A DNA stretch of 64,000 nucleotides from NCBI RefSeq assembly GCF_019670125.1, contig NZ_AP023033.1, positions 504,501 through 568,500 on the forward strand, read 5' to 3'. Both the position numbers and the translations under genes were made by a program. Positions 1-64,000 of this stretch are shown in pieces. The first letter of the stretch is position 1. The number at the start of each line of letters is the position of its first letter. The notes beneath the pieces were generated by a model. The model was not told the DNA's origin, made no database searches, and saw nothing but the letters and a program-made list of their open reading frames with translations. This stretch comes from Agarivorans aestuarii. Its GTDB lineage: Bacteria > Pseudomonadota > Gammaproteobacteria > Enterobacterales > Celerinatantimonadaceae.

Positions 1-192
1 AAGGCATTGTCCGCTCCTCTACTAGATTAGGCGGCAAGTGTACTGCGTTAGTTTGCGCTTATCATCATAAAAATAGTTTAGTCGAGGGACGCATTAAGTA
101 GGGAGGCGGTTTTCAAAAAACTGTTCTTGTAAAAATCCGCATTTAGCCACTAGGGATTTAATCTAGTTAGTATGTGCAGTTTCGATGAGTAA
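1..192. other. Left edge, no gene seen
   Basis: No open reading frame with a ribosome binding site, and no strong hairpin, was seen in this stretch. It is downstream of the minus-strand membrane protein gene that ends at 193. Confidence 0.5.
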
Positions 193-576
193 CTATTGGT
201 TGGCTGGGCTTAATCCGCGGTTACGGTATTGTGCTCGTTTATATAGTAGTACCAAGCCACGACATCCGGCTAATGCGGCGACGATTAGGGCAGGAGTGTT
301 AAACAGCAAGCTTAGAATCAGCACGCTGCTGGCAAGGTATAAAAAGGGAATAAACTCGTAAACTGGCTCGGGAATAGCCTTAGTTTTGCGGGCCAATGTT
401 TTTTTGTATTTATCGTAACGGCGGTAGTTAGAACGTAGTACCCATATCAGAGCGCCCATACAAAACAGCAATGCACCGCCAACATGAGCCAGCCAAGGTT
501 CAAGTAATAACATTGACCCGGTACCTGCAGATAAATAGCCGCTTGGTAAAATCTCATATATGGCGCGTGGCAGCAT
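193..576 (-). CDS. Small membrane protein, paralogue of its neighbour
   Basis: I do not recognise the family. The 127-residue product has about four hydrophobic segments: an N-terminal pair around a GGALLFCMGALIW-like stretch, then a basic cytoplasmic loop rich in Arg, Tyr and Lys, then a second pair near the C-terminus. It is a clear paralogue of the product of 676-1071: both begin with an IYEILPS motif, carry an R-S-N-[YF]-R-R motif after the second segment, and have a P-E-x-x-Y-E-F-[IM]-P-F repeat of the opening motif in the middle. The internal echo YEILPS / YEFIPF suggests an ancient duplication within the protein. I chose the ATG at 576 because GGAG lies five bases upstream; a GTG two codons earlier overlaps that site. 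Confidence 0.6.
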   Translation of the reverse strand: MLPRAIYEILPSGYLSAGTGSMLLLEPWLAHVGGALLFCMGALIWVLRSNYRRYDKYKKTLARKTKAIPEPVYEFIPFLYLASSVLILSLLFNTPALIVAALAGCRGLVLLYKRAQYRNRGLSPANQ

Positions 577-675
577 AAGCACTCCATGTTACATTTAGCA
601 ACCTTCCATTAACATTGCTAAGCATAGACTCAGTTACAAGTATTAGTCAAATTGTATGTTGATTGGCTGCTGGAC

Positions 676-1071
676 CTAATTGCTCGTTTTCGCAGAGTTA
701 GGTATTTTTTGCCAAGTATGTCGGCGATAACGATGGCGCATATACAACAAGGAACAGCCTCGATATAAACAAAGTGCTGCAATGGCGTAGGCGGCAATAG
801 ACTGTTGTGTTGATGCTAGGGAGAGAGCCAAACCAATAAACAAAAAGGGCATAAACTCGTATAAAGATTCAGGAATATTAAAGCGCTTACTAGCATGAGC
901 AGCTTGGTCTAAACGTCGAAAATTAGAACGCATTACCCAAATCAGCGAACCTAAGCAAAACAATAGCACGCCCCCCGCGACTCCTAGGGTAGAGTCTACC
1001 CACATTACCGAGCTTGAGCCGGCAGCCAAATAAAGGCTCGGCAATATTTCATAGATTGGCTTAATAATCAT
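676..1071 (-). CDS. Small membrane protein, tandem paralogue
   Basis: Unrecognised 131-residue protein with about four hydrophobic segments and a basic central loop, closely related to the product of 193-576. The shared elements are the IYEILPS start, a GGVLLFCLGSLIWV-like segment, the R-S-N-F-R-R motif and the central Y-E-F-M-P-F. The two genes are in tandem on the minus strand about 100 bp apart, so they probably arose by local duplication. No catalytic motif is visible. The function cannot be inferred beyond integral membrane location. Confidence 0.6.
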   Translation of the reverse strand: MIIKPIYEILPSLYLAAGSSSVMWVDSTLGVAGGVLLFCLGSLIWVMRSNFRRLDQAAHASKRFNIPESLYEFMPFLFIGLALSLASTQQSIAAYAIAALCLYRGCSLLYMRHRYRRHTWQKIPNSAKTSN

Positions 1072-1239
1072 GGTATTGCACTCAATTCCGTTTTAGGTGT
1101 TGGCTAAATTATCACTTCCCAAAGCATAACTTTGCTCTAACTAAGATGGTTTAAGTGTAAGACATATTTTTGAAACTGCCGATTTAGCGCTAAGCCTAGC
1201 CTTGGTTATCTGTAACAAAGTGCTTACATATAACCCTTT

Positions 1240-1275
1240 AAACACAAAGTAAACTTATGGGTTTACTTTGTGTTT
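1240..1275. promoter_or_regulatory. 15-bp perfect inverted repeat before MBL-fold gene
   Basis: AAACACAAAGTAAAC at 1240-1254 is followed by a 6-base loop and then its exact reverse complement at 1261-1275. It lies 43 bp before the chosen start of the hydrolase gene, with no T-run typical of a terminator. An operator for a dimeric repressor is the simplest reading. Confidence 0.55.
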
Positions 1276-1318
1276 GTCTAAAAGTACACTCGTTGGTGTA
1301 ATTTATGAGGATGCTAAT

Positions 1319-2392
1319 TTGAGCATACGTAACAAGCTTATGAGTTTTTGTTTGGGAGGATTAATGAGTACACCGTTAGCTTCAGCCATGGCGACTGACA
1401 CCAGCCTATTTACCACCCAAGTTAATGAAGGCAAATACCAAAATGCCCAAGCAATGCCAGCCAATGCTTCTGTTTGGGGTATTTTATGGCGTTATGTGAG
1501 TGAGAAACGCGTAGATGCAGAGCCAAGCAAGGGTATTCCAGTGATGCCTTTAAATGCCTCACTGCTTGCTGCTTTGCCCGCTGAACAAAGCAGTGTTATT
1601 CGTTTTGGCCATTCCAGTGTTTATATGCAAGTGGCGGGGCAGCGTTGGCTGATAGATCCGGTATTCTCGCAGCGAATTTCTCCCTTTCGCTTTATTGGCC
1701 CCAAGCGCTTCCATCAACCGCCGGTGGAACTTAGCGACTTAAACAATATAGATGGCGTGCTGATTTCGCATGATCACTACGACCATTTGGATAAATACAG
1801 CATTAAGCTGTTAAAAGACAAGGTACAGCACTTTGTGGTGCCTGAGGGTGTTGACCAGCATCTGCTTGATTGGGGAGTTGAGGCTAACAAAATTAGTCGC
1901 CTGCGTTGGTGGCAATCGGCGAGCTTTGGTGAATTAACCGTTACTGCTACGCCTACCCAGCATTTCTCTGGTCGTGGCTTATTTGATGGTAACCAAACGC
2001 TTTGGGCATCCTATGTGATTGACGCGCCTGAGCAGCGGATATTTTTTAGTGGAGACTCTGGTTACTTCGATGGCTTTAAGCAAATTGGCGAGCGCTATGG
2101 CCCTTTTGATTTAACCATGATGGAAACTGGTGCGTACGACAAAGATTGGTCGGCAGTACATATGACGCCAGAGCAAACCTTGCAAGCTCACTTGGACTTA
2201 AAAGGCAAAGCCTTAATGCCGGTGCATAACTCCACTTTTGATTTGGCTTTTCATTCTTGGTATGAGCCACTAGAACGAATTAGTTACTTAAGTGAATTAG
2301 CTCAGGTGCAGTTAGTGACGCCCAAAATAGGCGAGGTGTTTACGGTTGGGCAAGCACAAAAAACAGAAACGTGGTGGCGGGATCTTAAATAG
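1319..2392 (+). CDS. Secreted metallo-beta-lactamase-fold hydrolase
   Basis: The MBL-fold metal motif S-H-D-H-Y-D-H-L-D is present about 140 residues in. Further metal-ligand candidates are the His in TPTQHFSGRG, the Asp in SGDSGYFDGF and the His in MPVHNSTFDL. This pattern matches the UlaG/NAPE-PLD-like branch of the superfamily, which hydrolyses phosphodiester or lactone substrates; the actual substrate is unknown. I chose a TTG start at 1319, with GAGGA seven bases upstream. It gives a clean signal peptide (SIRNK basic end, hydrophobic core, cleavage near AMA-TD). The longer frame from 1268 would start inside the upstream inverted repeat and spoil the signal. The protein is probably periplasmic. 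The gene is single, followed by a strong terminator shared with accC. Confidence 0.75.
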   Translation: MSIRNKLMSFCLGGLMSTPLASAMATDTSLFTTQVNEGKYQNAQAMPANASVWGILWRYVSEKRVDAEPSKGIPVMPLNASLLAALPAEQSSVIRFGHSSVYMQVAGQRWLIDPVFSQRISPFRFIGPKRFHQPPVELSDLNNIDGVLISHDHYDHLDKYSIKLLKDKVQHFVVPEGVDQHLLDWGVEANKISRLRWWQSASFGELTVTATPTQHFSGRGLFDGNQTLWASYVIDAPEQRIFFSGDSGYFDGFKQIGERYGPFDLTMMETGAYDKDWSAVHMTPEQTLQAHLDLKGKALMPVHNSTFDLAFHSWYEPLERISYLSELAQVQLVTPKIGEVFTVGQAQKTETWWRDLK

Positions 2393-2407
2393 CTTTACCA
2401 AACAAAG

Positions 2408-2440
2408 AAAAAGGCCTTAAGAATACTTAAGGCCTTTTTA
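2408..2440. terminator. Bidirectional terminator
   Basis: A 14-bp perfect stem (AAAAAGGCCTTAAG, loop AATA, then its complement) with A and T runs on both sides lies between the convergent MBL-fold gene and accC. It should end transcripts from both strands. Confidence 0.85.
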
Positions 2441-2450
2441 GGATTTACTA

Positions 2451-3791
2451 CTAAATGCCTAGTTTCTTTTCTAGGTAGTGAATATTCGCGCCACCAAACT
2501 GGAAGTTCTCGTCTTGCATGATTTTCTCTTGCAGCGGAACGTTAGTTTTAATGCCGTCGATTACCAATTCAGAAAGCGCATTTTTCATTCGCGCAATGGC
2601 AATATCACGGTTTTCACCATAGGTAATTAGCTTACCAATCATCGAGTCATAGTAAGGCGGTACCGAGTAACCTGCGTAAACATGCGAGTCCCAGCGAATG
2701 CCCATGCCACCTGGTGGGTGGAAGCGATTAATACGACCTGGAGATGGGATAAAGGTTTCCGCATCTTCGGCATTAATACGACACTCAATCGCGTGGCCAG
2801 TTAGTTTCACTTGCTCTTGGCTAAATGATAATGGTTGGCCTGCCGCAATGCGCAGCTGCTCTTTGATTAAGTCGATACCGGTAACCATTTCCGTTACCGG
2901 GTGCTCAACCTGAATACGGGTGTTCATTTCAATGAAGTAGAACTCACCATTTTCATACAAGAACTCGAAGGTACCAGCACCGCGATAGTTAATCTCGATA
3001 CATGCGCGAGTACAGCGTTCGCCAATATTGCGACGCATATCTTCGGTGATGCCCGGAGCTGGAGCCTCTTCAACCACTTTTTGGTGACGACGCTGCATTG
3101 AGCAGTCACGTTCACCTAGGTGAATTGCGCCACCTTGGCCGTCTGATAGTACCTGAACCTCTACGTGACGAGGGTTTTCTAGGTATTTCTCCATGTACAC
3201 GATGTTGTTACCAAAGAAAGAACCTGCCTCTGTGCGGGTTAAATCAATAGAAGTATGTAGTTCTTCTTCTTTGTAAACCACGCGCATGCCACGACCACCG
3301 CCGCCACCAGCGGCTTTAATGATAATCGGGTAACCAATGCGTTTGGCAATGGCGGCATTTTGTTTTTCATCGCTGCCTAGTGGGCCGTCTGAACCCGGTA
3401 CACAAGGTACACCGGCTTTTTTCATGGCTTTAATCGCTTCAACTTTATCACCCATCATGCGGATGGTTTCAGCTTTAGGGCCAATGAAGATAAAGCCACT
3501 TTTCTCTACAATCTCAGAAAACTCAGCGTTTTCAGATAAGAAACCATAACCCGGGTGAATGGCTACTGCATCGGTTACTTCAGCAGCAGCAATAATGCGC
3601 GGAATGTCTAGGTAACTTTCTGATGCTGCAGGCTTACCAATACAAATTGATTCGTCGGCTAACAATACGTGTTTAAGGTCACGATCGGCTGTTGAGTGCA
3701 CAGCTACCGTTTTTATGCCTAGCTCTTTACAAGCGCGCAAGATGCGCAGGGCAATTTCACCACGGTTAGCAATAACTACTTTATCTAGCAT
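2451..3791 (-). CDS. accC: Biotin carboxylase subunit of acetyl-CoA carboxylase
   Basis: AccC carboxylates the biotin carried by AccB, using ATP and bicarbonate, in the first committed step of fatty acid synthesis. The 446-residue length is normal. The N-terminal biotin-carboxylase domain opens with [14 protein letters not shown]. The ATP-grasp domain carries the glycine-rich loop [11 protein letters not shown] around residue 165. The active-site segment [14 protein letters not shown] lies near residue 290. The start has GAGG seven bases upstream. The gene is 12 bp downstream of accB and follows aroQ, the standard aroQ-accB-accC order of gammaproteobacteria, so the three are probably one operon. 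Confidence 0.97.
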
Positions 3792-3803
3792 ACAAATGCC
3801 TCT

Positions 3804-4250
3804 TTATTCGATGATGAATAGCGGTTCATCAAACTCAACGGCTTCACCGTCTTCAACCAAAATGGCTTTAACAACGCCAGATTTGTCAGCGTCGATTTGG
3901 TTCATCATCTTCATAGCTTCAATGATACATAGGGTGTCACCTACGTTTACTTGCTGGCCTTCTTGCACAAATGGTTGCGCTTCTGGAGATGAAGAACGGT
4001 AGAACGTACCTACCATTGGCGACAATAATTGGTGGCCAGAAACTGCTTCGCTAGCGGCAGGAGCAGCCGGTGCGGCGGCTGGCGCTGCTGCAACTGGGGC
4101 AGCAACCGGTGCAGCAGCGTATACGGTTTGAGCCGCACCGCTGAAGTTACGGCTGATACGTACTGCTTCTTCACCTTCGGTGATCTCTAATTCAGCTACA
4201 CCTGATTCTTCAACTAATTCGATTAATTTTTTAATCTTGCGAATATCCAT
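3804..4250 (-). CDS. accB: Biotin carboxyl carrier protein of acetyl-CoA carboxylase
   Basis: This 148-residue carrier holds the biotin that shuttles CO2 between AccC and the carboxyltransferase. The C-terminal biotinyl domain has the EAMKMMN motif; the middle Lys is the biotinylated residue. The N-terminal part ([18 protein letters not shown]) is the usual AccB dimerisation and regulatory region. The two are joined by an Ala/Pro-rich flexible linker at about residues 45-70. It sits between aroQ and accC on the minus strand. Confidence 0.97.
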
Positions 4251-4286
4251 AAGGGCTCTCTTTATCGTATTAGGTTAATTAAATAG

Positions 4287-4733
4287 CTATTTCTGCAGTT
4301 TGTTTAGCGCTGCAGTTAAAGCAAATTGATATCCTTGACTACCTAATCCACATATCACTCCCTCTGCTTTATCGGCAAGGAAAGAGTGATGACGGAATGA
4401 TTCACGTGCATGTACGTTAGATAGGTGAATTTCTATAAATGGAATGTTCACACCCAGTAGCGCATCGCGCAGTGCCACACTGGTATGAGTAAAAGCCGCA
4501 GGATTGATGATGATAAAATCTATCTCGCCCATGGCTTGATGAATGCGGTTAATCAGTTCGCCTTCGACATTGGATTGAAAATCCTGCAGGGTGACACCCA
4601 TGTCATTGGCTTGTTGGCGCAGTTGTTCAACAATGTCATCTAAACTCTGATGACCGTAAACCTCAGGCTCACGTTTGCCCAATAAGTTTAGATTTGGACC
4701 GTTGAGTAACAAAATAGAGAATTTATTAGTCAT
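4287..4733 (-). CDS. aroQ: Type II 3-dehydroquinate dehydratase
   Basis: AroQ removes water from 3-dehydroquinate to give 3-dehydroshikimate in the cytoplasmic shikimate pathway. The 148-residue length and motifs fit the type II family: [17 protein letters not shown] at the N-terminus (with the catalytic Tyr), [17 protein letters not shown] in the middle, and [17 protein letters not shown] with the active-site His. It is the first gene of the aroQ-accB-accC cluster, 36 bp before accB. Confidence 0.96.
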
Positions 4734-4876
4734 TTTCGTTGAAAAACCAGCTTAAATTATAGAACGTGTCGATTTCTTAAGATTAACACACTTATCAAAG
4801 ATAAATGTGCTAAGTCATCGACATTTTCGGCAATTATAGGGTTTTCGCAGAAAATGGCAGCATTTTTCTGGTCTAA

Positions 4877-6262
4877 TCAGTTGGTTTCGGCGAGAGGCTC
4901 GGTAGTAAGGTTACGTAGCCACTTCTTCTGATTCATCCGCCAAAAACACAACATGGCTTTAAATACTTCTTCACTTAGGGCAATGCAAAAAGCCGTTATC
5001 AAACTCACATCGAAGACAAAAATGGCGATGGAAGTAAGCATTAAACCTACGCCCCATTGGCAAAATGTGTCCGACATTAGGCAAAAGCCGTTGTCGCCTC
5101 CGCTTCGCAAAATGCCGTTAATCAGCACCATATTAAAAATGCGAAGCCAAGTAGAAGCTGCCAGTATTAATACTAGCTGTTGCGCCAGTTGCAAAGTTTC
5201 AGACTCTAAAGCGCCAAACAAGTTCAATAAAGGATAGCTCAATAACCAAATTGCCACACCAATACCAATTGCCGCAATGGGGCTTACTAGCAGCGCTAAA
5301 CGGGCATCTACCCAGGCTTGGTTAAACTGGTTAGCGCCAAGTTTATTGCCCACCATTATTGAACAGGCTGCAGAGAATCCCATGAAGCAAGAGATAGCAA
5401 TGCCTTCAATAGGGCTAATCAAGCTCATTGCCGCTAGCGCATTGGTTCCTAGTTGGCCGTATAAAGTGGCAAATACAAATACGCCGCTCGACCAAATGCT
5501 AAAGTTTATAACTAGTGGCACTGCAAGCTTGGCGTATTTGCTTAGCTCGGCTTGCTTAAACTGCCAAAAGCCGATCAAACATACTTTTAATAGCGGGTGA
5601 GATTGCCACCAAAGGCTGGCCCACAACACCACAAACTGCAGTAAACGTGCTATCACCGTGGCAACACCTGCGCCTACAATTCCCATTGCTGGAATAGGCC
5701 CAAAGCCAAAAATAAGCACTTGGTTTAGCGCTATGTTGGCCACTACCGCAAACACACTAATATACAGCGGCAGTTTGGTATTACCGCTAGCGCGCAGTGC
5801 AGACTCAATCACAATCACCGGTAAGGTGAATAACACCATTAAAGCGGTTGCGCGAATATAGTCACTACCAATGGCGATAAGGTGTGCGTCGTTGCTGCCC
5901 CATTGCATAATGGTGCTAGGGCTAAATACCATGAAAGCCAAGGTCGCTAAGGTAAAAATAAGGCCGGCATAAAAAGACAAAGCTACGGTTCTACCAATCG
6001 CCGTCCAGTTTTTAGTTCCCCAGTGCTGAGCGCTTAAAATGGCGCAAGCAGTTGAGAAGCCATTTAAGATGACGATGGCAACAAAAAATGCCCGCCCTGC
6101 ATAACCTACCGCAGCCACTTCGGCATCACCTAGGGTCGCAACCATCAGTACATCTACCAAGCCTAATAGGCTTAGCAATACTGCTTGTAAGGATATAGGC
6201 CAAGCTAGGCGCCAGAACTGCTCTAGCCATGAGCGATTCAATGAAATAGGAGATGCGTGCAT
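4877..6262 (-). CDS. MATE family multidrug/toxin exporter
   Basis: A 461-residue inner-membrane protein with about 12 transmembrane helices arranged as two homologous halves, the layout of the MATE superfamily. These are Na+- or H+-driven exporters of cationic drugs and metabolites. The N-terminal segment (SWLEQFWRLAWPISLQ, then SLLGLVDVLMVATLGDAEVAA) matches the family's first and second helices, and GWLL-like and LRASGNTKLPLYIS motifs mark helices 4-5. The gene is divergent from an AraC-type regulator across about 140 bp, which may control it. The exact substrate cannot be told from sequence. Confidence 0.88.
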   Translation of the reverse strand: MHASPISLNRSWLEQFWRLAWPISLQAVLLSLLGLVDVLMVATLGDAEVAAVGYAGRAFFVAIVILNGFSTACAILSAQHWGTKNWTAIGRTVALSFYAGLIFTLATLAFMVFSPSTIMQWGSNDAHLIAIGSDYIRATALMVLFTLPVIVIESALRASGNTKLPLYISVFAVVANIALNQVLIFGFGPIPAMGIVGAGVATVIARLLQFVVLWASLWWQSHPLLKVCLIGFWQFKQAELSKYAKLAVPLVINFSIWSSGVFVFATLYGQLGTNALAAMSLISPIEGIAISCFMGFSAACSIMVGNKLGANQFNQAWVDARLALLVSPIAAIGIGVAIWLLSYPLLNLFGALESETLQLAQQLVLILAASTWLRIFNMVLINGILRSGGDNGFCLMSDTFCQWGVGLMLTSIAIFVFDVSLITAFCIALSEEVFKAMLCFWRMNQKKWLRNLTTEPLAETN

Positions 6263-6404
6263 AACAACCTCAAAATGTGACTTGCATCAGATATAAACTA
6301 TCTAGTTAAAAGTGGTGATTTAAATTTATGGCTGCGATCCTATCTTATATATGGGAAGTTCCACATAATTGAAGCTATCAAAAATATGTTCAAAACTATC
6401 ATTT

Positions 6405-7244
6405 ATGAATGAGCTACATTGGCAAGATAAGTTTGAGATAGGCCCCGCGTGTGTTGAACGTTTCTTAACTACCGAACGTTTTTCTGAGCTAAGTAAACTG
6501 CAGGTTAATTTGTCTGGGGTGTCGTATCTACGTGGTGAGTACTTTGTTAGTCGTCGCGCGCCGCAAGAACATACTTTGTTATTTTCCATGGCAGGGGCGG
6601 GCAGCTTGCATACTGCGGAGTTTAGCCAGCGCTTGGGGCCTAATGAGCTGGTTATTTTGCCCGCTGGCGTTAACTACTCACTGAGTTTGGCCAGCCATTT
6701 TTGGCGGCACAATTGGTTTCAGTTCTCGTCCGATATTAGCTGGTATCGCTTTCCCAAAGAAGCTAAAGTGCTGAACATCAATTCTAGTCAAAATATTGAT
6801 AAGTGCATGAAGCTGTTGCTCGACGAGGAAACTAAAGCTAAAGCAGATCCTCTAGTAGAATCGGCTTTAACCCAACTTATAAAGCGCTATTTGCTGCAGC
6901 TACTCAAACCCTTAAAAAATGCCGAGCCAAGCCCCTTACATAAGCTCGAGCAGCAGTTGCGTTCTTCTTTGCACTACCCTTGGACAGTGGCCGAAATGGC
7001 ACAGCGTTTGTCGGTGTCAGAAGCGCATTGTTATCGCTTATTTCAGCAAGAGTTCAAGGTTAGCCCTAAGCAATACCTAACGCGATTGCGTTTAGAGCAC
7101 GGTAGCTATTTGTTACGTGAAAGCCACTGGTCGATAGAAGTTATCGCCAGTCAATTAGGCTACCAAGACGGTTTTGCCTTTGCCCACCGCTTTAAAAAAA
7201 GCTTTGGGGTATCTCCTGGGCGTTATCGGCGTAATTACAACTAG
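6405..7244 (+). CDS. AraC family transcriptional regulator
   Basis: The C-terminal 100 residues contain the two helix-turn-helix units of the AraC/XylS family: WTVAEMAQRLSVSEAHCYRLF, then IEVIASQLGYQDGFAFAHRFK with the typical F-G-x-S-P-G-R-Y-R end. The N-terminal half is a cupin-like sensing domain (RRAPQEHTLLFSMAGAG, then LGPNELVILPAGV). The start is ambiguous. ATG at 6405 lacks a clear Shine-Dalgarno, while a TTG at 6369 in the same frame has GGAAG upstream and would add 12 residues. Divergent to the MATE exporter, which is its likeliest target. Confidence 0.85.
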   Translation: MNELHWQDKFEIGPACVERFLTTERFSELSKLQVNLSGVSYLRGEYFVSRRAPQEHTLLFSMAGAGSLHTAEFSQRLGPNELVILPAGVNYSLSLASHFWRHNWFQFSSDISWYRFPKEAKVLNINSSQNIDKCMKLLLDEETKAKADPLVESALTQLIKRYLLQLLKPLKNAEPSPLHKLEQQLRSSLHYPWTVAEMAQRLSVSEAHCYRLFQQEFKVSPKQYLTRLRLEHGSYLLRESHWSIEVIASQLGYQDGFAFAHRFKKSFGVSPGRYRRNYN

Positions 7245-7249
7245 CTCAA

Positions 7250-7273
7250 ACTAGCAAGTAAGTGCTTGCTAGT
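7250..7273. terminator. Hairpin between convergent regulators
   Basis: ACTAGCAAG, a six-base loop, then CTTGCTAGT form a perfect 9-bp stem between the convergent AraC and TetR genes. There is no long T-run, so termination efficiency is uncertain. Confidence 0.5.
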
Positions 7274-7291
7274 GAGTTAGCTAATGGCCGT

Positions 7292-7942
7292 TTATTTGTT
7301 GATGCTTTGTAAACTCGCAGCGACTTTGGCACTGCTTACTCGTTTAAAAGTGTCTAGGGTGAGTGAGGCCACTTGCTGTAATTGCTGTTCTGTTGCGCCA
7401 TTAGTAGCGTGAACATTTAAGCCCTGTAACACGGTGGCTAAGTAGTGAGCGAGGGCTTCTGGATCGGCATCGGCGGTCAAATCTTTGTCAGCTTTAGCGC
7501 GTTCGAAACGTTGCTGTAAGGCGACACTGCCTTGGGCACGGCGCTCCTGCAACGCTTGCTTAATGGTGCTAGCAGACTCACTACACGACAGTGCGCCCTG
7601 CACAATCACACAGCCCTGCGGTTGCGTGGGATCGCTTAAATTAGCCACTGCACCTTTCAGCATGTAATCCACTACATCGTAAATAGTGCTTTGCTCAAGG
7701 GCGGGGTAGAAATAGGCTTGTGGTCGAGATTCGTAAAGCTCTATGGCCTGCAAAAATAACTGTTCTTTATTGCCAAAAGCCGCATACATACTGGGTTTGT
7801 TAATGCCCATGGCTTGGGTTAGATCGTTTAAGGATGCCCCTTCGTAACCTTTCCGCCAAAACACTTCTAAGGCTTTTTCTAGCGCTTGGTTAGCGTCAAA
7901 GCTGCGTGGACGACCAATGTGAGAACAGCACTTGGGGGACAT
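7292..7942 (-). CDS. TetR family repressor of adjacent RND pump
   Basis: The N-terminal helix-turn-helix is typical of the TetR family: GRPRSFDANQALEKAL, then GYEGASLNDLTQAMGINKPS and MYAAFGNKEQLF. The rest (to residue 216) is an all-helical ligand-binding domain; its C-terminus resembles the TetR_C domain of AcrR/NemR-like regulators. GAGG lies seven bases before the ATG. It is divergent from the RND adaptor gene over a 182-bp gap holding two copies of an 18-bp operator-like repeat, so it probably represses the pump and itself until a toxic ligand binds. Confidence 0.88.
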   Translation of the reverse strand: MSPKCCSHIGRPRSFDANQALEKALEVFWRKGYEGASLNDLTQAMGINKPSMYAAFGNKEQLFLQAIELYESRPQAYFYPALEQSTIYDVVDYMLKGAVANLSDPTQPQGCVIVQGALSCSESASTIKQALQERRAQGSVALQQRFERAKADKDLTADADPEALAHYLATVLQGLNVHATNGATEQQLQQVASLTLDTFKRVSSAKVAASLQSINK

Positions 7943-8008
7943 TTTTCTACCTCAATTTATCATTAAACTGATCATAGCTAAGCCACTTAGACCTGTCTAG
8001 ATAAATAA

Positions 8009-8026
8009 ATACCACTTGGTACAAAA
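8009..8026. promoter_or_regulatory. Operator-like repeat, copy 1
   Basis: ATACCACTTGGTACAAAA contains the near-palindrome TACCA-CT-TGGTA. It matches the copy at 8060-8077 at 14 of 18 positions, with ATACCA at one end and GTACAAAA at the other conserved. Its place between the TetR and pump genes suggests a TetR binding site. Confidence 0.6.
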
Positions 8027-8059
8027 AGATCTTGATCTCGATCATACTTCGTGATTAAT

Positions 8060-8077
8060 ATACCATCCAGTACAAAA
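8060..8077. promoter_or_regulatory. Operator-like repeat, copy 2
   Basis: ATACCATCCAGTACAAAA, in the same orientation as copy 1 and offset from it by 51 bp (about five helical turns), lies 48 bp before the adaptor start codon. The phase would allow two repressor dimers on one face of the helix. Confidence 0.6.
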
Positions 8078-8124
8078 CGAAATATCATCCATATATCAAT
8101 TTATCATCACTTGAGGGAACGAAG

Positions 8125-9348
8125 ATGGCATCAGTTTTTGATCTACCAAAACTCATCGCAGTAAGTGCTTTAAGCATTTTCCTAGTGGCTTGCGGAAAAC
8201 CGGAAGCTGCGACCAATCAAGCACCTCCACCACCAAGTGTAGATGTAGCCGAAGTATTGCTTGAGCGCGTTACCGAGACCGATGTGTATACCGGTCGCCT
8301 GCAAGCGCCACAAACCGTGATGGTAGTGCCGCGAGTATCGGGCTACATCGAGCAAGTATTGTTTGCAGAGGGCAGCCTAGTTAATAAAGGTGATGTGCTA
8401 TTTAAGATTGATAGCCGCATTTTTGCTGCCGAAGTCGCTCGCTTAGAAGCTGAGCTACAAAGTGCTAAAAGTAGTTTAGAACTGGCGCGAAAAGGGTACA
8501 AGCGGGCCCAAGCCTTAAATAAACAAAACGCTATTTCCGACGAGATTTTAGATAATCGCTTTTCGGCGCGAGAGCAAGGCGCGGCTGCTGTGGCATCTAT
8601 TGCCGCAGCCTTATCGCGAGCTCGCTTGGATTTAGACTTTACCGAGGTGCGCGCTCCCATTGGTGGTCGAGTGTCTAACGCGCTGATCACCGAGGGCAAC
8701 TATGTAAACCTTGGCGCTAGCCAGCTTACGCGTATTGTCTCTACTCAGCATATGCATGCTTATTTTGACGTAGATGAGCAAAGCTTTTTGAAATACCAAG
8801 AGTTAAACAATGTATTGCCGCTGCAAGGCGCGCAAGACACCGTAGCGGTTGTGCAAATGGCCTTAGCCGATGAGCAAATCTTTAAGCACTTAGGCCAAAT
8901 TGACTTTATCGACAATGCCGTCGCTAGCGGCACTGGCACTATTCGCTTGCGCGCCAGCTTTAGTAACCCCAGTGGTGAATTACTGCCGGGTATGTTTGCT
9001 CGCTTACAAATTGCTGGAAGCAGCTCTTATCAAGCCGTGCTGATTGACGATAAAGCCGTTGGAACCGACTTAAACAATAAGTTTGTATTGGTATTGGACG
9101 AAAACAACCAAGTGCAATATCGCCCGGTCGTGTTGGGTGAGCGGATTAATGGTTTGCGGATTGTTTCCCAAGGTTTATCGGGTTCAGAGCGAATTGTGGT
9201 TAACGGTATTCAACGGGTACGGCCGCAAATGCAGGTAACGCCAATTGCCACCGCGATGGCTAGCGAAGAGGTTGTTTCTGCCTTGCGTGAGTCTCAACAG
9301 TTACTTGACCAACAACATCAGCAATTAAGCCTTAACGCTAAGTTGTAA
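8125..9348 (+). CDS. RND efflux periplasmic adaptor lipoprotein
   Basis: A 407-residue membrane-fusion protein of the AcrA/MexA family, which links an inner-membrane RND pump to an outer-membrane channel. The N-terminus has a lipoprotein signal ending in FLVACG, so Cys is probably lipidated. Then come a split biotinyl/lipoyl domain (RVSGYIEQVLFAEGSLVNKGD), an alpha-helical hairpin (about residues 105-155), and the second lipoyl half (VRAPIGGRVSNALITEGNYV). The C-terminal beta-barrel and membrane-proximal domains follow. The pump gene starts 23 bp downstream. No outer-membrane factor gene is nearby, so a TolC encoded elsewhere is probably shared. Confidence 0.93.
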   Translation: MASVFDLPKLIAVSALSIFLVACGKPEAATNQAPPPPSVDVAEVLLERVTETDVYTGRLQAPQTVMVVPRVSGYIEQVLFAEGSLVNKGDVLFKIDSRIFAAEVARLEAELQSAKSSLELARKGYKRAQALNKQNAISDEILDNRFSAREQGAAAVASIAAALSRARLDLDFTEVRAPIGGRVSNALITEGNYVNLGASQLTRIVSTQHMHAYFDVDEQSFLKYQELNNVLPLQGAQDTVAVVQMALADEQIFKHLGQIDFIDNAVASGTGTIRLRASFSNPSGELLPGMFARLQIAGSSSYQAVLIDDKAVGTDLNNKFVLVLDENNQVQYRPVVLGERINGLRIVSQGLSGSERIVVNGIQRVRPQMQVTPIATAMASEEVVSALRESQQLLDQQHQQLSLNAKL

Positions 9349-9371
9349 GTTCAACAAGGATAGATTCGCCC

Positions 9372-12300
9372 ATGTTTTCTCAGTTTTTTATTAAACGGCC
9401 GATTTTTGCGGCCGTTATATCGCTGCTGATGTTTATTGGCGGTGCCATTGCCGTATGGCAATTACCCATTACCGAATACCCAGAAGTGGTGCCACCAACA
9501 GTAGTGGTCACAGCTAACTACCCTGGGGCAAATCCTAAAGTGATTGCCGAAACCGTGGCTTCACCGCTTGAGCAAGAAATTAACGGTGTTGAAGACATGT
9601 TGTATATGTCTTCTCAGGCCACCTCTGATGGCCGCATGACGCTTACCGTTACTTTTGCCATTGGCACCGATATCGACCAAGCTCAAACGCAGGTACAGAG
9701 TCGAGTTGATCGCGCCACACCGCGTTTGCCCTTAGAAGTGCAGCGCTTAGGTATTGTGACCGAAAAGTCATCACCGGATCTTACTATGGTGGTTCACCTT
9801 AGTTCACCAGAAGATCGCTACGACTTATTGTACCTGTCCAACTATGCGGCACTTAATGTTAAAGACGAGCTAGCCCGAATTGAAGGTGTGGGTGCTGTGC
9901 GTTTGTTTGGTGCGGGTGATTACAGCTTAAGAATTTGGCTAGACCCTAATAAAGTAGCTGCTCTAGGTTTAAATCCAAACCAAATTATCGCGTCGATTAG
10001 AGAGCAAAACCAGCAAGCCGCTGCCGGTAGTTTGGGCGCACAGCCTAGCGGTGAGTCTGATTTTCAGATTTTGATCAACGTGAAGGGGCGTTTAAGTACC
10101 ACCGAAGAGTTTGAGAACATCATCATTAAAGTGGGCGAGCAAGGCGAAGTTAGCCGCTTGCGAGATGTTGCTCGGGTTGAGTTGGGTGCTAGCAGCTATG
10201 CCTTGCGCTCGTTACTCGACAACAAGGATGCAATTGCCATTGGTGTGTTTCAAGCATCTGGCTCGAACGCTATCCAGATCTCTGAAGATGTACGGGCGCG
10301 TATGGCCGAATTAGCGCAAAACTTTCCTGAAGGCCTAAACTACGACACGGTTTACGATCCAACGGTATTTGTTCGTGGCTCGATTGAGGCAGTAGTTAAA
10401 ACTCTGTTTGAAGCGGTGCTATTAGTGGTATTGGTAGTGGTGCTGTTTTTACAAACTTGGCGCGCTTCGATTATTCCTTTAGTTGCGGTGCCGGTATCAT
10501 TGGTGGGTACCTTTGCCTTTATGCATCTAATGGGCTTTTCGCTTAATGCCTTGTCTTTATTTGGTTTGGTATTGGCCATTGGTATCGTGGTGGACGACGC
10601 TATTGTGGTGGTGGAAAATGTTGAGCGAAATATTGCCGAGGGTTTAAACCCAGTAGCCGCGACGCAGCGCGCCATGAAAGAGGTAACCGGGCCAATTGTG
10701 GCAACCACCTTGGTATTGGCGGCGGTGTTTATTCCTACTGCCTTTATGTCTGGCTTAACCGGACAGTTTTACAAGCAGTTTGCTTTAACCATTACTATCT
10801 CGACCTTTATTTCGGCAATTAACTCGCTCACCTTGAGCCCTGCTTTGTCGGCCTTGCTGCTAAAAGGTCACGACGAACCGAAAGACCGTTTAACTCGCAT
10901 TATGGACAGCTTGTTTGGCAGGTTTATATTTGCGCCGTTTAATCGCTTATTTAATAAAGGTGCCAATGTATATGGCGGCATCATCAAAAAGACTATTCGC
11001 TTGTCGGCTTTGGTTGGCATTATTTATGTGGGTTTATTAGGGCTTACAGCTTATCAATTTGACACCACTCCTACTGGTTATGTGCCAGGGCAAGACAAAC
11101 AATACTTAGTGGCGTTTGCTCAGTTGCCCGATGCTGCCTCTTTAGAGCGCACCGAAGCGGTAGTGAAAAAGATGTCTGAGATTGCGCTGGCACAACCTGG
11201 GGTTGAACATGCTGTGGCGTTTCCTGGCTTAAGCATTAACGGCTTTACCAACAGCCCAAACAGCGCGATTTTGTTTACACCTTTGGCCGATTTTGACCAA
11301 CGCCAAGATCCAAGTCTTTCGGCCAATGCCATCGCTGGGGCGCTTAACCAACAGTTTGCCGGTATTCAAGAAGCCTTTATTGCGATTTTCCCGCCACCAC
11401 CGGTGCAGGGTTTAGGCACTATTGGAGGTTTTAGATTGCAGATCCAAGACCGCGCAAACCTTGGTTATGAAGAGTTGGCCAATGTCACCATGCAAGTGAT
11501 GCAAAAAGCTTGGGCAACACCGGCACTTACAGGCATTTTCTCTAGTTACCAAGTAAATGTGCCGCAGCTTGATTTGGATTTGGATAGAACCAAAGCCATG
11601 CAACAAGGGGTGGCCATAGATGAAGTCTTTTCTACCTTGCAAGCTTACATGGGTTCAACCTATGTAAATGACTTTAATAAGTTTGGCAGAACTTATCAGG
11701 TGAACATTCAAGCCGATGAGTCCTTTAGGCAATCGCCAGAACAAATTAGCCAGCTTAAGGTGAGAAATGCCGATGGTGCGATGATCCCGCTAGGCTCCTT
11801 TGTTGATGTCTCTTATGTGGCGGGCCCAGACCGAGTGATGCACTACAACGGTTATACCACGGCAGAAATCAATGGTGGTCCAGCACCGGGTTATAGCTCC
11901 GGTGAAGCGCAGGCAGCCATCGAGCAAATTTTGGCGGAAACTTTGCCCATCGGCATGAGCTTTGAGTGGACCGAGCTTACCTATCAACAAAAGCTGTCGG
12001 GTAATACTGCGATGCTGATTTATCCCTTGGTGATTATTTTGGTATTCATGGTGTTAGCTGCTCAGTACGAGAGCTTGCGTTTGCCAATGGCGATTATTTT
12101 AATCATTCCTATGACCTTGTTATCGGCCATTAGTGGTGTATTGCTATGGGGTGGCGATAACAACATCTTCACCCAAATTGGTTTGATTGTGCTGGTAGGC
12201 TTGGCCACCAAGAACGCTATTTTAATTGTAGAGTTTGCTAAGGAATTGCAAGACCAAGGTCGCACGGTGATGGAGGCGGTATTAGAAGCGTCCCGGCTAC

Positions 12301-12551
12301 GTTTGCGGCCAATCTTGATGACCTCAATCGCCTTTATTATGGGGGTTGTGCCAATGGTGTTTTCTACTGGTGAAGGGGCAGAGATGCGTCAAGCTATGGG
12401 CGTGGCGGTGTTCTCTGGCATGATTGGGGTTACCATTTTTGGTTTGCTACTTACCCCACTATTTTACTATTTGCTGGCAAAACGTAATCCTAAGACCAGT
12501 GAGCAAGCCGAGCCGCTGGCGCTAGACGCTGATATATTGGCTGCTAAGTAA
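9372..12551 (+). CDS. RND multidrug efflux pump, AcrB/MexB type
   Basis: A 1059-residue inner-membrane transporter of the HAE1 RND family, exporting hydrophobic and amphiphilic compounds by proton antiport. It opens with the standard FFIKRPIFAAVISLLM helix. The proton-relay pair Asp-Asp is present in TM4 (AIGIVVDDAIVVVENVERN). The two large periplasmic loops lie at about residues 30-330 and 560-870. The second-half TM10 motif with the relay Lys, LIVLVGLATKNAILIVEFA, is intact. Full length, no disruption. Co-transcribed with the adaptor and probably under the divergent TetR regulator. Confidence 0.95.
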   Translation: MFSQFFIKRPIFAAVISLLMFIGGAIAVWQLPITEYPEVVPPTVVVTANYPGANPKVIAETVASPLEQEINGVEDMLYMSSQATSDGRMTLTVTFAIGTDIDQAQTQVQSRVDRATPRLPLEVQRLGIVTEKSSPDLTMVVHLSSPEDRYDLLYLSNYAALNVKDELARIEGVGAVRLFGAGDYSLRIWLDPNKVAALGLNPNQIIASIREQNQQAAAGSLGAQPSGESDFQILINVKGRLSTTEEFENIIIKVGEQGEVSRLRDVARVELGASSYALRSLLDNKDAIAIGVFQASGSNAIQISEDVRARMAELAQNFPEGLNYDTVYDPTVFVRGSIEAVVKTLFEAVLLVVLVVVLFLQTWRASIIPLVAVPVSLVGTFAFMHLMGFSLNALSLFGLVLAIGIVVDDAIVVVENVERNIAEGLNPVAATQRAMKEVTGPIVATTLVLAAVFIPTAFMSGLTGQFYKQFALTITISTFISAINSLTLSPALSALLLKGHDEPKDRLTRIMDSLFGRFIFAPFNRLFNKGANVYGGIIKKTIRLSALVGIIYVGLLGLTAYQFDTTPTGYVPGQDKQYLVAFAQLPDAASLERTEAVVKKMSEIALAQPGVEHAVAFPGLSINGFTNSPNSAILFTPLADFDQRQDPSLSANAIAGALNQQFAGIQEAFIAIFPPPPVQGLGTIGGFRLQIQDRANLGYEELANVTMQVMQKAWATPALTGIFSSYQVNVPQLDLDLDRTKAMQQGVAIDEVFSTLQAYMGSTYVNDFNKFGRTYQVNIQADESFRQSPEQISQLKVRNADGAMIPLGSFVDVSYVAGPDRVMHYNGYTTAEINGGPAPGYSSGEAQAAIEQILAETLPIGMSFEWTELTYQQKLSGNTAMLIYPLVIILVFMVLAAQYESLRLPMAIILIIPMTLLSAISGVLLWGGDNNIFTQIGLIVLVGLATKNAILIVEFAKELQDQGRTVMEAVLEASRLRLRPILMTSIAFIMGVVPMVFSTGEGAEMRQAMGVAVFSGMIGVTIFGLLLTPLFYYLLAKRNPKTSEQAEPLALDADILAAK

Positions 12552-12577
12552 CACAGACAGTGGCAATTACTCTAAAG

Positions 12578-12607
12578 CGCCGTTACAGATTATGTAGCGG
12601 CGTTTTT
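12578..12607 (+). terminator. Terminator after RND pump
   Basis: CGCCG and CGGCG arms flank a loop of about 15 bases and are followed by TTTTT, 27 bp after the pump stop codon. Confidence 0.7.
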
Positions 12608-12618
12608 GTATGGGGTGT

Positions 12619-12981
12619 TCAATGACTCTTTGAGGCGAGCATTTCTTTTAAGCCGCCACCGTTTACCACCTGCTGGTAACCCATAGCTTGTAATACTTGT
12701 AAGGCGTAACCAGAACGATTACCCGAACGACAATAAACCACGATAGGCTGGCTTTTATCTTTGGTGATGGCGGTGATCTGCTGGGCAATCACGGTGTGCG
12801 GAATGTTATGTGCGTTATTCAAGTGCCCTTGGTCAAACTCTCCTTCGCTGCGAACATCAATGAGTATTGCGTGTTGCTGCTCTAAACTTTGCCAAGCAAG
12901 GTCGGAGCGCTCTGAAGCGTGGGCTTGTGACAATAGACCTATAAAACTGCAAAGCACTAGGCTTTTAAATACATTAATCAT
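12619..12981 (-). CDS. Periplasmic rhodanese-domain protein
   Basis: A 120-residue protein made of a signal peptide (basic start, hydrophobic core, cleavage near SQAHA-SE) and a single rhodanese domain. The CH2A-like motif LIDVRSEGEFDQGHLNNAHNIP and the active-site loop VYCRSGNRSGYA with the catalytic Cys are intact. The family transfers sulfane sulfur or acts in redox and phosphatase-like roles; export suggests a periplasmic or respiratory sulfur function similar to PspE. It stands alone between the RND pump and acs. Confidence 0.88.
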   Translation of the reverse strand: MINVFKSLVLCSFIGLLSQAHASERSDLAWQSLEQQHAILIDVRSEGEFDQGHLNNAHNIPHTVIAQQITAITKDKSQPIVVYCRSGNRSGYALQVLQAMGYQQVVNGGGLKEMLASKSH

Positions 12982-13142
12982 CTTCTTATCATCCTTGTTC
13001 AGAAGCCTGCATGGTGATGTGAAATTGCTTAATAGTGTATCGGTAACTGATGACGAAATTCTTGATCTGGTTAAACGATTTTTTATGCTTGCTGTTAACT
13101 TTTGGATACAGACTGGTACTAAGTTGCATTATTTTTGGACAG

Positions 13143-13172
13143 AAAAAAGCCGCTAACTAAAGCGGCTTTTTG
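13143..13172 (-). terminator. Terminator of acs
   Basis: AAAAAGCCGCT, a short loop, and AGCGGCTTTTT form a strong stem with A/T runs just after the acs stop codon. Confidence 0.8.
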
Positions 13173-13182
13173 GTTTTAGCAG

Positions 13183-15135
13183 TTAAGCTGCATTCGATTT
13201 TTCTTCTATCAGCTTATCAACCACAGATGGATCCGCTAGGGTCGAGGTATCACCTAGAGAGTCGGTCTCGTTGGTGGCAATTTTGCGCAGAATGCGGCGC
13301 ATAATTTTGCCAGAACGGGTTTTAGGTAAAGCTTCGGCCCAATGCAAAATATCGGGTGTAGCAATGGGGCCAATTTCCTTACGTACCCAAGCCTTCACTT
13401 CTTTATGAAGTTCGGCGCTAGCCTCTTCACCGGCCATCAAAGTGATGTAGGCATAAATGCCTTGGCCTTTAATTTCGTGAGGTACACCAACCACAGCGGC
13501 TTCTGAGATCTTAGGGTGAGCAACCAGTGCACTTTCAATTTCGGCGGTTCCCATGCGGTGGCCACTTACATTTAGTACGTCATCTACGCGACCAGTAATC
13601 CAGAAGTAGCCATCTTCATCGCGGCGTGCACCGTCACCAGTGGTATAGGTGCCGGGGAAGGTGGAGAAATAAGTTTGCTCAAAGCGCTCATGGTCGCCAT
13701 ATACGGTGCGCATTTGTCCTGGCCAGCTGTCTTTAATAATCAGGTTACCTTCGGCAGCGCCTTCTAGCTCATTACCTTCGTTATCTACTAAGGCTGGTTG
13801 CACGCCAAAGAATGGGCGAGTCGCCGAGCCGGGTTTAAGTGCGGTTGCTCCTGGTAGTGGAGTAATTAAAATACCGCCGGTTTCGGTTTGCCACCAAGTG
13901 TCTACAATTGGACAACGCTCGTCACCAATGGTGCGGTAATACCACTCCCACGCTTCCGGGTTAATCGGTTCACCTACCGAGCCCATAATCCGCAGGCTAC
14001 TGCGGCTGGTACCTTGCACCGCGGCATCACCTTGCGCCATTAGGGCGCGAATAGCAGTTGGAGCAGTGTATAAAATGGTCACTTGGTGTTTGTCACATAC
14101 TTCGCTCATACGTGCTGAGGTAGGGTAGTTAGGCACACCTTCAAACAAGATGGTGGTCGCACCGTTGGCTAATGGCCCGTATACCAAGTAACTGTGGCCG
14201 GTAATCCAACCTACATCAGCGGTACACCAGTATATGTCACCTGGGTGATAATCGAATACATATTTAAAGGTCATGGTGGCGTAAAGCAAGTAACCACCCG
14301 TGGTATGTAATACGCCTTTAGGTTTGCCGGTAGAGCCAGAGGTATAAAGGATGAACAGCGGGTCTTCGGCATTCATTGGCTCTGGTGGGCATTCGGCAGC
14401 TTGTTGCTCGCTTATTTCATGCCACCATACATCGCGGTTTTCGTTCCAATTAACTTCGCCGCCAGTGCGTTTTAATACCACAACACTTTTAACAAATTCA
14501 CAGTCTGGATTTTCTAAGGCTTGGTCTACGTTGGCTTTAAGTGGTACGCCACGTCCGCCGCGAACACCTTCATCGGCAGTAATCACGTATTTAGAATTTG
14601 AATCAATAATGCGACCGGCTAGTGCTTCTGGAGAGAAGCCGCCAAATACAATCGAGTGAACCGCGCCAATACGGGTACAAGCTAACATGGCTACTGCGGC
14701 TTCTGGCACCATCGGCATGTATAAACACACCACTTCACCTTTTTTAACACCTTGCTCTTTTAAGGCGTTAGAAAACTTACACACTTTTGCGTAGAGCTCA
14801 TTAAAGGTGAGCTTGCTGTCTTCGTCTGGGCTGTCGCCTTCCCAAATAATCGCCACTTCATCGCCACGATCTTTAAGGTGGCGGTCTATACAATTGGCAC
14901 TTACGTTAAGCAGGCCATCCTCAAACCACTTAATGCTTACATGACCAGGGTCGTATGAGGTGTTTTTTACTTTTGTAAAAGGCTGGATCCAATCGAGTAA
15001 CTCGCTACCGTGCTTCCCCCAAAACTGATCAGGCTGGGTGATAGATTCTTGATACATATCTAGATATTGCTGATCGTTTAACAAGCAGTTGTCTGCAATG
15101 TTTGCTTTAACGGGGTACAGCTTTTGTTCACTCAT
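13183..15135 (-). CDS. acs: Acetyl-CoA synthetase
   Basis: Acs activates acetate through acetyl-AMP to acetyl-CoA, allowing growth on acetate. The 650-residue length is standard. The adenylate-forming P-loop [11 protein letters not shown] lies near residue 265 and WWQTETGG near 415. The C-terminal [15 protein letters not shown] segment carries the catalytic Lys that is acetylated in the regulated enzyme. The start has GGAG upstream. The neighbours are the ones typical in Vibrio, Shewanella and Pseudomonas: the CrbS/CrbR two-component system, which is known to activate acs, and a DUF294/DnaQ pair. Confidence 0.97.
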
Positions 15136-15496
15136 CTTCCTCTCCTTGCTTCCTCGATGTGAGGCGGGATATCGTCATTGACGTCTCGGATATGAATCTA
15201 GACTCGCACCGACACCGGTTGTCGACAATTAGACTTTTGGTTAATTATTTGTGAAGAATAGTAAAATGCTTTATTAATCAAAGTGATTTTTTATGTTGCG
15301 AGTTGAAACTGAGAGACGGCTCACGGCCTGTGTTGGATTAATTTGTGAACTGTAGCAAAGCTGGGTCGTCAGTGGTTTGTTGATTCTATATTTTGTCAGC
15401 TGGCTTAGGGCTTATTTAGGTGAGTGAATATGAACGATAAGCGCGCCAATGAAGATAGCTGCAATCCCAACAAAGCTGCTGGGATTGCACATGAGC
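15136..15496. other. acs upstream region, no gene
   Basis: This 361-bp gap holds the acs promoter region and the 3' side of the GH16 gene. It contains a perfect 10-bp palindrome TTGTCGACAA near 15219 and a hairpin (GCAATCCCA at 15461-15469 paired with TGGGATTGC at 15480-15488) that may end GH16 transcription. No convincing small open reading frame was seen. Confidence 0.5.
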
Positions 15497-16309
15497 CTAT
15501 TTGCTGTAGTTAAGTTTCATGCCTTCTTCGCTAAGGCTTAGCACTAACTTGCCATCAACAATATTGGCGTTGTTGGGTGAGAAGGTAACCAAGTTAGATT
15601 CAAAGCCCCAATCGCCTTTGCCCCAGCGCTTTTGGTCAAAGTTGTCAAAATCGTCACGCCAAGTTAAGGCAAACTCTCCGTTATCTTGGTATTCGTGATA
15701 CTCAATCCAATCTACAACTTGGTGAAGTGGCAGGCTACTGGCTTTAAAGCGACCTACCCAGCCAATGGCTTCCGAAATCCAAATGTTCATGCGATAACTT
15801 TGTGGAATGTCGCGCATAGCGATAACTTGCTTTGAATTTTCAGCGGTGTCGTGGCGGATTGTTTCGCCATCTACCTCCCAAGTAATCTCGTTTGGTGTCC
15901 AGGTTATGGCGTATTCAACAAACTCTTCTAGCTGTGGAACTTGGTGTTTCTTTTCGCTGTGTTTGCGTTTATTGGCTTGGCCAGTGATGAGGTTGGTTTG
16001 CAGCTGATGAGGCGTTTTACCAATGGCTTCGAAGTCTATTTCGCTCCACGGAATGCCATTGCCTTGCCAAGATTCGTTGTCGTAAGTGAAAAACGACGAA
16101 ACTACTCCGGGCTCGGATACTAACTTCATGCGTACCACAAATTTGCCGTATAGCACTTTGTCGTTGCTGTAAACTTCGGCGCCAAATAGCGGCGTTTTAC
16201 TGCTGTTTAGCGCACCGGTTTGGGCCAAGGTATCTTGGTTTGGTTGCTCTGCAAAGGCGGAGTAAGAGACTGAACTAGCAAGTAAAACTAATAGGGCGAG
16301 TTTTTTCAT
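15497..16309 (-). CDS. Secreted GH16 glucanase, circularly permuted lichenase type
   Basis: A 270-residue protein with a signal peptide (cleavage near AFA-EQ) and a GH16 domain. The catalytic signature SEIDFEAIG places the nucleophile and acid/base at E90 and E94, with D92 between. The segment order matches the Fibrobacter succinogenes 1,3-1,4-beta-glucanase, a known natural circular permutant. The strand FGAEVYSNDKVLYGKFVVRM comes first, and the segment that opens ordinary Bacillus lichenases (DDFDNFDQKRWGKGDW, then VDGKLVLSLS) is at the C-terminus, residues 219-260. The likely substrate is mixed-linkage beta-glucan or a related beta-glucan. It is a single gene, outside the uronan island. 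The Fibrobacter enzyme's Ser/Pro-rich C-terminal tail is absent here. Confidence 0.85.
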   Translation of the reverse strand: MKKLALLVLLASSVSYSAFAEQPNQDTLAQTGALNSSKTPLFGAEVYSNDKVLYGKFVVRMKLVSEPGVVSSFFTYDNESWQGNGIPWSEIDFEAIGKTPHQLQTNLITGQANKRKHSEKKHQVPQLEEFVEYAITWTPNEITWEVDGETIRHDTAENSKQVIAMRDIPQSYRMNIWISEAIGWVGRFKASSLPLHQVVDWIEYHEYQDNGEFALTWRDDFDNFDQKRWGKGDWGFESNLVTFSPNNANIVDGKLVLSLSEEGMKLNYSK

Positions 16310-16468
16310 TTAACCTTCCAAACTGGAGAAAATTAGGGCTAATGTAGCCTTAAACATTTGCTGGTTCTAGAAGATTTGGGAGGTAAACTCTGGGGCTGTG
16401 ATTAAGCGCCAATTGGCCAGATTGATGATGAAACTCGATTCACATTAGCGTTATCTTCATCAATAATA

Positions 16469-17101
16469 TTAAGCACTTATAGCTTGAGGAATTGCGTTGG
16501 TTGGCCTTGGTCCAAATTGTAAACGCAGGTAAATCATGGCGGCGGTGATGGCATCATCAATGGCTTGGTGACGGCCCGATAGGGGAATGCCTAAGCTTTG
16601 GCAAATATGCACAAGATCTTGATTGGGACTAATGCCTACGTGGTCTACATGAACTTTGTCAGCAAACATACGGCCTACATCAACTAGCGGGTTTACCAGC
16701 TTAAAGCCATAACGCTCTTTGCAGTGCCGATTTAAAATTCGTTGGTCGTAGCCAATGTTGTAACCCACGATTGGCCGAGCGCCAATAAACTGCAGCAGTT
16801 TCGGCAAAGCCTCTTCAATGCTGCAGGCTTGGGCTAAATCACTGTGGCGAAGGCGATGTACTTTAATTGAGTCGCCACCAAGTTTATCGGTAGCGCGAAT
16901 TTTTATATCAAAACACTGGCTGGCCAAAATACGATTTTCACTGATGATGACCGCACCCATAGAAACGATGTCGGCCAGTTTGGTGTCTAAGCTGGTGGTT
17001 TCTAGATCTAATGCTACGTATTCTTTACCGCGATAAGGGGCAAACAACGTGGCGAATTCGCTGTCTTTATATTTTCGTTGGTAAAGCAAACGCTGCAACA
17101 T
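16469..17101 (-). CDS. DnaQ-like 3'-5' exonuclease, acs-locus copy
   Basis: A 210-residue protein of the DEDDh exonuclease superfamily (DnaQ/RNase T fold). ExoI is VALDLETTSLD with the DxE metal ligands; ExoII is GARPIVGYNIGYDQRIL; ExoIII is HQAIDDAITAAMIYLRL with the His and Asp. The family digests DNA or RNA from the 3' end. Proteins of this length beside a cNMP/CBS/DUF294 gene are often annotated as DNA polymerase III epsilon-like, but the role is unknown. It starts 8 bp after the DUF294 stop codon, so the two are co-transcribed. A paralogous pair in the same order is at 40684-43263. Confidence 0.87.
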   Translation of the reverse strand: MLQRLLYQRKYKDSEFATLFAPYRGKEYVALDLETTSLDTKLADIVSMGAVIISENRILASQCFDIKIRATDKLGGDSIKVHRLRHSDLAQACSIEEALPKLLQFIGARPIVGYNIGYDQRILNRHCKERYGFKLVNPLVDVGRMFADKVHVDHVGISPNQDLVHICQSLGIPLSGRHQAIDDAITAAMIYLRLQFGPRPTNAIPQAISA

Positions 17102-17109
17102 TTAACCGC

Positions 17110-18909
17110 CTAGTAATCGCGAATATTAAAGTGTAGCGCTAATAGCTGCTTAAACTTTTTCACTACGTGTAAGCCATGGCGTAATAAATCTCGCTGACTG
17201 TGATTGAGCTTGTCTAGCTTAAGCACGTGATAGTCTTGGCCCTCTTCAGCTGGGAATAGCTGTTGAATACGCAGTTTAAAAAACAGCAATAGTGCTTCTT
17301 TAAGGTTAGCTGCACTGTCCTCGTCTATCACTTTTAATGAGGCGAGTTGTTCTATGCGCTCTAGGGTATTGGTCGCGCTAATTGCATGTTCTAAGGCTAG
17401 GGCGCGTACCCCATGCACAATAGGAAAAATCCCGCCTTTCTTAATATCTAAGCCTGCTTGTTTGGATTTAATATTGCCAAACATGGTGAGTGGGGTATGA
17501 AACTTTAAGGCTGGCTGGGCAAAAAACGCCAAGGTAACGCTGCGATTGGCCATTTGTGCCATTAGATCTTTGCGTAATCTGCGCAATAGGCTTTTATTAC
17601 CCGCAATGGCGTGGGCATCTAATACTATGGCGAGGTTCATCATGGCATCGCCGTGGCCGGTTTCTATCCAATTGGCAATGGTTTTACTCCATTGGCTTTG
17701 TTGCTGCACCCATTCTGGGTTGTTAACCATAATGTTGCCGGGGCAAGGCGGATAACCTAACTCGAGCAGGTATTCGCTAAACTGATTTAGCTGCTGTTGT
17801 CGCTCTGGCCAATCGTATCCATCTTCGATGACTAAGCCGTTATCTTGGTCGGTTTTAACGATTTGCTCGCCGCGACCTTCACTGCCCATCACCATTAAAC
17901 ATATGTGGTTGTGATGTTGGTGAGGAATGCTCAGTTCAAACACTCGGCTAATAATTTGCTCATTCATGGTGGCTAGCAACTTCATAATAAATAAGGTGCG
18001 AATGCCGTTATTGCAGAGGTTTTCTACCAGTTTATTGAGGGTGTGTGCCGCTTCGCTGAGTTCTTCAATACTTGAGGCGCGAGCAATGCGTAAAGCCAAT
18101 ACATGGGAGTGGGTCGAGAACAAGCTAAGCAGATGCGCCATCTCCAGTATGCCAATGATCTTTTGCTGGTCTTTTACCACCACCCGCTCGATGCTGTTGC
18201 GCGTCATTAACAGCATGGCGTTAAACAAAAAGTCGCCTTTATTCACACTGATTAAGTTGAAGTTGGCTAGCTGGCAAACCGGAGTATCGAGGGATTGCTG
18301 AACCAGTACCGCAGCATGGAGTAAATCGGTACCTGTTAGCATGCCAAAGCAGCCATCGTGATTGACCAGTAATGACTCCAGCTTTTGCTCGCGCATAATT
18401 AGGGTGGCTTGCTGCAGCGAGGTCTCTCCTTCAATGACCACTGCGGGTTGTACGTTGCGTTCATCAATGGTGGTGAGGATAAACTCGGCTAAATTTTTAT
18501 TACCTTCGCGAGACTCTACCAGTTGGTGACGGGTGGCTAGGTCGCGCTGAAAATAGTCGCCAAAATCGCTGTTTTCACTCACTAAACGACGAAATATCTG
18601 ACTAGGAAGGGCATAACATAAGGTTTCTTCTAAGGCGATGTAGTCATGCTTGGCATAGCCGCCAAATTGCGAACGCACATCAAACCAATCTTCCAGAGTA
18701 TAGTGAGCAAAAACTTCATCATTGTTGTCGGCTCGTTCTTCAACTTGGCCTTTAATAATGATGAACAAGCTAGAGGCCTGTGCGCCCGCTGTAACAATTT
18801 TTTGCTGGCTTTGAAAATAGTGAATGTCGAGGTTGCTAGACACCAGTTCACGCTGCTTGGGCTCAAGCTGATCAAAGGGCGGGTGTTGAAAATTAAAGTC
18901 TGTGCTCAT
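17110..18909 (-). CDS. cNMP-binding/CBS/DUF294 nucleotidyltransferase-like protein
   Basis: A 599-residue multidomain cytoplasmic protein. Domains in order: a cyclic-nucleotide-binding (CRP-like) domain at about 20-120, a CBS pair at about 160-285 (ATLIMREQKLESLLV and NAMLLMTRNSIERVVV halves), and the DUF294 putative nucleotidyltransferase with GSEGRGE near residue 340 and the metal-ligand-like DQDNGL. A helical substrate-binding domain (DUF294_C) ends the protein. The family resembles GlnD/GlnE-type nucleotidyltransferases, but its target is not established. It lies divergent from crbS and next to acs, a conserved arrangement that suggests a part in acetate control, with adenylate or cyclic nucleotide sensing. 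Confidence 0.87.
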   Translation of the reverse strand: MSTDFNFQHPPFDQLEPKQRELVSSNLDIHYFQSQQKIVTAGAQASSLFIIIKGQVEERADNNDEVFAHYTLEDWFDVRSQFGGYAKHDYIALEETLCYALPSQIFRRLVSENSDFGDYFQRDLATRHQLVESREGNKNLAEFILTTIDERNVQPAVVIEGETSLQQATLIMREQKLESLLVNHDGCFGMLTGTDLLHAAVLVQQSLDTPVCQLANFNLISVNKGDFLFNAMLLMTRNSIERVVVKDQQKIIGILEMAHLLSLFSTHSHVLALRIARASSIEELSEAAHTLNKLVENLCNNGIRTLFIMKLLATMNEQIISRVFELSIPHQHHNHICLMVMGSEGRGEQIVKTDQDNGLVIEDGYDWPERQQQLNQFSEYLLELGYPPCPGNIMVNNPEWVQQQSQWSKTIANWIETGHGDAMMNLAIVLDAHAIAGNKSLLRRLRKDLMAQMANRSVTLAFFAQPALKFHTPLTMFGNIKSKQAGLDIKKGGIFPIVHGVRALALEHAISATNTLERIEQLASLKVIDEDSAANLKEALLLFFKLRIQQLFPAEEGQDYHVLKLDKLNHSQRDLLRHGLHVVKKFKQLLALHFNIRDY

Positions 18910-19178
18910 TGCCTCACCTAGTCGTTTTATAACTCAGGTATTGTTCGGTATTTAGCATGGTCTTTTTTACCTTGCCAACCTAGACGACTTTAGTCTAAAC
19001 GCGCTTTGAGGCGGGTTTTAGCAGCAACAAATAATGGTTTTTGTTAAGTCCATGACTACAGTTTTTCTGCAATAGTTTGGTAAGCCTTTGTATTAATCAC
19101 AGTTATCACCGATCTTTTTTGCTAGCGTAAATACTTCATCGCGCTGGATATGAACTGTTTCAAGGGAATTGATTGTAA

Positions 19179-22100
19179 ATGCAAATAGTAAGTGAAGGTT
19201 GGTTAGTTATTCCGCTGTCGTTGGCCTACCTAGGGCTGCTATTTGTTATCGCCTATTTCACCGACCAAAATGCCAGTGCGCGCCTGCGTTGGCAGCCTGC
19301 CTTCTATAGCTTTTCTATCGCCGTTTATTGTACCTCATGGACCTTTTACGGCACGGTAGGTCAGGCCAGCGAAAATTTCTTATCATTTATTCCCATTTAT
19401 CTTGGCCCAGTGCTGCTATTTATATTTGGTTGGAAGCTGCTGGCGAGGGTAGTGTTAATTGCCAAACGCGAGCATATCACCACCATTGCCGACTTTATCG
19501 CTGCACGTTATGGCAAGTCGCAAACTCTTGCGGTAGTTATTTCGCTTATTTGTATTATTGGCGTGCTGCCTTATATCGCCTTGCAGTTACGCGCCATTGT
19601 GATGGGTTTAGATTTGTTTGGCGGCGATGCAATGCGTGAAGCCGTGGGCAAGGGCAGTAGCTCGCAAATCGCTTTGTTTGTGAGTATCGCCTTGGCGATA
19701 TTCACCATGTTATTTGGCACTCGCCATATTGATGCTACCGAACATCACCGCGGGGTAATTGTTGCTATCGCTTTTGAGTCGCTGGTTAAGCTGGTGGCCT
19801 TTGTGTGTGTGGGATTGCTGGCGGTATCAATATTGTGGGATTTACCACTGAGCACCCAGCAAGCGGTGAGCGAGTCCTTTAGCTTTAAGTGGCAAGAGAT
19901 TAGCATTGCCGATGTAACAGACTTGGTGATTGCCACTCTATTGGCAATGTCGGCGGTCATTTGTTTGCCTCGGCAATTCCACGTAACGGTGGTGGAAAAC
20001 AACCAAGTTAATGATCTTAAAACCGCCCGTTGGTTATTTCCTGCCTATTTGGTATTGCTGGCTATTTTTGTCTTACCCATCGCCTTTGCTGGAGATGTAT
20101 TGCTGCCGGCAAATACCCCTGCCGATAACTATGTGATTAGTTTGCCATTGGCGGCCGGTCACGATTGGCTAGGTATGGTGGCGTTTCTTGGTGGTACCTC
20201 AGCCGCCAGCGGCATGGTGGTGGTGTCTACCATTGCGTTGGCCATTATGGTGAGTAACGATTTGGTATTGCCACTGCTATTGAAGCAAGGTGGTTTGAGT
20301 CGCCGCAATTTCGCCCAGTTTAGCGAGTTACTGCTTAATGTTCGCCGCACCACCATTCTAGTGATACTACTGCTGGCTTGGGGCACCTTTTTAATGCTGG
20401 GGGAATTAGCCAATCTAGCGGATATTGGTTTTTTATCTTTTGCTGCCATCGCCCAACTCGCTATACCGCTGATTTTTGGCTTGTACTGGCGAGAAGGTAA
20501 TCGCACCGGCGTTTATGCAGGCTTATTAGTGGGCATGAGCCTATGGCTGCTCAATCTACTTAATATGACCGATAGCCTTAGTCCTATTATTTTTAACCAA
20601 TGGCTCGCCGAGTGGCTTACCGCACCACAACTGGCGGGAAGAGCGCTTATCTCCAACGATAACTGGGGCATCGTGCTCAGTTTGTTGGGGAATTTGATAG
20701 CTTACTTGTTGGTGTCTAAACTATCTAGCCCCGCAGTTTCTGAGTGGTTGCAGGCCAGTAACTTTGTTGGTCAAACCGGTAAAAGTGACGATGCAGGCGC
20801 ACTTTATCAATCAAAGGTGAGTGTAGAAGAACTGCACATGCTCGCTTCCCGCTTTTTAGGTAGCCAACGGATTAGCGAAGCCTTTACCAAATACGCCAGT
20901 TCACGCGACCTCGACCTTAGCCCAAATCAACAAGCGCCAGTTGAGTTAATCGCCGAAACCGAGCGCATGTTAGGCGGTGTATTTGGTGCTTCTTCGGCAC
21001 GTTTAGTACTGGGTTCAGCTTTGCAAGGCAAGCAAGTCCAGCTAGAGGAGTTTGCCTCGATTGCTGAAGAAGCCTCGGAGCTTCTGCAATTCAATAAACA
21101 CCTGTTACAAGGCGCTATTGAGCATATTGATCAGGGCATCGCTATTGTCGATAAAGAGCTTAAGCTGGTTTCTTGGAATCGCCGTTACACCGAGTTATTT
21201 GATTTCCCCAACGGCATGATTGCGGTAGGGCGACCTATTGAAGATTTAATACGCCACAATGCTATCAATGGTTTGTGTGGCCCCGGTGATATTGAAGAAC
21301 ATGTAGAGCGGCGAGTGGGGCATTTACGCCGGGGTAATAGCCATACTTCTTCACGAATTCGCCGTGATGGTCGAGTGATCCAAGTGCAAGGCAATCCCAT
21401 GCCAAATGGCGGCTATGTAATGACTTTTAGTGACATTACTACCTTCCGCCAAGCCGAAGATATGCTGAAACAAGCCAATGAAATTCTCGAAGCGCGGGTG
21501 GCTCAGCGTACCCAGCAATTGTCATCGATTAACCAACAATTAGTGCATGCCACGCATGCGGCCGAACAAGCCAACCAATCTAAAACCCGCTTCTTAGCTG
21601 CGGTGAGTCATGACCTTATGCAACCCCTTAATGCCGCAAAACTTTTTGCCGGTTCATTACTGGAAGCAGACTTGGCAAAAGACACCAAATTTTTAGCCGC
21701 AAGCATTGATAAGTCACTCTATTCTGCAGAAGAAATTATTAGTGATTTATTGGATATTTCGAGGCTCGAGTCTGGGCGAGTCGTGGTGAGTAAAGAGCAG
21801 TTTGATATAGGCCATTTACTCGATCATATTCATGCCGAATTCATTCCCTTAGCTCAGCAACAAAAAGTGGACCTAAAGTTACACACCAGTAAGCTTACGG
21901 TAAGTAGCGACAGCAAATTATTGCGCCGTATTCTGCAAAACTTCCTCACCAATGCATTACGTTATAACCCCAAAGGTAAAGTCCTGCTGGGCGCCCGACG
22001 TAAAGGCAGTAGCCTGCGTTTAGAGGTTTGGGATAATGGCCCTGGCATTGAAGAGAGCAAGCAACAGCAAATTTTTGAGGAGTTTCAGCAGTTACAAAAA

Positions 22101-22700
22101 TCTGGGCGCGCTCGTGAAGAAGGCTTAGGTTTAGGCCTAGCCATTGCACAGGGTTTTGCCGAACTGTTAGAGATCCCTATTGGTGTTGAGTCGGAGCTAG
22201 GCAAAGGCTCGGTATTTTACGTCACCGTTCCGGTTGTAGAAGCAGCCAATGTATACAAAACTAAGCAATTAGAGGGCGCGCCTATTAGCACCACCCAAGG
22301 TGCTAAAGTGCTTTGTATTGATAATGAGCCCGACATTTTGGCCGGTATGGAAAGCTTGTTGGGCCGCTGGGGTTATGAAGTTATTTGCTGTGAAGACGCC
22401 GACACCGCGGCAGAAGTTATTGAAGGTGGCTGGGTGCCAGAACTGATTTTGAGTGACTACCATCTCGACTACGACAAAACTGGCTTAGAAGCACTGCAGC
22501 GCTTAATTCATCAAGGGCAACTCTCTTGTCATGGCATTGTTATTAGCGCCGATAGGCAAACTGATCTAATCGACCGCGTACGCGCTCAAGGCTTTGCCTA
22601 CTTAAGTAAACCACTACGCCCATTACGTTTGAAAAAACTCTGCCAGCAGCTGCTTAATAGCCAAAAAGGCGCTAATGATTGGCTAAAGCCGAGCTCTTAA
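19179..22700 (+). CDS. crbS: SLC5-type hybrid sensor histidine kinase CrbS
   Basis: A 1173-residue membrane kinase. Residues 1 to about 520 form a sodium:solute symporter-like (SLC5) domain of about 13 helices. Then come a PAS domain (about 640-760, AIEHIDQGIAIVDKELKLVSW), a coiled-coil, HisKA with the phosphorylated His at about 811 (VSHDLMQPLNAAK), HATPase (DNGPGI and GLGLGLAIAQGF boxes) and a C-terminal receiver with Asp at about 1093 (LSDYHLDY). This architecture defines CrbS (MxtR in Pseudomonas), which with CrbR activates acs in the acetate switch. The genes lie near each other and near acs here. The ATG start has GGGAA 14 bases upstream, a weak site. Confidence 0.9.
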   Translation: MQIVSEGWLVIPLSLAYLGLLFVIAYFTDQNASARLRWQPAFYSFSIAVYCTSWTFYGTVGQASENFLSFIPIYLGPVLLFIFGWKLLARVVLIAKREHITTIADFIAARYGKSQTLAVVISLICIIGVLPYIALQLRAIVMGLDLFGGDAMREAVGKGSSSQIALFVSIALAIFTMLFGTRHIDATEHHRGVIVAIAFESLVKLVAFVCVGLLAVSILWDLPLSTQQAVSESFSFKWQEISIADVTDLVIATLLAMSAVICLPRQFHVTVVENNQVNDLKTARWLFPAYLVLLAIFVLPIAFAGDVLLPANTPADNYVISLPLAAGHDWLGMVAFLGGTSAASGMVVVSTIALAIMVSNDLVLPLLLKQGGLSRRNFAQFSELLLNVRRTTILVILLLAWGTFLMLGELANLADIGFLSFAAIAQLAIPLIFGLYWREGNRTGVYAGLLVGMSLWLLNLLNMTDSLSPIIFNQWLAEWLTAPQLAGRALISNDNWGIVLSLLGNLIAYLLVSKLSSPAVSEWLQASNFVGQTGKSDDAGALYQSKVSVEELHMLASRFLGSQRISEAFTKYASSRDLDLSPNQQAPVELIAETERMLGGVFGASSARLVLGSALQGKQVQLEEFASIAEEASELLQFNKHLLQGAIEHIDQGIAIVDKELKLVSWNRRYTELFDFPNGMIAVGRPIEDLIRHNAINGLCGPGDIEEHVERRVGHLRRGNSHTSSRIRRDGRVIQVQGNPMPNGGYVMTFSDITTFRQAEDMLKQANEILEARVAQRTQQLSSINQQLVHATHAAEQANQSKTRFLAAVSHDLMQPLNAAKLFAGSLLEADLAKDTKFLAASIDKSLYSAEEIISDLLDISRLESGRVVVSKEQFDIGHLLDHIHAEFIPLAQQQKVDLKLHTSKLTVSSDSKLLRRILQNFLTNALRYNPKGKVLLGARRKGSSLRLEVWDNGPGIEESKQQQIFEEFQQLQKSGRAREEGLGLGLAIAQGFAELLEIPIGVESELGKGSVFYVTVPVVEAANVYKTKQLEGAPISTTQGAKVLCIDNEPDILAGMESLLGRWGYEVICCEDADTAAEVIEGGWVPELILSDYHLDYDKTGLEALQRLIHQGQLSCHGIVISADRQTDLIDRVRAQGFAYLSKPLRPLRLKKLCQQLLNSQKGANDWLKPSS

Positions 22701-22794
22701 GTAGGCAGAAAGGTTGATGTTTTAACGCGTACTTGAACAACAACAGTTTTACGATGTCGCTAATTTTTCATTTTTTATAAACGGGAGGGGTAGC

Positions 22795-23418
22795 TTGATT
22801 AGGTGGGGAGTAAATAGTTTTCTTAGCACTAATATGCGGCTGATGGCAAATTGGAATGGCAGTGCTTGGCAGGTGTTTGATTGTTTTATTGTGGCTAAAC
22901 CAAAAACCTTACCCGCTCCAACTTGTAAGATATCTCCAACCGGCAGTTGGCAAATTTTTGAAACAGCTGAAAGAACCTTGTATTTGTCTTTGGTTAATCG
23001 AGAGTTGCTAGTTAGTTGGGCAGAGCTCATCCCATTGATGGCTGAATATAGTAAAGGCTTTGTGCAAACGATGCTCCGCCAAGAAGTCCAGAAGCTAGTA
23101 TTAGAAGCAGAGAGCAATCCCCAAGAAGTAAAACGAGCGCGCCAATTAGGAATTAATGTTCATCAACTCTGGTGGTTGCAAGCGCTGGACCAGTATCCAG
23201 AAGAGCTGGCTTATCAAAGTAAAACCAGCTCACATATAGCTGAATGGCGATGTGAACCGCTCGAACCAGCATTTACTAAACCATTAGTGAGCCGTGATTT
23301 ACGCGCTCTTACTAAGTTGGGGTGGTTGTCGTTTGATGGAGAACGTTATCATCGTACTAGTAAACTTATCCCTCCGGCAGCAGAGCATGTGACTAAGGGG
23401 GTTTATAATTTTGATTGA
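22795..23418 (+). CDS. Hypothetical protein, 207 residues
   Basis: I do not recognise this protein. It starts with TTG at 22795, with GGGAGGGG directly upstream, a strong ribosome binding site. No signal peptide or clear membrane segment is seen. The N-terminal part is beta-rich with several Trp residues. The middle is helical and basic (EVQKLVLEAESNPQEVKRARQLG). The end (DLRALTKLGWLSFDGERYHRT) looks like a winged-helix wing, though weakly. It lies between crbS and crbR and is transcribed with crbS or alone, 94 bp downstream. Its placement could mean a role in acetate signalling, but nothing in the sequence shows one. Confidence 0.6.
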   Translation: MIRWGVNSFLSTNMRLMANWNGSAWQVFDCFIVAKPKTLPAPTCKISPTGSWQIFETAERTLYLSLVNRELLVSWAELIPLMAEYSKGFVQTMLRQEVQKLVLEAESNPQEVKRARQLGINVHQLWWLQALDQYPEELAYQSKTSSHIAEWRCEPLEPAFTKPLVSRDLRALTKLGWLSFDGERYHRTSKLIPPAAEHVTKGVYNFD

Positions 23419-23426
23419 ATTCTTCA

Positions 23427-23471
23427 AAGCCCCACTAAACTAAAGCTATTAGCGTTAGTTTAGTGGGGCTT
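23427..23471. terminator. Strong bidirectional terminator
   Basis: AAGCCCCACTAAACTAA at 23427-23443 pairs exactly with 23455-23471 across an 11-base loop. It lies between the convergent hypothetical gene and crbR. Confidence 0.8.
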
Positions 23472-23495
23472 AACTTAATCTTTAATTAGACTATG

Positions 23496-24161
23496 TTAAA
23501 TCTCGTTATCTTCTGGGCTTGGCTCTAGCTCTAATTGCTGTAAGGCAATTACTGCTTGGGTGCGATTTTTCACGTTGAGTTTGCGGAAAATGGCGGTAAC
23601 GTGGGCCTTAATGGTGGCCTCCGATACGTTTAGCTCGTAGGCAATTTGCTTGTTTAGCAGGCCTTCGTTAAGCATTACCAATACTTTGTATTGCTGTGGT
23701 GTAAGGCTGGCTAAGCGCTCCGCGAGAGGGTCTTCCTCAGCTTGAGCGCTAAAGCTTATGCCTTCTGGGAACCAGTCGTCACCTTCAATAATGTGCTGAA
23801 TGGCTGCAACTAACTGTTGTAGTGGCGTGGACTTAGGAATAAAGCCAGTAGCGCCAAGCTGTTTGGCTTTTTGTACTACGCTCACTTCTTCGCTGGCAGA
23901 GATCACCACGATAGGTAGCTCTGGGTATTGACCATGTAAGTGGGTAAACGCTGAGAAACCATTGGCGCCTGGCATCTTTAAATCTAATAACAATAGGTCG
24001 GGTTCGCGCTCTAGGTCGAGCAGCTTAAGTAGGTCGTTAACATTCTCAGCTTCTAGTAACTGAGCATCGGGAACGGCAGTTTGTACTGCCTGCTGAAGAG
24101 CACTACGAAACAAGGGGTGGTCATCAGCGATAATGATCTTGTAGGTATCTTCCATAACCAT
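23496..24161 (-). CDS. crbR: LuxR-family response regulator CrbR
   Basis: A 221-residue NarL/FixJ-type regulator. The receiver has ADDHPLFR at the N-terminus and the phosphoacceptor Asp near residue 60 (LLLLDLKMPG), with the Thr/Ser and Lys switch residues in VVISAS and FIPKSTP. The C-terminal LuxR HTH (LTPQQYKVLVMLNEGLLNKQ, then LNVSEATIKAHVTAIF) follows. It is the expected partner of the CrbS kinase about 0.8 kb away; CrbR/ErdR orthologues activate acs. Two start choices, MVMED and MED, differ by two residues. Confidence 0.9.
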   Translation of the reverse strand: MVMEDTYKIIIADDHPLFRSALQQAVQTAVPDAQLLEAENVNDLLKLLDLEREPDLLLLDLKMPGANGFSAFTHLHGQYPELPIVVISASEEVSVVQKAKQLGATGFIPKSTPLQQLVAAIQHIIEGDDWFPEGISFSAQAEEDPLAERLASLTPQQYKVLVMLNEGLLNKQIAYELNVSEATIKAHVTAIFRKLNVKNRTQAVIALQQLELEPSPEDNEI

Positions 24162-24223
24162 GATTCATCTGCCTTTTTTTTGACCATAGCACCAAGCCTT
24201 GCGGGTTTCAATTTGCAGAGGGC

Positions 24224-24832
24224 TTAACTGTGAAGGCCGAGCAAAGTTCCCATTCCAAGTAGGGTTGTACCGCTAAATCTATTGACCCATTGTTGATAGC
24301 GCTGCAGCTGTATTTGCACTTTATGGTGCGACAAAATGCGCACTAATAAGTACCACAGTAATGCGGTTTCTAGTAACAAGGCTGCCCCGAGTATCAGCTT
24401 TTCGCTAAGTAGTGTTTCGCTACCAATAAATTGGCTAAATACGCTCACAACAAACACCAATATTTTGGGGTTGAGTAGATTGCAGGCAACGCCACTTAAC
24501 ACCACTTTATTAGCGCGTTTAGGTGTTCCTTGGGCAGCAAGTTCAATAAGCTCGGAACGGCTAAACAAGGTTCTTAAGCCTAGGAATACTAAAAAGCCAG
24601 CGCCGCCCCAACGCAATACTTCAAACAACAGAGGGGATTGCTTAATAAGAATGGATAAGCCACCAATAGCGAGGGCAATGTGGATGCTAAAACCCACTAG
24701 TACGCCCATTACGCATAATGCCGCTTGGCGTTTTCCGCTGCTGGCATGGCGCAACACCATTACCATGTCTGGGCCCGGGCTTAACATACCCAACAAATTA
24801 ATCAATAGCAGTGCGCTTAATGCTTCTAACAC
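24224..24832 (-). CDS. LysE/RhtB family amino acid exporter
   Basis: A 202-residue inner-membrane protein with six predicted helices. The N-terminal MLSPGPDMVMVLRHA motif is the LysE/RhtB family signature (GPxxxxV). The middle GVACNLLNPKILVFVVSVF matches the conserved LNPK segment. The family exports amino acids or homoserine lactone-like compounds; the specificity cannot be told. It is a single gene. An imperfect inverted repeat (AAATGGAAT at 24901 paired with ATTCCATTT near 24926) lies 68 bp upstream and may be its operator. Confidence 0.85.
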   Translation of the reverse strand: MLEALSALLLINLLGMLSPGPDMVMVLRHASSGKRQAALCVMGVLVGFSIHIALAIGGLSILIKQSPLLFEVLRWGGAGFLVFLGLRTLFSRSELIELAAQGTPKRANKVVLSGVACNLLNPKILVFVVSVFSQFIGSETLLSEKLILGAALLLETALLWYLLVRILSHHKVQIQLQRYQQWVNRFSGTTLLGMGTLLGLHS

Positions 24833-25098
24833 GCCTTCATCCCTGAAAAGTAATGAGATTTAAAAACTGCGGCTAGTGTAGGGCCTGTCTCTAAGTGGAT
24901 AAATGGAATTGTAGCTATTCTACATATTCCATTTTGGAATTATTGGTTCGGTAAAGATTATAAAACTGTGAGCTGAACGAATTCAGCAGTAGATTAAATT
25001 GATATTGCGTAAGTAGGAGGGTTTAGCCCAATGCTAAATTTTGTCGTCTTAGTGTTAATATGCGCGGGTAGTTTAGGCAGTAAGCTTAAAGGAAGAGC

Positions 25099-25584
25099 AT
25101 GCAAATGGCTGAAGTATCACTTAACAAGTACCTAATGTGGTTTTCACTGGTTTATTTAGCCAGTTCCTTAGTTTTTGGCACCGTGGTGTCGTGGTTAGAT
25201 TTAGAGTCCAACAGTTTTTTAGGCATTATTATCTTGATGTTGTCTGCATTTATTGCGGTGCAGTTGTTTGTGAAAGATCACCAGCGAGGGCTTACTCGTA
25301 AAGAGCTACGCTATTTAAGCTTTTGGTCGTGGCTTGCTTCGATATTCATTTCTGTGGCTGAATTGCTGGCGGTATTTGCCTACTCATTTTATGAGATTTA
25401 TGGGGTGATTGCCTGGCTAGATGTGCAGGCTGAGCTGTCGGCTTTGTTGTTTGAGCTGTCTATCGACTTACATGCCCTTTACGCGATTATTGCCGTGGTA
25501 TTGCTCATCTTTTGGGGACTAACCCGCTTGGCCTATGGTTTTGCCAATAAAACCTCCGCTAAGCAAGTAGATAAGCTAGCTTAG
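25099..25584 (+). CDS. Hypothetical four-helix membrane protein
   Basis: Unrecognised 161-residue protein with about four hydrophobic segments: near residues 12-32, 38-56, 70-95 and 130-153. The loops are short; the third loop is acidic and rich in Leu. GGAAG lies four bases before the ATG, and a second in-frame ATG is two codons later. Its stop codon lies 5 bp from the stop of the convergent Cys-rich gene. No motif suggests an activity. Confidence 0.6.
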   Translation: MQMAEVSLNKYLMWFSLVYLASSLVFGTVVSWLDLESNSFLGIIILMLSAFIAVQLFVKDHQRGLTRKELRYLSFWSWLASIFISVAELLAVFAYSFYEIYGVIAWLDVQAELSALLFELSIDLHALYAIIAVVLLIFWGLTRLAYGFANKTSAKQVDKLA

Positions 25585-25589
25585 TTTGG

Positions 25590-25982
25590 TTAATTACTTG
25601 AAGTAGGATAAGGGCAGTGTCGACAGCCATTACCGCAGCAGGTGCCTCGTTTTAAGTGATACCAAGCACTAAAAACCATCAAGCCATCTTCCATGCCGAA
25701 GTCTAGATGTTCTTGCAAGGCAGCTTGTTGGTTAGCTGGTGTTCGGTAGCGCGCAGCTAATTCTAATAGTTCATGATGAGGTGTATTAGCTATCAACAGC
25801 GTTAATTTCTCGGCCAACTTTTTGGATAAGCATGTTTGACAAAGACATGCCCGCTCATTGAGATCTGCGCTTACTGGCAAAATAGCTGGCATATTCATAC
25901 ACCAGCATTGTTCATTGGCTGTGCAGCCGACTGAGGCTCCACAGCTAGGACAATCTGAAAGGACTTGTTGTGCCACGAGCAT
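25590..25982 (-). CDS. Cys-rich CWC plus DUF5522 fusion protein
   Basis: A 130-residue protein with 14 Cys, probably metal-binding. The N-terminal half (CPSCGASVGC, then CWCMNMP, then CLCQTCL) matches the cysteine-rich CWC family. The C-terminal end (WYHLKRGTCCGNGCRHCPY) matches DUF5522, usually a separate 50-60-residue protein. The two domains often occur as neighbours in other gammaproteobacteria, so a fusion supports a shared function, perhaps zinc or iron-sulfur binding. The function is unknown. Confidence 0.8.
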   Translation of the reverse strand: MLVAQQVLSDCPSCGASVGCTANEQCWCMNMPAILPVSADLNERACLCQTCLSKKLAEKLTLLIANTPHHELLELAARYRTPANQQAALQEHLDFGMEDGLMVFSAWYHLKRGTCCGNGCRHCPYPTSSN

Positions 25983-26050
25983 GTTTCTTGGTTAATGTCT
26001 TTTATTCGAGCATAAAGTATTTAGCCTTTGCTTCCTATGTGAGTTTGCAT

Positions 26051-26983
26051 TTAGTGGCTTTGATTTCCAACAAAACTGACAGTCTCAGCAATAACCTGAG
26101 GGTCTTTTAGCAGGCGAAAGTGGCCTAGTCCTTCTGTTTGCTGGTGTTTTGCATTTGGCCAGCACTGTTGAATTTGCTTAAACTGTTGTTGGCTAACTTC
26201 TTGGTCTTGGCTATCACTAATTAACAAACCTGGCGTAGCTTGCGGGGTTAAGCGCTCTACACTAAACAATTGCCAAGGATCGTCACCCGCCAACAACTTC
26301 TGCATTTTTTGTCCCACTTGTTCTTTAAAGGTTGCTTTAAGCTTCTGGCGTAGGTTGAGTAGATTGGCATAGGTGGAAAACATTTCTTCTACATCTAAAT
26401 GTGGGGCTAACATAACTAGCTTGGTTGGAGCAAAACCGCGTAACTGGGCTGTGGTAGTGGCCATAGCACCAAAGGAATGAGCAAGTACACAGTGCACCTT
26501 GGCAACTTGCTGTTGAATGGCCATTAAGCTGTCACTGAATTCGAGTAAGTGGCTATGCGAATCTTGATGACTGCCGTGTCCGGGGGCATCAAATGTCGCA
26601 ACTTGGTAGCCAGCATCAACCAAAGGTTGAACAAAATGGCGAAACTGCACGCCGCTGCCACTCCAGCCATGCAAGCAAACCACTAAAGGTCCTTTCCCCC
26701 ATAAGTGCAAGGGTAGCTTATGTTGGTTTACCTTGAGTGTGATGGTTTGCTCGGCACTTTGCCAAAAGGCTTGAGTATTAGGGCTAACCTTCCGCTTAAA
26801 TACACGAAACCATAACTTAGCCAATGTGTTTGCCGCCCAAGCTTGACTGACTAAGCCGGCCAGGTTAAATGCTAACCCTGCTGCTTGATAACGTAAGGGC
26901 ACCACTCGCTGGTGTCGTTTTTGTTTGTTACTTGGCTGCGGGGTATCACAGTTTAGTGAGTTGGCTTGATTTGGCTGAGTCAT
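26051..26983 (-). CDS. Alpha/beta hydrolase
   Basis: A 310-residue alpha/beta-hydrolase-fold protein. The oxyanion HG motif is LHGWSGSG near residue 105. The nucleophile elbow is AHSFGA. A catalytic Asp lies in LLISDSQDQEV, and the C-terminal His in GLGHFRLL completes the triad. The N-terminal 60 residues are basic, with one hydrophobic stretch that may lie on the membrane. It resembles esterase/lipase-like hydrolases of unknown substrate. Confidence 0.8.
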   Translation of the reverse strand: MTQPNQANSLNCDTPQPSNKQKRHQRVVPLRYQAAGLAFNLAGLVSQAWAANTLAKLWFRVFKRKVSPNTQAFWQSAEQTITLKVNQHKLPLHLWGKGPLVVCLHGWSGSGVQFRHFVQPLVDAGYQVATFDAPGHGSHQDSHSHLLEFSDSLMAIQQQVAKVHCVLAHSFGAMATTTAQLRGFAPTKLVMLAPHLDVEEMFSTYANLLNLRQKLKATFKEQVGQKMQKLLAGDDPWQLFSVERLTPQATPGLLISDSQDQEVSQQQFKQIQQCWPNAKHQQTEGLGHFRLLKDPQVIAETVSFVGNQSH

Positions 26984-27056
26984 ATAGTCTCTCCCTGAGA
27001 TTTAGTCACTAGTATCCTATTTGCTGACAGGCTTAAAAAGTGTCATATTTGCCATT

Positions 27057-28103
27057 ATGATGGTGAAAATGGACAAGGTTATGAAAGCTGCAATTTTGTT
27101 AATGGATAACTGCTTTGGCACGGGTATTAATGGCATATTAGATGCGCTTATTGCGGCTAATTACAGCTTGATTAAATCTGGCGCCATGCCGTTGTTTGAG
27201 TGGGAGCTAGTGTCGCTAGATGGTAATCGGGTCACTCCCACCAATGGATTGCGCATTGAGGCCGATTGCGATTTAGCTAGTTTTATAGCGCGTTCTGAAC
27301 AACCCGACATATGGATTATTCCTGGCATTTATCAATCGGCTAGCAACTTTGAAAAAGTGCAAACGGCGATGCGCCAAAGCGAAGTAATGATACCTGTGCT
27401 TCAGCAGCATGTAGCAGATAACAAAATGATTGTGTGTATGTGCACTGGCGCTTTTTTGCTAGCGCAAGCCGATTTGCTGGGCAAGAATCCGGCATTAATG
27501 CATTGGCGTAATGAGCATCATTTCCGCCGTGCCTTTCCGCACTTAAGCATTGATAGCCAGAATACCATTGCTGAGTATGGCAATTTACTGTGTTCGATTG
27601 GTGGCAGTATGGCTTATGAGTATTTAGTGCTGCGTCTTGTAGAGCGCTTTGCCGGGCATCAAACAGCCATTAACACCGCCAAGTTGCTGATGATGGATCT
27701 TAATGCCCCGCCAGCTGCGCCTTATCGTGCTCACCAGTACCAGCCAGAACATCAAGATGCCTTAGTGCAACAGGCACAGCTTTACTTGCAGCGAAATAGC
27801 AGCCAAGACATTAGCATGGTGGAAGTGGCTCAAGAATTAAACATTAGTGATCGCCAGCTAAAGCGACGCTTTGCTGCGGCCTTAGATTGCTCCCCCTTGC
27901 AGTACCTTCAGCGGCTTAGGGTAAATCAAGCTTGCAGCCTACTCGAGGCGACCCAATTACCCAGCAATAAAATTGTGTTGGAAGTCGGCTATCAAGACGA
28001 AAGCAGTTTTCGTCGTTTATTTAAAAAACAAATGGCAATGACCATGGAAAGCTACCGGCAGCAATTTGGTATTCAACATCAGCAACATATGGCTGTTGGT
28101 TAG
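27057..28103 (+). CDS. GlxA family regulator (DJ-1/PfpI plus AraC)
   Basis: The N-terminal 190 residues form a DJ-1/PfpI-like class I amidotransferase domain (VCMCTGAFLLAQADLL with the elbow Cys). The C-terminal 100 residues carry an AraC double HTH (MVEVAQELNISDRQLKRRF, then NKIVLEVGYQDESSFRRLF). These GlxA-type activators respond to amines or other small metabolites. The start is uncertain: ATG codons at 27057, 27060, 27069 and 27081 are all in frame, and none has a clear Shine-Dalgarno. The LysR gene is convergent downstream. The target is unknown. Confidence 0.85.
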   Translation: MMVKMDKVMKAAILLMDNCFGTGINGILDALIAANYSLIKSGAMPLFEWELVSLDGNRVTPTNGLRIEADCDLASFIARSEQPDIWIIPGIYQSASNFEKVQTAMRQSEVMIPVLQQHVADNKMIVCMCTGAFLLAQADLLGKNPALMHWRNEHHFRRAFPHLSIDSQNTIAEYGNLLCSIGGSMAYEYLVLRLVERFAGHQTAINTAKLLMMDLNAPPAAPYRAHQYQPEHQDALVQQAQLYLQRNSSQDISMVEVAQELNISDRQLKRRFAAALDCSPLQYLQRLRVNQACSLLEATQLPSNKIVLEVGYQDESSFRRLFKKQMAMTMESYRQQFGIQHQQHMAVG

Positions 28104-28151
28104 CAAAGCCATTTAATCTAAGAGTAATAAGGTAAGTAAGTGCTTACATGG

Positions 28152-29048
28152 CTAAGTCATTGCTTGATGGATTTGCTGTCTAAACCAAGTGTGAGCGGGA
28201 TCGTGATGGTTGCGATGATGCCAAATCAACGAGTAGTCAAAAGGGCTAACCTCAAAGGGCAAAGCAACCATTGCTAAAGGGCGCTGTTTTAGCAGTTGTT
28301 TGGCGATTTTTGCGGGCAAGGTAAGAATGAATCTTGTCTCACTGAGAATTTGCACCGTGGCTGGATAGGAAGAGGCGCGAAATTGAATTTGGCGCTGTAA
28401 ACCTTGCTGGCTAAGGTGGCGGTCAATATGGCTGTTTTTGTCTGCACCAGTAGTAATGATGGCGTGTGGGTAGCGGCAGTAATCGCTCATGCTGGGTTGC
28501 GTTATCGATAAATAGGGGTGTTGTTGGTGCATTAAACACACTAAGTGATCGGTGCCTAAGGTGGTAGCGTGTAGCTCGGTGCTATCCCGTGGAGGCAGTG
28601 TCATGCCTAGGTCTACTTCGCCACTGTGTAATAGCCTATTAGTGGTATGGTCCCAGTTACATAGCTCAATGTTTAGCTGAGGCGCTTGCTGGTAGATGCC
28701 ACCGAGAACTTTTGGCAGTAAGTGTTCACTTACGTAATCAGAGGTGGCAATGGTGAAGGTACGCTGGCATAAGCTAGGCTCAAAGGCTTGTTGGTGGAGC
28801 AAGTTTTCCACAGAGTCTAATAACGGTGCTACTTGGGCTTTTAGCTCAATGCCTTTGGGCGTTGCCTGTAGTTGTCCTTGCACTCGCACCAGTAAAGGAT
28901 CACCAAATACTTCGCGTAATTTAGCTAAGTGTTTACTCATGGCCGACTGGCTTAGGTGCATTTTTTCTGCAGCGCGAGTAACACTTTGTTCTTGCAGTAA
29001 ATAATACAATGCACTGAGTAAATTTAAGTTAATTTTTCCAAGTTGCAT
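28152..29048 (-). CDS. LysR family transcriptional regulator
   Basis: A 298-residue LysR-type regulator. The N-terminal winged HTH (SALYYLLQEQSVTRAAEKMH, then LSQSAMSKHLAKLREVFGDPLLVR) is clear. The remainder is a periplasmic-binding-like effector domain. The RTFTIATSDYVSEHLLPKVL start of the effector domain matches the NodD/PcpR-like group. No adjacent divergent enzyme gene is present. The neighbouring chemoreceptor gene is divergent across 317 bp and is a possible target. Confidence 0.85.
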   Translation of the reverse strand: MQLGKINLNLLSALYYLLQEQSVTRAAEKMHLSQSAMSKHLAKLREVFGDPLLVRVQGQLQATPKGIELKAQVAPLLDSVENLLHQQAFEPSLCQRTFTIATSDYVSEHLLPKVLGGIYQQAPQLNIELCNWDHTTNRLLHSGEVDLGMTLPPRDSTELHATTLGTDHLVCLMHQQHPYLSITQPSMSDYCRYPHAIITTGADKNSHIDRHLSQQGLQRQIQFRASSYPATVQILSETRFILTLPAKIAKQLLKQRPLAMVALPFEVSPFDYSLIWHHRNHHDPAHTWFRQQIHQAMT

Positions 29049-29365
29049 ATTGAGCTCATCGTTAGTCTACGTGCCTAGCTTACTCGGCTATAGCGATTCT
29101 GTATAGCAAGCCAAAACTAATTTTATTTCATAACTAGAATGTGCTTTGTGCCACGGCTTAAGCCTTGCCTATTCTGGTTTTATGAGCCAAATCACCCTTT
29201 TAATCAGTAACATATTATTAACCTCAGCATAAAGATCGAGCAGCTCTCGAAAACGTGTTTTCATAAATTTATATTATGAAAACATAATCTTTAGCAGCTA
29301 GTTGCACGGTTATTATGTAAGCGCTTACATACGGAAGTGAACTAATTAAAGAAGTGAGATTAAAG
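29049..29365. other. LysR-chemoreceptor intergenic region
   Basis: This 317-bp stretch has no supported gene. Apart from the LacI-type palindrome at 29314-29331 it is AT-rich, with a poly-TA segment near 29265-29285 that may hold a promoter. Confidence 0.5.
29314..29331. promoter_or_regulatory. LacI-family-type operator
   Basis: TATGTAAGCGCTTACATA is a perfect 18-bp palindrome centred on CG, the hallmark of LacI/GalR-family binding sites. It lies 35 bp before the chemoreceptor start codon, where a repressor would block transcription. No LacI-type gene is in the window. Confidence 0.7.
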
Positions 29366-31384
29366 ATGCTAGTACATAAAAAATTGTCCATTACCCAGTT
29401 GATTCTGGCGACATTTTCAATGCTATGTATCGTATTGCTGGTGCTCGGTTTAGTTGCATGGAAACAAATGCAACAGGCAGAAAACACAATGGGTGAAGTG
29501 ATCACTCAAGCTTTCCCTTTAATGGGACATACGAACCAGCTTGATCGTAGTTTAACCGCTGTAGAACGCGTGCTGAATAACACCATTCAAGAACGCGATG
29601 AACAAAAAGTTAATCAACTTATTGAGCAATACCATCAACGCGTGGCCGATTACCAAGCGGCAGAGCAAGTATTGGTAAATTGGTTGTCGGAAAATGGCGT
29701 AGAAAGTGAAAACTTTAGCCTTGTTCAACAGCAAAATGAATTGTTATTCGAAGATGCAGAATACCTTATTGAGTTGCATCAAGATGTTATCTCTAGTGGC
29801 ACATCCCTGTCTGAGCGTACCGCAACTTTCCAAGGCATTTCCTTACGTATTAACTTGTTGTTAGGCCAACTGTTTGATGAAGCAGATCCTAATATGCTTA
29901 AAGTATTGCTAGACGCTGTAAGTGCCGATCTCTCGGCAATGCAACTAGCAACCATTAATGTGCTCAACTCAACCGATCCTCGTGAAGTTGGTAAGGTGAT
30001 TACTAGCAATAATGAAACTAAAAGCTACGTAGAAGAAGACTTTGGTGACTTGATCGTTGAGAAAGAGCTGAAAGGCGTTCAGGGCGAGCATGAACTAGTA
30101 ACGCAAATTCCTTGGTTGCTTAACGAAGTGACCGCGTTTGGTGGCCTGTTAGGCCAATACCAACAATACCTAATTAAGCAAAACAAACTGATGAAGCTTA
30201 AAGCTTCCATTACTGATCAGCTACAAGATGTAAATAGTAATTTAAGTGCGCTTACTGCAGAGAGCCAAAGTTCCACCGAGCAACAAATCGAAGAAGCTTC
30301 TGGCAGCATTTCTACCTTGATAAACAGTGGTGCGGTGGTTATTCCTCTTACTATTTTGTTCTGCATCGCCATGGGTTTAATCATTCAGCAGTTGATTAGA
30401 ACGCCGCTTAAGCAATTGGTTAATACCCTTAAGCACTTAGCAGAGGGTGATTTGAGCCAGCGCTGTCAGTATCAAAGTGGCAACGAGTTTGGCATGTTGA
30501 GCAACCAGCTAAACCAGGTTATTGAACAGCAGCGAGACACCGTAACGGGCTTGCGTGAAAAGAGTGAAGCACTAGGGCAAGCTTCTACCGTAAACCGTCA
30601 GCACGGTAGCGACATCATGAAGCAGCTAGACGAGCAACGTAGCCAATGTATTACCGTGTCGGCCGCTATGACCGAAATGGAGCAGGCGATTCAAGATGTA
30701 GCGCGCCGGGCAGACTCAGCAGCGCAAGGTATGCGTGAAATTAGTGATAGCACTCAAGACGGCGTTCGCCTCACCGAAGAAGCTTTAGAAAACAACCAAG
30801 CACTAGCGGCTAACATTGCCAGCTCTACCGACAGAGTTAAGCATGTGAGTGAAAGCAGTAACGCTATTTTTGGCATTCTAGAAGTGATTGAAGGTATTAC
30901 TCAGCAAACCAACTTATTAGCACTTAACGCCGCCATTGAGGCAGCCCGTGCCGGTGAGCAAGGCCGAGGCTTTGCGGTAGTGGCCGATGAAGTTCGCCAG
31001 TTAGCACAGCGTACCGCCTCTTCTACCACAGAGATTCAAACTATGATTGGTGGTTTGCAGCAAGATACCGAGCTAGCCGTGAAGGAAATTGAGCAGTGTA
31101 ATAAGAGCATGGAGCTCAATGCCAGCAACGTGAATGCGATTAACCAAAAAATTGGTGATATTGCTAGCCACATTGAGCATTTATCGCTGCTTAACGAAGA
31201 GATTAGTGTGGCAACTAACCAACAGCAAACCACCAGTGTGGATGTGTCTTGCAGTATGGAAACCATATCGAGTGCAGCTCAACAAAACCTTACAGTTGTA
31301 ACAGAGCTAAACCGCTTGAGTGATGATTTGGAATCGGTTGCTAAAGAGCAGGTAGATTTAGTGCAAGGTTTTAAATTTGCCTAA
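29366..31384 (+). CDS. Methyl-accepting chemotaxis protein
   Basis: A 672-residue chemoreceptor. A first membrane helix lies near residues 13-33. A periplasmic helical sensing domain of about 285 residues follows, then a second helix near 320-345, a HAMP domain ([20 protein letters not shown]) and the cytoplasmic coiled coil. The signalling tip [20 protein letters not shown], with [14 protein letters not shown], is intact. The ATG at 29366 has GAAGTGAG upstream; an in-frame GTG four codons earlier overlaps that site. The ligand is unknown, but the LacI-type operator upstream suggests a sugar-controlled receptor. A MITE-like element sits between the gene and its terminator. Confidence 0.92.
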
Positions 31385-31403
31385 GCTTCCTCGCAATAAT
31401 GAC

Positions 31404-31669
31404 TAGGGTCTGTTGATCTTTGCTGATGGTTTTTGCAGCAATTAATTAGCCATTTAGGCAAGGCAGTGAGTGTGCAGTTAAGTGGGCTTAATAATCACTC
31501 GCTAACGCTGAATAAATGGCTAAGAAATGCTGCCCGAAGGGTTCGGATAAGCGAACTTTACTCTTTGTTAAGCACTTCTTGCTTAGTCCACTATGCTTCT
31601 AAGTGCTCGCCGCGATTAAAGTCCGCTTATCTCGAACAAAATTTCAACACCAAAGATCAACAGACCCTA
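31404..31669. mobile_element. MITE-like element with TA target duplication
   Basis: The 266-bp stretch is bounded by perfect 19-bp terminal inverted repeats: TAGGGTCTGTTGATCTTTG at 31404-31422 and its complement at 31651-31669. Each outer end is TA, as expected for Tc1/mariner or IS630-type insertion with TA duplication. Internally, ATAAGCGAACTTTA (from about 31547) and TAAAGTCCGCTTAT (from about 31616) form a second nearly perfect inverted pair. There is no transposase; the 94-codon open frame across it has no coding features. It is inserted between the chemoreceptor stop and the terminator at 31674. Confidence 0.8.
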
Positions 31670-31673
31670 ACAG

Positions 31674-31698
31674 AAAGCCACCCGAAGGTGGCTTTTTT
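31674..31698 (+). terminator. Terminator, chemoreceptor side
   Basis: AAAGCCACC, loop CGAA, GGTGGCTTT and a T-run read as a rho-independent terminator on the plus strand. It presumably served the chemoreceptor gene before the MITE separated them. Confidence 0.75.
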
Positions 31699-31703
31699 AT
31701 GGC

Positions 31704-33497
31704 TTATAAACCGTTAAGAATTAAATGTGCACTAAAGGCTTCGGCGTTCATAAAGCCGGTGACTCGGGCTTGTTTTAACTCTTCACCGCTTTGATCAAAC
31801 AGCAATATTGTTGGCAAACCTAACACTTCATAATGATTGAGCAGCTTAACCGCGGTGGCGTTTGTTTGAGTAACATCCGCTTGGATTAACACCATTTTAT
31901 CTAGCTTGGCAGCAACTTGCGGAGCGTGAAAAGTCTTATTCTCAAAATCCTTACAGGCGGTGCACCAGTCAGCATAAAAATCCACTAAAGCGGGTTTGCC
32001 CTGTTCGGCTGCTAGCTGCAGTTGCTGCTGCATTTCTTCTAAGTTGCTCACTTGAATAAACTCTCCCTGCTGCTGGGCTGGCGCGGGAGCAAACCAAGGT
32101 TGAGCGGCCCACAATAAGCTGATTGCCATTATTGCCAGCAGCAGTAGTTGCCTAAAGGTTTGCCAGCCACTTAATAAGGCTAAACGGTTTTGGTGGTAGT
32201 AATAGCCACTCGCGCCAATCACTAAGGCAGCCCACAGGATGCGTATAGCTTCACTAGATAAAAAGCGTTCTAGCATTAAAATCGCAACCGCAAGCAGCAT
32301 TACCCCAAAGAAAGTTTTTACGTGATTCATCCACGCGCCAGCTTTTGGCAGTAAACGCCCACTGCTCGCGCCTAGTAGCAATAGTGGTAAGCCCATTCCT
32401 AAGCTCAAGCTGTATAGGGTAATAGCGCCTAAGGCGAGGTCGCCACTTTGCGCTACGTAAATAAGTACTCCAGAGAGTGGGGCGGCGGTGCAAGGCGAGG
32501 CGACTAGGCCAGATATCATGCCCATAATGGCAGCACCAGATAAAGAACCTGCTTGCTGTTGGTTACTTAAGTCATTCAACTTTTGCTGCAAGCTGTTGGG
32601 CAGTTGCAGATTAAATAAGCCAAACATCGATAGCGCTAGCACCACAAATAACACAGCTAAGCCGCCTAATATAACCGGGTGTTGCAGTGCCGCTTGAAAC
32701 TGTAGACCCGCGCTGGCCACCACTAAGCCTAGGGCGGTGAAGGTAGCCGCCATACCTTGCACGTAGGCCATCGATAAACTAAAAGCGCGCTTAGTGCTTA
32801 GCTGTTTACCTGCACCGGCAATAATGCCGGTAAGAATGGGATACATGGGAAATACACAAGGCGTAAAAGCGAGGCCAATGCCTAATACAAAAAACAGCAA
32901 TACATTTAGCCAAATATTGTTGTTGGTGAGGCGATCGGCCAGCACCCATTGTTGGCTAATGGGTACCGAGCCTTCGTTGTTTGCAATTGGTGCAGCTGGT
33001 GTTGTGCTGGGCGCTTGTGTTGCAGCATTAGCAGCTGAAGATTGTGAAAGAAAAGCTTGCTTGGTTTCTGGCGGGTAACATAAGCCGGCTTCGGCACAGC
33101 CTTGATAAGTGACCTGAATATTATTGGCTTGATTTAGCTGGTTAAGCGGTACAGAGAAAGAGACATCTTGCGGGTAAATAAACACTTCACCAAAGTAAGC
33201 ATCGTTATATAGCTTGCCTTGTGGCAGTAGCTTGCTTAAATCAATCGATTGGCCGTCAGCCACAACTTTAAACTGAGCTTGGTAAAGATAGTATTGCTCG
33301 GCAACTTGCCAACTAAGGTGCAGGGCACCGTCTTGCTCAATAAAGTTGAAGGCAAAAGCGCTATCTACAGGTAAGAATTCATTCGCATTAGAACTAGGAG
33401 AGGCCTTTAGGCCGGGCAGTTGGTCGAGTAGGTTGTCGGCAATACTCGGTAAGCTCAAACAGAGCAAAAATACTATTGTAAAGAATCGTTTAGCCAT
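31704..33497 (-). CDS. dsbD: Thiol:disulfide interchange protein DsbD
   Basis: DsbD passes electrons from cytoplasmic thioredoxin across the inner membrane to periplasmic DsbC, DsbG and CcmG. The 597-residue protein has a signal peptide (cleavage near SIA-DN) and a periplasmic N-terminal domain with the redox pair Cys in QGCAEAGLCYPP. An eight-helix membrane domain carries one Cys in FTPCVFPMYPI and one in ASPCTAAPLSG. The C-terminal thioredoxin domain has DWCTACKDF. All three Cys pairs are present. It overlaps the 3' end of cutA by 25 bp, the order seen in many gammaproteobacteria. Confidence 0.96.
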   Translation of the reverse strand: MAKRFFTIVFLLCLSLPSIADNLLDQLPGLKASPSSNANEFLPVDSAFAFNFIEQDGALHLSWQVAEQYYLYQAQFKVVADGQSIDLSKLLPQGKLYNDAYFGEVFIYPQDVSFSVPLNQLNQANNIQVTYQGCAEAGLCYPPETKQAFLSQSSAANAATQAPSTTPAAPIANNEGSVPISQQWVLADRLTNNNIWLNVLLFFVLGIGLAFTPCVFPMYPILTGIIAGAGKQLSTKRAFSLSMAYVQGMAATFTALGLVVASAGLQFQAALQHPVILGGLAVLFVVLALSMFGLFNLQLPNSLQQKLNDLSNQQQAGSLSGAAIMGMISGLVASPCTAAPLSGVLIYVAQSGDLALGAITLYSLSLGMGLPLLLLGASSGRLLPKAGAWMNHVKTFFGVMLLAVAILMLERFLSSEAIRILWAALVIGASGYYYHQNRLALLSGWQTFRQLLLLAIMAISLLWAAQPWFAPAPAQQQGEFIQVSNLEEMQQQLQLAAEQGKPALVDFYADWCTACKDFENKTFHAPQVAAKLDKMVLIQADVTQTNATAVKLLNHYEVLGLPTILLFDQSGEELKQARVTGFMNAEAFSAHLILNGL

Positions 33498-33793
33498 TTC
33501 AGGTAGTCACTCGCTCCTTGTTCAATGGGTAGCGCAATAAATTCTGGGCAATCATAGGGATGATGCTGTTTAAAATAACACTGTAAGGAATGTAAGCAGC
33601 GTAAATTGGTTTTAATTTGCAGCTGTACCTCACTACTGGATTCAATATTGTCTTGCCAGCGATAAATAGACCTGACTTGCGGCAAAATATTAACACAAGC
33701 CGCCAATTTTTTTTCTACAAGCTGCTGCGCAAAGTGCTGAGCAGCATCTACATTATCAAAAGTGGTGAGAACTAAATAGCAAGCGGTTTCCAT
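33473..33793 (-). CDS. cutA: CutA divalent-cation tolerance protein
   Basis: A 106-residue protein of the CutA1 family, a trimeric ferredoxin-like fold linked to copper tolerance. Motifs: ACVNILPQVRSIYRWQD and E-[VI]-[QM]-L-x-I-K-T, with the conserved P-E-F-I-A-L-P near the end. I chose the ATG at 33793, with AGAGG six bases upstream. An in-frame start nine codons earlier lacks such a site. It lies just upstream of dsbD and overlaps it by 25 bp, so the two are translated from one message. Confidence 0.93.
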   Translation of the reverse strand: METACYLVLTTFDNVDAAQHFAQQLVEKKLAACVNILPQVRSIYRWQDNIESSSEVQLQIKTNLRCLHSLQCYFKQHHPYDCPEFIALPIEQGASDYLKWLNDSLQ

Positions 33794-33965
33794 ATTGAGC
33801 CTCTGGTAAGCAGATGTCACTTTGAGTGTAGAAAGTAGCTATTGAAGCGCCATTAAATAAGCGAAATGTCTTGTTGTTTGCTGGTTTATTGAGCATAAGC
33901 CTTTAAATTTGCTCCAACTGCCCTCATATTTTACCCTTAAGGTGAAGCAGATTTTCAGCTTCTCC

Positions 33966-34469
33966 ATGACTTTGAGGAACTACGCCTTGTTTTTATATGT
34001 ATTTTTATTGTTTGCTGGCCTGTCTTACGCAGAAATTTATGTGTTAATTCAGGTGGGCAGCCAGATGGGCGCGTTAAGCGCTATTGCCTTAACCATTCTT
34101 ACTGCATTGGTTGGTGCATCTCTAGTTCGTAGCCAAGGATTACAAACCGCTTTTCAGGCGCGTTCGGCAATGGAGCGAGGAGAAACCCCTGCTCAACAAA
34201 TGATTGAAGGCCTAATGCTAATCATTGCAGGTGCAATGTTAGTGATGCCTGGCTTTATTACCGACTTCTTCGGTTTGCTTATTTTACTACCGCCACTACG
34301 AGCGCTATTGGCTGCTCGAGTGTTAAAGTCTCAGGCCTTAAAAATGCAGTCTATGCGTTTTCAAACACCTGGAGAGGGCAATGTGAAAGATGCCAACCCA
34401 CCTAGCGGCAAGGTTGATAATAAGCCAGGCAGCACCATTGAGGGTGAGTTCGAAAGAAAAGACGATTAA
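33966..34469 (+). CDS. fxsA: FxsA family membrane protein
   Basis: A 167-residue inner-membrane protein of the FxsA (YtzA) family. In E. coli, excess FxsA relieves exclusion of phage T7 by the F plasmid; its normal role is unclear. Hydrophobic segments lie at about residues 6-25 and 28-47 and at 75-100. The conserved GASLVRSQGLQT segment and the IEGLMLIIAGAMLVMPGFIT core identify the family. The C-terminal tail is polar. The ATG at 33966 is preferred over a TTG 19 codons upstream because it starts at the conserved first helix. The terminator follows at 34485. Confidence 0.88.
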   Translation: MTLRNYALFLYVFLLFAGLSYAEIYVLIQVGSQMGALSAIALTILTALVGASLVRSQGLQTAFQARSAMERGETPAQQMIEGLMLIIAGAMLVMPGFITDFFGLLILLPPLRALLAARVLKSQALKMQSMRFQTPGEGNVKDANPPSGKVDNKPGSTIEGEFERKDD

Positions 34470-34484
34470 TAGCAAAATTTGGAT

Positions 34485-34518
34485 AAAAAAAAGAAGGGCA
34501 ATAGCCCTTCTTTTTTTT
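34485..34518. terminator. Bidirectional terminator
   Basis: AAAAAAAAGAAGGGC, loop AATA, then GCCCTTC and eight T residues. It is shared by fxsA and the convergent small gene. Confidence 0.85.
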
Positions 34519-34541
34519 ATCGATAATTGTTGCTCAGGCAA

Positions 34542-34724
34542 TTAGTGCCTTTGTGTTACCACACGAGGATTCAAGCCTTTGCTGGTAGACAAAAACGAAT
34601 CAAACTCGTCGGAACGTAGATGCTCTTCGGCTTCTTTAACGCTACCTTGAAAAGGTAAGTAAACAGTTTTCTCTTTGCTTAGAAAACCACTTAAACGCTC
34701 AAATGCAATATAGATTTGCTGCAT
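34542..34724 (-). CDS. Small hypothetical protein, 60 residues
   Basis: Unrecognised small soluble protein (MQQIYIAFERLSGFLSKEKT start). GGAG lies nine bases before the ATG at 34724; a TTG two codons earlier is an alternative. It has no signal or membrane segment. The middle is acidic (SVKEAEEHLRSDEFDSFLS) and predicted helical. It lies between the fxsA terminator and the groES promoter, on the opposite strand. Confidence 0.5.
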   Translation of the reverse strand: MQQIYIAFERLSGFLSKEKTVYLPFQGSVKEAEEHLRSDEFDSFLSTSKGLNPRVVTQRH

Positions 34725-35055
34725 AATCAAGTGCTCCCGCTGTTACGCCAAATAAAACCAACATTTGTTATTAGTTTGTTATCTAATTGTTGGTATAACT
34801 GTCTAGTACGACCAGTCGCTGTGATCCTGCTCAAATTTTTGTCTGGGTTCAAGTGTTTTTTGTAAAATTTGTAACTGAAAATGTTTTCATTTTGATATTG
34901 GCCAAGTTTTTAAGACAAAAAACCAAAAAAAAATTGCTAGCAACCCTTGTATGCAGCGTTTACGCCCCCATCTTAAATTCAACATTAAAGCTTTGTAGCC
35001 CTTGGCTGCATTTTCATAGACAAAACACGATTGTTTTATTTAAGGAGAGATAGCA
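34725..35055. other. groES upstream region
   Basis: A 331-bp AT-rich gap. The left part holds the start region of the small minus-strand gene. The right part contains the heat-shock promoter at 34944-34973 and the groES leader ending in AAGGAGAG. No other gene was seen. Confidence 0.6.
34944..34973 (+). promoter_or_regulatory. Sigma-32 heat-shock promoter of groESL
   Basis: CCCTTGTAT at 34944-34952 and CCCCCATCT at 34965-34973 match the sigma-32 -35 (CTTGAA) and -10 (CCCCAT-T) elements, with about 14 bp between the core hexamer and the C-run. They lie 83 bp before groES. Confidence 0.8.
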
Positions 35056-35346
35056 ATGAACATCCGTCCGTTGCATGACCGCGTTATCATCAAACGTAAA
35101 GACCAAGAGAATAAATCAGCTGGTGGCATCGTGCTTACTGGTTCTGCGGCAGAAAAGTCGACTCGTGGCGAAGTACTTGCTGTAGGCAAAGGTCGCATGC
35201 TTGACAATGGTGAAATCCAAGCCTTAGACGTAAAAGTTGGTGACACTGTTGTATTCAACGAAGGCTACGGCGTTAAAACTGAAAAAGTTGACGGCGAAGA
35301 AGTGCTGATCATGTCTGAGTCAGACATTCTAGCAATTGTAGAATAA
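35056..35346 (+). CDS. groES: Co-chaperonin GroES
   Basis: GroES is the heptameric lid of the GroEL folding chamber. The 96-residue length is standard. [20 protein letters not shown] and the mobile-loop [15 protein letters not shown] are conserved, and the C-terminus has [22 protein letters not shown] lies seven bases before the ATG. It is followed by groEL 52 bp downstream in one operon, with a sigma-32 promoter upstream. Confidence 0.98.
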
Positions 35347-35377
35347 TCTCCCTTTTTTCTGGTTAAGAAAAAGCTGA

Positions 35378-37054
<1,677 letters not shown>

Positions 37055-37057
<3 letters not shown>

Positions 37058-37110
37058 TCATCGCTCCAGCTATTCATAGAAACTCATGAAGTTTCTTAAA
37101 GCCCGTAAAG
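37055..37110. repeat. Left attachment repeat (att) of the island
   Basis: This 56-bp segment matches 58343-58398 in direct orientation at 54 of 56 positions (differences at 37068/58356 and 37103/58391). It starts at the groEL stop codon. Inside is an inverted pair AGAAACT-CATGA-AGTTTCT (37078-37096): 7-bp arms with a 5-bp spacer, as for a tyrosine-recombinase core site. The integrase gene starts 184 bp to the right. Confidence 0.9.
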
Positions 37111-37130
37111 CATTGCTTTACGGGCTTTTT
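37099..37130 (+). terminator. groEL terminator
   Basis: AAGCCCGTAAAGC, loop ATT, GCTTTACGGGCTT and T-run. The left arm lies in the att repeat and the right arm beyond it. The right-hand repeat at 58389 lacks the second arm, so only the left junction forms a terminator. Confidence 0.85.
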
Positions 37131-37184
37131 TATTCCTTTAGTTATTCAGTTAGTATCATGCTATTTCATAAAGCGTCAAAATTG

Positions 37185-37292
37185 GTGGGGTACAAAGTGG
37201 GGTACAAAGTGGGGTATCGTCTATAGTAGGACTTCAATTTATTTGCTATATTTTTGTAAATACCCCACTTTATACCCCAAAAGTACCCCACC
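37185..37292. repeat. Arm-type repeats upstream of integrase
   Basis: Three direct copies of a 12-bp unit begin at 37185 (GTGGGGTACAAA, GTGGGGTACAAA, then GTGGGGTAT). Three inverted copies of the TACCCCA core follow at 37261, 37273 and 37284, the last ending 3 bp before the integrase start. The arrangement resembles arm-type integrase or excisionase binding sites and would allow autoregulation. Confidence 0.75.
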
Positions 37293-37294
37293 TT

Positions 37295-38485
37295 ATGGCC
37301 TTAACTGCTTTAGAAATCAAGTCAATATCTTGCCCAGAAGGTAAGTCTAGCTCTAAAAAATATGATGCTAATGGATTGTTTTTGTTGGTTAAATCTAGTG
37401 GGTCTAAGCTTTGGCGCTTGCGTTACAAATTCGCTAACAAACACCAAGAAATGGCTTTGGGAAAGTACCCCAATGTCAGTTTAGTTGAAGCAAGGGGCTT
37501 AGCTAAAGATGCTCACCTAATGCTCGCTCAGGGTATTAACCCCATGGACGAAAGGCGTAAAGCGAAAAAGAAGCATAGCTCACCCGAAAAAACGTTTGAG
37601 TGGGTTGCTTTACAATGGTGGGAAAAACAAAGAGAAGCATGGTCCGAAGAGCATGCTAATAGAATAAAGCGTTGGCTAACCCGAGATGCAAAAGAGATAT
37701 GCCAATTAGCCATAGAAGAAGTTGATGCTGGGCACATCACCGAATTGATGCTTTCGATTGAAGCCTCAGGAGCTCCAAAGAAAGCTCCGACCATTTTATC
37801 TGTAGTTAATCGAGTATTCGCTCACGCTTTAGCTCATCGTTTGATTCGAAGTAATCCTGCTCAGGGGTTATCACTAAGAGATATCATCGCACCTTTACCC
37901 AAAGTCAAACATCAAGCCGCTATAACAAACGAGAATGAACTAGGTGCTCTCATCAGGGATATCGACAGCGATCGTTCTAGCGGTTATTGCACGATAGAAG
38001 CATTACGTCTGATTCCAAGGTTATTTTTAAGGCCAAAGGAAATTCGACATTTAAAGTGGTCGTATATAGATTTTGAAAACAAAATTATCCGGATCCCGGC
38101 TGAAAATATGAAGCGAGGGAGAGAGCATTTGGTGCCATTAGCCACGCAAGTGGTTGAGCAACTTAAGAGTATAAGGCTTGTCACTGGATACTCTGAATTT
38201 GTGTTTCCTAGTGAGAGGGATGGCAACAAGCCAATGAGTAAAAACGTAATGACAAATAGGCTTCGGTCTTTAGGTTACTCAGCCGATGTTATCTCTGCGC
38301 ATGGTTTTAGAAGTACAGCATCAACATTACTGCACGAGCAGGGGTGGAAACATGACGTTGTTGAAGTGCAACTTGCTCATCTAATCGGCTCGGCTACTTC
38401 CAGAGCTTATAACCGTGCATTGTATTTGAAGAAGCGAAAAAAAATGATGCAGAAATGGGCGGATTACTTAGATTCACTCAAATAA
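37295..38485 (+). CDS. int: P4-type tyrosine integrase of the island
   Basis: A 396-residue phage-type tyrosine recombinase with an N-terminal DUF4102 arm-binding domain (DANGLFLLVKSSGSKLWRLR, then MALGKYPNVSLVEARGLAKD) and a C-terminal catalytic domain. Catalytic residues are Arg in LRPKEIRHLKW (about residue 246), His-x-x-Arg in SAHGFRSTAS (about 334) and the nucleophile Tyr in SRAYNRALYL (about 372). It is full length and seems intact. No Shine-Dalgarno is visible because inverted arm repeats occupy that place. It is directed away from groEL, into the island, and is expected to recombine the two 56-bp repeats. Confidence 0.93.
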   Translation: MALTALEIKSISCPEGKSSSKKYDANGLFLLVKSSGSKLWRLRYKFANKHQEMALGKYPNVSLVEARGLAKDAHLMLAQGINPMDERRKAKKKHSSPEKTFEWVALQWWEKQREAWSEEHANRIKRWLTRDAKEICQLAIEEVDAGHITELMLSIEASGAPKKAPTILSVVNRVFAHALAHRLIRSNPAQGLSLRDIIAPLPKVKHQAAITNENELGALIRDIDSDRSSGYCTIEALRLIPRLFLRPKEIRHLKWSYIDFENKIIRIPAENMKRGREHLVPLATQVVEQLKSIRLVTGYSEFVFPSERDGNKPMSKNVMTNRLRSLGYSADVISAHGFRSTASTLLHEQGWKHDVVEVQLAHLIGSATSRAYNRALYLKKRKKMMQKWADYLDSLK

Positions 38486-38500
38486 ATCGATGTTTGGGAA

Positions 38501-38526
38501 CTAACCAGTACAATCGTACTGGTTAG
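38501..38526. terminator. Hairpin between integrase and porin
   Basis: CTAACCAGTAC, loop AATC, then the exact complement: an 11-bp perfect stem between the convergent int and kdgM-like genes. It lacks a T-run. Confidence 0.6.
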
Positions 38527-38545
38527 TAACGAGGGGAGTTGTTGC

Positions 38546-39220
38546 TTAGAAGCTGTAGGTGATGCCTACACGGCTTCTTAATTGACGGTCGCTGCTTTTT
38601 GATGATACTGAAACATTACCAAATTCTGCGTATGGGCGAAGATTCCAATCTTTGCCTTTATAGCCAATTTGGAAAAGTAGATCCCAATTCGTATCATCGT
38701 TGTCAAACAGCACTTGGTCATCTAGGCCTTTTTCATAGTTACCTTCCAAGCCAAATTGGAAGTAGTTGTAGTTATAGTTTAGGTTTGCGGTAATTTTACT
38801 TTTTTGTTCTCCGCTTTTGTCCTTCTCATCCGTAAAGCGGCGAAACTCATGGCGATAACGTAACCTTGCTCTTAAACCAGAATCAAATTTGTATTGAACA
38901 CGAAGCTGAGGTTTAAACGTTACGTGACCTGGGAAAAAGGTAATTGGCATGCCTGGGATTAGCATCCATTTCTCATCTATTTTGTATTTATAGCCAAAGT
39001 CAAATTCATTCCCCTTTGACTCCCAGTCAGAAAAAATATGGCCATGTTGCATGGCCTCTACCCCAAAATAATAATTACCTACACCAGCACCTAACTTAAT
39101 ACGACTAGCGTATTTTTCAGTATCGTGTTTATATTCCTGACGAAAGTCTAATGAAGCTGCAGACACGGAACCTGCCGATAATAATAGGGTAGTGATTAGT
39201 GCTATTTTTTTGATTTTCAT
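38546..39220 (-). CDS. kdgM: KdgM-family oligouronide outer-membrane porin
   Basis: A 224-residue outer-membrane beta-barrel with a signal peptide (cleavage near VSA-AS). The mature start LDFRQEYKHD and the repeated alternating strands ending in RSRVGITYSF match the KdgM family, whose members form 12-stranded porins for acidic oligosaccharides such as oligogalacturonates. Many Arg and Lys residues on the strands suit an anionic substrate. It is 34 bp downstream of the secreted lyase gene and probably shares its KdgR-controlled promoter, so it should take up that enzyme's products. Confidence 0.85.
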   Translation of the reverse strand: MKIKKIALITTLLLSAGSVSAASLDFRQEYKHDTEKYASRIKLGAGVGNYYFGVEAMQHGHIFSDWESKGNEFDFGYKYKIDEKWMLIPGMPITFFPGHVTFKPQLRVQYKFDSGLRARLRYRHEFRRFTDEKDKSGEQKSKITANLNYNYNYFQFGLEGNYEKGLDDQVLFDNDDTNWDLLFQIGYKGKDWNLRPYAEFGNVSVSSKSSDRQLRSRVGITYSF

Positions 39221-39254
39221 ACTGTGCTTTCCTTGTACGATTTATATTTATTGG

Positions 39255-40439
39255 TTATTTAAATAATAAATTTTGGATGTTTTTCTGATTGGCTTTGTCT
39301 TTTTTCAGTTCGCTAATAGCGTCTGAAAAAATAGGGTCGTTATAGGCTTTATTTGCAAAAAGCATATTGGTGTAGGCTTTGGAGGCTTGAAATCCTTTTA
39401 GCTCTTTATAGTCCCACTCCTCAGAGGCCATGGCGTATTTAGCTACGTACTGATAACCTTTTTTAAGTGAGTGTTTGTCTACTTCATAATTCCAAACATC
39501 TACACCAACTACATCGCCGTAATGGCCCAACAAGCTATAGGCTTGCAAATTGAAGTTTGAATAGTGCCAAGGCTTGGTGCGCTCTAATTCTGCGTGTTGT
39601 TGGCCGTGCATGTTGAATTGAGTTCCAATTCTTCGCATTTGTGTGACTCTAAGTCGCTTCTTAGCAGTATCTAAGTCACCGGTAAATATCGCAAAAGCGA
39701 CAACTTGAGCGTCGTACCAAGTACCGTGATTGTTATGCCAGTTATCTTCTTCAAAGCCGTTATTGCTGGTGATTAACCAAGTGTTGAACTCTTTAAACCA
39801 GTTATTAATTGCAGTGTATTGTTCGCTTGTTAACTGTGCTTTTAGTATCTCTACACTATCTACCACGCCAATTAGCAGTCGGCTATCAATGATCCCAATG
39901 CCGCGCCCGTCTACAATTCCAGGAATCGCCTGAGCATGATTCAAGTTTGGATTCATGCGAGTTTCTTGATCAATAAACCATGCGTTTAGCTGATCAATCG
40001 CTTTGCTGGCATAGTCGTTTTTGCCAGTGAAGTAATATGCCAAACCAAGGTTAGTTACATCTTTTGTGAAGCGAATAAATCGCTGTTTGTCGGTGGCCGC
40101 TGTTTTTGTAGCCATGTTGTATTCGCCATCACGGCGAATGTAGGGCAGCCCATCTTTTGTATCCGGATTCGGCCACCAGTATGGTCCAAAGCTAAAATAA
40201 TCGTGTGGGTCTCCACTAGCGGGAAGAAGAGTTTTGTTGGTAACAGGGTCTATGTCGGCTTTAAGCGCTTTTTCTGCTTTAGCTATTAATGTGGACAAAG
40301 CCTCAGCTTTATTGTTGAGGTTGTCTTTGTTGTACTCGAGAGCTGCGCTGTCGTAAGTGATGAATTTCGTGTTCTCTGCAAATCCTTGAGAAACATTTAG
40401 TGCACTAAGCATAGTGATTAACATTAATGTTTTTTTCAT
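39255..40439 (-). CDS. Secreted PF05426-type polyuronate lyase
   Basis: A 394-residue enzyme of the alginate_lyase (PF05426) alpha/alpha-toroid type, seen in polysaccharide lyase families such as PL5 and PL38. The signature is DPHDYFSFGPYWWPNPDT, followed by GLPYIRRDGEYN. A catalytic-site NNHGTWYDAQ segment lies near residue 235. The signal peptide (MKKTLMLITMLSALNVSQGFA) follows an ATG with AGGAG six bases upstream; a longer frame from 40490 is not needed. PL38 includes glucuronan and alginate lyases, so the substrate is uncertain. A KdgR-like box lies 34 bp before the start. It probably acts in the periplasm or outside the cell. Confidence 0.82.
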   Translation of the reverse strand: MKKTLMLITMLSALNVSQGFAENTKFITYDSAALEYNKDNLNNKAEALSTLIAKAEKALKADIDPVTNKTLLPASGDPHDYFSFGPYWWPNPDTKDGLPYIRRDGEYNMATKTAATDKQRFIRFTKDVTNLGLAYYFTGKNDYASKAIDQLNAWFIDQETRMNPNLNHAQAIPGIVDGRGIGIIDSRLLIGVVDSVEILKAQLTSEQYTAINNWFKEFNTWLITSNNGFEEDNWHNNHGTWYDAQVVAFAIFTGDLDTAKKRLRVTQMRRIGTQFNMHGQQHAELERTKPWHYSNFNLQAYSLLGHYGDVVGVDVWNYEVDKHSLKKGYQYVAKYAMASEEWDYKELKGFQASKAYTNMLFANKAYNDPIFSDAISELKKDKANQKNIQNLLFK

Positions 40440-40472
40440 GCCTTTCTCCTTATGAACTGTTGTACTGATTAT

Positions 40473-40491
40473 AATGAAAAGGTGTTTCAAA
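40473..40491. promoter_or_regulatory. KdgR-like box A (lyase-porin operon)
   Basis: AATGAAAAGGTGTTTCAAA matches the KdgR pattern AATGAAAC-n3-GTTTCATT with three mismatches (A for C in the left half; AA for the final TT). It lies 34-52 bp before the lyase start codon. Confidence 0.7.
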
Positions 40492-40683
40492 AAAGTGATC
40501 TAGTAAACGATATAGAAAATTTATATGATGAAAAAGGGTTTAAATAGAGGGTGACAAAGTGGTGCAGTATAGACAGAGTATTATTTTTAGCGGTTTTTTG
40601 ACTGTTTTTTAATGTATTCACACATCTAGATTTAGGATAATGTGTAATTCAGGGGGTTGATAAGAACGCTGAGGTATTGATTG

Positions 40684-41388
40684 TTAGCTTTTGAGTAGTT
40701 TAATAGAAGCGCCGTATTGTTCTAATTTTAATTTTTTTATTTGAACTATAAATAGCTCAGCACATGATAGGGCATCGATTGCCGCCGAGTGAGCTGAGTA
40801 TTCTGGTAGCTTATAATGATTCCTCAAGTCGCCGAGGTAATAACTAGAGTGAAGCCTAGTGCGCCCCGCAAAACTATATTTTTTCTCTATTTCTAAAGTG
40901 TCGAAATAATGACAAGGAAGCTCAGATAGCTGATAGCGTTCCAAAAAGTATTTTTTTAGAAAGCCTTTTTCAATAACAGCGTTGTGGGCAAGAACGACTT
41001 TACCGCGAATGGTATTAAGTAGCTTGTCTATTGCCAAGTCTAGCGGTTGTCCTTTGTCGAGTTGATTGGAGGTTATTCCGTTTACTTCTGCTGTTTTGGC
41101 TTGCACGACCTGTTGATTACAAATGAAAGTTTCACTGGCCGTTGCTAGGTTAATCGACTCTGTGTTGAAGTTAACTGTTCCGATCGACAGCATTTTGTCC
41201 TTACTAAAATCTAAACCGGTAGTCTCGATGTCCAGTGCCACAAACTCTAACTGAGATATTGGCACTGATAAATCAGCCAAAGGCGTTGCCATATATTGTT
41301 GAACACTCTTACTCCAAACCGCGGAGGGGGTGAGTGATCGTCTTAGTTGCTCCATTGGCGGTTGAGATGAATGCTTAAACCACTTCAT
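40684..41388 (-). CDS. DnaQ-like 3'-5' exonuclease, island copy
   Basis: A 234-residue DEDDh exonuclease. ExoI is VALDIETTGLD; ExoII includes VVLAHNAVIEKGFLKKYF; ExoIII is HSAAIDALSCAEL with His and Asp. It is a paralogue of the product of 16469-17101 but clearly diverged, about 24 residues longer, and more AT-rich at the DNA level. It follows the DUF294 gene by 6 bp in the same order as at the acs locus. The role is unknown; the operon carries a perfect KdgR-type box. Confidence 0.85.
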   Translation of the reverse strand: MKWFKHSSQPPMEQLRRSLTPSAVWSKSVQQYMATPLADLSVPISQLEFVALDIETTGLDFSKDKMLSIGTVNFNTESINLATASETFICNQQVVQAKTAEVNGITSNQLDKGQPLDLAIDKLLNTIRGKVVLAHNAVIEKGFLKKYFLERYQLSELPCHYFDTLEIEKKYSFAGRTRLHSSYYLGDLRNHYKLPEYSAHSAAIDALSCAELFIVQIKKLKLEQYGASIKLLKS

Positions 41389-41394
41389 TGTCTC

Positions 41395-43263
41395 TTAGAT
41401 ACCAGCTAGAAATTTTAGTTTGGCGACATCTTGCAATTGACTGATAATTTTGAAAGCTTCTTTAAGGTGTTTACGTTCGAAGCTAGAAAACTCAGACGGA
41501 GATATGTGATTGTCAGGCAGTCCTCCATTTTTTAGTGCATTCAGCTGGTGGCGAAATCTTACTTGTGAAATAAAGCGGTAGGCTTGAATGATGTTATCGC
41601 AACTATCCTGCGATAAGCTTCCTTTTTCGGCGGCATAACGAAAGCGTTCTTCGGTTCCAGTTAGTGAACCTTGCACTTTTAAACTGAAGATTCTGGCTAA
41701 ATCAATAATCAGGTTTAACGCATATTTTTTTATGTTAAGGGTGTTTGAATGTTCACCGCCTCTTTCTAATACCAAACTATTAAAGATGCCTAATGGAGGA
41801 TTAATGGTAATCGCGTCCTTGACTAACGCGACTAGAAAACCTGGGTGGTTTTGTATGTGTTGGTGCATAGCTTGGTGTATTGACTCTACAAGTGTTGGAT
41901 CGCCATAAATTGAGCGAATTTCGAGAAATACACTGATATTCAATAGTTGGTTGTATTCTGGGCTTTTCACCCACTTTCGGTAGTAGTCTTTCCAGCATGA
42001 GATTTTTTGGCACCAACTAGGTGTCGCCGCCATAAACTTTCCGCTACACAGTGGATAACCACAGGCATGTAGGCCGTTACACACTTTCATTGCGAGGTGC
42101 AGGAAGTAAATGCGGTCTTCTTCGCTTGCTTCATCAGCAATAACAATGGCACTGTCTTGATCGGATAATAAGTGAACTTCATTACGGGCATGCGATCCGG
42201 CTACCAACCAGGCATAAGGGCAAGGGGCTGCTCCCAGTACATCTTCAGTTAGTTGAATTATTCGGCGAGTAAAGGCATCCATAATCATAGACATAACATG
42301 CCCTTGAACTTCAGCACTCACCCCGCTTTCAACCAATGCTTGAAAGATGGATTGTTTTTCCCCTTTCAAGCTAGCAAGCCCTTCTATAGACCTTGTATAT
42401 TTAATTTTTTCGATCAGGAAAAGTGATTGAGTTTTATGGTTATGAACAAGGTGTGAGGTAGTCAGTAAGCCTGTGACTTGTTTACCGGTAAGCACCGGTA
42501 AGCAGCGAATATTGTATTGCAGCATTAGGGAAATAGCATGAATGATTTTTTCATCACTTTGAATCAAGGTGGGGTGTTTATTCATGACTAAAGAAATCGC
42601 TTCATTCGTATCTATATCTGCCGCGATGACATTTTTGGTCATGTCACGGTCTGTGACCATGCCAACAATTTCATGTTCCCGCATAATTACTGCGCATGAA
42701 CTTGCTTGTTTACCACACATATGACGCGCTACGTCTTTTATGGGGGTGTCAGCGCTGACAATAGTGATATTTTCGCTGGCGACTTCACTAACATTGCGAT
42801 AAAACAGTGCGGTATCTTCTTTTTTTACCGTGGAATTAATCGCACTATGTAGTCGATTTCTACTTTGTACGGCAAAATAGTCTTTGCATTCAGGATACTC
42901 TTCACACACTCGCTTTAGCTGCTCATGGGGAATTAAGTACAGCAGCGAGTCCTCAATGGCATTAGCTTGATAACCATCTTCCGCTTTAGTCATTGGGTCT
43001 AAGAATGTAAAGCCAAATTGGTCTTCCTCACCTAATTTAGCTTTTAATATGCCAGAGGGAGCGCGTTGCTCAATTGCCCCAGTACGTATTATGTAAAGAA
43101 AGCGCTGTTTGCACAAAGCACTAAATGCAATGCTTTCATTCTTTACTAAGTACCTTACCTGCACCTCCTTGGCTAAACTGTCAACAGCATGTTTGGGCAA
43201 TTTGTCGAAAGGGTCAATATGGCTGATGAATGCGCTTATATTAGGTGAGAGTGTGTTAATCAT
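41395..43263 (-). CDS. cNMP-binding/CBS/DUF294 protein, island copy
   Basis: A 622-residue paralogue of the product of 17110-18909. Domains in order: cyclic-nucleotide-binding-like at about 15-115, a CBS pair at about 170-290 (IKDVARHMCGKQASSCAVI, then GMVTDRDMTKNV), DUF294 nucleotidyltransferase with GSHARNE near residue 353 and DQDSAIVIAD, and the helical C-terminal domain. The first copy reads GSEGRGE, so the second Gly of the motif is Ala and the E is N-E here; activity may differ. The start lies 16 bp from a perfect KdgR box, implying repression by KdgR. No biochemical role is established for the family. Confidence 0.86.
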   Translation of the reverse strand: MINTLSPNISAFISHIDPFDKLPKHAVDSLAKEVQVRYLVKNESIAFSALCKQRFLYIIRTGAIEQRAPSGILKAKLGEEDQFGFTFLDPMTKAEDGYQANAIEDSLLYLIPHEQLKRVCEEYPECKDYFAVQSRNRLHSAINSTVKKEDTALFYRNVSEVASENITIVSADTPIKDVARHMCGKQASSCAVIMREHEIVGMVTDRDMTKNVIAADIDTNEAISLVMNKHPTLIQSDEKIIHAISLMLQYNIRCLPVLTGKQVTGLLTTSHLVHNHKTQSLFLIEKIKYTRSIEGLASLKGEKQSIFQALVESGVSAEVQGHVMSMIMDAFTRRIIQLTEDVLGAAPCPYAWLVAGSHARNEVHLLSDQDSAIVIADEASEEDRIYFLHLAMKVCNGLHACGYPLCSGKFMAATPSWCQKISCWKDYYRKWVKSPEYNQLLNISVFLEIRSIYGDPTLVESIHQAMHQHIQNHPGFLVALVKDAITINPPLGIFNSLVLERGGEHSNTLNIKKYALNLIIDLARIFSLKVQGSLTGTEERFRYAAEKGSLSQDSCDNIIQAYRFISQVRFRHQLNALKNGGLPDNHISPSEFSSFERKHLKEAFKIISQLQDVAKLKFLAGI

Positions 43264-43278
43264 TTGGTATCTCTATTT

Positions 43279-43297
43279 AATGAAACGCTGTTTCATT
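43279..43297. promoter_or_regulatory. Perfect KdgR box B (DUF294-DnaQ operon)
   Basis: AATGAAACGCTGTTTCATT is an exact AATGAAAC-n3-GTTTCATT palindrome, extending to 11-bp arms (43276-43300). It ends 16 bp before the DUF294 start codon, a repressing position. Confidence 0.88.
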
Positions 43298-43312
43298 AAA
43301 CTTATAGCACAA

Positions 43313-43338
43313 AAAAAAGCAGCTCTAAAGCTGCTTTT
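43313..43338 (-). terminator. Terminator of kdgR
   Basis: AAAAGCAGCT, loop CTAA, AGCTGCTTTT, with an A-run that becomes a T-run on the minus strand, just after the kdgR stop. Confidence 0.8.
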
Positions 43339-43342
43339 AAGA

Positions 43343-44128
43343 TTATTGAATGGGATAGTCCTTAAACCCTAGTTGCTCCGAGATTTTCCTTCCGGCTGAG
43401 TGCAACAGCTTAATGTAGTGAGATTTTTTATTTTCATCAAAGCGAATAGTGGGGAAAGAAATTGATACGCCTGCGATAATATTGCCAAAGCGGTCATATA
43501 CTGGTGCCGCGATACAGCGCAGGCCAGGTTCTTGTTCTTCGTTATCTTCCCCAAAGTGTTGTTGTTTTACCTTGGCCAACTCTTCGATTAGTTGCTCAAC
43601 ATTTTCTAGGGTGTTAGGGGTACTTTTTACAAACTCCACATCTGAAAATGTATGACGAATAAAGTCTTCTTCGCGATTCGATAATAAAACTTTACCGATT
43701 GCTGTGGTGTGGAGTGGGTTTCTGCGACCAACGCGAGAGTGCATTCTTAGTGCGTAACTAGAGTCGATTTTGTGAACATATATGATAGTGCCTTGGTCAA
43801 GAGCTCCTAGGTGAATCGTTTCATTTGTTTCGTCGGATATAATACGCATTTCTTTTTCAGCGATGCTTACTAAGTCAACCCACTCGAGAGATTTTGATCC
43901 TAGCTCAAATAACTTCAGTGTTAATGAATACTTATCTGCTTCGCCCTGTTGTGAGACATACCCAAGCATCTTCATCGTTTGAAGAAAACGGTAAGTGGTA
44001 GCTTTGGACATCATCAAGCGGTGTGATAATTCTGATACACCTATTTCCTTTTGTTCACCTAACATCTCAAGGATATTAAACACCTTAAGAACTGATGATA
44101 CAGCCTCAGGTTGAGTGGATTTGTCCAA
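43343..44128 (-). CDS. kdgR: KdgR, IclR-family repressor of uronate genes
   Basis: A 261-residue IclR-type regulator. By recall it is strikingly similar to Escherichia/Dickeya KdgR along its whole length: SSVLKVFNILEMLGE, the HTH MMSKATTYRFLQTMKMLGYV, IGRRNPL-like VGRRNPLHTTAIGKVLL, and GEDNEEQEPGLRCIAAPVYD. KdgR binds 2-keto-3-deoxygluconate and then releases its operators. The start codon is TTG, with GGGAG six bases upstream. It is divergent from the kduD-type operon. Two KdgR-like palindromes in the 244-bp gap suggest it controls itself and that operon. Confidence 0.93.
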   Translation of the reverse strand: MDKSTQPEAVSSVLKVFNILEMLGEQKEIGVSELSHRLMMSKATTYRFLQTMKMLGYVSQQGEADKYSLTLKLFELGSKSLEWVDLVSIAEKEMRIISDETNETIHLGALDQGTIIYVHKIDSSYALRMHSRVGRRNPLHTTAIGKVLLSNREEDFIRHTFSDVEFVKSTPNTLENVEQLIEELAKVKQQHFGEDNEEQEPGLRCIAAPVYDRFGNIIAGVSISFPTIRFDENKKSHYIKLLHSAGRKISEQLGFKDYPIQ

Positions 44129-44182
44129 GTCGTTCTCCCTTCAAATTTTATCTATCAAAGAAGAATAGCAAAGTTCAAAAAT

Positions 44183-44201
44183 TTTGAAAAGACCTTTCAA
44201 A
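44183..44201. promoter_or_regulatory. KdgR-like box C
   Basis: TTTGAAAAGACCTTTCAAA has perfectly symmetric outer arms and keeps TGAAA and TTTCA of the KdgR pattern, with G lost from GTTTC. It lies 55 bp before the kdgR start. Confidence 0.6.
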
Positions 44202-44244
44202 AAAATAGAATCACAGCAAGAGGCTAATCACAAATACAACAACA

Positions 44245-44287
44245 GTTACAAATATTTTTGAAATGATGTTTCAAAAATATTTGTAAC
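44245..44287. promoter_or_regulatory. 43-bp palindrome with KdgR-like core (box D)
   Basis: GTTACAAATATTTTTGAAA at 44245-44263 is repeated exactly as its complement at 44269-44287 across a 5-base spacer. The core TGAAATGATGTTTCA matches the KdgR pattern with one mismatch in the conserved bases. It lies 86 bp before the kduD-type start codon, where it can serve both divergent promoters. Confidence 0.75.
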
Positions 44288-44372
44288 TATGCCGAATTTC
44301 TTTTATTGTATGACTATATTCAGTGAGCGAAACTAAAATTCGCCGCTTTAAAAACACAGTGAGGATAAAAAC

Positions 44373-45134
44373 ATGGTGTTAGAGTCATTTAATCTGCAAG
44401 GAAAAGTAGCAATAGTAACCGGTTGTGATACGGGCTTGGGTCAAGGTATGGCTCTTGGTTTAGCTGAAGCGGGTTGTAAAGTTGTTGGCGTTAATTATGT
44501 TGAGCCTACAGAAACTATTGAAATGATGCGTGCAGCAGGTCATACATTTTTTGATCTGCGAGCAAACCTGCTACAACAAACAGATATTCCATTAGTGATT
44601 GATAAGGCAATTACTGAATTTGGCAAAATAGATATTTTAGTTAACAACGCCGGTATTATTCGCCGTAATGATGCGATTGAGTTCTCAGAGCAAGACTGGG
44701 ACGACGTGATGAATATTAATTCAAAAACTGTTTTCTTTATGTCTCAAGCCGTTGCTAAGCAGTTTATTTCTCAGGGTACTGGTGGAAAAATAATTAATGT
44801 TGCATCTATGCTGTCTTACCAAGGTGGTGTCCGCGTACCTTCTTATACTGCATCTAAAAGTGCAGTGATGGGAATTACTAGGGCGATGGCTAATGAGTGG
44901 GCTCAGTATGACATTAATGTTAATGCCATTGCTCCTGGTTACATGGCCACCAATAATACTCAGGCCTTACGTGAAGACGCTGAGCGGAGCAATGCGATTC
45001 TTGACCGCATTCCAGCCGACCGTTGGGGCACTCCTCAAGATGTTGCTGGTCCATGTGTCTTTCTTGCTTCAGCAGCTGCTGATTATATTAATGGCTATAC
45101 CATCGCTGTTGATGGCGGCTGGTTAGCCCGCTAG
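44373..45134 (+). CDS. kduD: KduD/DhuD-type SDR oxidoreductase
   Basis: A 253-residue short-chain dehydrogenase/reductase. It has the nucleotide-binding VTGCDTGLGQGMALGLAEAG motif, NNAG, and the catalytic Ser and Tyr-x-x-x-Lys (SYTASKSAVMG). It is close to 2-deoxy-D-gluconate 3-dehydrogenase (KduD), which reduces 3-deoxy-D-glycero-2,5-hexodiulosonate to 2-keto-3-deoxygluconate (KDG) with NADH. In streptococci the same step with an RpiB-like isomerase is called DhuD. It is the first gene of a six-gene operon. GAGG lies eight bases before the ATG. Confidence 0.88.
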   Translation: MVLESFNLQGKVAIVTGCDTGLGQGMALGLAEAGCKVVGVNYVEPTETIEMMRAAGHTFFDLRANLLQQTDIPLVIDKAITEFGKIDILVNNAGIIRRNDAIEFSEQDWDDVMNINSKTVFFMSQAVAKQFISQGTGGKIINVASMLSYQGGVRVPSYTASKSAVMGITRAMANEWAQYDINVNAIAPGYMATNNTQALREDAERSNAILDRIPADRWGTPQDVAGPCVFLASAAADYINGYTIAVDGGWLAR

Positions 45135-45153
45135 TCATAGAGGTAGAGTGCAT

Positions 45154-45669
45154 ATGATGAGTTTAGAGATAACTGCGCAAGCATTTGGCCTGCTTAGTTT
45201 TGTGCTAGGTCTTTCTACTTTTTATCAAAAAGACGATAAGAAACTGAAGGTAGTAATGCTCATCTTTAATCTCAATCATGTTGTGCATTACTTGTTGTTG
45301 GGGTCAATTGTTTCGGCTTTAGGGGCATTGCTCTCGGCCGTTAGAACTGCAACAGCTATACATTTTTCATCGAAAAAGTTCGCCTTTATATTCATTGCCA
45401 TCAGTGTCGTTAGTGGGCTGGCCTTGGCTGATAATGTTTGGCAGCTATGGCCAATAGTTGGCACGGTTATTGGCACTTACTCGGTGTTTGTACTCAAAGG
45501 AATCAAGTTACGAATAGGTTTTTTACTGGGAGCCTGTTGCTGGTTAATCAACAACATCCTTGTTGGTTCAATCGGCGGTACATTGTTGGAAATGTCGGTG
45601 ATCATGATGAATACCGTGACAATTTGCCGCTTATACAGAGAACAGCACACCAAGATCGTAGCGAATTAA
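45154..45669 (+). CDS. ygjV: YgjV-type inner-membrane protein
   Basis: A 171-residue protein with about five hydrophobic segments, similar to the YgjV family of inner-membrane proteins (PF10688). The N-terminal AFGLLSFVLGLSTFYQKDDK and the LLGACCWLINNILVGSIGG segment are typical. In E. coli K-12 ygjV lies beside the hexuronate genes uxaC-uxaA, and here it sits between the dehydrogenase and kdgF, so linkage to uronate use is conserved. A metabolite-export or transport role is possible but untested. I chose the ATG at 45154, ten bases after AGAGG, over the GTG at 45148. Confidence 0.75.
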   Translation: MMSLEITAQAFGLLSFVLGLSTFYQKDDKKLKVVMLIFNLNHVVHYLLLGSIVSALGALLSAVRTATAIHFSSKKFAFIFIAISVVSGLALADNVWQLWPIVGTVIGTYSVFVLKGIKLRIGFLLGACCWLINNILVGSIGGTLLEMSVIMMNTVTICRLYREQHTKIVAN

Positions 45670-45680
45670 TAGGTATAAAT

Positions 45681-46001
45681 ATGTTTGTTTACAATAATCA
45701 AATTGAATTAGAAGACTTAGGCGAAGGTGTTTCACGTAAGATTTTGGCACATAGCGACAATATGATGGCCGTAGAGGTGCATTTTGAGAAAGGTGCTATT
45801 GGGGCTATGCATAGTCATCCTCATGAACAGTTAACCTACGTACTATCTGGTGAGTTTGAATTCACAATTGGCGGTGAAACTAAGGTGGTGAAGGCGGGTG
45901 ACACTATGTACAAAGAGCCAAATGTTGAACACGGTTGTGTTTGTCTAGAGGCGGGTATTCTTATCGATAACTTCACCCCTATGCGTAAAGATTTCGTTTA
46001 A
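45681..46001 (+). CDS. kdgF: KdgF cupin, unsaturated uronate-converting enzyme
   Basis: A 106-residue single-domain cupin of the KdgF family, which converts 4,5-unsaturated uronates to the linear ketonised form. The metal motif HSHPHEQLTYVLSGEFEF holds two His and a Glu/Gln ligand. The second motif (EPNVEHG) adds a third His. It acts in the cytoplasm directly after the lyases. It starts with ATG at 45681, eleven bases after the previous stop codon. It is placed between ygjV and the RpiB-like isomerase in the operon. Confidence 0.9.
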   Translation: MFVYNNQIELEDLGEGVSRKILAHSDNMMAVEVHFEKGAIGAMHSHPHEQLTYVLSGEFEFTIGGETKVVKAGDTMYKEPNVEHGCVCLEAGILIDNFTPMRKDFV

Positions 46002-46043
46002 TTATTTTAACTTTTTGAGCATCGTTTGGTGCAGGAGAACTAT

Positions 46044-46685
46044 ATGAAAATTGCGTTGATGATGGAAAATAGTCAAGCCGCTAAAAATGCAACAGTATTT
46101 GAGCAGCTTAATACCGTGGTAAAGCCTTTAGAGTATGCGGTATTTAATGTAGGCATGAGCGATGAAAACGACCACCATCTTACCTATATTCACCTTGGAA
46201 TTATGGCGAGCATTTTAGTTAACTCAAAAGCTGTTGATTTCATTGTTACCGGTTGTGGTACAGGTCAAGGTGCCATGATGTCCCTGAATATTCATCCTGG
46301 AGTGGTTTGTGGTTACTGCTTGGATCCGTCAGATGCTTTTCTATTTAACCAGATTAATAATGGGAATGCTTTAGCGTTGGCCTTTGCTAAAGGTTTTGGG
46401 TGGGGAGCTGAACTCAATGTTCGTTATATTTTTGAGAAAGCATTCACCACTGGCGAGCGTGGCATGGGTTACCCGCTTGAGCGCGCCGAACCTCAGCAAC
46501 GCAATGCTGGTATTCTTAACCAGGTTAAGGCTGCCGTGATAAAGGATGATTACTTAGAGGCACTGCAAGCTATCGATCGTGATTTAGTTAAAACAGCTGT
46601 GTCTGGTGAGCGCTTTCAACAATGCTTCTTTGAACATTGTCAGGTACCAGAAATAGAAAGCTATATCAGATCGATTTTAGATTAA
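46044..46685 (+). CDS. dhuI: RpiB/LacAB-type isomerase, DhuI-like
   Basis: A 213-residue protein of the RpiB/LacA/LacB sugar-phosphate isomerase family (VTGCGTGQGAMMSLN is the family's glycine-rich ligand site). In uronate loci, RpiB-like proteins replace KduI and isomerise 4-deoxy-L-threo-5-hexosulose uronate to 3-deoxy-D-glycero-2,5-hexodiulosonate, as shown for streptococcal DhuI. No KduI-type gene is present here, so it probably does that step. The ATG has GCAGGAG six bases upstream. The symbol is tentative. Confidence 0.8.
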   Translation: MKIALMMENSQAAKNATVFEQLNTVVKPLEYAVFNVGMSDENDHHLTYIHLGIMASILVNSKAVDFIVTGCGTGQGAMMSLNIHPGVVCGYCLDPSDAFLFNQINNGNALALAFAKGFGWGAELNVRYIFEKAFTTGERGMGYPLERAEPQQRNAGILNQVKAAVIKDDYLEALQAIDRDLVKTAVSGERFQQCFFEHCQVPEIESYIRSILD

Positions 46686-46827
46686 TGCCAATATTATGGC
46701 TGGCTGTGTTATTCGCTTGATGACTTCGATTGTGTTTCGCTGTAAATAGATGGCGAGCGATTAACTGCAACTCACAGTAATCAAGCGAGTGTTGGGTTAA
46801 CTCTCTAAATGGTAGTAGGAAATTGTA

Positions 46828-47757
46828 ATGCCCCCAAGTTGTCGTGTAGCCGTGATCGGCGAGTGTATGGTAGAGCTTAAAAAAGTGTCGGGTAACTTAG
46901 AGCAAGGGTTTGGCGGTGACACTTTAAATACGGCTGTATATTTATCTCGATTAACTAAAGCTAACGGTGTTGTCACTTCTTATGTAACTGGCTTGGGGCG
47001 TGACCCGTTTAGCTTAGCCATGCTTAATGCTTGGAAAGGCGAAGCCTTGAATACTGATATGGTGTATCTCTCCGAGGATAAATTGCCGGGGATCTATGCC
47101 ATTGAAACCAGTGATGATGGCGAGCGTAGTTTTTTCTATTGGCGTAATGACTCTGCCGCAAAGTACTGGATGCATGGGCTAGAACCCAGCCAGTTAGCGA
47201 GCGAGCTTTCTAAACATCAAACCTTGTACTTGAGCGGTATTAGCTTAGCCATTTTGCCTAAGGAATATCGTCAAAAGCTAATTGATGCGCTAACTATTTG
47301 TAGAAAAAATGGCAGTAAAGTGGTGTTTGATAATAATTATCGCCCGACATTGTGGGGTGATCGTGCTGAAGCACAACAGTGTTATAGCCGCATTCTCACT
47401 ATTACCGATGTCGCATTGTTGACCTACGACGACGAGGTGATGCTCTGGGGTGATGAAACAGAAAAGCAAACTATTGCTAGAAGCCAACAATTTGGGGTTA
47501 CAGAGATTGTCGTCAAACGTGGCCCAGAGGCTTGTTTAGTTGTAACTGATAAAGGGCTGCAAGCTGTTGCAGCCAACTTAGTAGAAAATGTTGTCGACAC
47601 TACCGCGGCTGGTGATTCATTTAGTGCTGGTTATTTGGCTAAACGACTTAGCGGTGGTGATCCTATTCAGGCTGCTAAAGCGGGTCATGCTCTCGCTGGC
47701 AGCGTTATACAATTTCGCGGAGCGATAATACCTCGCGACGCTATGCCTACAATTTAA
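46828..47757 (+). CDS. kdgK: 2-keto-3-deoxygluconate kinase
   Basis: A 309-residue PfkB-family sugar kinase. The N-terminal sugar-binding motif is GGDTLNTAVYLSRL; the C-terminal signature DTTAAGDSFSAGYLAKR carries the catalytic Asp. It phosphorylates KDG to 2-keto-3-deoxy-6-phosphogluconate (KDPG). It follows dhuI by 142 bp, a gap that shows no clear terminator, and is 11 bp before eda. Confidence 0.92.
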   Translation: MPPSCRVAVIGECMVELKKVSGNLEQGFGGDTLNTAVYLSRLTKANGVVTSYVTGLGRDPFSLAMLNAWKGEALNTDMVYLSEDKLPGIYAIETSDDGERSFFYWRNDSAAKYWMHGLEPSQLASELSKHQTLYLSGISLAILPKEYRQKLIDALTICRKNGSKVVFDNNYRPTLWGDRAEAQQCYSRILTITDVALLTYDDEVMLWGDETEKQTIARSQQFGVTEIVVKRGPEACLVVTDKGLQAVAANLVENVVDTTAAGDSFSAGYLAKRLSGGDPIQAAKAGHALAGSVIQFRGAIIPRDAMPTI

Positions 47758-47768
47758 GGAAGATTTTT

Positions 47769-48392
47769 ATGGCAACGATTAGTCAACGCTTGAGTGAGAT
47801 CAAGGTGGTACCTGTTATTGCTATCAACGATGCATCAAAGGCAGTAAAACTTGCAGAGGTACTCATTGAAAATGGCCTCCCGTGTGCAGAGGTGACCTTT
47901 AGAACGGAACAGGCTGTTGCCGCTATAATGGCGATGCGTGAGGCTTACCCCGAGATGCTGATAGGCGCTGGAACCGTATTAAATGTTAAGCAGGTTAATC
48001 AAGCAATTGATGCTGGTGTTGATTTTGTGGTTAGCCCTGGTTTCAATCCTACAACGGTAAGGTATTGCCAACAGCGTGGTATGCCCATTATTCCTGGCAT
48101 TAACAACCCTAGCTTGGCAGAGCAAGCGATGGAACTCGGCTTAGATACCTTAAAGTTTTTTCCTGCTGAACCATCTGGTGGAGTTGGAATGCTAAAAGCT
48201 TTAAGTGCCGTTTACCCGATTAAATTTATGCCAACAGGTGGGGTAAACCCACAAAATGTAAAAGAGTACTTGGCCTTATCTAGTGTAATAGCATGTGGTG
48301 GCACATGGATGGTTCCTAACAAGCTCATTGATAACCAAAGCTGGGATGAGCTCGCATCTTTAGTTAGAAATGTAGCCTCTGTGATAGCTTAG
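47769..48392 (+). CDS. eda: KDPG aldolase
   Basis: A 207-residue class I aldolase of the KDPG/KHG family, splitting KDPG to pyruvate and glyceraldehyde-3-phosphate. The catalytic Glu is in CAEVTFRTE, and the Schiff-base Lys in LKFFPAEPSGG. Upstream AGGAAG suits the ATG. It is the last gene of the catabolic operon, so this operon leads uronates to central metabolism. The chromosome probably has its own eda elsewhere for the Entner-Doudoroff pathway. Confidence 0.95.
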   Translation: MATISQRLSEIKVVPVIAINDASKAVKLAEVLIENGLPCAEVTFRTEQAVAAIMAMREAYPEMLIGAGTVLNVKQVNQAIDAGVDFVVSPGFNPTTVRYCQQRGMPIIPGINNPSLAEQAMELGLDTLKFFPAEPSGGVGMLKALSAVYPIKFMPTGGVNPQNVKEYLALSSVIACGGTWMVPNKLIDNQSWDELASLVRNVASVIA

Positions 48393-48715
48393 GCAATGCT
48401 TTGTCCTTAATTCCCTCCTTTGCTTACTGATTAACTTGATAGTTTTTTAGTAAGCAATTCCTTAGCTTACATGATATTTGGAGATAGTTTTAACTTATTG
48501 TTTTAACTAAGTATGTTGTGAATTCCAATGCATGCTTTAAGACTATTTAGTGTTTCTACTTTATCTGCGATACACATCTATTTTCCTAAAAACTAGCAAC
48601 GTCTAGATCACAAATTCCCTTAAATTCCCTTTAATATGACTAGTTACTGTCTATTATTGAAACATTGTTTTAAAAAATTAATTCAAATGCTTGTTAAAAT
48701 GAAAAGGAATTCAAG
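48393..48715. other. Intergenic, operator and leader before symporter 1
   Basis: No gene is seen. A weak hairpin (TTGCTTACT at 48420 paired with AGTAAGCAA at 48449) follows eda. A 10-bp direct repeat AAATTCCCTT stands at about 48612-48631, and KdgR-like box E at 48656. The symporter leader carries AAAGGAATTCAAG before the ATG. Confidence 0.6.
48656..48674. promoter_or_regulatory. KdgR-like box E (symporter 1)
   Basis: ATTGAAACATTGTTTTAAA keeps the left half TGAAAC exactly and most of the right half (GTTTT for GTTTC). It lies 42 bp before the start of symporter 1. Confidence 0.6.
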
Positions 48716-50482
48716 ATGAATATCGATATGCTCGTAGTGGGCGTCTATTTTATCTTCATGATAGCGATAGGGGTCATCTTCAAACGATTTGCTGGTAGCT
48801 CTACTAGTGACTACTTCCGCGGGGGCGGCAAAATGCTTTGGTGGATGGTAGGTTCCACAGCATTTATGACGCAGTTTAGTGCTTGGACATTTACAGGAGC
48901 AGCGGGTAAAGCGTTCACGGATGGCTTCCCTATTATGGTTGTGTTCATGGCCAATGCGTTTGGTTTTTTGCTTTCTTGGTTGTACTTTTCTTACCGCTTC
49001 CGCCAAATGCGGGTGGTGACTCCTATCGAAGGGGTACGCCGTCGTTTTGGCACAACCAATGAACAAGTCTTTACCTGGGCAACCATGCCAACAAGCATTG
49101 TTTACACCGGTATTTGGTTAAATGGTTTAGCGCTGTTTGTTAGTGCAGTATTTAAAATTGATATTGAAACCACCATTGTTGCCACAGGCTTAATTGTTCT
49201 GTTTATTTCGGTGATTGGTGGAGCATGGGGTGTAGTAGCTTCAGATTTTGTACAAATGGTCGTTATCATGGCGGTAACGGTTGTGTGTGCGGTGGCTGCA
49301 TTAGTGAAGATTGGTGGTCCATCGAACTTAATTGAGCAATTCCCCGCAGAGAGTATTATGGGCTCAGGGATGAACTACCCATTACTGTTTATCTCTTGGT
49401 TTATCTTCATGTTCGTTAAGCAATTGCAAAACATCAATAACATGCAAGACTCATATCGATTCTTAACTGCTAAAGACTCTGTGAATGCGCGTAAAGCCGC
49501 TTTACTAGCCTTTGTGTTAATGCTAGTGGGTCCAGCGATTTGGTTCCTACCTCCTTGGGTAACCGCAGTTATTTATCCTGATGCAGCGACAGCGCATGCC
49601 GCAGAGTTAGGTAAAAAAGCGGCCGATGCGGTGTACTTGGTTTTTGTTGAAAAAGCGATGCCAGTAGGCATGGTTGGGCTGCTAATGTCTGCTGTTTTTG
49701 CAGCCACTATGTCATCTATGGATTCAGGCTTAAACCGTAACTCAGGCGTATTTGTACGTAACTTCTATGCGCCTATCATCAACAAAACTGCAGATGATAA
49801 GAAGTTAATGCGAGTGAGCCAACTAGTGACGCTGGTATTTGGCGTACTGATTATTATGGTGGCACTGTTCATCAACTCCCTACGAGGCTTAAGCCTATTT
49901 GATGCAATGATGTACGTGAGTACCTTATTGCAAATGCCAATTTTGGTGCCGTTATTCTTTGGTATGTTTATCAAGAAAACGCCAGATTGGGCGGCATGGG
50001 CCACCTTGGTTGTGGGCATGATAGTGTCTTACTTGGTGAGTTTTGTCTTCACGGCAGAAGTGATAAATAACTGGTTAAATCTAGAATCGCCATTTACTGG
50101 ACGTGAAGCGAAAGACTTAAAAGTACTCTTAGGTATTGTGGGTCACTTGGTAATTACAGGCGGGTTCTTCTGTCTTACTACTAAATTCTACAAAGCGCCA
50201 AAAGCAGAGCGTAGCAAAGAGCTAGCGGCTTTCTGGAATGATGTAGATACCCCAGTGATTGAGGGTGCAGGTCAAGACGAAATGGATCGCCAACAGCGTG
50301 AGATGTTGGGCAAATTAATCTTGGTATTTGGTGCGCTTGTGAGTGCGATGGTACTGATACCAAATCCATTCTGGGGACGTATGGCCTTTGTGTTCTGTGG
50401 CTTGGTGATTGTTACGGTGGGTAGCTTATTACTAAAAAGCGCTAGATCAACAGTAAAGTTACAAACTAGCTCAGTAGTCTAG
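48716..50482 (+). CDS. Sodium:solute symporter for uronates, intact copy
   Basis: A 588-residue SLC5/SSS-family symporter of about 14 helices. The start (MLVVGVYFIFMIAIGVIFKR and STSDYFRGGGKMLWW) and the QNINNMQDSYRFLTAKD segment fit the SSS family members in polysaccharide-degrading marine bacteria. It would carry mono- or oligo-uronates with Na+ across the inner membrane. Its gene is nearly identical over its whole coding length to the frameshifted gene at 52936-54696; only the flanks and the last 13 or so codons differ. A KdgR-like box lies 42 bp upstream. The beta-helix lyase gene follows. Confidence 0.9.
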   Translation: MNIDMLVVGVYFIFMIAIGVIFKRFAGSSTSDYFRGGGKMLWWMVGSTAFMTQFSAWTFTGAAGKAFTDGFPIMVVFMANAFGFLLSWLYFSYRFRQMRVVTPIEGVRRRFGTTNEQVFTWATMPTSIVYTGIWLNGLALFVSAVFKIDIETTIVATGLIVLFISVIGGAWGVVASDFVQMVVIMAVTVVCAVAALVKIGGPSNLIEQFPAESIMGSGMNYPLLFISWFIFMFVKQLQNINNMQDSYRFLTAKDSVNARKAALLAFVLMLVGPAIWFLPPWVTAVIYPDAATAHAAELGKKAADAVYLVFVEKAMPVGMVGLLMSAVFAATMSSMDSGLNRNSGVFVRNFYAPIINKTADDKKLMRVSQLVTLVFGVLIIMVALFINSLRGLSLFDAMMYVSTLLQMPILVPLFFGMFIKKTPDWAAWATLVVGMIVSYLVSFVFTAEVINNWLNLESPFTGREAKDLKVLLGIVGHLVITGGFFCLTTKFYKAPKAERSKELAAFWNDVDTPVIEGAGQDEMDRQQREMLGKLILVFGALVSAMVLIPNPFWGRMAFVFCGLVIVTVGSLLLKSARSTVKLQTSSVV

Positions 50483-50674
50483 ATTCAACGCGCATCATTG
50501 AAGATGCGCTCATCCTTTCTTTATAAACGATATCAATACATGAGGGCCGCTATAAGTAAATAGCGCCTCTTATTAGTCAAAGTGGCTAACGATTCTAGTG
50601 GTAAGTGGTATGTAGTAAGAGTCCAAGGTTTTTTTGGCATTTTAACTCTGTTTTCTTTCTATAAGGAGATTCAA

Positions 50675-52675
50675 ATGAAATTGAAAAAAGTGGCAGGTAC
50701 AGTGGTGCTTAGTTACTTAGTGGGGGCTTCGTGGGTATCAGCGGCACCTGGCTACAATGGAGGAGGGCCTCTACCTAGTCAATTTGATTTAGTGATTGAT
50801 GCCACCCAACATGGTGTTAATAGTAACGATGGAGTAGACGACTCCGATGCTCTGCAAGCCATTATCGATAATATGGTACCTAATAACCCCGATGCTCTTA
50901 CCTTGATTCAGCTTCCCGCAGGGGAAATTAACCTTAGCGACGAAATTCATGTTGATAAATCCGGCTTGGTTATTCGTGGTGCTGGTAGCGACCCAGTTAG
51001 TGGCACAAAAATCGTTGTTAAATCTTGGTCGCCATATGGGGTTGGAAGTGATAATGCGCCAGATTTTGATAAAAAATATTGGCCTGGTTTTGCTGTGTTT
51101 CGAGTTGAAACTCGCCAGATGCATGCCAAAGAACAGGCCTATGAGGGAAGTATAAACTTTCATTGGAAGCACTCTATTGAGTTTGCCGAAACCGCAAGTA
51201 TTGGCGATACCAGTGTGGTGCTTGAATCCGGTAAGGCTAAAGAGTTTTCTGTTGGTGATTTCATCTATATTGGTGCAGCGAGTGATAAAGCATTTCTCGA
51301 TAAAGGGCAAGTTCCCACGTCGCGACGAAGTGCTACGCATATTATGACCGGTCATATGCGTACTCAGATATTTAAAGTGCTGGAAGTGGATATTAGCTCA
51401 GATGAAGTGACACTTGATCGTCCGCTTGAATTTAACCTTCCGCTAAATAATGAGTCTGGCTATAACAGCAGAGCAATGCCCGTTACTGCCATCCAAAATT
51501 TTGGATTGCAAGATTTCTATTTAACCATGGATACCAGTGGCAGTGCCTGTGAGGGCTATAACACTGCAGCTTACTCACCGCAAAACCCGAATGGCGTGTT
51601 GTATCGTTACGAGAATGTTTGTTCTCAAGATGCTATCCATGGGGTCATTTTAAAGTGGGTACAAAATGGTTGGGTGAAAAACCTAAATATTGAAATGATT
51701 GGATCGCATCCAATTGTGACTGAGTTTGCAAAAGATGTAACGATATCAGATAACAATATTAATGGATCCTGGAATAAAGGTGCCGGGGGGAATGGATATT
51801 TTAGAGGCTCAAAGCTTTACGATAGTTGGATCAAAGACAATACCATCAAAAACATTCGACATTTAGCGCTACAGTGGTCGGCTACGGGTAACATTGTAGA
51901 GAATAACTATCTAAATGAAGATTTGAACTTACATGGTGGCTGGGAGCGCAATAACCTGATCCGTAATAATACTGTTGAAGTACCTTTTGAGCATCGTAGT
52001 TGGTCAAATGGGGCTCCAGAAGCGGGCTCGACATGGCAGCCTATTTGGGTTGGATCAGGTGATCACGCTAGTAAATGGTCTGGGCCAACTGGACCTAACA
52101 ACGTGTTGCTAAATAATACTTTTAAAAAGGCAAAAAGTGCTGGTCAGCCGATAGAAACTTGGGGCTTATTTGATACTCCTAACGTTGAGTACGCTCTAGG
52201 ATGGAATGGTAGTCAGTTTGAACATTTAAATGTTGATGGCGCGCCTATTGCTACTTGGAACCAACTAATTGCTGAAGGGGTATTTGCTCAAATCCCTCAC
52301 TCTGGTGTCAACACCGCTGGGGGATCTTGGCAACGACCTGTTACCGAACCTTCTGAGCCAGAAGAGCCGGTTGACCCTCCGGTAAACGCTGATTGTAGTG
52401 AAGTACTTAGTTATGCTTGGGGTAGCAAGCAAGAACTGATTATTCACGATGGTCTGTGTTTGCAAATAGATCGTCCCTTAGGCGATAAAACAGTGCAAGT
52501 GTGGGATAGTGACACTAACTCTAGCTGTGATTTTCGCGGCATGGTAAGAGCGCTCGATGATACTTCCGAACTGGTTGTGAGCTCTAATTATGTTAGTACT
52601 AAATCTCTTATTGGAAGCCTACTTAGCTTTAATAGTTCAAATGGTTGTAATTATTTAAAATTTAGAGCTTATTAG
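50675..52675 (+). CDS. Secreted beta-helix polysaccharide lyase-like protein
   Basis: A 666-residue protein, with a signal peptide (MKLKKVAGTVVLSYLVGASW, cleavage near VSA-AP) after AAGGAG. The start at 50582 given by the longest frame is not needed. Residues about 30-550 are a pectate-lyase-3-like right-handed beta-helix (FDLVIDATQHGVNSNDGVDD, then SDEIHVDKSGLVIRGAGSD, and many N-x-x-I-x-N rungs such as NNTVEVPFEHRS). A Pro/Glu-rich linker (SEPEEPVDPP, near 560) leads to a C-terminal domain of about 95 residues with four Cys, which I do not recognise. The island context suggests a uronan lyase or related enzyme. The exact PL family is uncertain. Confidence 0.75.
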   Translation: MKLKKVAGTVVLSYLVGASWVSAAPGYNGGGPLPSQFDLVIDATQHGVNSNDGVDDSDALQAIIDNMVPNNPDALTLIQLPAGEINLSDEIHVDKSGLVIRGAGSDPVSGTKIVVKSWSPYGVGSDNAPDFDKKYWPGFAVFRVETRQMHAKEQAYEGSINFHWKHSIEFAETASIGDTSVVLESGKAKEFSVGDFIYIGAASDKAFLDKGQVPTSRRSATHIMTGHMRTQIFKVLEVDISSDEVTLDRPLEFNLPLNNESGYNSRAMPVTAIQNFGLQDFYLTMDTSGSACEGYNTAAYSPQNPNGVLYRYENVCSQDAIHGVILKWVQNGWVKNLNIEMIGSHPIVTEFAKDVTISDNNINGSWNKGAGGNGYFRGSKLYDSWIKDNTIKNIRHLALQWSATGNIVENNYLNEDLNLHGGWERNNLIRNNTVEVPFEHRSWSNGAPEAGSTWQPIWVGSGDHASKWSGPTGPNNVLLNNTFKKAKSAGQPIETWGLFDTPNVEYALGWNGSQFEHLNVDGAPIATWNQLIAEGVFAQIPHSGVNTAGGSWQRPVTEPSEPEEPVDPPVNADCSEVLSYAWGSKQELIIHDGLCLQIDRPLGDKTVQVWDSDTNSSCDFRGMVRALDDTSELVVSSNYVSTKSLIGSLLSFNSSNGCNYLKFRAY

Positions 52676-52694
52676 CTATATAGAAAAACATATT

Positions 52695-52728
52695 AAGCCA
52701 AGATTCTTAGCTAGAATCTTGGCTTTTT
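52695..52728 (+). terminator. Terminator after beta-helix gene
   Basis: AAGCCAAGATTCT and AGAATCTTGGCTT arms with a 6-base loop (TAGCT region), followed by T-run. Confidence 0.85.
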
Positions 52729-52886
52729 TATTTTGTGTATTCCAGTAAACGTTGAGATTTTATTGCTCCTCGCTTTTGTTCGCGATAGTTCCTATGCCAC
52801 TTTCTCGCTTCCATCACCTAGTAATATATTCAGCATGGATCACATATTCTTATACGAACACTTTATTGAACCGCTATTAATGCAAT

Positions 52887-52905
52887 AATAAAACAACGTT
52901 TCAAA
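52887..52905. promoter_or_regulatory. KdgR-like box F (symporter 2)
   Basis: AATAAAACAACGTTTCAAA keeps AAAC-n3-GTTTCA, with A for G in the left half. It lies 31 bp before the symporter copy. Confidence 0.65.
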
Positions 52906-52935
52906 AAATAATTTGTGAGTGAGAAGGAGTTCCAA

Positions 52936-54696
52936 ATGAATATCGATATGCTCGTAGTGGGCGTCTATTTTATCTTCATGATAGCGATAGGGGTCATCTT
53001 CAAACGATTTGCTGGTAGCTCTACTAGTGACTACTTCCGCGGGGGCGGCAAAATGCTTTGGTGGATGGTAGGTTCCACAGCATTTATGACGCAGTTTAGT
53101 GCTTGGACATTTACAGGAGCAGCGGGTAAAGCGTTCACGGATGGCTTCCCTATTATGGTTGTGTTCATGGCCAATGCGTTTGGTTTTTTGCTTTCTTGGT
53201 TGTACTTTTCTTACCGCTTCCGCCAAATGCGGGTGGTGACTCCTATCGAAGGGGTACGCCGTCGTTTTGGCACAACCAATGAACAAGTCTTTACCTGGGC
53301 AACCATGCCAACAAGCATTGTTTACACCGGTATTTGGTTAAATGGTTTAGCGCTGTTTGTTAGTGCAGTATTTAAAATTGATATTGAAACCACCATTGTT
53401 GCCACAGGCTTAATTGTTCTGTTTATTTCGGTGATTGGTGGAGCATGGGGTGTAGTAGCTTCAGATTTTGTACAAATGGTCGTTATCATGGCGGTAACGG
53501 TTGTGTGTGCGGTGGCTGCATTAGTGAAGATTGGTGGTCCATCGAACTTAATTGAGCAATTCCCCGCAGAGAGTATTATACCAGGGATGAACTACCCATT
53601 ACTGTTTATCTCTTGGTTTATCTTCATGTTCGTTAAGCAATTGCAAAACATCAATAACATGCAAGACTCATATCGATTCTTAACTGCTAAAGACTCTGTG
53701 AATGCGCGTAAAGCCGCTTTACTAGCCTTTGTGTTAATGCTAGTGGGTCCAGCGATTTGGTTCCTACCTCCTTGGGTAACCGCAGTTATTTATCCTGATG
53801 CAGCGACAGCGCATGCCGCAGAGTTAGGTAAAAAGCGGCCGATGCGGTGTACTTGGTTTTGTTGAAAAGCGATGCCAGTAGGCATGGTTGGGCTGCTAAT
53901 GTCTGCTGTTTTTGCAGCCACTATGTCATCTATGGATTCAGGCTTAAACCGTAACTCAGGCGTATTTGTACGTAACTTCTATGCGCCTATCATCAACAAA
54001 ACTGCAGATGATAAGAAGTTAATGCGAGTGAGCCAACTAGTGACGCTGGTATTTGGCGTACTGATTATTATGGTGGCACTGTTCATCAACTCCCTACGAG
54101 GCTTAAGCCTATTTGATGCAATGATGTACGTGAGTACCTTATTGCAAATGCCAATTTTGGTGCCGTTATTCTTTGGTATGTTTATCAAGAAAACGCCAGA
54201 TTGGGCGGCATGGGCCACCTTGGTTGTGGGCATGATAGTGTCTTACTTGGTGAGTTTTGTCTTCACGGCAGAAGTGATAAATAACTGGTTAAATCTAGAA
54301 TCGCCATTTACTGGACGTGAAGCGAAAGACTTAAAAGTACTCTTAGGTATTGTGGGTCACTTGGTAATTACAGGCGGGTTCTTCTGTCTTACTACTAAAT
54401 TCTACAAAGCGCCAAAAGCAGAGCGTAGCAAAGAGCTAGCGGCTTTCTGGAATGATGTAGATACCCCAGTGATTGAGGGTGCAGGTCAAGACGAAATGGA
54501 TCGCCAACAGCGTGAGATGTTGGGCAAATTAATCTTGGTATTTGGTGCGCTTGTGAGTGCGATGGTACTGATACCAAATCCATTCTGGGGACGTATGGCC
54601 TTTGTGTTCTGTGGCTTGGTGATTGTTACGGTGGGTAGCTTATTACTAAAAAGCGCTAGAGAACAATCAGCATTAAATCTCAGTACAGCTAAATAA
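52936..54696 (+). pseudogene. Second sodium:solute symporter, frameshifted
   Basis: This is a near copy of the symporter at 48716-50482. Three single-base losses in homopolymers within about 40 bp (A6 to A5 near 53832, T5 to T4 near 53858, A5 to A4 near 53868) shift and then restore the frame; the first causes a stop after about 316 codons. The remainder resumes in frame from about 53872 to the end. An in-frame change near 53577 (codons for MGSG in copy 1 against IPG here) also differs. The last residues are unlike copy 1. The close clustering of three homopolymer losses suggests a sequencing or assembly error; a functional protein is then possible. Confidence 0.8.
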
Positions 54697-54702
54697 GCTT
54701 TT

Positions 54703-54731
54703 GCCTAGAGAGCTTAAAACCTCTCTAGGCC
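54703..54731 (+). terminator. Terminator after symporter 2
   Basis: GCCTAGAGAG and CTCTCTAGGC form a 10-bp perfect stem with a 9-base loop, and T-rich sequence follows. Confidence 0.75.
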
Positions 54732-54762
54732 TTTGTTTCGTGTTGAATCCATAAGTTCTTAG

Positions 54763-54792
54763 AAAATAACTTTAAATCAATTAGTTATTTTC
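54763..54792. promoter_or_regulatory. 10-bp inverted repeat before uxaC
   Basis: GAAAATAACT and its exact complement AGTTATTTTC are separated by 10 bases. They lie 25 bp before uxaC; no KdgR-type box is seen here, so a different control (for example by an UxuR/ExuR-type regulator) is possible. Confidence 0.45.
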
Positions 54793-54817
54793 CAATCACT
54801 TATTAAAAAACCTAATT

Positions 54818-56242
54818 ATGTCGGTATTTATACATCCAAACTTTTTGTTACAAGGGAATACAGCTGAAACGCTTTACCATAGCTACGCTGAGTCAATGCC
54901 TATTATTGATTTCCATAACCATTTAGAGGCTCAGGATATCTGGAACGACTACCAGTACCAAAATATTGCAGATGCTTGGTTGAGTCGCGATCACTATTTA
55001 TGGCGGGCATTACGCAGTAATGGCGTTGATGAGTTCTATATTACTGGAGGGGCGGATGCTTACAGTAAGTTTGAAAAGTGGTGTGAAACAATTCCTTATT
55101 TGGTCGGTAATCCCTTATATCATTGGTGTCATTATGAGCTAAAAAAGTACTTTAATATTGACCTGCTGCTCAACCCCGACAATTGTGATGAAATATGGCG
55201 GCGGTGTAATGATTTATTGCAGTCTAGCTCTCATTCGGTACGGCGTTTACTTATTGACAGTAAAGTAGAACTACTATGTACCACTGACAGTCCTCTTAGT
55301 AACTTGGTTTATCACCAACAACTTGCAGCCTCAGACTATCCTGTTCAGGTGCTACCCACTTTTCGTGCTGATGACTTACTAGCCATTGAGGAACCCAAAT
55401 TGTTTCTTAATATGCTTGAATCATTGAGCCAAGTTAGCGGAGTGGTGATTAGTGATTTTAGTTCTTACCTCAAGGCCATTTATTCCCGTATTGATTATTT
55501 TGCCGCCAATAACTGTCGCTTATCTGATTTGGGCTTAAAGGTTATTGATTTTGCTGAATATTCTTATGCAGACTTAGATGATTCGATAGCCAAACTGATT
55601 GGCGGAGAGAACTTAAGTAAGCTGGCAGAGACACAATTTAAAACTGCTATTTTTCACGCTTTAGGAAAGGCCTGTCATCAGCATGGGTGGTCTATGCAGT
55701 TGCATATTGGAGTGTTGAGTAATGTAAATAAGCGTCGTTGCAATACGTTGGGAAAGGGTACTGGTTTTAGTGTTATAGGTGACAATGCGATCGCTGAAAG
55801 CTTATGTAAGCTACTCAACTTGTTGGAAGAGGATCGCTGTTTACCTCAAACGATTTTGTATAGCCTAAATCCAAAAGATAACGTGGTCTTAGGCTCTATT
55901 ATTGGTGCATTTCAAGACAGTGATGCACAGCCAGGAAAAATCCAATTGGGCGCAGCTTGGTGGTTTAATGATCATCAATCTGGAATTGAAAAGCAGCTTA
56001 AGGATCTTGCTAACTTGGGGGCTCTTGGTCGCTTTGTTGGCATGTTGACAGACTCTAGAAGTGTTTTATCTATGTCGCGGCATGACTACTTTCGTCGCAT
56101 TTTATGCAATCTCTTAGGCGAGTGGATTGATAAAGGATATATGCCTAACGACCAAGCGCTAATTAAGCAAACCGTAGAAAATATTTGTTATAGAAATGCC
56201 AGGCAGTATTTTAATTTTCCACACCGGTTAGGTGATGTATAG
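54818..56242 (+). CDS. uxaC: Uronate isomerase UxaC
   Basis: UxaC interconverts D-glucuronate and D-fructuronate, and D-galacturonate and D-tagaturonate. The 474-residue length matches E. coli UxaC (470). Recognisable motifs are the metal-binding IDFHNHLEAQ, HYLWRALRSNGV, GNPLYHWCHYELKKYF and, near the C-terminus, RFVGMLTDSRSVLSMSRHDY and NICYRNARQYF. The start has no good Shine-Dalgarno. The heparinase-fold gene follows by 9 bp. The next steps (UxuA/UxuB or UxaA/UxaB) are not in the island, so chromosomal copies would be needed. Confidence 0.95.
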   Translation: MSVFIHPNFLLQGNTAETLYHSYAESMPIIDFHNHLEAQDIWNDYQYQNIADAWLSRDHYLWRALRSNGVDEFYITGGADAYSKFEKWCETIPYLVGNPLYHWCHYELKKYFNIDLLLNPDNCDEIWRRCNDLLQSSSHSVRRLLIDSKVELLCTTDSPLSNLVYHQQLAASDYPVQVLPTFRADDLLAIEEPKLFLNMLESLSQVSGVVISDFSSYLKAIYSRIDYFAANNCRLSDLGLKVIDFAEYSYADLDDSIAKLIGGENLSKLAETQFKTAIFHALGKACHQHGWSMQLHIGVLSNVNKRRCNTLGKGTGFSVIGDNAIAESLCKLLNLLEEDRCLPQTILYSLNPKDNVVLGSIIGAFQDSDAQPGKIQLGAAWWFNDHQSGIEKQLKDLANLGALGRFVGMLTDSRSVLSMSRHDYFRRILCNLLGEWIDKGYMPNDQALIKQTVENICYRNARQYFNFPHRLGDV

Positions 56243-56251
56243 GTATTCATT

Positions 56252-58267
56252 ATGTTGCAGTTTACTGAAAAAGAAATGGCGGTTATACGAAAGCATGCAA
56301 ATCAAGAGATCATTGATCAAATTATTGCTGATAACTCTGTAGTACTAGAGTCTGAAACGCTCGTGCCACCAGACGCTAGGGCCACTTGGAATCTATACTA
56401 CTTTTGCCCAAAACACGGTGTGCGCTTAACTTGGGATAGAAATAAGCCAACAGAGCATGTTTGCCCAGTTGATGGTGAAGTATTAACTGGCGAGCCCTAT
56501 GATGGCGCATGGTGGCGCTGGCTGAATGGATTGAATTCGAAAGCTTGCAATGATTTAGGGCTACTTTGGCAAATTACTAAAAACGAACGTTATTTGCATA
56601 AGGTTAGAGAGATCTTATTAGCTTACGCCGAGTTTTACCCTGATTACCAAGAGCATGGAGGGATCCCTTATAATGGTCCTGGTAAAGCCAATGCTCAAAC
56701 CTTGTGCGAGGCAAACTGTAATATCGATTTCGCTCGCGGTTACGATTTTATAAAAGAAGATTTAGATCGTGAAGAACAGCTTTATGTCGAGAAACGCTTA
56801 TTGTTGGAGGGCGCTGAATTTTTAATGCAGCACCGTAGTGACCAACTGCATAATCATGAAATGAAAATTTCAGCGACCATTGGTGTAATCGGTTTAATCA
56901 TCGATAATGAGCAGCTAGTAGAGTTTGCGGTCAATACACCTTATGGCCTTAAATACCAATTAGAAAATGGCGTTAAAGGCGATGGATTGTGGTTTGAAGG
57001 CTCTATTCACTATCATTACTATGCTCTACAAGCCTTGCTTAATTTTGAAAAAATTGCCTGTAAAACTCAGTATTCTCTAAAAGATCAACCTAAGCTCCAG
57101 CTAATGATGGCCTTTCCACTGAAGCTTCTCATCAATACTGGCAACTTCCCTCGATTGAATGACTGTATTGCTGGTCAAGAGAGGCTCACCCATAGTCATA
57201 TATTTGAGTTTGCTTACCGAGAGTACCGAGACCCCCTGTTTGCTTCGGCATTACAAACTATTTATCAAGCAGAAGAGCGTCACAATATTGAGGCTTTACT
57301 CTATGGTGTTGAGGAACTGCCTCCGGCTAAGCCTTTAGCCTGCAACAGTATTCACGCTGAGCAATCTGGTATTACTATCATGCATGATAACACTCGGGAT
57401 AACATGTTATTGGTTAAGCATGCTCCTTATGGCGGGGAACATGATCATTATGACCAACTGGGCCTGATCATAAGCCGCAAAGGGAAAGAAATTTTGCCTG
57501 ACCTTGGTACCACCGGCTATGGGGCTGAATTGCATTACCAATATTACAAAAATACGCTTACCCATAATACCCTGGCCGTTGAGCAAAAAAATCAGCCCCC
57601 AGCCACGCCTAAAGTAAATAAATTTTTGGTAACAGACAAATTTACTTGGTTGGATGTGGAGGTAGATTGGCGCGGAGAGCTGCCTGTTGTAGATAGCCAT
57701 ACTATTGTGCAATGGGATGAAGAGGCGTATCGCGGCCTTAAGTATCGTCGTCAATTGTTATGGCTAGGAGACTTGCTCATTGAGTTTAACGATGTTGATA
57801 ACTCAAAGGGCAGGCAGCTAGATCTAGTTTGGCATGTTCGAGGGAAACACAAACAATTAGATGCCACTCATAAATGTGATAACCCGATGCAGGGACCATT
57901 AGCCAGAATGGTGCAATGCCATCAGCAACAAATTGATGAAAGCTACAAGCTTAGTTACGATATACAAGAACAAACGGCGTTTAATCAGCATATTATAACT
58001 AATAGTTCAGCCAGCTTGGTACGCGGCTATGCGCCTGATAATCCTGCAACCACAGATTTAGCTTACTCTATTGTTCGCTCTGTCGATGAGCATTTTAAAG
58101 TGGCGGTGATCCACGATTTGAGTGAACAAGCTAATATTCAAGTTCAGCAGTTTGTTTGGATCGAGCAAGCTCTTGAGCTGACGCTTGAATATCCAAAACA
58201 TACATTAAGCATCAAGGCAGATATGGAACAAGGTGAGATAGTAGTTAGTAAAGAGTGCAGAGCCTAA
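56252..58267 (+). CDS. Cytoplasmic heparinase II/III-fold oligouronide lyase
   Basis: A 671-residue protein without a signal peptide. N-terminal small domain with a zinc-finger-like segment (YYFCPKHGVRL, then HVCPVDGE) precedes an alpha/alpha-toroid (WWRWLNGLN, DGLWFEGSIHYHYYALQALL) and a C-terminal heparinase II/III beta-domain (GGEHDHYDQLGLI with the metal/active-site His, DLGTTGYG). Layout is similar to exo-acting PL15 enzymes such as Atu3025. The active-site Tyr and His in HYHYY are present. It would split imported oligouronides to unsaturated monomers for KdgF. It follows uxaC by 9 bp and probably shares its message. Confidence 0.82.
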   Translation: MLQFTEKEMAVIRKHANQEIIDQIIADNSVVLESETLVPPDARATWNLYYFCPKHGVRLTWDRNKPTEHVCPVDGEVLTGEPYDGAWWRWLNGLNSKACNDLGLLWQITKNERYLHKVREILLAYAEFYPDYQEHGGIPYNGPGKANAQTLCEANCNIDFARGYDFIKEDLDREEQLYVEKRLLLEGAEFLMQHRSDQLHNHEMKISATIGVIGLIIDNEQLVEFAVNTPYGLKYQLENGVKGDGLWFEGSIHYHYYALQALLNFEKIACKTQYSLKDQPKLQLMMAFPLKLLINTGNFPRLNDCIAGQERLTHSHIFEFAYREYRDPLFASALQTIYQAEERHNIEALLYGVEELPPAKPLACNSIHAEQSGITIMHDNTRDNMLLVKHAPYGGEHDHYDQLGLIISRKGKEILPDLGTTGYGAELHYQYYKNTLTHNTLAVEQKNQPPATPKVNKFLVTDKFTWLDVEVDWRGELPVVDSHTIVQWDEEAYRGLKYRRQLLWLGDLLIEFNDVDNSKGRQLDLVWHVRGKHKQLDATHKCDNPMQGPLARMVQCHQQQIDESYKLSYDIQEQTAFNQHIITNSSASLVRGYAPDNPATTDLAYSIVRSVDEHFKVAVIHDLSEQANIQVQQFVWIEQALELTLEYPKHTLSIKADMEQGEIVVSKECRA

Positions 58268-58342
58268 GCGCTCTCATGAAGTAATATATGATTTTTAGCT
58301 TAGTCAATATTGGGACGGATGTTTAGCATTTGCAGTGACCCT

Positions 58343-58398
58343 TAATCATCGCTCCTGCTATTCATAGAAACTCATGAAGTTTCTTAAAGCTCGTAAAG
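58343..58398. repeat. Right attachment repeat (att) of the island
   Basis: 56-bp direct repeat of 37055-37110 with two differences. The inverted core (AGAAACT, CATGA, AGTTTCT) at 58366-58384 is identical to that in the left copy. The groEL terminator's second arm is absent after it, so this is not simply a copied groEL end. Together with the integrase it bounds a 21.3-kb island. Confidence 0.9.
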
Positions 58399-58667
58399 TA
58401 GAAGAATTAAGTTAAATCAGTGCTATAACTTAGATGGGTTAGCATAAATGAGGCTAGTTTGAAGGGAGGATGACTGTCATTTAATCACTGGGACAGGCAA
58501 TTTAAGACACTAAGCATTCTCACTATGAATAAGCAATATCACACCTTATAGCTGCATCAGCAATACTCTCAATAGCGACACCATCTACTTCGATTTACCT
58601 AAATGCAGGTTATCCGAAGTAGGTGGATTCAATCCGAGTTACTAATTCGAAATTGTTCGATAATGAG

Positions 58668-58697
58668 TTAACAACTGACACCAGTGTCAATTGTTAA
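58668..58697. promoter_or_regulatory. 30-bp near-palindrome after AlpA gene
   Basis: Arms TTAACAACTGACAC and GTGTCAATTGTTAA match as complements at 13 of 14 positions around CA. It lies 43 bp past the AlpA-like stop codon. There is no T-run, so an operator or recombination site is as likely as a terminator. Confidence 0.5.
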
Positions 58698-58739
58698 TGA
58701 TATTGTTTAAATGGAATGACGCAGCCATAGGATCGTGCA

Positions 58740-58943
58740 TTATGCGTAATTTAAGTCTTCGAACCATTTTTCAACATCCTCTTTTTTCCAAGCTACCCGA
58801 CGCTCTGACAAACGAACAGGTTTTGGGAATTTACCTGCTTGGCATAGTCGATAGATTGTGGAAGCGCTCAATCCTGTTTTTGCCGCAACTTGTGATTTAT
58901 TTAGTAGTGTTCCGCTGGGAGAATTGTTCATACCGTTTTCCAT
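58740..58943 (-). CDS. AlpA family regulator/excisionase-like
   Basis: A 67-residue protein with a MerR-like winged HTH: LLNKSQVAAKTGLSASTIYR, then GKFPKPVRLSERRVAWKKED. The AlpA family activates integrase genes or acts as recombination directionality factor in P4-like elements. GGGAG lies nine bases before the ATG. It is 340 bp outside the right att repeat, so it may belong to a second, decayed element, or the island's true end may lie further right. Confidence 0.85.
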   Translation of the reverse strand: MENGMNNSPSGTLLNKSQVAAKTGLSASTIYRLCQAGKFPKPVRLSERRVAWKKEDVEKWFEDLNYA

Positions 58944-59580
58944 ATTTAGAGTCTCCCTAGTCCTAGTTTAACTCTAGAAGTGGTTTTGCGGCTATCTTTA
59001 GAACAAAAGGAAGCATGTAGCGGTTCATTTATTCATTTTGGTTATATAAAGTGTTTGCACACTTATCTTCCCTTTGTAAACCCACTAGTTTGGCAATGTT
59101 ATTTGGGATATACCTAAAATACACACCTGCTGATAATGGTGATGCAAGCCTAGAAAGTCCACAATGATAGAATCAATGTAGCGGATTAAATAAACCGACA
59201 AACAAAGTTAGAGACAAGTATCGCGAAAATTACCGCACGAATAGATATAAAAAAATAGGGTTTATATTTCTAAACGGTATATAAATAATTGCAGATTTGC
59301 TTAAAACATTAAACTGATAAGTAGGGAGTACACAAAAAATGGAGAGCTACATGTAGTGGTCAACTAAATTTGATTTATGGATAAAAGCACCATGGATTCA
59401 TTGAAAATAAACAACTTTCCGATACTGAAAGTGAAGACGCCCATAAACACAGGTGTTGTTGCACACTTGGGGAACCGATTGGGGACCAAGTTGATAAATG
59501 TGTTCTCAAACCAAGTGCACTTTCCTAATAGAATATAGTCGTTTATTCGCCATATATCTTCAATTATTGTTGGCTTGTTT
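58944..59580. other. Gene-free stretch, possible element remnant
   Basis: No gene with coding features in 637 bp. Two tandem TTGGGGA-type units (TTGGGGAACC at 59467-59476 and TTGGGGACC at 59479-59487) resemble integrase arm sites. A left-over of a mobile element is possible. The far right end carries the OMP gene's 3' side. Confidence 0.4.
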
Positions 59581-60681
59581 TTAGAATCGATAACCGATAG
59601 TCAGTCGCGCTATGTCAGCATCATTTTCATAACCTTTTTTATCAATTACTCTGGTTAAACTACCACCAACAAACCAAGTTTGAGTATTACGCCAATGTGG
59701 GTAATAGTTCACCCCAATGGTGACAACTCCCTTTGTGTCAAAAGCGCTAGCGTGCTCATATTTGTCTTGGGCAAAGTAAGGTCCGGCACCGAATCGTCCT
59801 TCAAGGTGGCTTCCTAGTGGAATAAAGCGCCAAACTTGAGCGGTAATACCGCGGCGTTCAGTCCACCCACTATCACCACCCTCGTCTAACCAACCTAGTG
59901 ATACTGCGTAATTGTTTGAGAAACGATGAGCACCTTCAACGCTATAGCCCACAGTGGTTTCTGGACCACCATGATTAATTTTAGTATTTGCTAACGACAC
60001 CCACACCTCATTAATAAATCCGTTCCCACCTTGCTTAACTTGATTACTGCCATTATCGATATCAATACCAAACCCCACTAAAAAGGAGTTACTGGTTGGC
60101 CTATCTGGAATTAGATAATTGTTCCATTGGCCCCGTATATGGGCACCCGTTCCGATGTAATTAATGGGATAAACCAAGGCTACAGTGCTCACCATGCCCA
60201 AACGTTTTTCGTTAAGCTCTACACCTTGGGCATTTCTAGTGGTATCAAATGAAAAGTAAGGGCCACTACCAAGTTCTAATCTGGCTGTTTTAGTCAACAT
60301 AGGGGTGTAAACTAGCTGGGTAGAAAAACCATCTCGATGGTGGTTGTAAGGATGGCCCTCATTAGCATGCACAAAGTCTAAACGGACACTATCTGTTAAA
60401 TACTGGCCAAAACGTACATCAAATGAACGGTGATTTTGTTTCTTATCTTCTTTATCCACACCTTCAACGTTGGTGATGCCCGACCCCATAGTTAAAGCAA
60501 AGTAGCTATTACGAGAATTTACTGACTGATAAGTAGATGACTTATCTTGGGCCACAACACTAGTGCTAACTAAAGCCACTATTAAGGCTAATACTTGTAA
60601 ACATTTTACGAGTTGCGCTCGTTGCCATGTTGAAAAAAATGCTTTGCTGTTGATCGCTACTGCTGCAGTGCTAATAGTCAT
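59581..60681 (-). CDS. Outer-membrane beta-barrel protein, unknown
   Basis: I do not recognise the family. The 366-residue protein has a long signal peptide (hydrophobic LQVLALIVALVSTSVVA, cleavage near VVA-QD) and then alternating beta strands ending in ARLTIGYRF, the C-terminal Phe pattern of outer-membrane barrels. Two similar halves seem to be present: FALTMGSGITNV/VDFRFGQYL early and VGYSVEGAHRF/AVSLGWLDEGG late, each followed by GPYF (GSGPYFSFDT and GAGPYFAQDKY), which suggests an internal duplication. AGGA lies upstream of the ATG. Function unknown. Confidence 0.7.
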   Translation of the reverse strand: MTISTAAVAINSKAFFSTWQRAQLVKCLQVLALIVALVSTSVVAQDKSSTYQSVNSRNSYFALTMGSGITNVEGVDKEDKKQNHRSFDVRFGQYLTDSVRLDFVHANEGHPYNHHRDGFSTQLVYTPMLTKTARLELGSGPYFSFDTTRNAQGVELNEKRLGMVSTVALVYPINYIGTGAHIRGQWNNYLIPDRPTSNSFLVGFGIDIDNGSNQVKQGGNGFINEVWVSLANTKINHGGPETTVGYSVEGAHRFSNNYAVSLGWLDEGGDSGWTERRGITAQVWRFIPLGSHLEGRFGAGPYFAQDKYEHASAFDTKGVVTIGVNYYPHWRNTQTWFVGGSLTRVIDKKGYENDADIARLTIGYRF

Positions 60682-60833
60682 GAGATGGTTCCTAATTTGC
60701 TACTACCAGGCCAAACACCTAGCAACTAAAATTTCGGGTAGTTTGTTATCCATGACACTGCTGATAGCCAATTTGACTATCTTCTAAAATCCCTCTCTTA
60801 AATTGGCCTAACTTCCCCTTGTTTAATTCATGT

Positions 60834-60944
60834 TCATTCTTCAGGTGATTTATTTGATTCTTTCCTTTCTTCCAGAAACCTTAATAAAGAAATAAACAGC
60901 ATTGAAACAATCCCAGTAAATAAAAACGCAATATATATACTCAT
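60834..60944 (-). CDS. 36-residue single-helix membrane peptide
   Basis: A small open frame, MSIYIAFLFTGIVSMLFISL with a basic and acidic tail (RFLEERKESNKSPEE). GAGG stands seven bases before the ATG, a good ribosome binding site. The first 20 residues form a single transmembrane helix and the rest is charged and cytoplasmic, similar in layout to small accessory subunits such as CcoQ or CydX-like peptides, though no sequence match is claimed. It lies 150 bp upstream of the outer-membrane gene on the same strand. Confidence 0.55.
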   Translation of the reverse strand: MSIYIAFLFTGIVSMLFISLLRFLEERKESNKSPEE

Positions 60945-61198
60945 TATCTATCCTCTAAAACACTCTTAAGCACCACATTGTTAACATGGCGAAAACAAGC
61001 CAGAGATTAGATAGAAAACAAAAATAAAAAAATGACTTAGAGAAACCCAAAATTGGCGTTCCTTAATGGCTTTAAAATCGTAAGCCAAATAGCAAAGTTG
61101 AATTTCTCTAAACCGTACTAAAACCTACCCAAATAAATACAATCATTTCCAACTTAAACAGCACACCAACTTGTGCACTTATTTGAAGAGATATAAAA

Positions 61199-62155
61199 AT
61201 GAATAAAACTACACTATTAGCATTAGCCATTAGCTCAACGTTTTCGCTTAATGCGTTTTCTGCAGAAACATCGCGCTTTAGTGGAGAGGTATTCCTGCTT
61301 GGCGGCTACACCTCTACCAACTCAAACTTAAGTACAGAGAACAATGCACGTTTAGATAACCGCAATGGAAACGGAGAGACTCAAGACGACTTTATTGTTA
61401 TTCCATTAGGAAGCCTAAGTTATGACTTGGGACAGCAGCGCAATCAGCGCGTTTATTTAGGTACTTCACGTGATGACTTGGCTGTGGGTGACTTAGCATT
61501 TGAAGTGGGTTACCAATATGATTTTGCCAATGGCACCCAAGTTGACCTAGCATTTTTGCCGACCGTACTTTCTGGTGAGGTTTGGGCTAATCCATATGAT
61601 ACTCAAAACGCACGTACCGAGACTGATGTTGATGGTTACGCCTACCGCGTAAAGCTTAACCAAATCATGGGCAGTGGCTTTTCACTAGACTTGGGCGTGG
61701 GTAAGACTGAAATTGATAACGAGCAAATTGAGTTCAACAGCTTGCACCGTGATGCTGACGTTTACTACGCCAAGGGTAGCTACGCCTTCCAAATTGGCCA
61801 AAGCTCGGCACTCGTTCCTGCATTTAGCTATACTCAGAACGATGCAGTAGGCGCAGCAGCAAGTTATGAACGTTATGAAACCGAGCTAACCTACTACATG
61901 GCACACAACGCGCATTCATTGGCCCTAACCGCTGGCTTTGGTAAAACCGAATACGATGCGGTTAACCCAATCTTTGACAAGACTCGAAAAGACGACCACT
62001 ACAAGCTGTTCGTCGCCTATGAGTACGCCAACGTTATGGGATGGGACAACTGGAACTTCGTATCACTTTCTGGCTTGAACACCACCAGTTCAAATATCGA
62101 TTTCTATGAATCAGACGACTATGTGGTAACAGCCGGCCTTAGCTACAAATTCTAA
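61199..62155 (+). CDS. DUF2860 outer-membrane protein
   Basis: A 318-residue protein with a signal peptide (cleavage near AFS-AE) and beta-barrel-like strands ending in VVTAGLSYKF. The early SGEVFLLGGYTSTNSNLS, the FIVIPLGSLSYDL segment and the GNGETQDD region are typical of DUF2860 proteins of Vibrio and Alteromonadales. It probably sits in the outer membrane. No function is known. It stands 108 bp before the DUF3313 lipoprotein on the same strand. Confidence 0.78.
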   Translation: MNKTTLLALAISSTFSLNAFSAETSRFSGEVFLLGGYTSTNSNLSTENNARLDNRNGNGETQDDFIVIPLGSLSYDLGQQRNQRVYLGTSRDDLAVGDLAFEVGYQYDFANGTQVDLAFLPTVLSGEVWANPYDTQNARTETDVDGYAYRVKLNQIMGSGFSLDLGVGKTEIDNEQIEFNSLHRDADVYYAKGSYAFQIGQSSALVPAFSYTQNDAVGAAASYERYETELTYYMAHNAHSLALTAGFGKTEYDAVNPIFDKTRKDDHYKLFVAYEYANVMGWDNWNFVSLSGLNTTSSNIDFYESDDYVVTAGLSYKF

Positions 62156-62262
62156 ACATAACGAAAGAACCTGCGCCTTGTGGTTGAGCTTAGACTCAGA
62201 TCGAACTTAGCCACAAGTGCGCTTCCTCAACACTACCCGACATACTCATTAGAGACGACCCA

Positions 62263-62904
62263 ATGAAACTACTTAGCAACTTAACTCGCATTCCACTCGC
62301 GTTTGGCCTTGTTACCGTGCTGGCAGCCTGTAGCGCGAAGCCGGTACAAGTACAAGGTTACCAACCCGTTGCTGAAACAGACGGCCTAGTATTGGATCAT
62401 AGCCATGCACCTAGTGTGGTTTACGTTCGCCCCGGTGCTGCTAGTCTCAGAGAGTACGATAACTTTATTATTGACCCGGTAATCGTGGTTGATGGCGAAC
62501 GTTATGTGAACAAAGATAACGCAGAAAGTATCGCTAAGATGCAGCAATATTTAGCTAAGTCAGTCAGCGAAGAACTCTCTAAAGCTGGATACCAAATTGG
62601 TGGTGAAACTACTGATAATACGCTGCGGATCACCTTTAAGATTTCAGGAGTAAGCGCGCCTTCAGCGGTAGCTAATGTCACAACGGTATTAGCCCCATTC
62701 GCGCTAAGTGTGGGAGAAGTAACTATAGAGACGGTGTTCCGTGAAGCGGCCAGCGAGCGCATTGATGCGGTAGCAGTTATGCAGTCTAGAGGATCCCGCT
62801 TCCTTAACTCTACTCCTTGGTCCACATGGGCTGATGTAGAACAGACTTTTGATAGCTGGGCTCAGTCCTTCCGTCAATCTGTAGACCAAGCTTATAAAGC
62901 CTAA
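62263..62904 (+). CDS. DUF3313 lipoprotein
   Basis: A 213-residue lipoprotein: signal with VLAACS lipobox, Cys at about residue 23. The body (VYVRPGAASLREYDNFIIDPV, LSKAGYQIGGETTDNTLRIT) matches the DUF3313 family of probable outer-membrane lipoproteins of unknown function. There is Ser, not Asp, after the Cys, consistent with outer-membrane sorting. A weak hairpin follows the stop. Confidence 0.8.
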   Translation: MKLLSNLTRIPLAFGLVTVLAACSAKPVQVQGYQPVAETDGLVLDHSHAPSVVYVRPGAASLREYDNFIIDPVIVVDGERYVNKDNAESIAKMQQYLAKSVSEELSKAGYQIGGETTDNTLRITFKISGVSAPSAVANVTTVLAPFALSVGEVTIETVFREAASERIDAVAVMQSRGSRFLNSTPWSTWADVEQTFDSWAQSFRQSVDQAYKA

Positions 62905-63152
62905 CATCCTATTTGTTATTCAAATTAGCCTCGGTAGTTTACTGCGCTTGAGGCTCCATTATTTTCGTAGAATTGCAAGCTTGGGCTAATTCCCCATTGA
63001 ATAGATAAATAATGTCCTATTCACATTAATTAACTTTTCATATTGCGCACAGGCTACTAGGTACTACCATCACAATATACTTAGCGGCGAGGAAAGCATG
63101 TTAAACCCATATACAGTTACAACATGAGTAAGCAAATGGACTTCGCCTTATA

Positions 63153-64000
63153 ATGAACATAAAAACTCGATTTATAACACTTTTCATTTTTCTTACAGCT
63201 ATGCTAACCGCTGTGTGGTTTTGCATTGAACGTATTAATCATCATAGCCAAGCAACTACCGAAGCCGAGAAAGTTAGGCTCGATTCTCTTAGGCTAGCCG
63301 ACCATCTTCGACAAAGCTCCGATGACCTCACTCGTATGGCCAGAACTTACGTCGCGACAGGTGAGCAGCGCTACGAGAAGTATTTTCACGATATTATTGA
63401 TATTCGTAACGGTAAAGCCCCGCGGCCAGCTAACTATGACGAAGTTTATTGGGACTATATTACAGCCCTTGGCGAGAACTTCGAGGTAATCACAGGTGAC
63501 GCTGTTAGTTACGTCGACTTGTTTAAACGATTAGGTGGTACGGAAGACGAATTGAATATATTAGAGCGCGCTCTGAATCGCTCCAACCGTTTAGCGGTAA
63601 TAGAAACGGAAGCGTTATACGCTATGAAAGGGGTGTATACAGATGACGAGGGGCTTTACACCCGCCATGGAGAGCCAGACCAAGCTTTGGCCATAAAACT
63701 GTTGCATAGTGTCGACTACCACCAAGCCAAGGCAGCGATAATGCATCCCATTGAACAGTTTTATGAACATATTGATAGCCGCACCGCACTATACCTAGAG
63801 CGAGCAAGAGCTCAGCAAGATAAATATGAAGCTATAGCAATGTACTTAATGGTGGGGCTTGCGCTCTACTTCTTATACTCTTTTTTTCAAGTGAGAAACA
63901 AGATCGTAAACCCCATCCTTGAACTCTCAGAAGTTGCTAAACATATTAAAGCTGGTAAATCAGATGTGCGGGCAAAAGTGTTTTCGAAAGACGAAATTGG
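63153..64000 (+). CDS. Sensor protein with HAMP domain, cut by window end
   Basis: An open frame of 282 codons from ATG at 63153 to the window end, without a stop. A first membrane helix (FITLFIFLTAMLTAVWFCI) is followed by a periplasmic region of about 200 residues (LRQSSDDLTRMARTYVATGE with a conserved R-x-Y segment, then KAPRPANYDEVYWDY). A second membrane helix is near 227-247, and a HAMP domain begins after it (NPILELSEVAKHIKAGKSDV). The effector, a histidine kinase, diguanylate cyclase or chemoreceptor signalling domain, is outside the window. The start has no strong Shine-Dalgarno. Confidence 0.8.
   Translation, partial: MNIKTRFITLFIFLTAMLTAVWFCIERINHHSQATTEAEKVRLDSLRLADHLRQSSDDLTRMARTYVATGEQRYEKYFHDIIDIRNGKAPRPANYDEVYWDYITALGENFEVITGDAVSYVDLFKRLGGTEDELNILERALNRSNRLAVIETEALYAMKGVYTDDEGLYTRHGEPDQALAIKLLHSVDYHQAKAAIMHPIEQFYEHIDSRTALYLERARAQQDKYEAIAMYLMVGLALYFLYSFFQVRNKIVNPILELSEVAKHIKAGKSDVRAKVFSKDEI

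Follow-up and report, generated by a model that had tools for sequence, protein, structure and literature searches.

The groEL 3' end of Agarivorans aestuarii as the target of an integrative element that appears to extend beyond its repeat-bounded uronan block

In Agarivorans aestuarii, groEL is followed by an integrase gene and genes for the use of a uronic acid polysaccharide, all enclosed by a pair of direct repeats. A preliminary description took this arrangement for a 21.3-kb island, which raises the question of which site the integrase uses and where its element ends. We analyzed the locus in a stretch of 64,000 nucleotides (the window) and compared it with related genomes. The 56-bp repeats (positions 37055 to 37110 and 58343 to 58398 of the window) were, as described, identical at 54 of 56 positions, and similarity outside the pair ended abruptly (8 of 20 bases upstream and 4 of 20 downstream). 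With up to 2 mismatches allowed, a 26-bp repeat-derived probe matched nowhere in the 4.69-Mb genome but at the two copies. The left copy (plus strand) begins with the TAA stop codon of groEL (37055 to 37057) and comprises this codon, the 3' tail and half of a terminator hairpin. The host gene whose 3' end is targeted, groEL (35399 to 37057, plus strand), is thus left whole with an intact open reading frame of 552 amino acids, in agreement with the preliminary description. The 3' tail with its complete terminator hairpin (37058 to 37131, plus strand) is read as having been brought in by the element, in view of the tails found in relatives; hairpin-plus-T-run tails lay between groEL and the integrase gene in all 15 groEL-adjacent cases, as judged by eye.

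The integrase (37295 to 38485, plus strand) is of the P4 type, as previously noted, and contains the arm-binding, central, and catalytic domains of a tyrosine integrase (PF13356 [Arm-DNA-bind_3], PF22022 [Phage_int_M], and PF00589 [Phage_integrase] in Pfam). It served as the query in a survey of 86 fetched loci, mostly with 1.5-kb flanks, 82 of which had an integrase match. All 15 examined loci with integrases at least 50% identical to the query, spread over nine families, had the gene directly behind groEL, versus 0 of the 67 with more distant integrases (<50% identity). Near relatives of the integrase therefore share one site-specific target. The border among the loci examined was sharp (groEL users, at least 50% identity; nonusers, at most 45%), so that target specificity can be tested by comparing two sets of sequences. 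Fourteen of the 15 groEL-adjacent integrases were entered in a tree, in which all fell in one clade (100/99). Records matching the integrase at 1e-40 numbered 185 in a phage collection and 89 in a plasmid collection, all of them below 60% identity; among the eight matches listed for each collection, the highest values were 37% and 40%, respectively. A tRNA gene as the target was rejected, as ARAGORN and Rfam (at gathering scores) gave no match in the window. These comparisons strongly support the groEL 3' end as the site at which this P4-type integrase acts.

Chaperonin genes have served as attachment sites elsewhere. Mycobacteriophage Bxb1 integrates in groEL1, but, unlike the element described here, it uses a serine integrase and interrupts its target gene. 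Staphylococcal phage-inducible chromosomal islands (SeCISE48 and relatives) lie at the groEL 3' end according to the available part of PMC8125051, and a figure legend in PMC5341023 lists groEL as one of the sites where islands integrate. An essential chaperonin 3' end, which had been called unusual, is by the available portions of these two sources an uncommon but not an unprecedented target. The staphylococcal islands resemble the present case in that the last 18 bp of groEL overlap the att site and are unaltered, the integrase adjoins groEL, and several species are involved (PMC8125051, as far as its available text goes). They differ, within the same text, in being phage-packaged satellites of a Firmicute host, whereas the cargo here is mostly catabolic or defensive. 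In the available parts of PMC2491623, PMC2764856, PMC3285670, PMC12189769, PMC2972765, and PMC10581047, groEL appeared with other meanings.

Relatives provided both empty and occupied sites, as the preliminary description had anticipated. The putative attL core consists of the last 18 nucleotides of groEL, encoding MGGMM and the stop codon (37040 to 37057, plus strand). Two relatives (G001 and G006) had a single copy of this core in the 18 to 19 kb read and no close integrase, and 26 of 30 groEL loci fetched lacked such an integrase in the flank covered. Ten elements that bear an integrase had a right-hand copy of the core with 0 to 3 mismatches, as did G004, which has no such integrase; G004 was rejected as an empty site because the right core and GGGGTA sites are present, and it is read as a remnant. 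A palindrome within the 56-bp repeat (GAAACT-CATGA-AGTTTC) was rejected as the crossover site because relatives share the 18-nucleotide coding end instead. Of 11 right cores, 10 were preceded by the motif GGGGTA at −71 to −57; the exception was G374. On the left, candidate arm-type integrase sites span 37187 to 37289, with GGGGTA at 37187, 37199, and 37211 and TACCCC at 37261, 37273, and 37284, and at least two such motifs lay between groEL and the integrase gene in 11 of 12 elements counted (exception, G470). GGGGTA sites were also missing in two of three further members (L169 and L170).

In A. aestuarii (G000), the right core was located beyond the window, at G000:C1:649,109, with 3 mismatches, giving an element of approximately 107.6 kb; with such a core, the element may be immobile in this genome. 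A match with 3 mismatches can arise by chance, as in G086, where one lies beyond the element on the minus strand, and in G080 the groEL end and its own right core differ at 5 of 18 positions. The 53-kb element of the sister species (G003) had a core free of mismatches at either end. The same block of core genes follows groEL after 1.2 kb in G006, 2.9 kb in G001, 31 kb in G002, 34 kb in G004, 53 kb in G003, and 108 kb in G000. A gene for an AlpA-family excisionase/regulator (58740 to 58943, minus strand; PF05930, phrog_66) lies outside the 56-bp pair and had tblastn matches in all 10 elements with an integrase and both ends. The right 56-bp copy (58343 to 58398, plus strand) has neither the 18-nucleotide core nor GGGGTA within 200 bp upstream. 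Together, the right ends of relatives, these absences, and the position of the AlpA gene indicate that the element, which appears to measure about 107.6 kb here and not 21 kb, contains the 21.3-kb block merely as its left part. We consider it very probable, on the evidence of sequence comparison, that a composite integrative element of ~107.6 kb inserted into groEL at the last 18 nucleotides of the coding sequence, that its left ~27 kb lie in the window, and that the right 56-bp copy is a leftover groEL tail within it.

In the mechanism that we propose, an integrase of the groEL-dedicated clade would recombine the chromosomal core ATGGGCGGCATGATGTAA with the identical core carried by the element. 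The element would provide the sequence that follows the crossover, from the last codons and the stop codon through the 3' tail to the transcription terminator, so that GroEL and the end of its transcript stay intact. The GGGGTA motifs, at fixed spacing from the two cores, are probably arm sites bound by the integrase, and AlpA probably has an assisting or regulatory role in excision. The cargo behind the integrase gene (porin, lyases, symporters, and KdgR) would feed a route through KdgF, DhuI, KduD, kinase, and aldolase to pyruvate and glyceraldehyde-3-phosphate, with several of these roles assigned by context.

The uptake, depolymerization, and kdgR sensing genes reported between the repeats were all recovered. 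On the minus strand lie genes for a KdgM-family outer-membrane porin (38546 to 39220; PF06178, E = 4.4e-34), a PL38-like polysaccharide lyase (39255 to 40445; PF05426), an exonuclease-domain (RNase_T) protein (40684 to 41388) adjoining a cNMP/CBS/DUF294 protein (41395 to 43263), and the IclR-family regulator KdgR (43343 to 44128; NF011671, 438 bits with a cutoff of 275). The closest solved chains to the lyase, 3nfv and 8bdq, are named alginate lyase, and we take both to belong to PL38. The plus strand carries genes for the dehydrogenase KduD (44373 to 45134; TIGR01832, 419 bits with a cutoff of 339), a YgjV-like inner-membrane protein (45148 to 45669; PF10688), a cupin that is KdgF-like by context (45657 to 46001; PF07883), an RpiB/LacAB-family isomerase (46041 to 46685; PF02502, PF12408, and NF006753) that is DhuI-like and presumably acts as DhuI, a PfkB-family kinase (46828 to 47757; PF00294) that is a KDG kinase by context, and a KDPG/KHG aldolase (47769 to 48392; PF01081). 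These are followed on the same strand by an intact sodium:solute symporter (SSS) gene (48716 to 50482; PF00474) and the gene for a 666-amino-acid protein (50675 to 52675) with a weak right-handed beta-helix signal; Pfam gave no match above cutoff for this protein and only weak Beta_helix at E up to 10, and no sequence match was found in the PDB. A relative of this protein in G009 also touches Pect-lyase_RHGA_epim, below cutoff. A second SSS copy (52915 to 54696) is split into two frames here and is one open frame of 595 amino acids in G003; glucuronate isomerase UxaC (54818 to 56242; NF002794, 539 bits with a cutoff of 387) and a heparinase II/III-like, PL17-like lyase (56252 to 58267; PF07940), which matches alginate lyases that include 4nei and some with PL17 in their names, complete the plus-strand set.

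The cluster thus contains lyase, uptake, and regulator genes and a route to KDPG in which the KdgF-, DhuI-, and KdgK-like roles are putative. UxuA normally acts downstream of UxaC on glucuronate. Its profile (PF03786) had no match in the whole genome and matched in 5 of 14 control genomes, leaving the glucuronate branch from UxaC through UxuA incomplete. The view that full uronate catabolism is carried on the unit probably holds for unsaturated uronates and may not extend to glucuronate. PL38 and PL17-type lyases are also described in Agarivorans sp. B2Z047, with PL38 enzymes reported to act on glucuronan or alginate, in the available part of PMC9029943; there the alginate lyase genes are described as scattered, whereas here the genes sit together in a mobile element, clustered with a regulator gene and the UxaC gene.

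From the integrase gene to 58342, G000 and G003 were 99.0 to 100% identical by segment (falling to 94.8% in one 1-kb window inside the block), compared with 94.9% for groEL and 87% for the block of core genes. Identity of 99.0% in the uronan block between two species whose neighboring core genes are ~87% identical indicates, by this comparison, that the block has moved recently between species. The two genomes share only the left ~22 kb of their elements: high identity continues beyond the right 56-bp copy to 59114 (97.6%), and similarity to G003 ends at a putative rearrangement junction, GGGATATACC (59105 to 59114). GC content was lower in 37058 to 58342 (41.6%) than left of the element (45.5%), and it was 38 to 44% across the whole element versus 45.5% and 46.2% outside; however, GC3 of groEL itself (33.8%) lies below that of the cargo (39.3%), so that composition counts only as a soft sign.

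Alternatively, the uronan block could last have spread between the two species through homologous recombination within a hypervariable region, with the integrase as a passenger. The groES side (34573 to 35398) is also highly identical (98.3%), and in G007 and G009, from two other genera, much of the same cargo lies at other loci without the integrase in the stretches read, one of which ends at a contig end. These two genomes also qualify the claim that the uronan set travels as one mobile unit; integration at groEL and the mobility of the cargo were upheld. We regard such recombination as unlikely, since identity from integrase to cargo is ~99% but falls to 94.9% within groEL and to 87% across the core genes, and since it could account for the last transfer but not for the 18-nucleotide ends that recur in several families.

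A further possibility concerns the right 56-bp copy, which starts exactly at the stop codon position and has the genus's own type of tail, and which could once have functioned as attR for another, related integrase, with its core since lost; given that neither GGGGTA within 200 bp upstream nor a second integrase of the same family in the region was found, this seems improbable. Bounds of the 21.3-kb island the repeats very likely are not: they are real and enclose a block 99% conserved between two species, but as attL and attR of an excisable island they were rejected, because the right copy lacks the core and GGGGTA that almost every other right end has, the AlpA gene lies outside, and high identity runs past the copy. 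Under the composite-element reading, the right copy is probably a relic left inside stacked elements and not an attachment site; in the simplest history, one element would have inserted in front of another that was already present, and the left end of the earlier arrival would later have decayed. The stacking account requires two deletions.

Elements in relatives carried other cargo, as expected from the preliminary description, including dihydroxyacetone-kinase, restriction-modification, ThsB-like, relaxase, or terminase genes. Relaxases were TrwC in G005 and G374 and MobA-like in G080; no homologues of TrwC and TrwB of G005 were found in G000 (108 kb), G003, and G002. G737, with a terminase small subunit and a primase-like protein, was the only satellite-like element among those examined, and no packaging or capsid-redirecting gene was found among the window proteins scanned with Pfam. 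In the portions of the literature available on them, dusA islands and SGI1 at trmE likewise have an integrase at one end, insert at a gene end, and carry variable cargo, some being mobilizable; the target here is groEL, and in the proposed reading the element resupplies the last codons and the terminator.

We tentatively suggest, from these comparisons, that groEL may be the dedicated dock of an integrase clade that occurs in nine or more families and, judging by kinship labels, in more than one class. Its elements would restore the final codons and the terminator of the essential chaperonin operon and would share their 18-nucleotide target end with staphylococcal satellites. Phage-satellite-like, relaxase-bearing mobilizable, defense, and polysaccharide-utilization cargo would lie behind this dock, and cargo may be swapped at TATACC sites beside a serine-recombinase gene. 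In the loci examined, an essential, highly conserved chaperonin gene serves as a reusable insertion dock, here for a polysaccharide-utilization cluster that has recently crossed between species, and an integrase gene behind groEL with an 18-nucleotide core further on is a simple marker for defense, mobilizable, and sugar-catabolism islands.

The two 56-bp direct repeats (37055-37110 and 58343-58398) that the preliminary description had taken as the bounds of a 21.3-kb uronan island are real (54 of 56 positions match), and the repeat was found at these two places only in the 4.69-Mb genome (26-bp probe, up to 2 mismatches). The left copy does start with the groEL stop codon, and the right copy comprises the groEL stop, the tail and half of the terminator. 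As bounds of the element the pair did not hold, because the right copy contains neither the 18-nt core (the last 18 nt of the groEL frame) nor a GGGGTA motif within 200 bp, and the AlpA gene (58740-58943) lies outside the pair. AlpA relatives were present in all 10 elements in which both ends and the integrase (in the window at 37295-38485, plus strand) were found, 0.7 to 1.7 kb behind the integrase gene in 5 of them. The simplest account of the right copy would be stacking, in which an element with this integrase and the uronan genes would have inserted in front of an older element whose left end then decayed to the 56-bp tail plus AlpA; this would need two deletions. In a similar case in a further genome (G206), core, tail, terminator and GGGGTA/TACCCC sites lie 19 kb behind groEL, and no second integrase of the same family was detected in that element.

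In two other genomes of the genus the groEL end is present twice: its second copy, with the coding bases (A/G)TGGGCGGCATGATGTAA and a tail and terminator that look native, was found 30.6 kb behind groEL in G002 and 16.9 kb behind it in G005. The same 18-mer occurs behind groEL without mismatch in G003 (same genus) and G374, with 1 mismatch each in G004 (same genus), G080, G086, G206 and G737, with 2 in G202 and with 3 in A. aestuarii. GGGGTA precedes the right copy at −71 to −57 in 10 of 11 cases (the exception is G374) and is paired, 12 bp apart, in 6 of these 10; between groEL and the integrase, at least two GGGGTA/TACCCC sites were present in 11 of the 12 members counted, with none in G470. 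Among three further members whose sequence was read by eye, one (L168) has GGGGTA-type sites and two (L169 and L170) have none. From these motifs, we read the 18-mer as the probable core and GGGGTA as candidate arm sites. G003 has a perfect core at both ends of a 53-kb span. The right core of A. aestuarii, ATGGGCGACATGATATAG, lies at extended window coordinate 144609 (genome 649,109), is preceded by GGGGTA at −70 and −58 and has the same position relative to the chromosomal genes beyond the element (the core block) as in G003. Taken alone, a match with 3 mismatches is weak, since one also occurs in G086 beyond its element, on the minus strand; no other match with up to 3 mismatches was found inside the A. 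aestuarii element, and none in 20 shuffles. In G080, the native groEL end and the right-hand copy differ at 5 of 18 positions, which we cannot explain other than by later change. We are confident that the element is bounded by 18-nt groEL-end cores and served by a groEL-dedicated integrase, a confidence slightly lowered by the G080 mismatch and the members lacking GGGGTA sites.

The integrase had been described as P4-type, and all three domains of such enzymes are present. It was searched for in 40 relatives and, at the level of order, class and phylum, in 394, 369 and 398 genomes (overlapping sets), the last three with matches listed only beyond 1e-60, 1e-75 and 1e-80, respectively; a scan of named genome contigs added 12 distant loci. 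The 86 loci fetched were the best matches of each search and covered every row with at least 50% identity in the search tables, and 82 gave a tblastn match. In these 82, groEL was in the flank of 15 of 15 integrases with at least 50% identity, versus 0 of 67 below 50%. The groEL-adjacent integrases came from nine families, with three of the genomes labelled by phylum only. A tree was built from 77 proteins, since 9 of the 86 loci, including the broken gene of G374, had no long enough open frame; in it the 14 groEL rows formed one group (support 100/99).

From the integrase to 58342, A. aestuarii and G003 were 99.0 to 100% identical by segment (one 1-kb window down to 94.8%), compared with 97.6% in 58399-59114, 94.9% in groEL, 98.3% on the groES side and about 87% in the core block. 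G003 and G001, a genome of the genus without the element, were 96% alike over the 3 kb of core block compared. The uronan block has thus been transferred between species in the recent past, either by the integrase or through recombination. The similarity to G003 stops at 59114, which counts against a single fixed unit: G003 continues with type I restriction-modification and other genes, and A. aestuarii with a stretch resembling a distant place of the G001 chromosome. Within the element, 59581-62900 looks like chromosomal DNA, with 89% identity to a site near 3.75 Mb of G001. A separate sequence of about 125 bp (59414-59548), perhaps an IS end or a small repeat element, recurs elsewhere in the genome and in G002 (91 to 94%). 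The break carries TATACC and, in G003 and G002, lies directly before a serine resolvase gene. In 59103-59360, the left half of a resolvase-type site is joined at TATACC to an inverted left half-site like that of G002, which looks like a serine-recombinase inversion junction and suggests rearrangement by such an enzyme.

The gene list of the preliminary description was confirmed by family searches and by solved relatives of two lyases, that at 39255 (nearest chains 3nfv and 8bdq) and that at 56252 (PL17-type alginate lyases). GC content was 41.6% in 37058-58342, compared with 45.5% on the left side of the element and 46.2% in the core block on the right; as the GC3 of groEL itself is low (33.8%), we treat composition as a soft sign only. 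The route from unsaturated uronate through KDG and KDPG to pyruvate looks complete, with roles of DhuI and KdgF that we presume. PL38 enzymes are described as glucuronan lyases or alginate lyases in the part of PMC9029943 consulted. Given these activities and the presence of UxaC and KdgM, our guess at the substrate is a glucuronic-acid-rich polymer first and alginate second. UxuA, which normally acts after UxaC, had no match in the whole genome. In the 13 genomes searched, UxaC matches within the seven of the genus were confined to A. aestuarii and G003; G007 and G008 have relatives that are more distant. PL38 relatives (41 to 44%) lie at other places in G001, G003 and G005, and relatives of 7 and 6 of the 15 cargo proteins queried lie at other loci in G007 and G009; the stretches read there (39.8 kb in G007 and 23.3 kb in G009, the latter running to the contig end) showed no such integrase. 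The cargo thus resembles an ordinary gene cluster that the element acquired. Two near-identical symporter genes (48700-50446 and 52920-54667), whose alignment of 1754 columns has 9 mismatches and 13 gap columns, flank the beta-helix gene. The second symporter gene is split here but forms a single open frame in G003, and the segment could be lost or duplicated if the two copies recombined. The 666-aa protein at 50675-52675 has only a weak beta-helix signal and matched neither a Pfam family above the cut-off nor a PDB entry; a 68% relative adjoins the same lyases in G009, and a new polysaccharide lyase family is possible. At 16526-18879 lies a distant second exonuclease/DUF294 gene pair (21 to 22% identity to that at 40684-43263). 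The right part of the element (loci L076 and L077; G000:C1:600001-640000) holds a mannan cluster with a GH5-type protein with CBM27, GH130 and a LamB porin, and further genes beyond 59114 we take as putative PTS genes. Genes related to the mannan cluster also occur in an integrase-less remnant in G004.

The cargo of the other elements, assessed from selected proteins of each, included dihydroxyacetone kinase genes, a MIP channel, an IS110-type transposase and a second tyrosine recombinase (G002); TrwC relaxase, a TrwB-type coupling protein, a ThsB-like TIR, a thymidylate-synthase-like protein and SLOG proteins (G005, L069); TrwC, TrwB and type I modification (G374, L152); a MobA-like relaxase (G080); type I modification and AAA (G086); and dynamin-like proteins (G206). 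TrwC with TrwB points to mobilizable elements in G005 and G374. The 7.6-kb element of G737 (L155), with AlpA, a primase-like protein and a terminase small subunit, appears to be a satellite-like member of the clade.

According to PMC8125051, islands of staphylococci insert at the 3' end of groEL, and their att site includes the final 18 bp of the gene; a legend in PMC5341023 names groEL among island integration sites. The element described here shares with the islands of PMC8125051 the groEL 3' end as target and the last 18 bp at the att site or core. In the portion of the open-access literature covered, no groEL-inserted elements other than those of these two papers were found.

Among the seven genomes of the genus sampled, similar integrases lie behind groEL in A. 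aestuarii, G003 (99% identity), G002 (78%) and G005 (69%). In G001, G004 and G006 even the best match was distant (E = 3e-7, 2e-5 and 3e-16, respectively). The core block was not met in the approximately 50 kb read behind groEL in G005 and is the same in the other 6 of 7, at 1.2 kb in G006, 2.9 kb in G001, 31 kb in G002, 34 kb in G004, 53 kb in G003 and 108 kb in A. aestuarii. Because the same block follows groEL at such different distances, the place behind groEL is an insertion hotspot, and the window stops well short of its far side.
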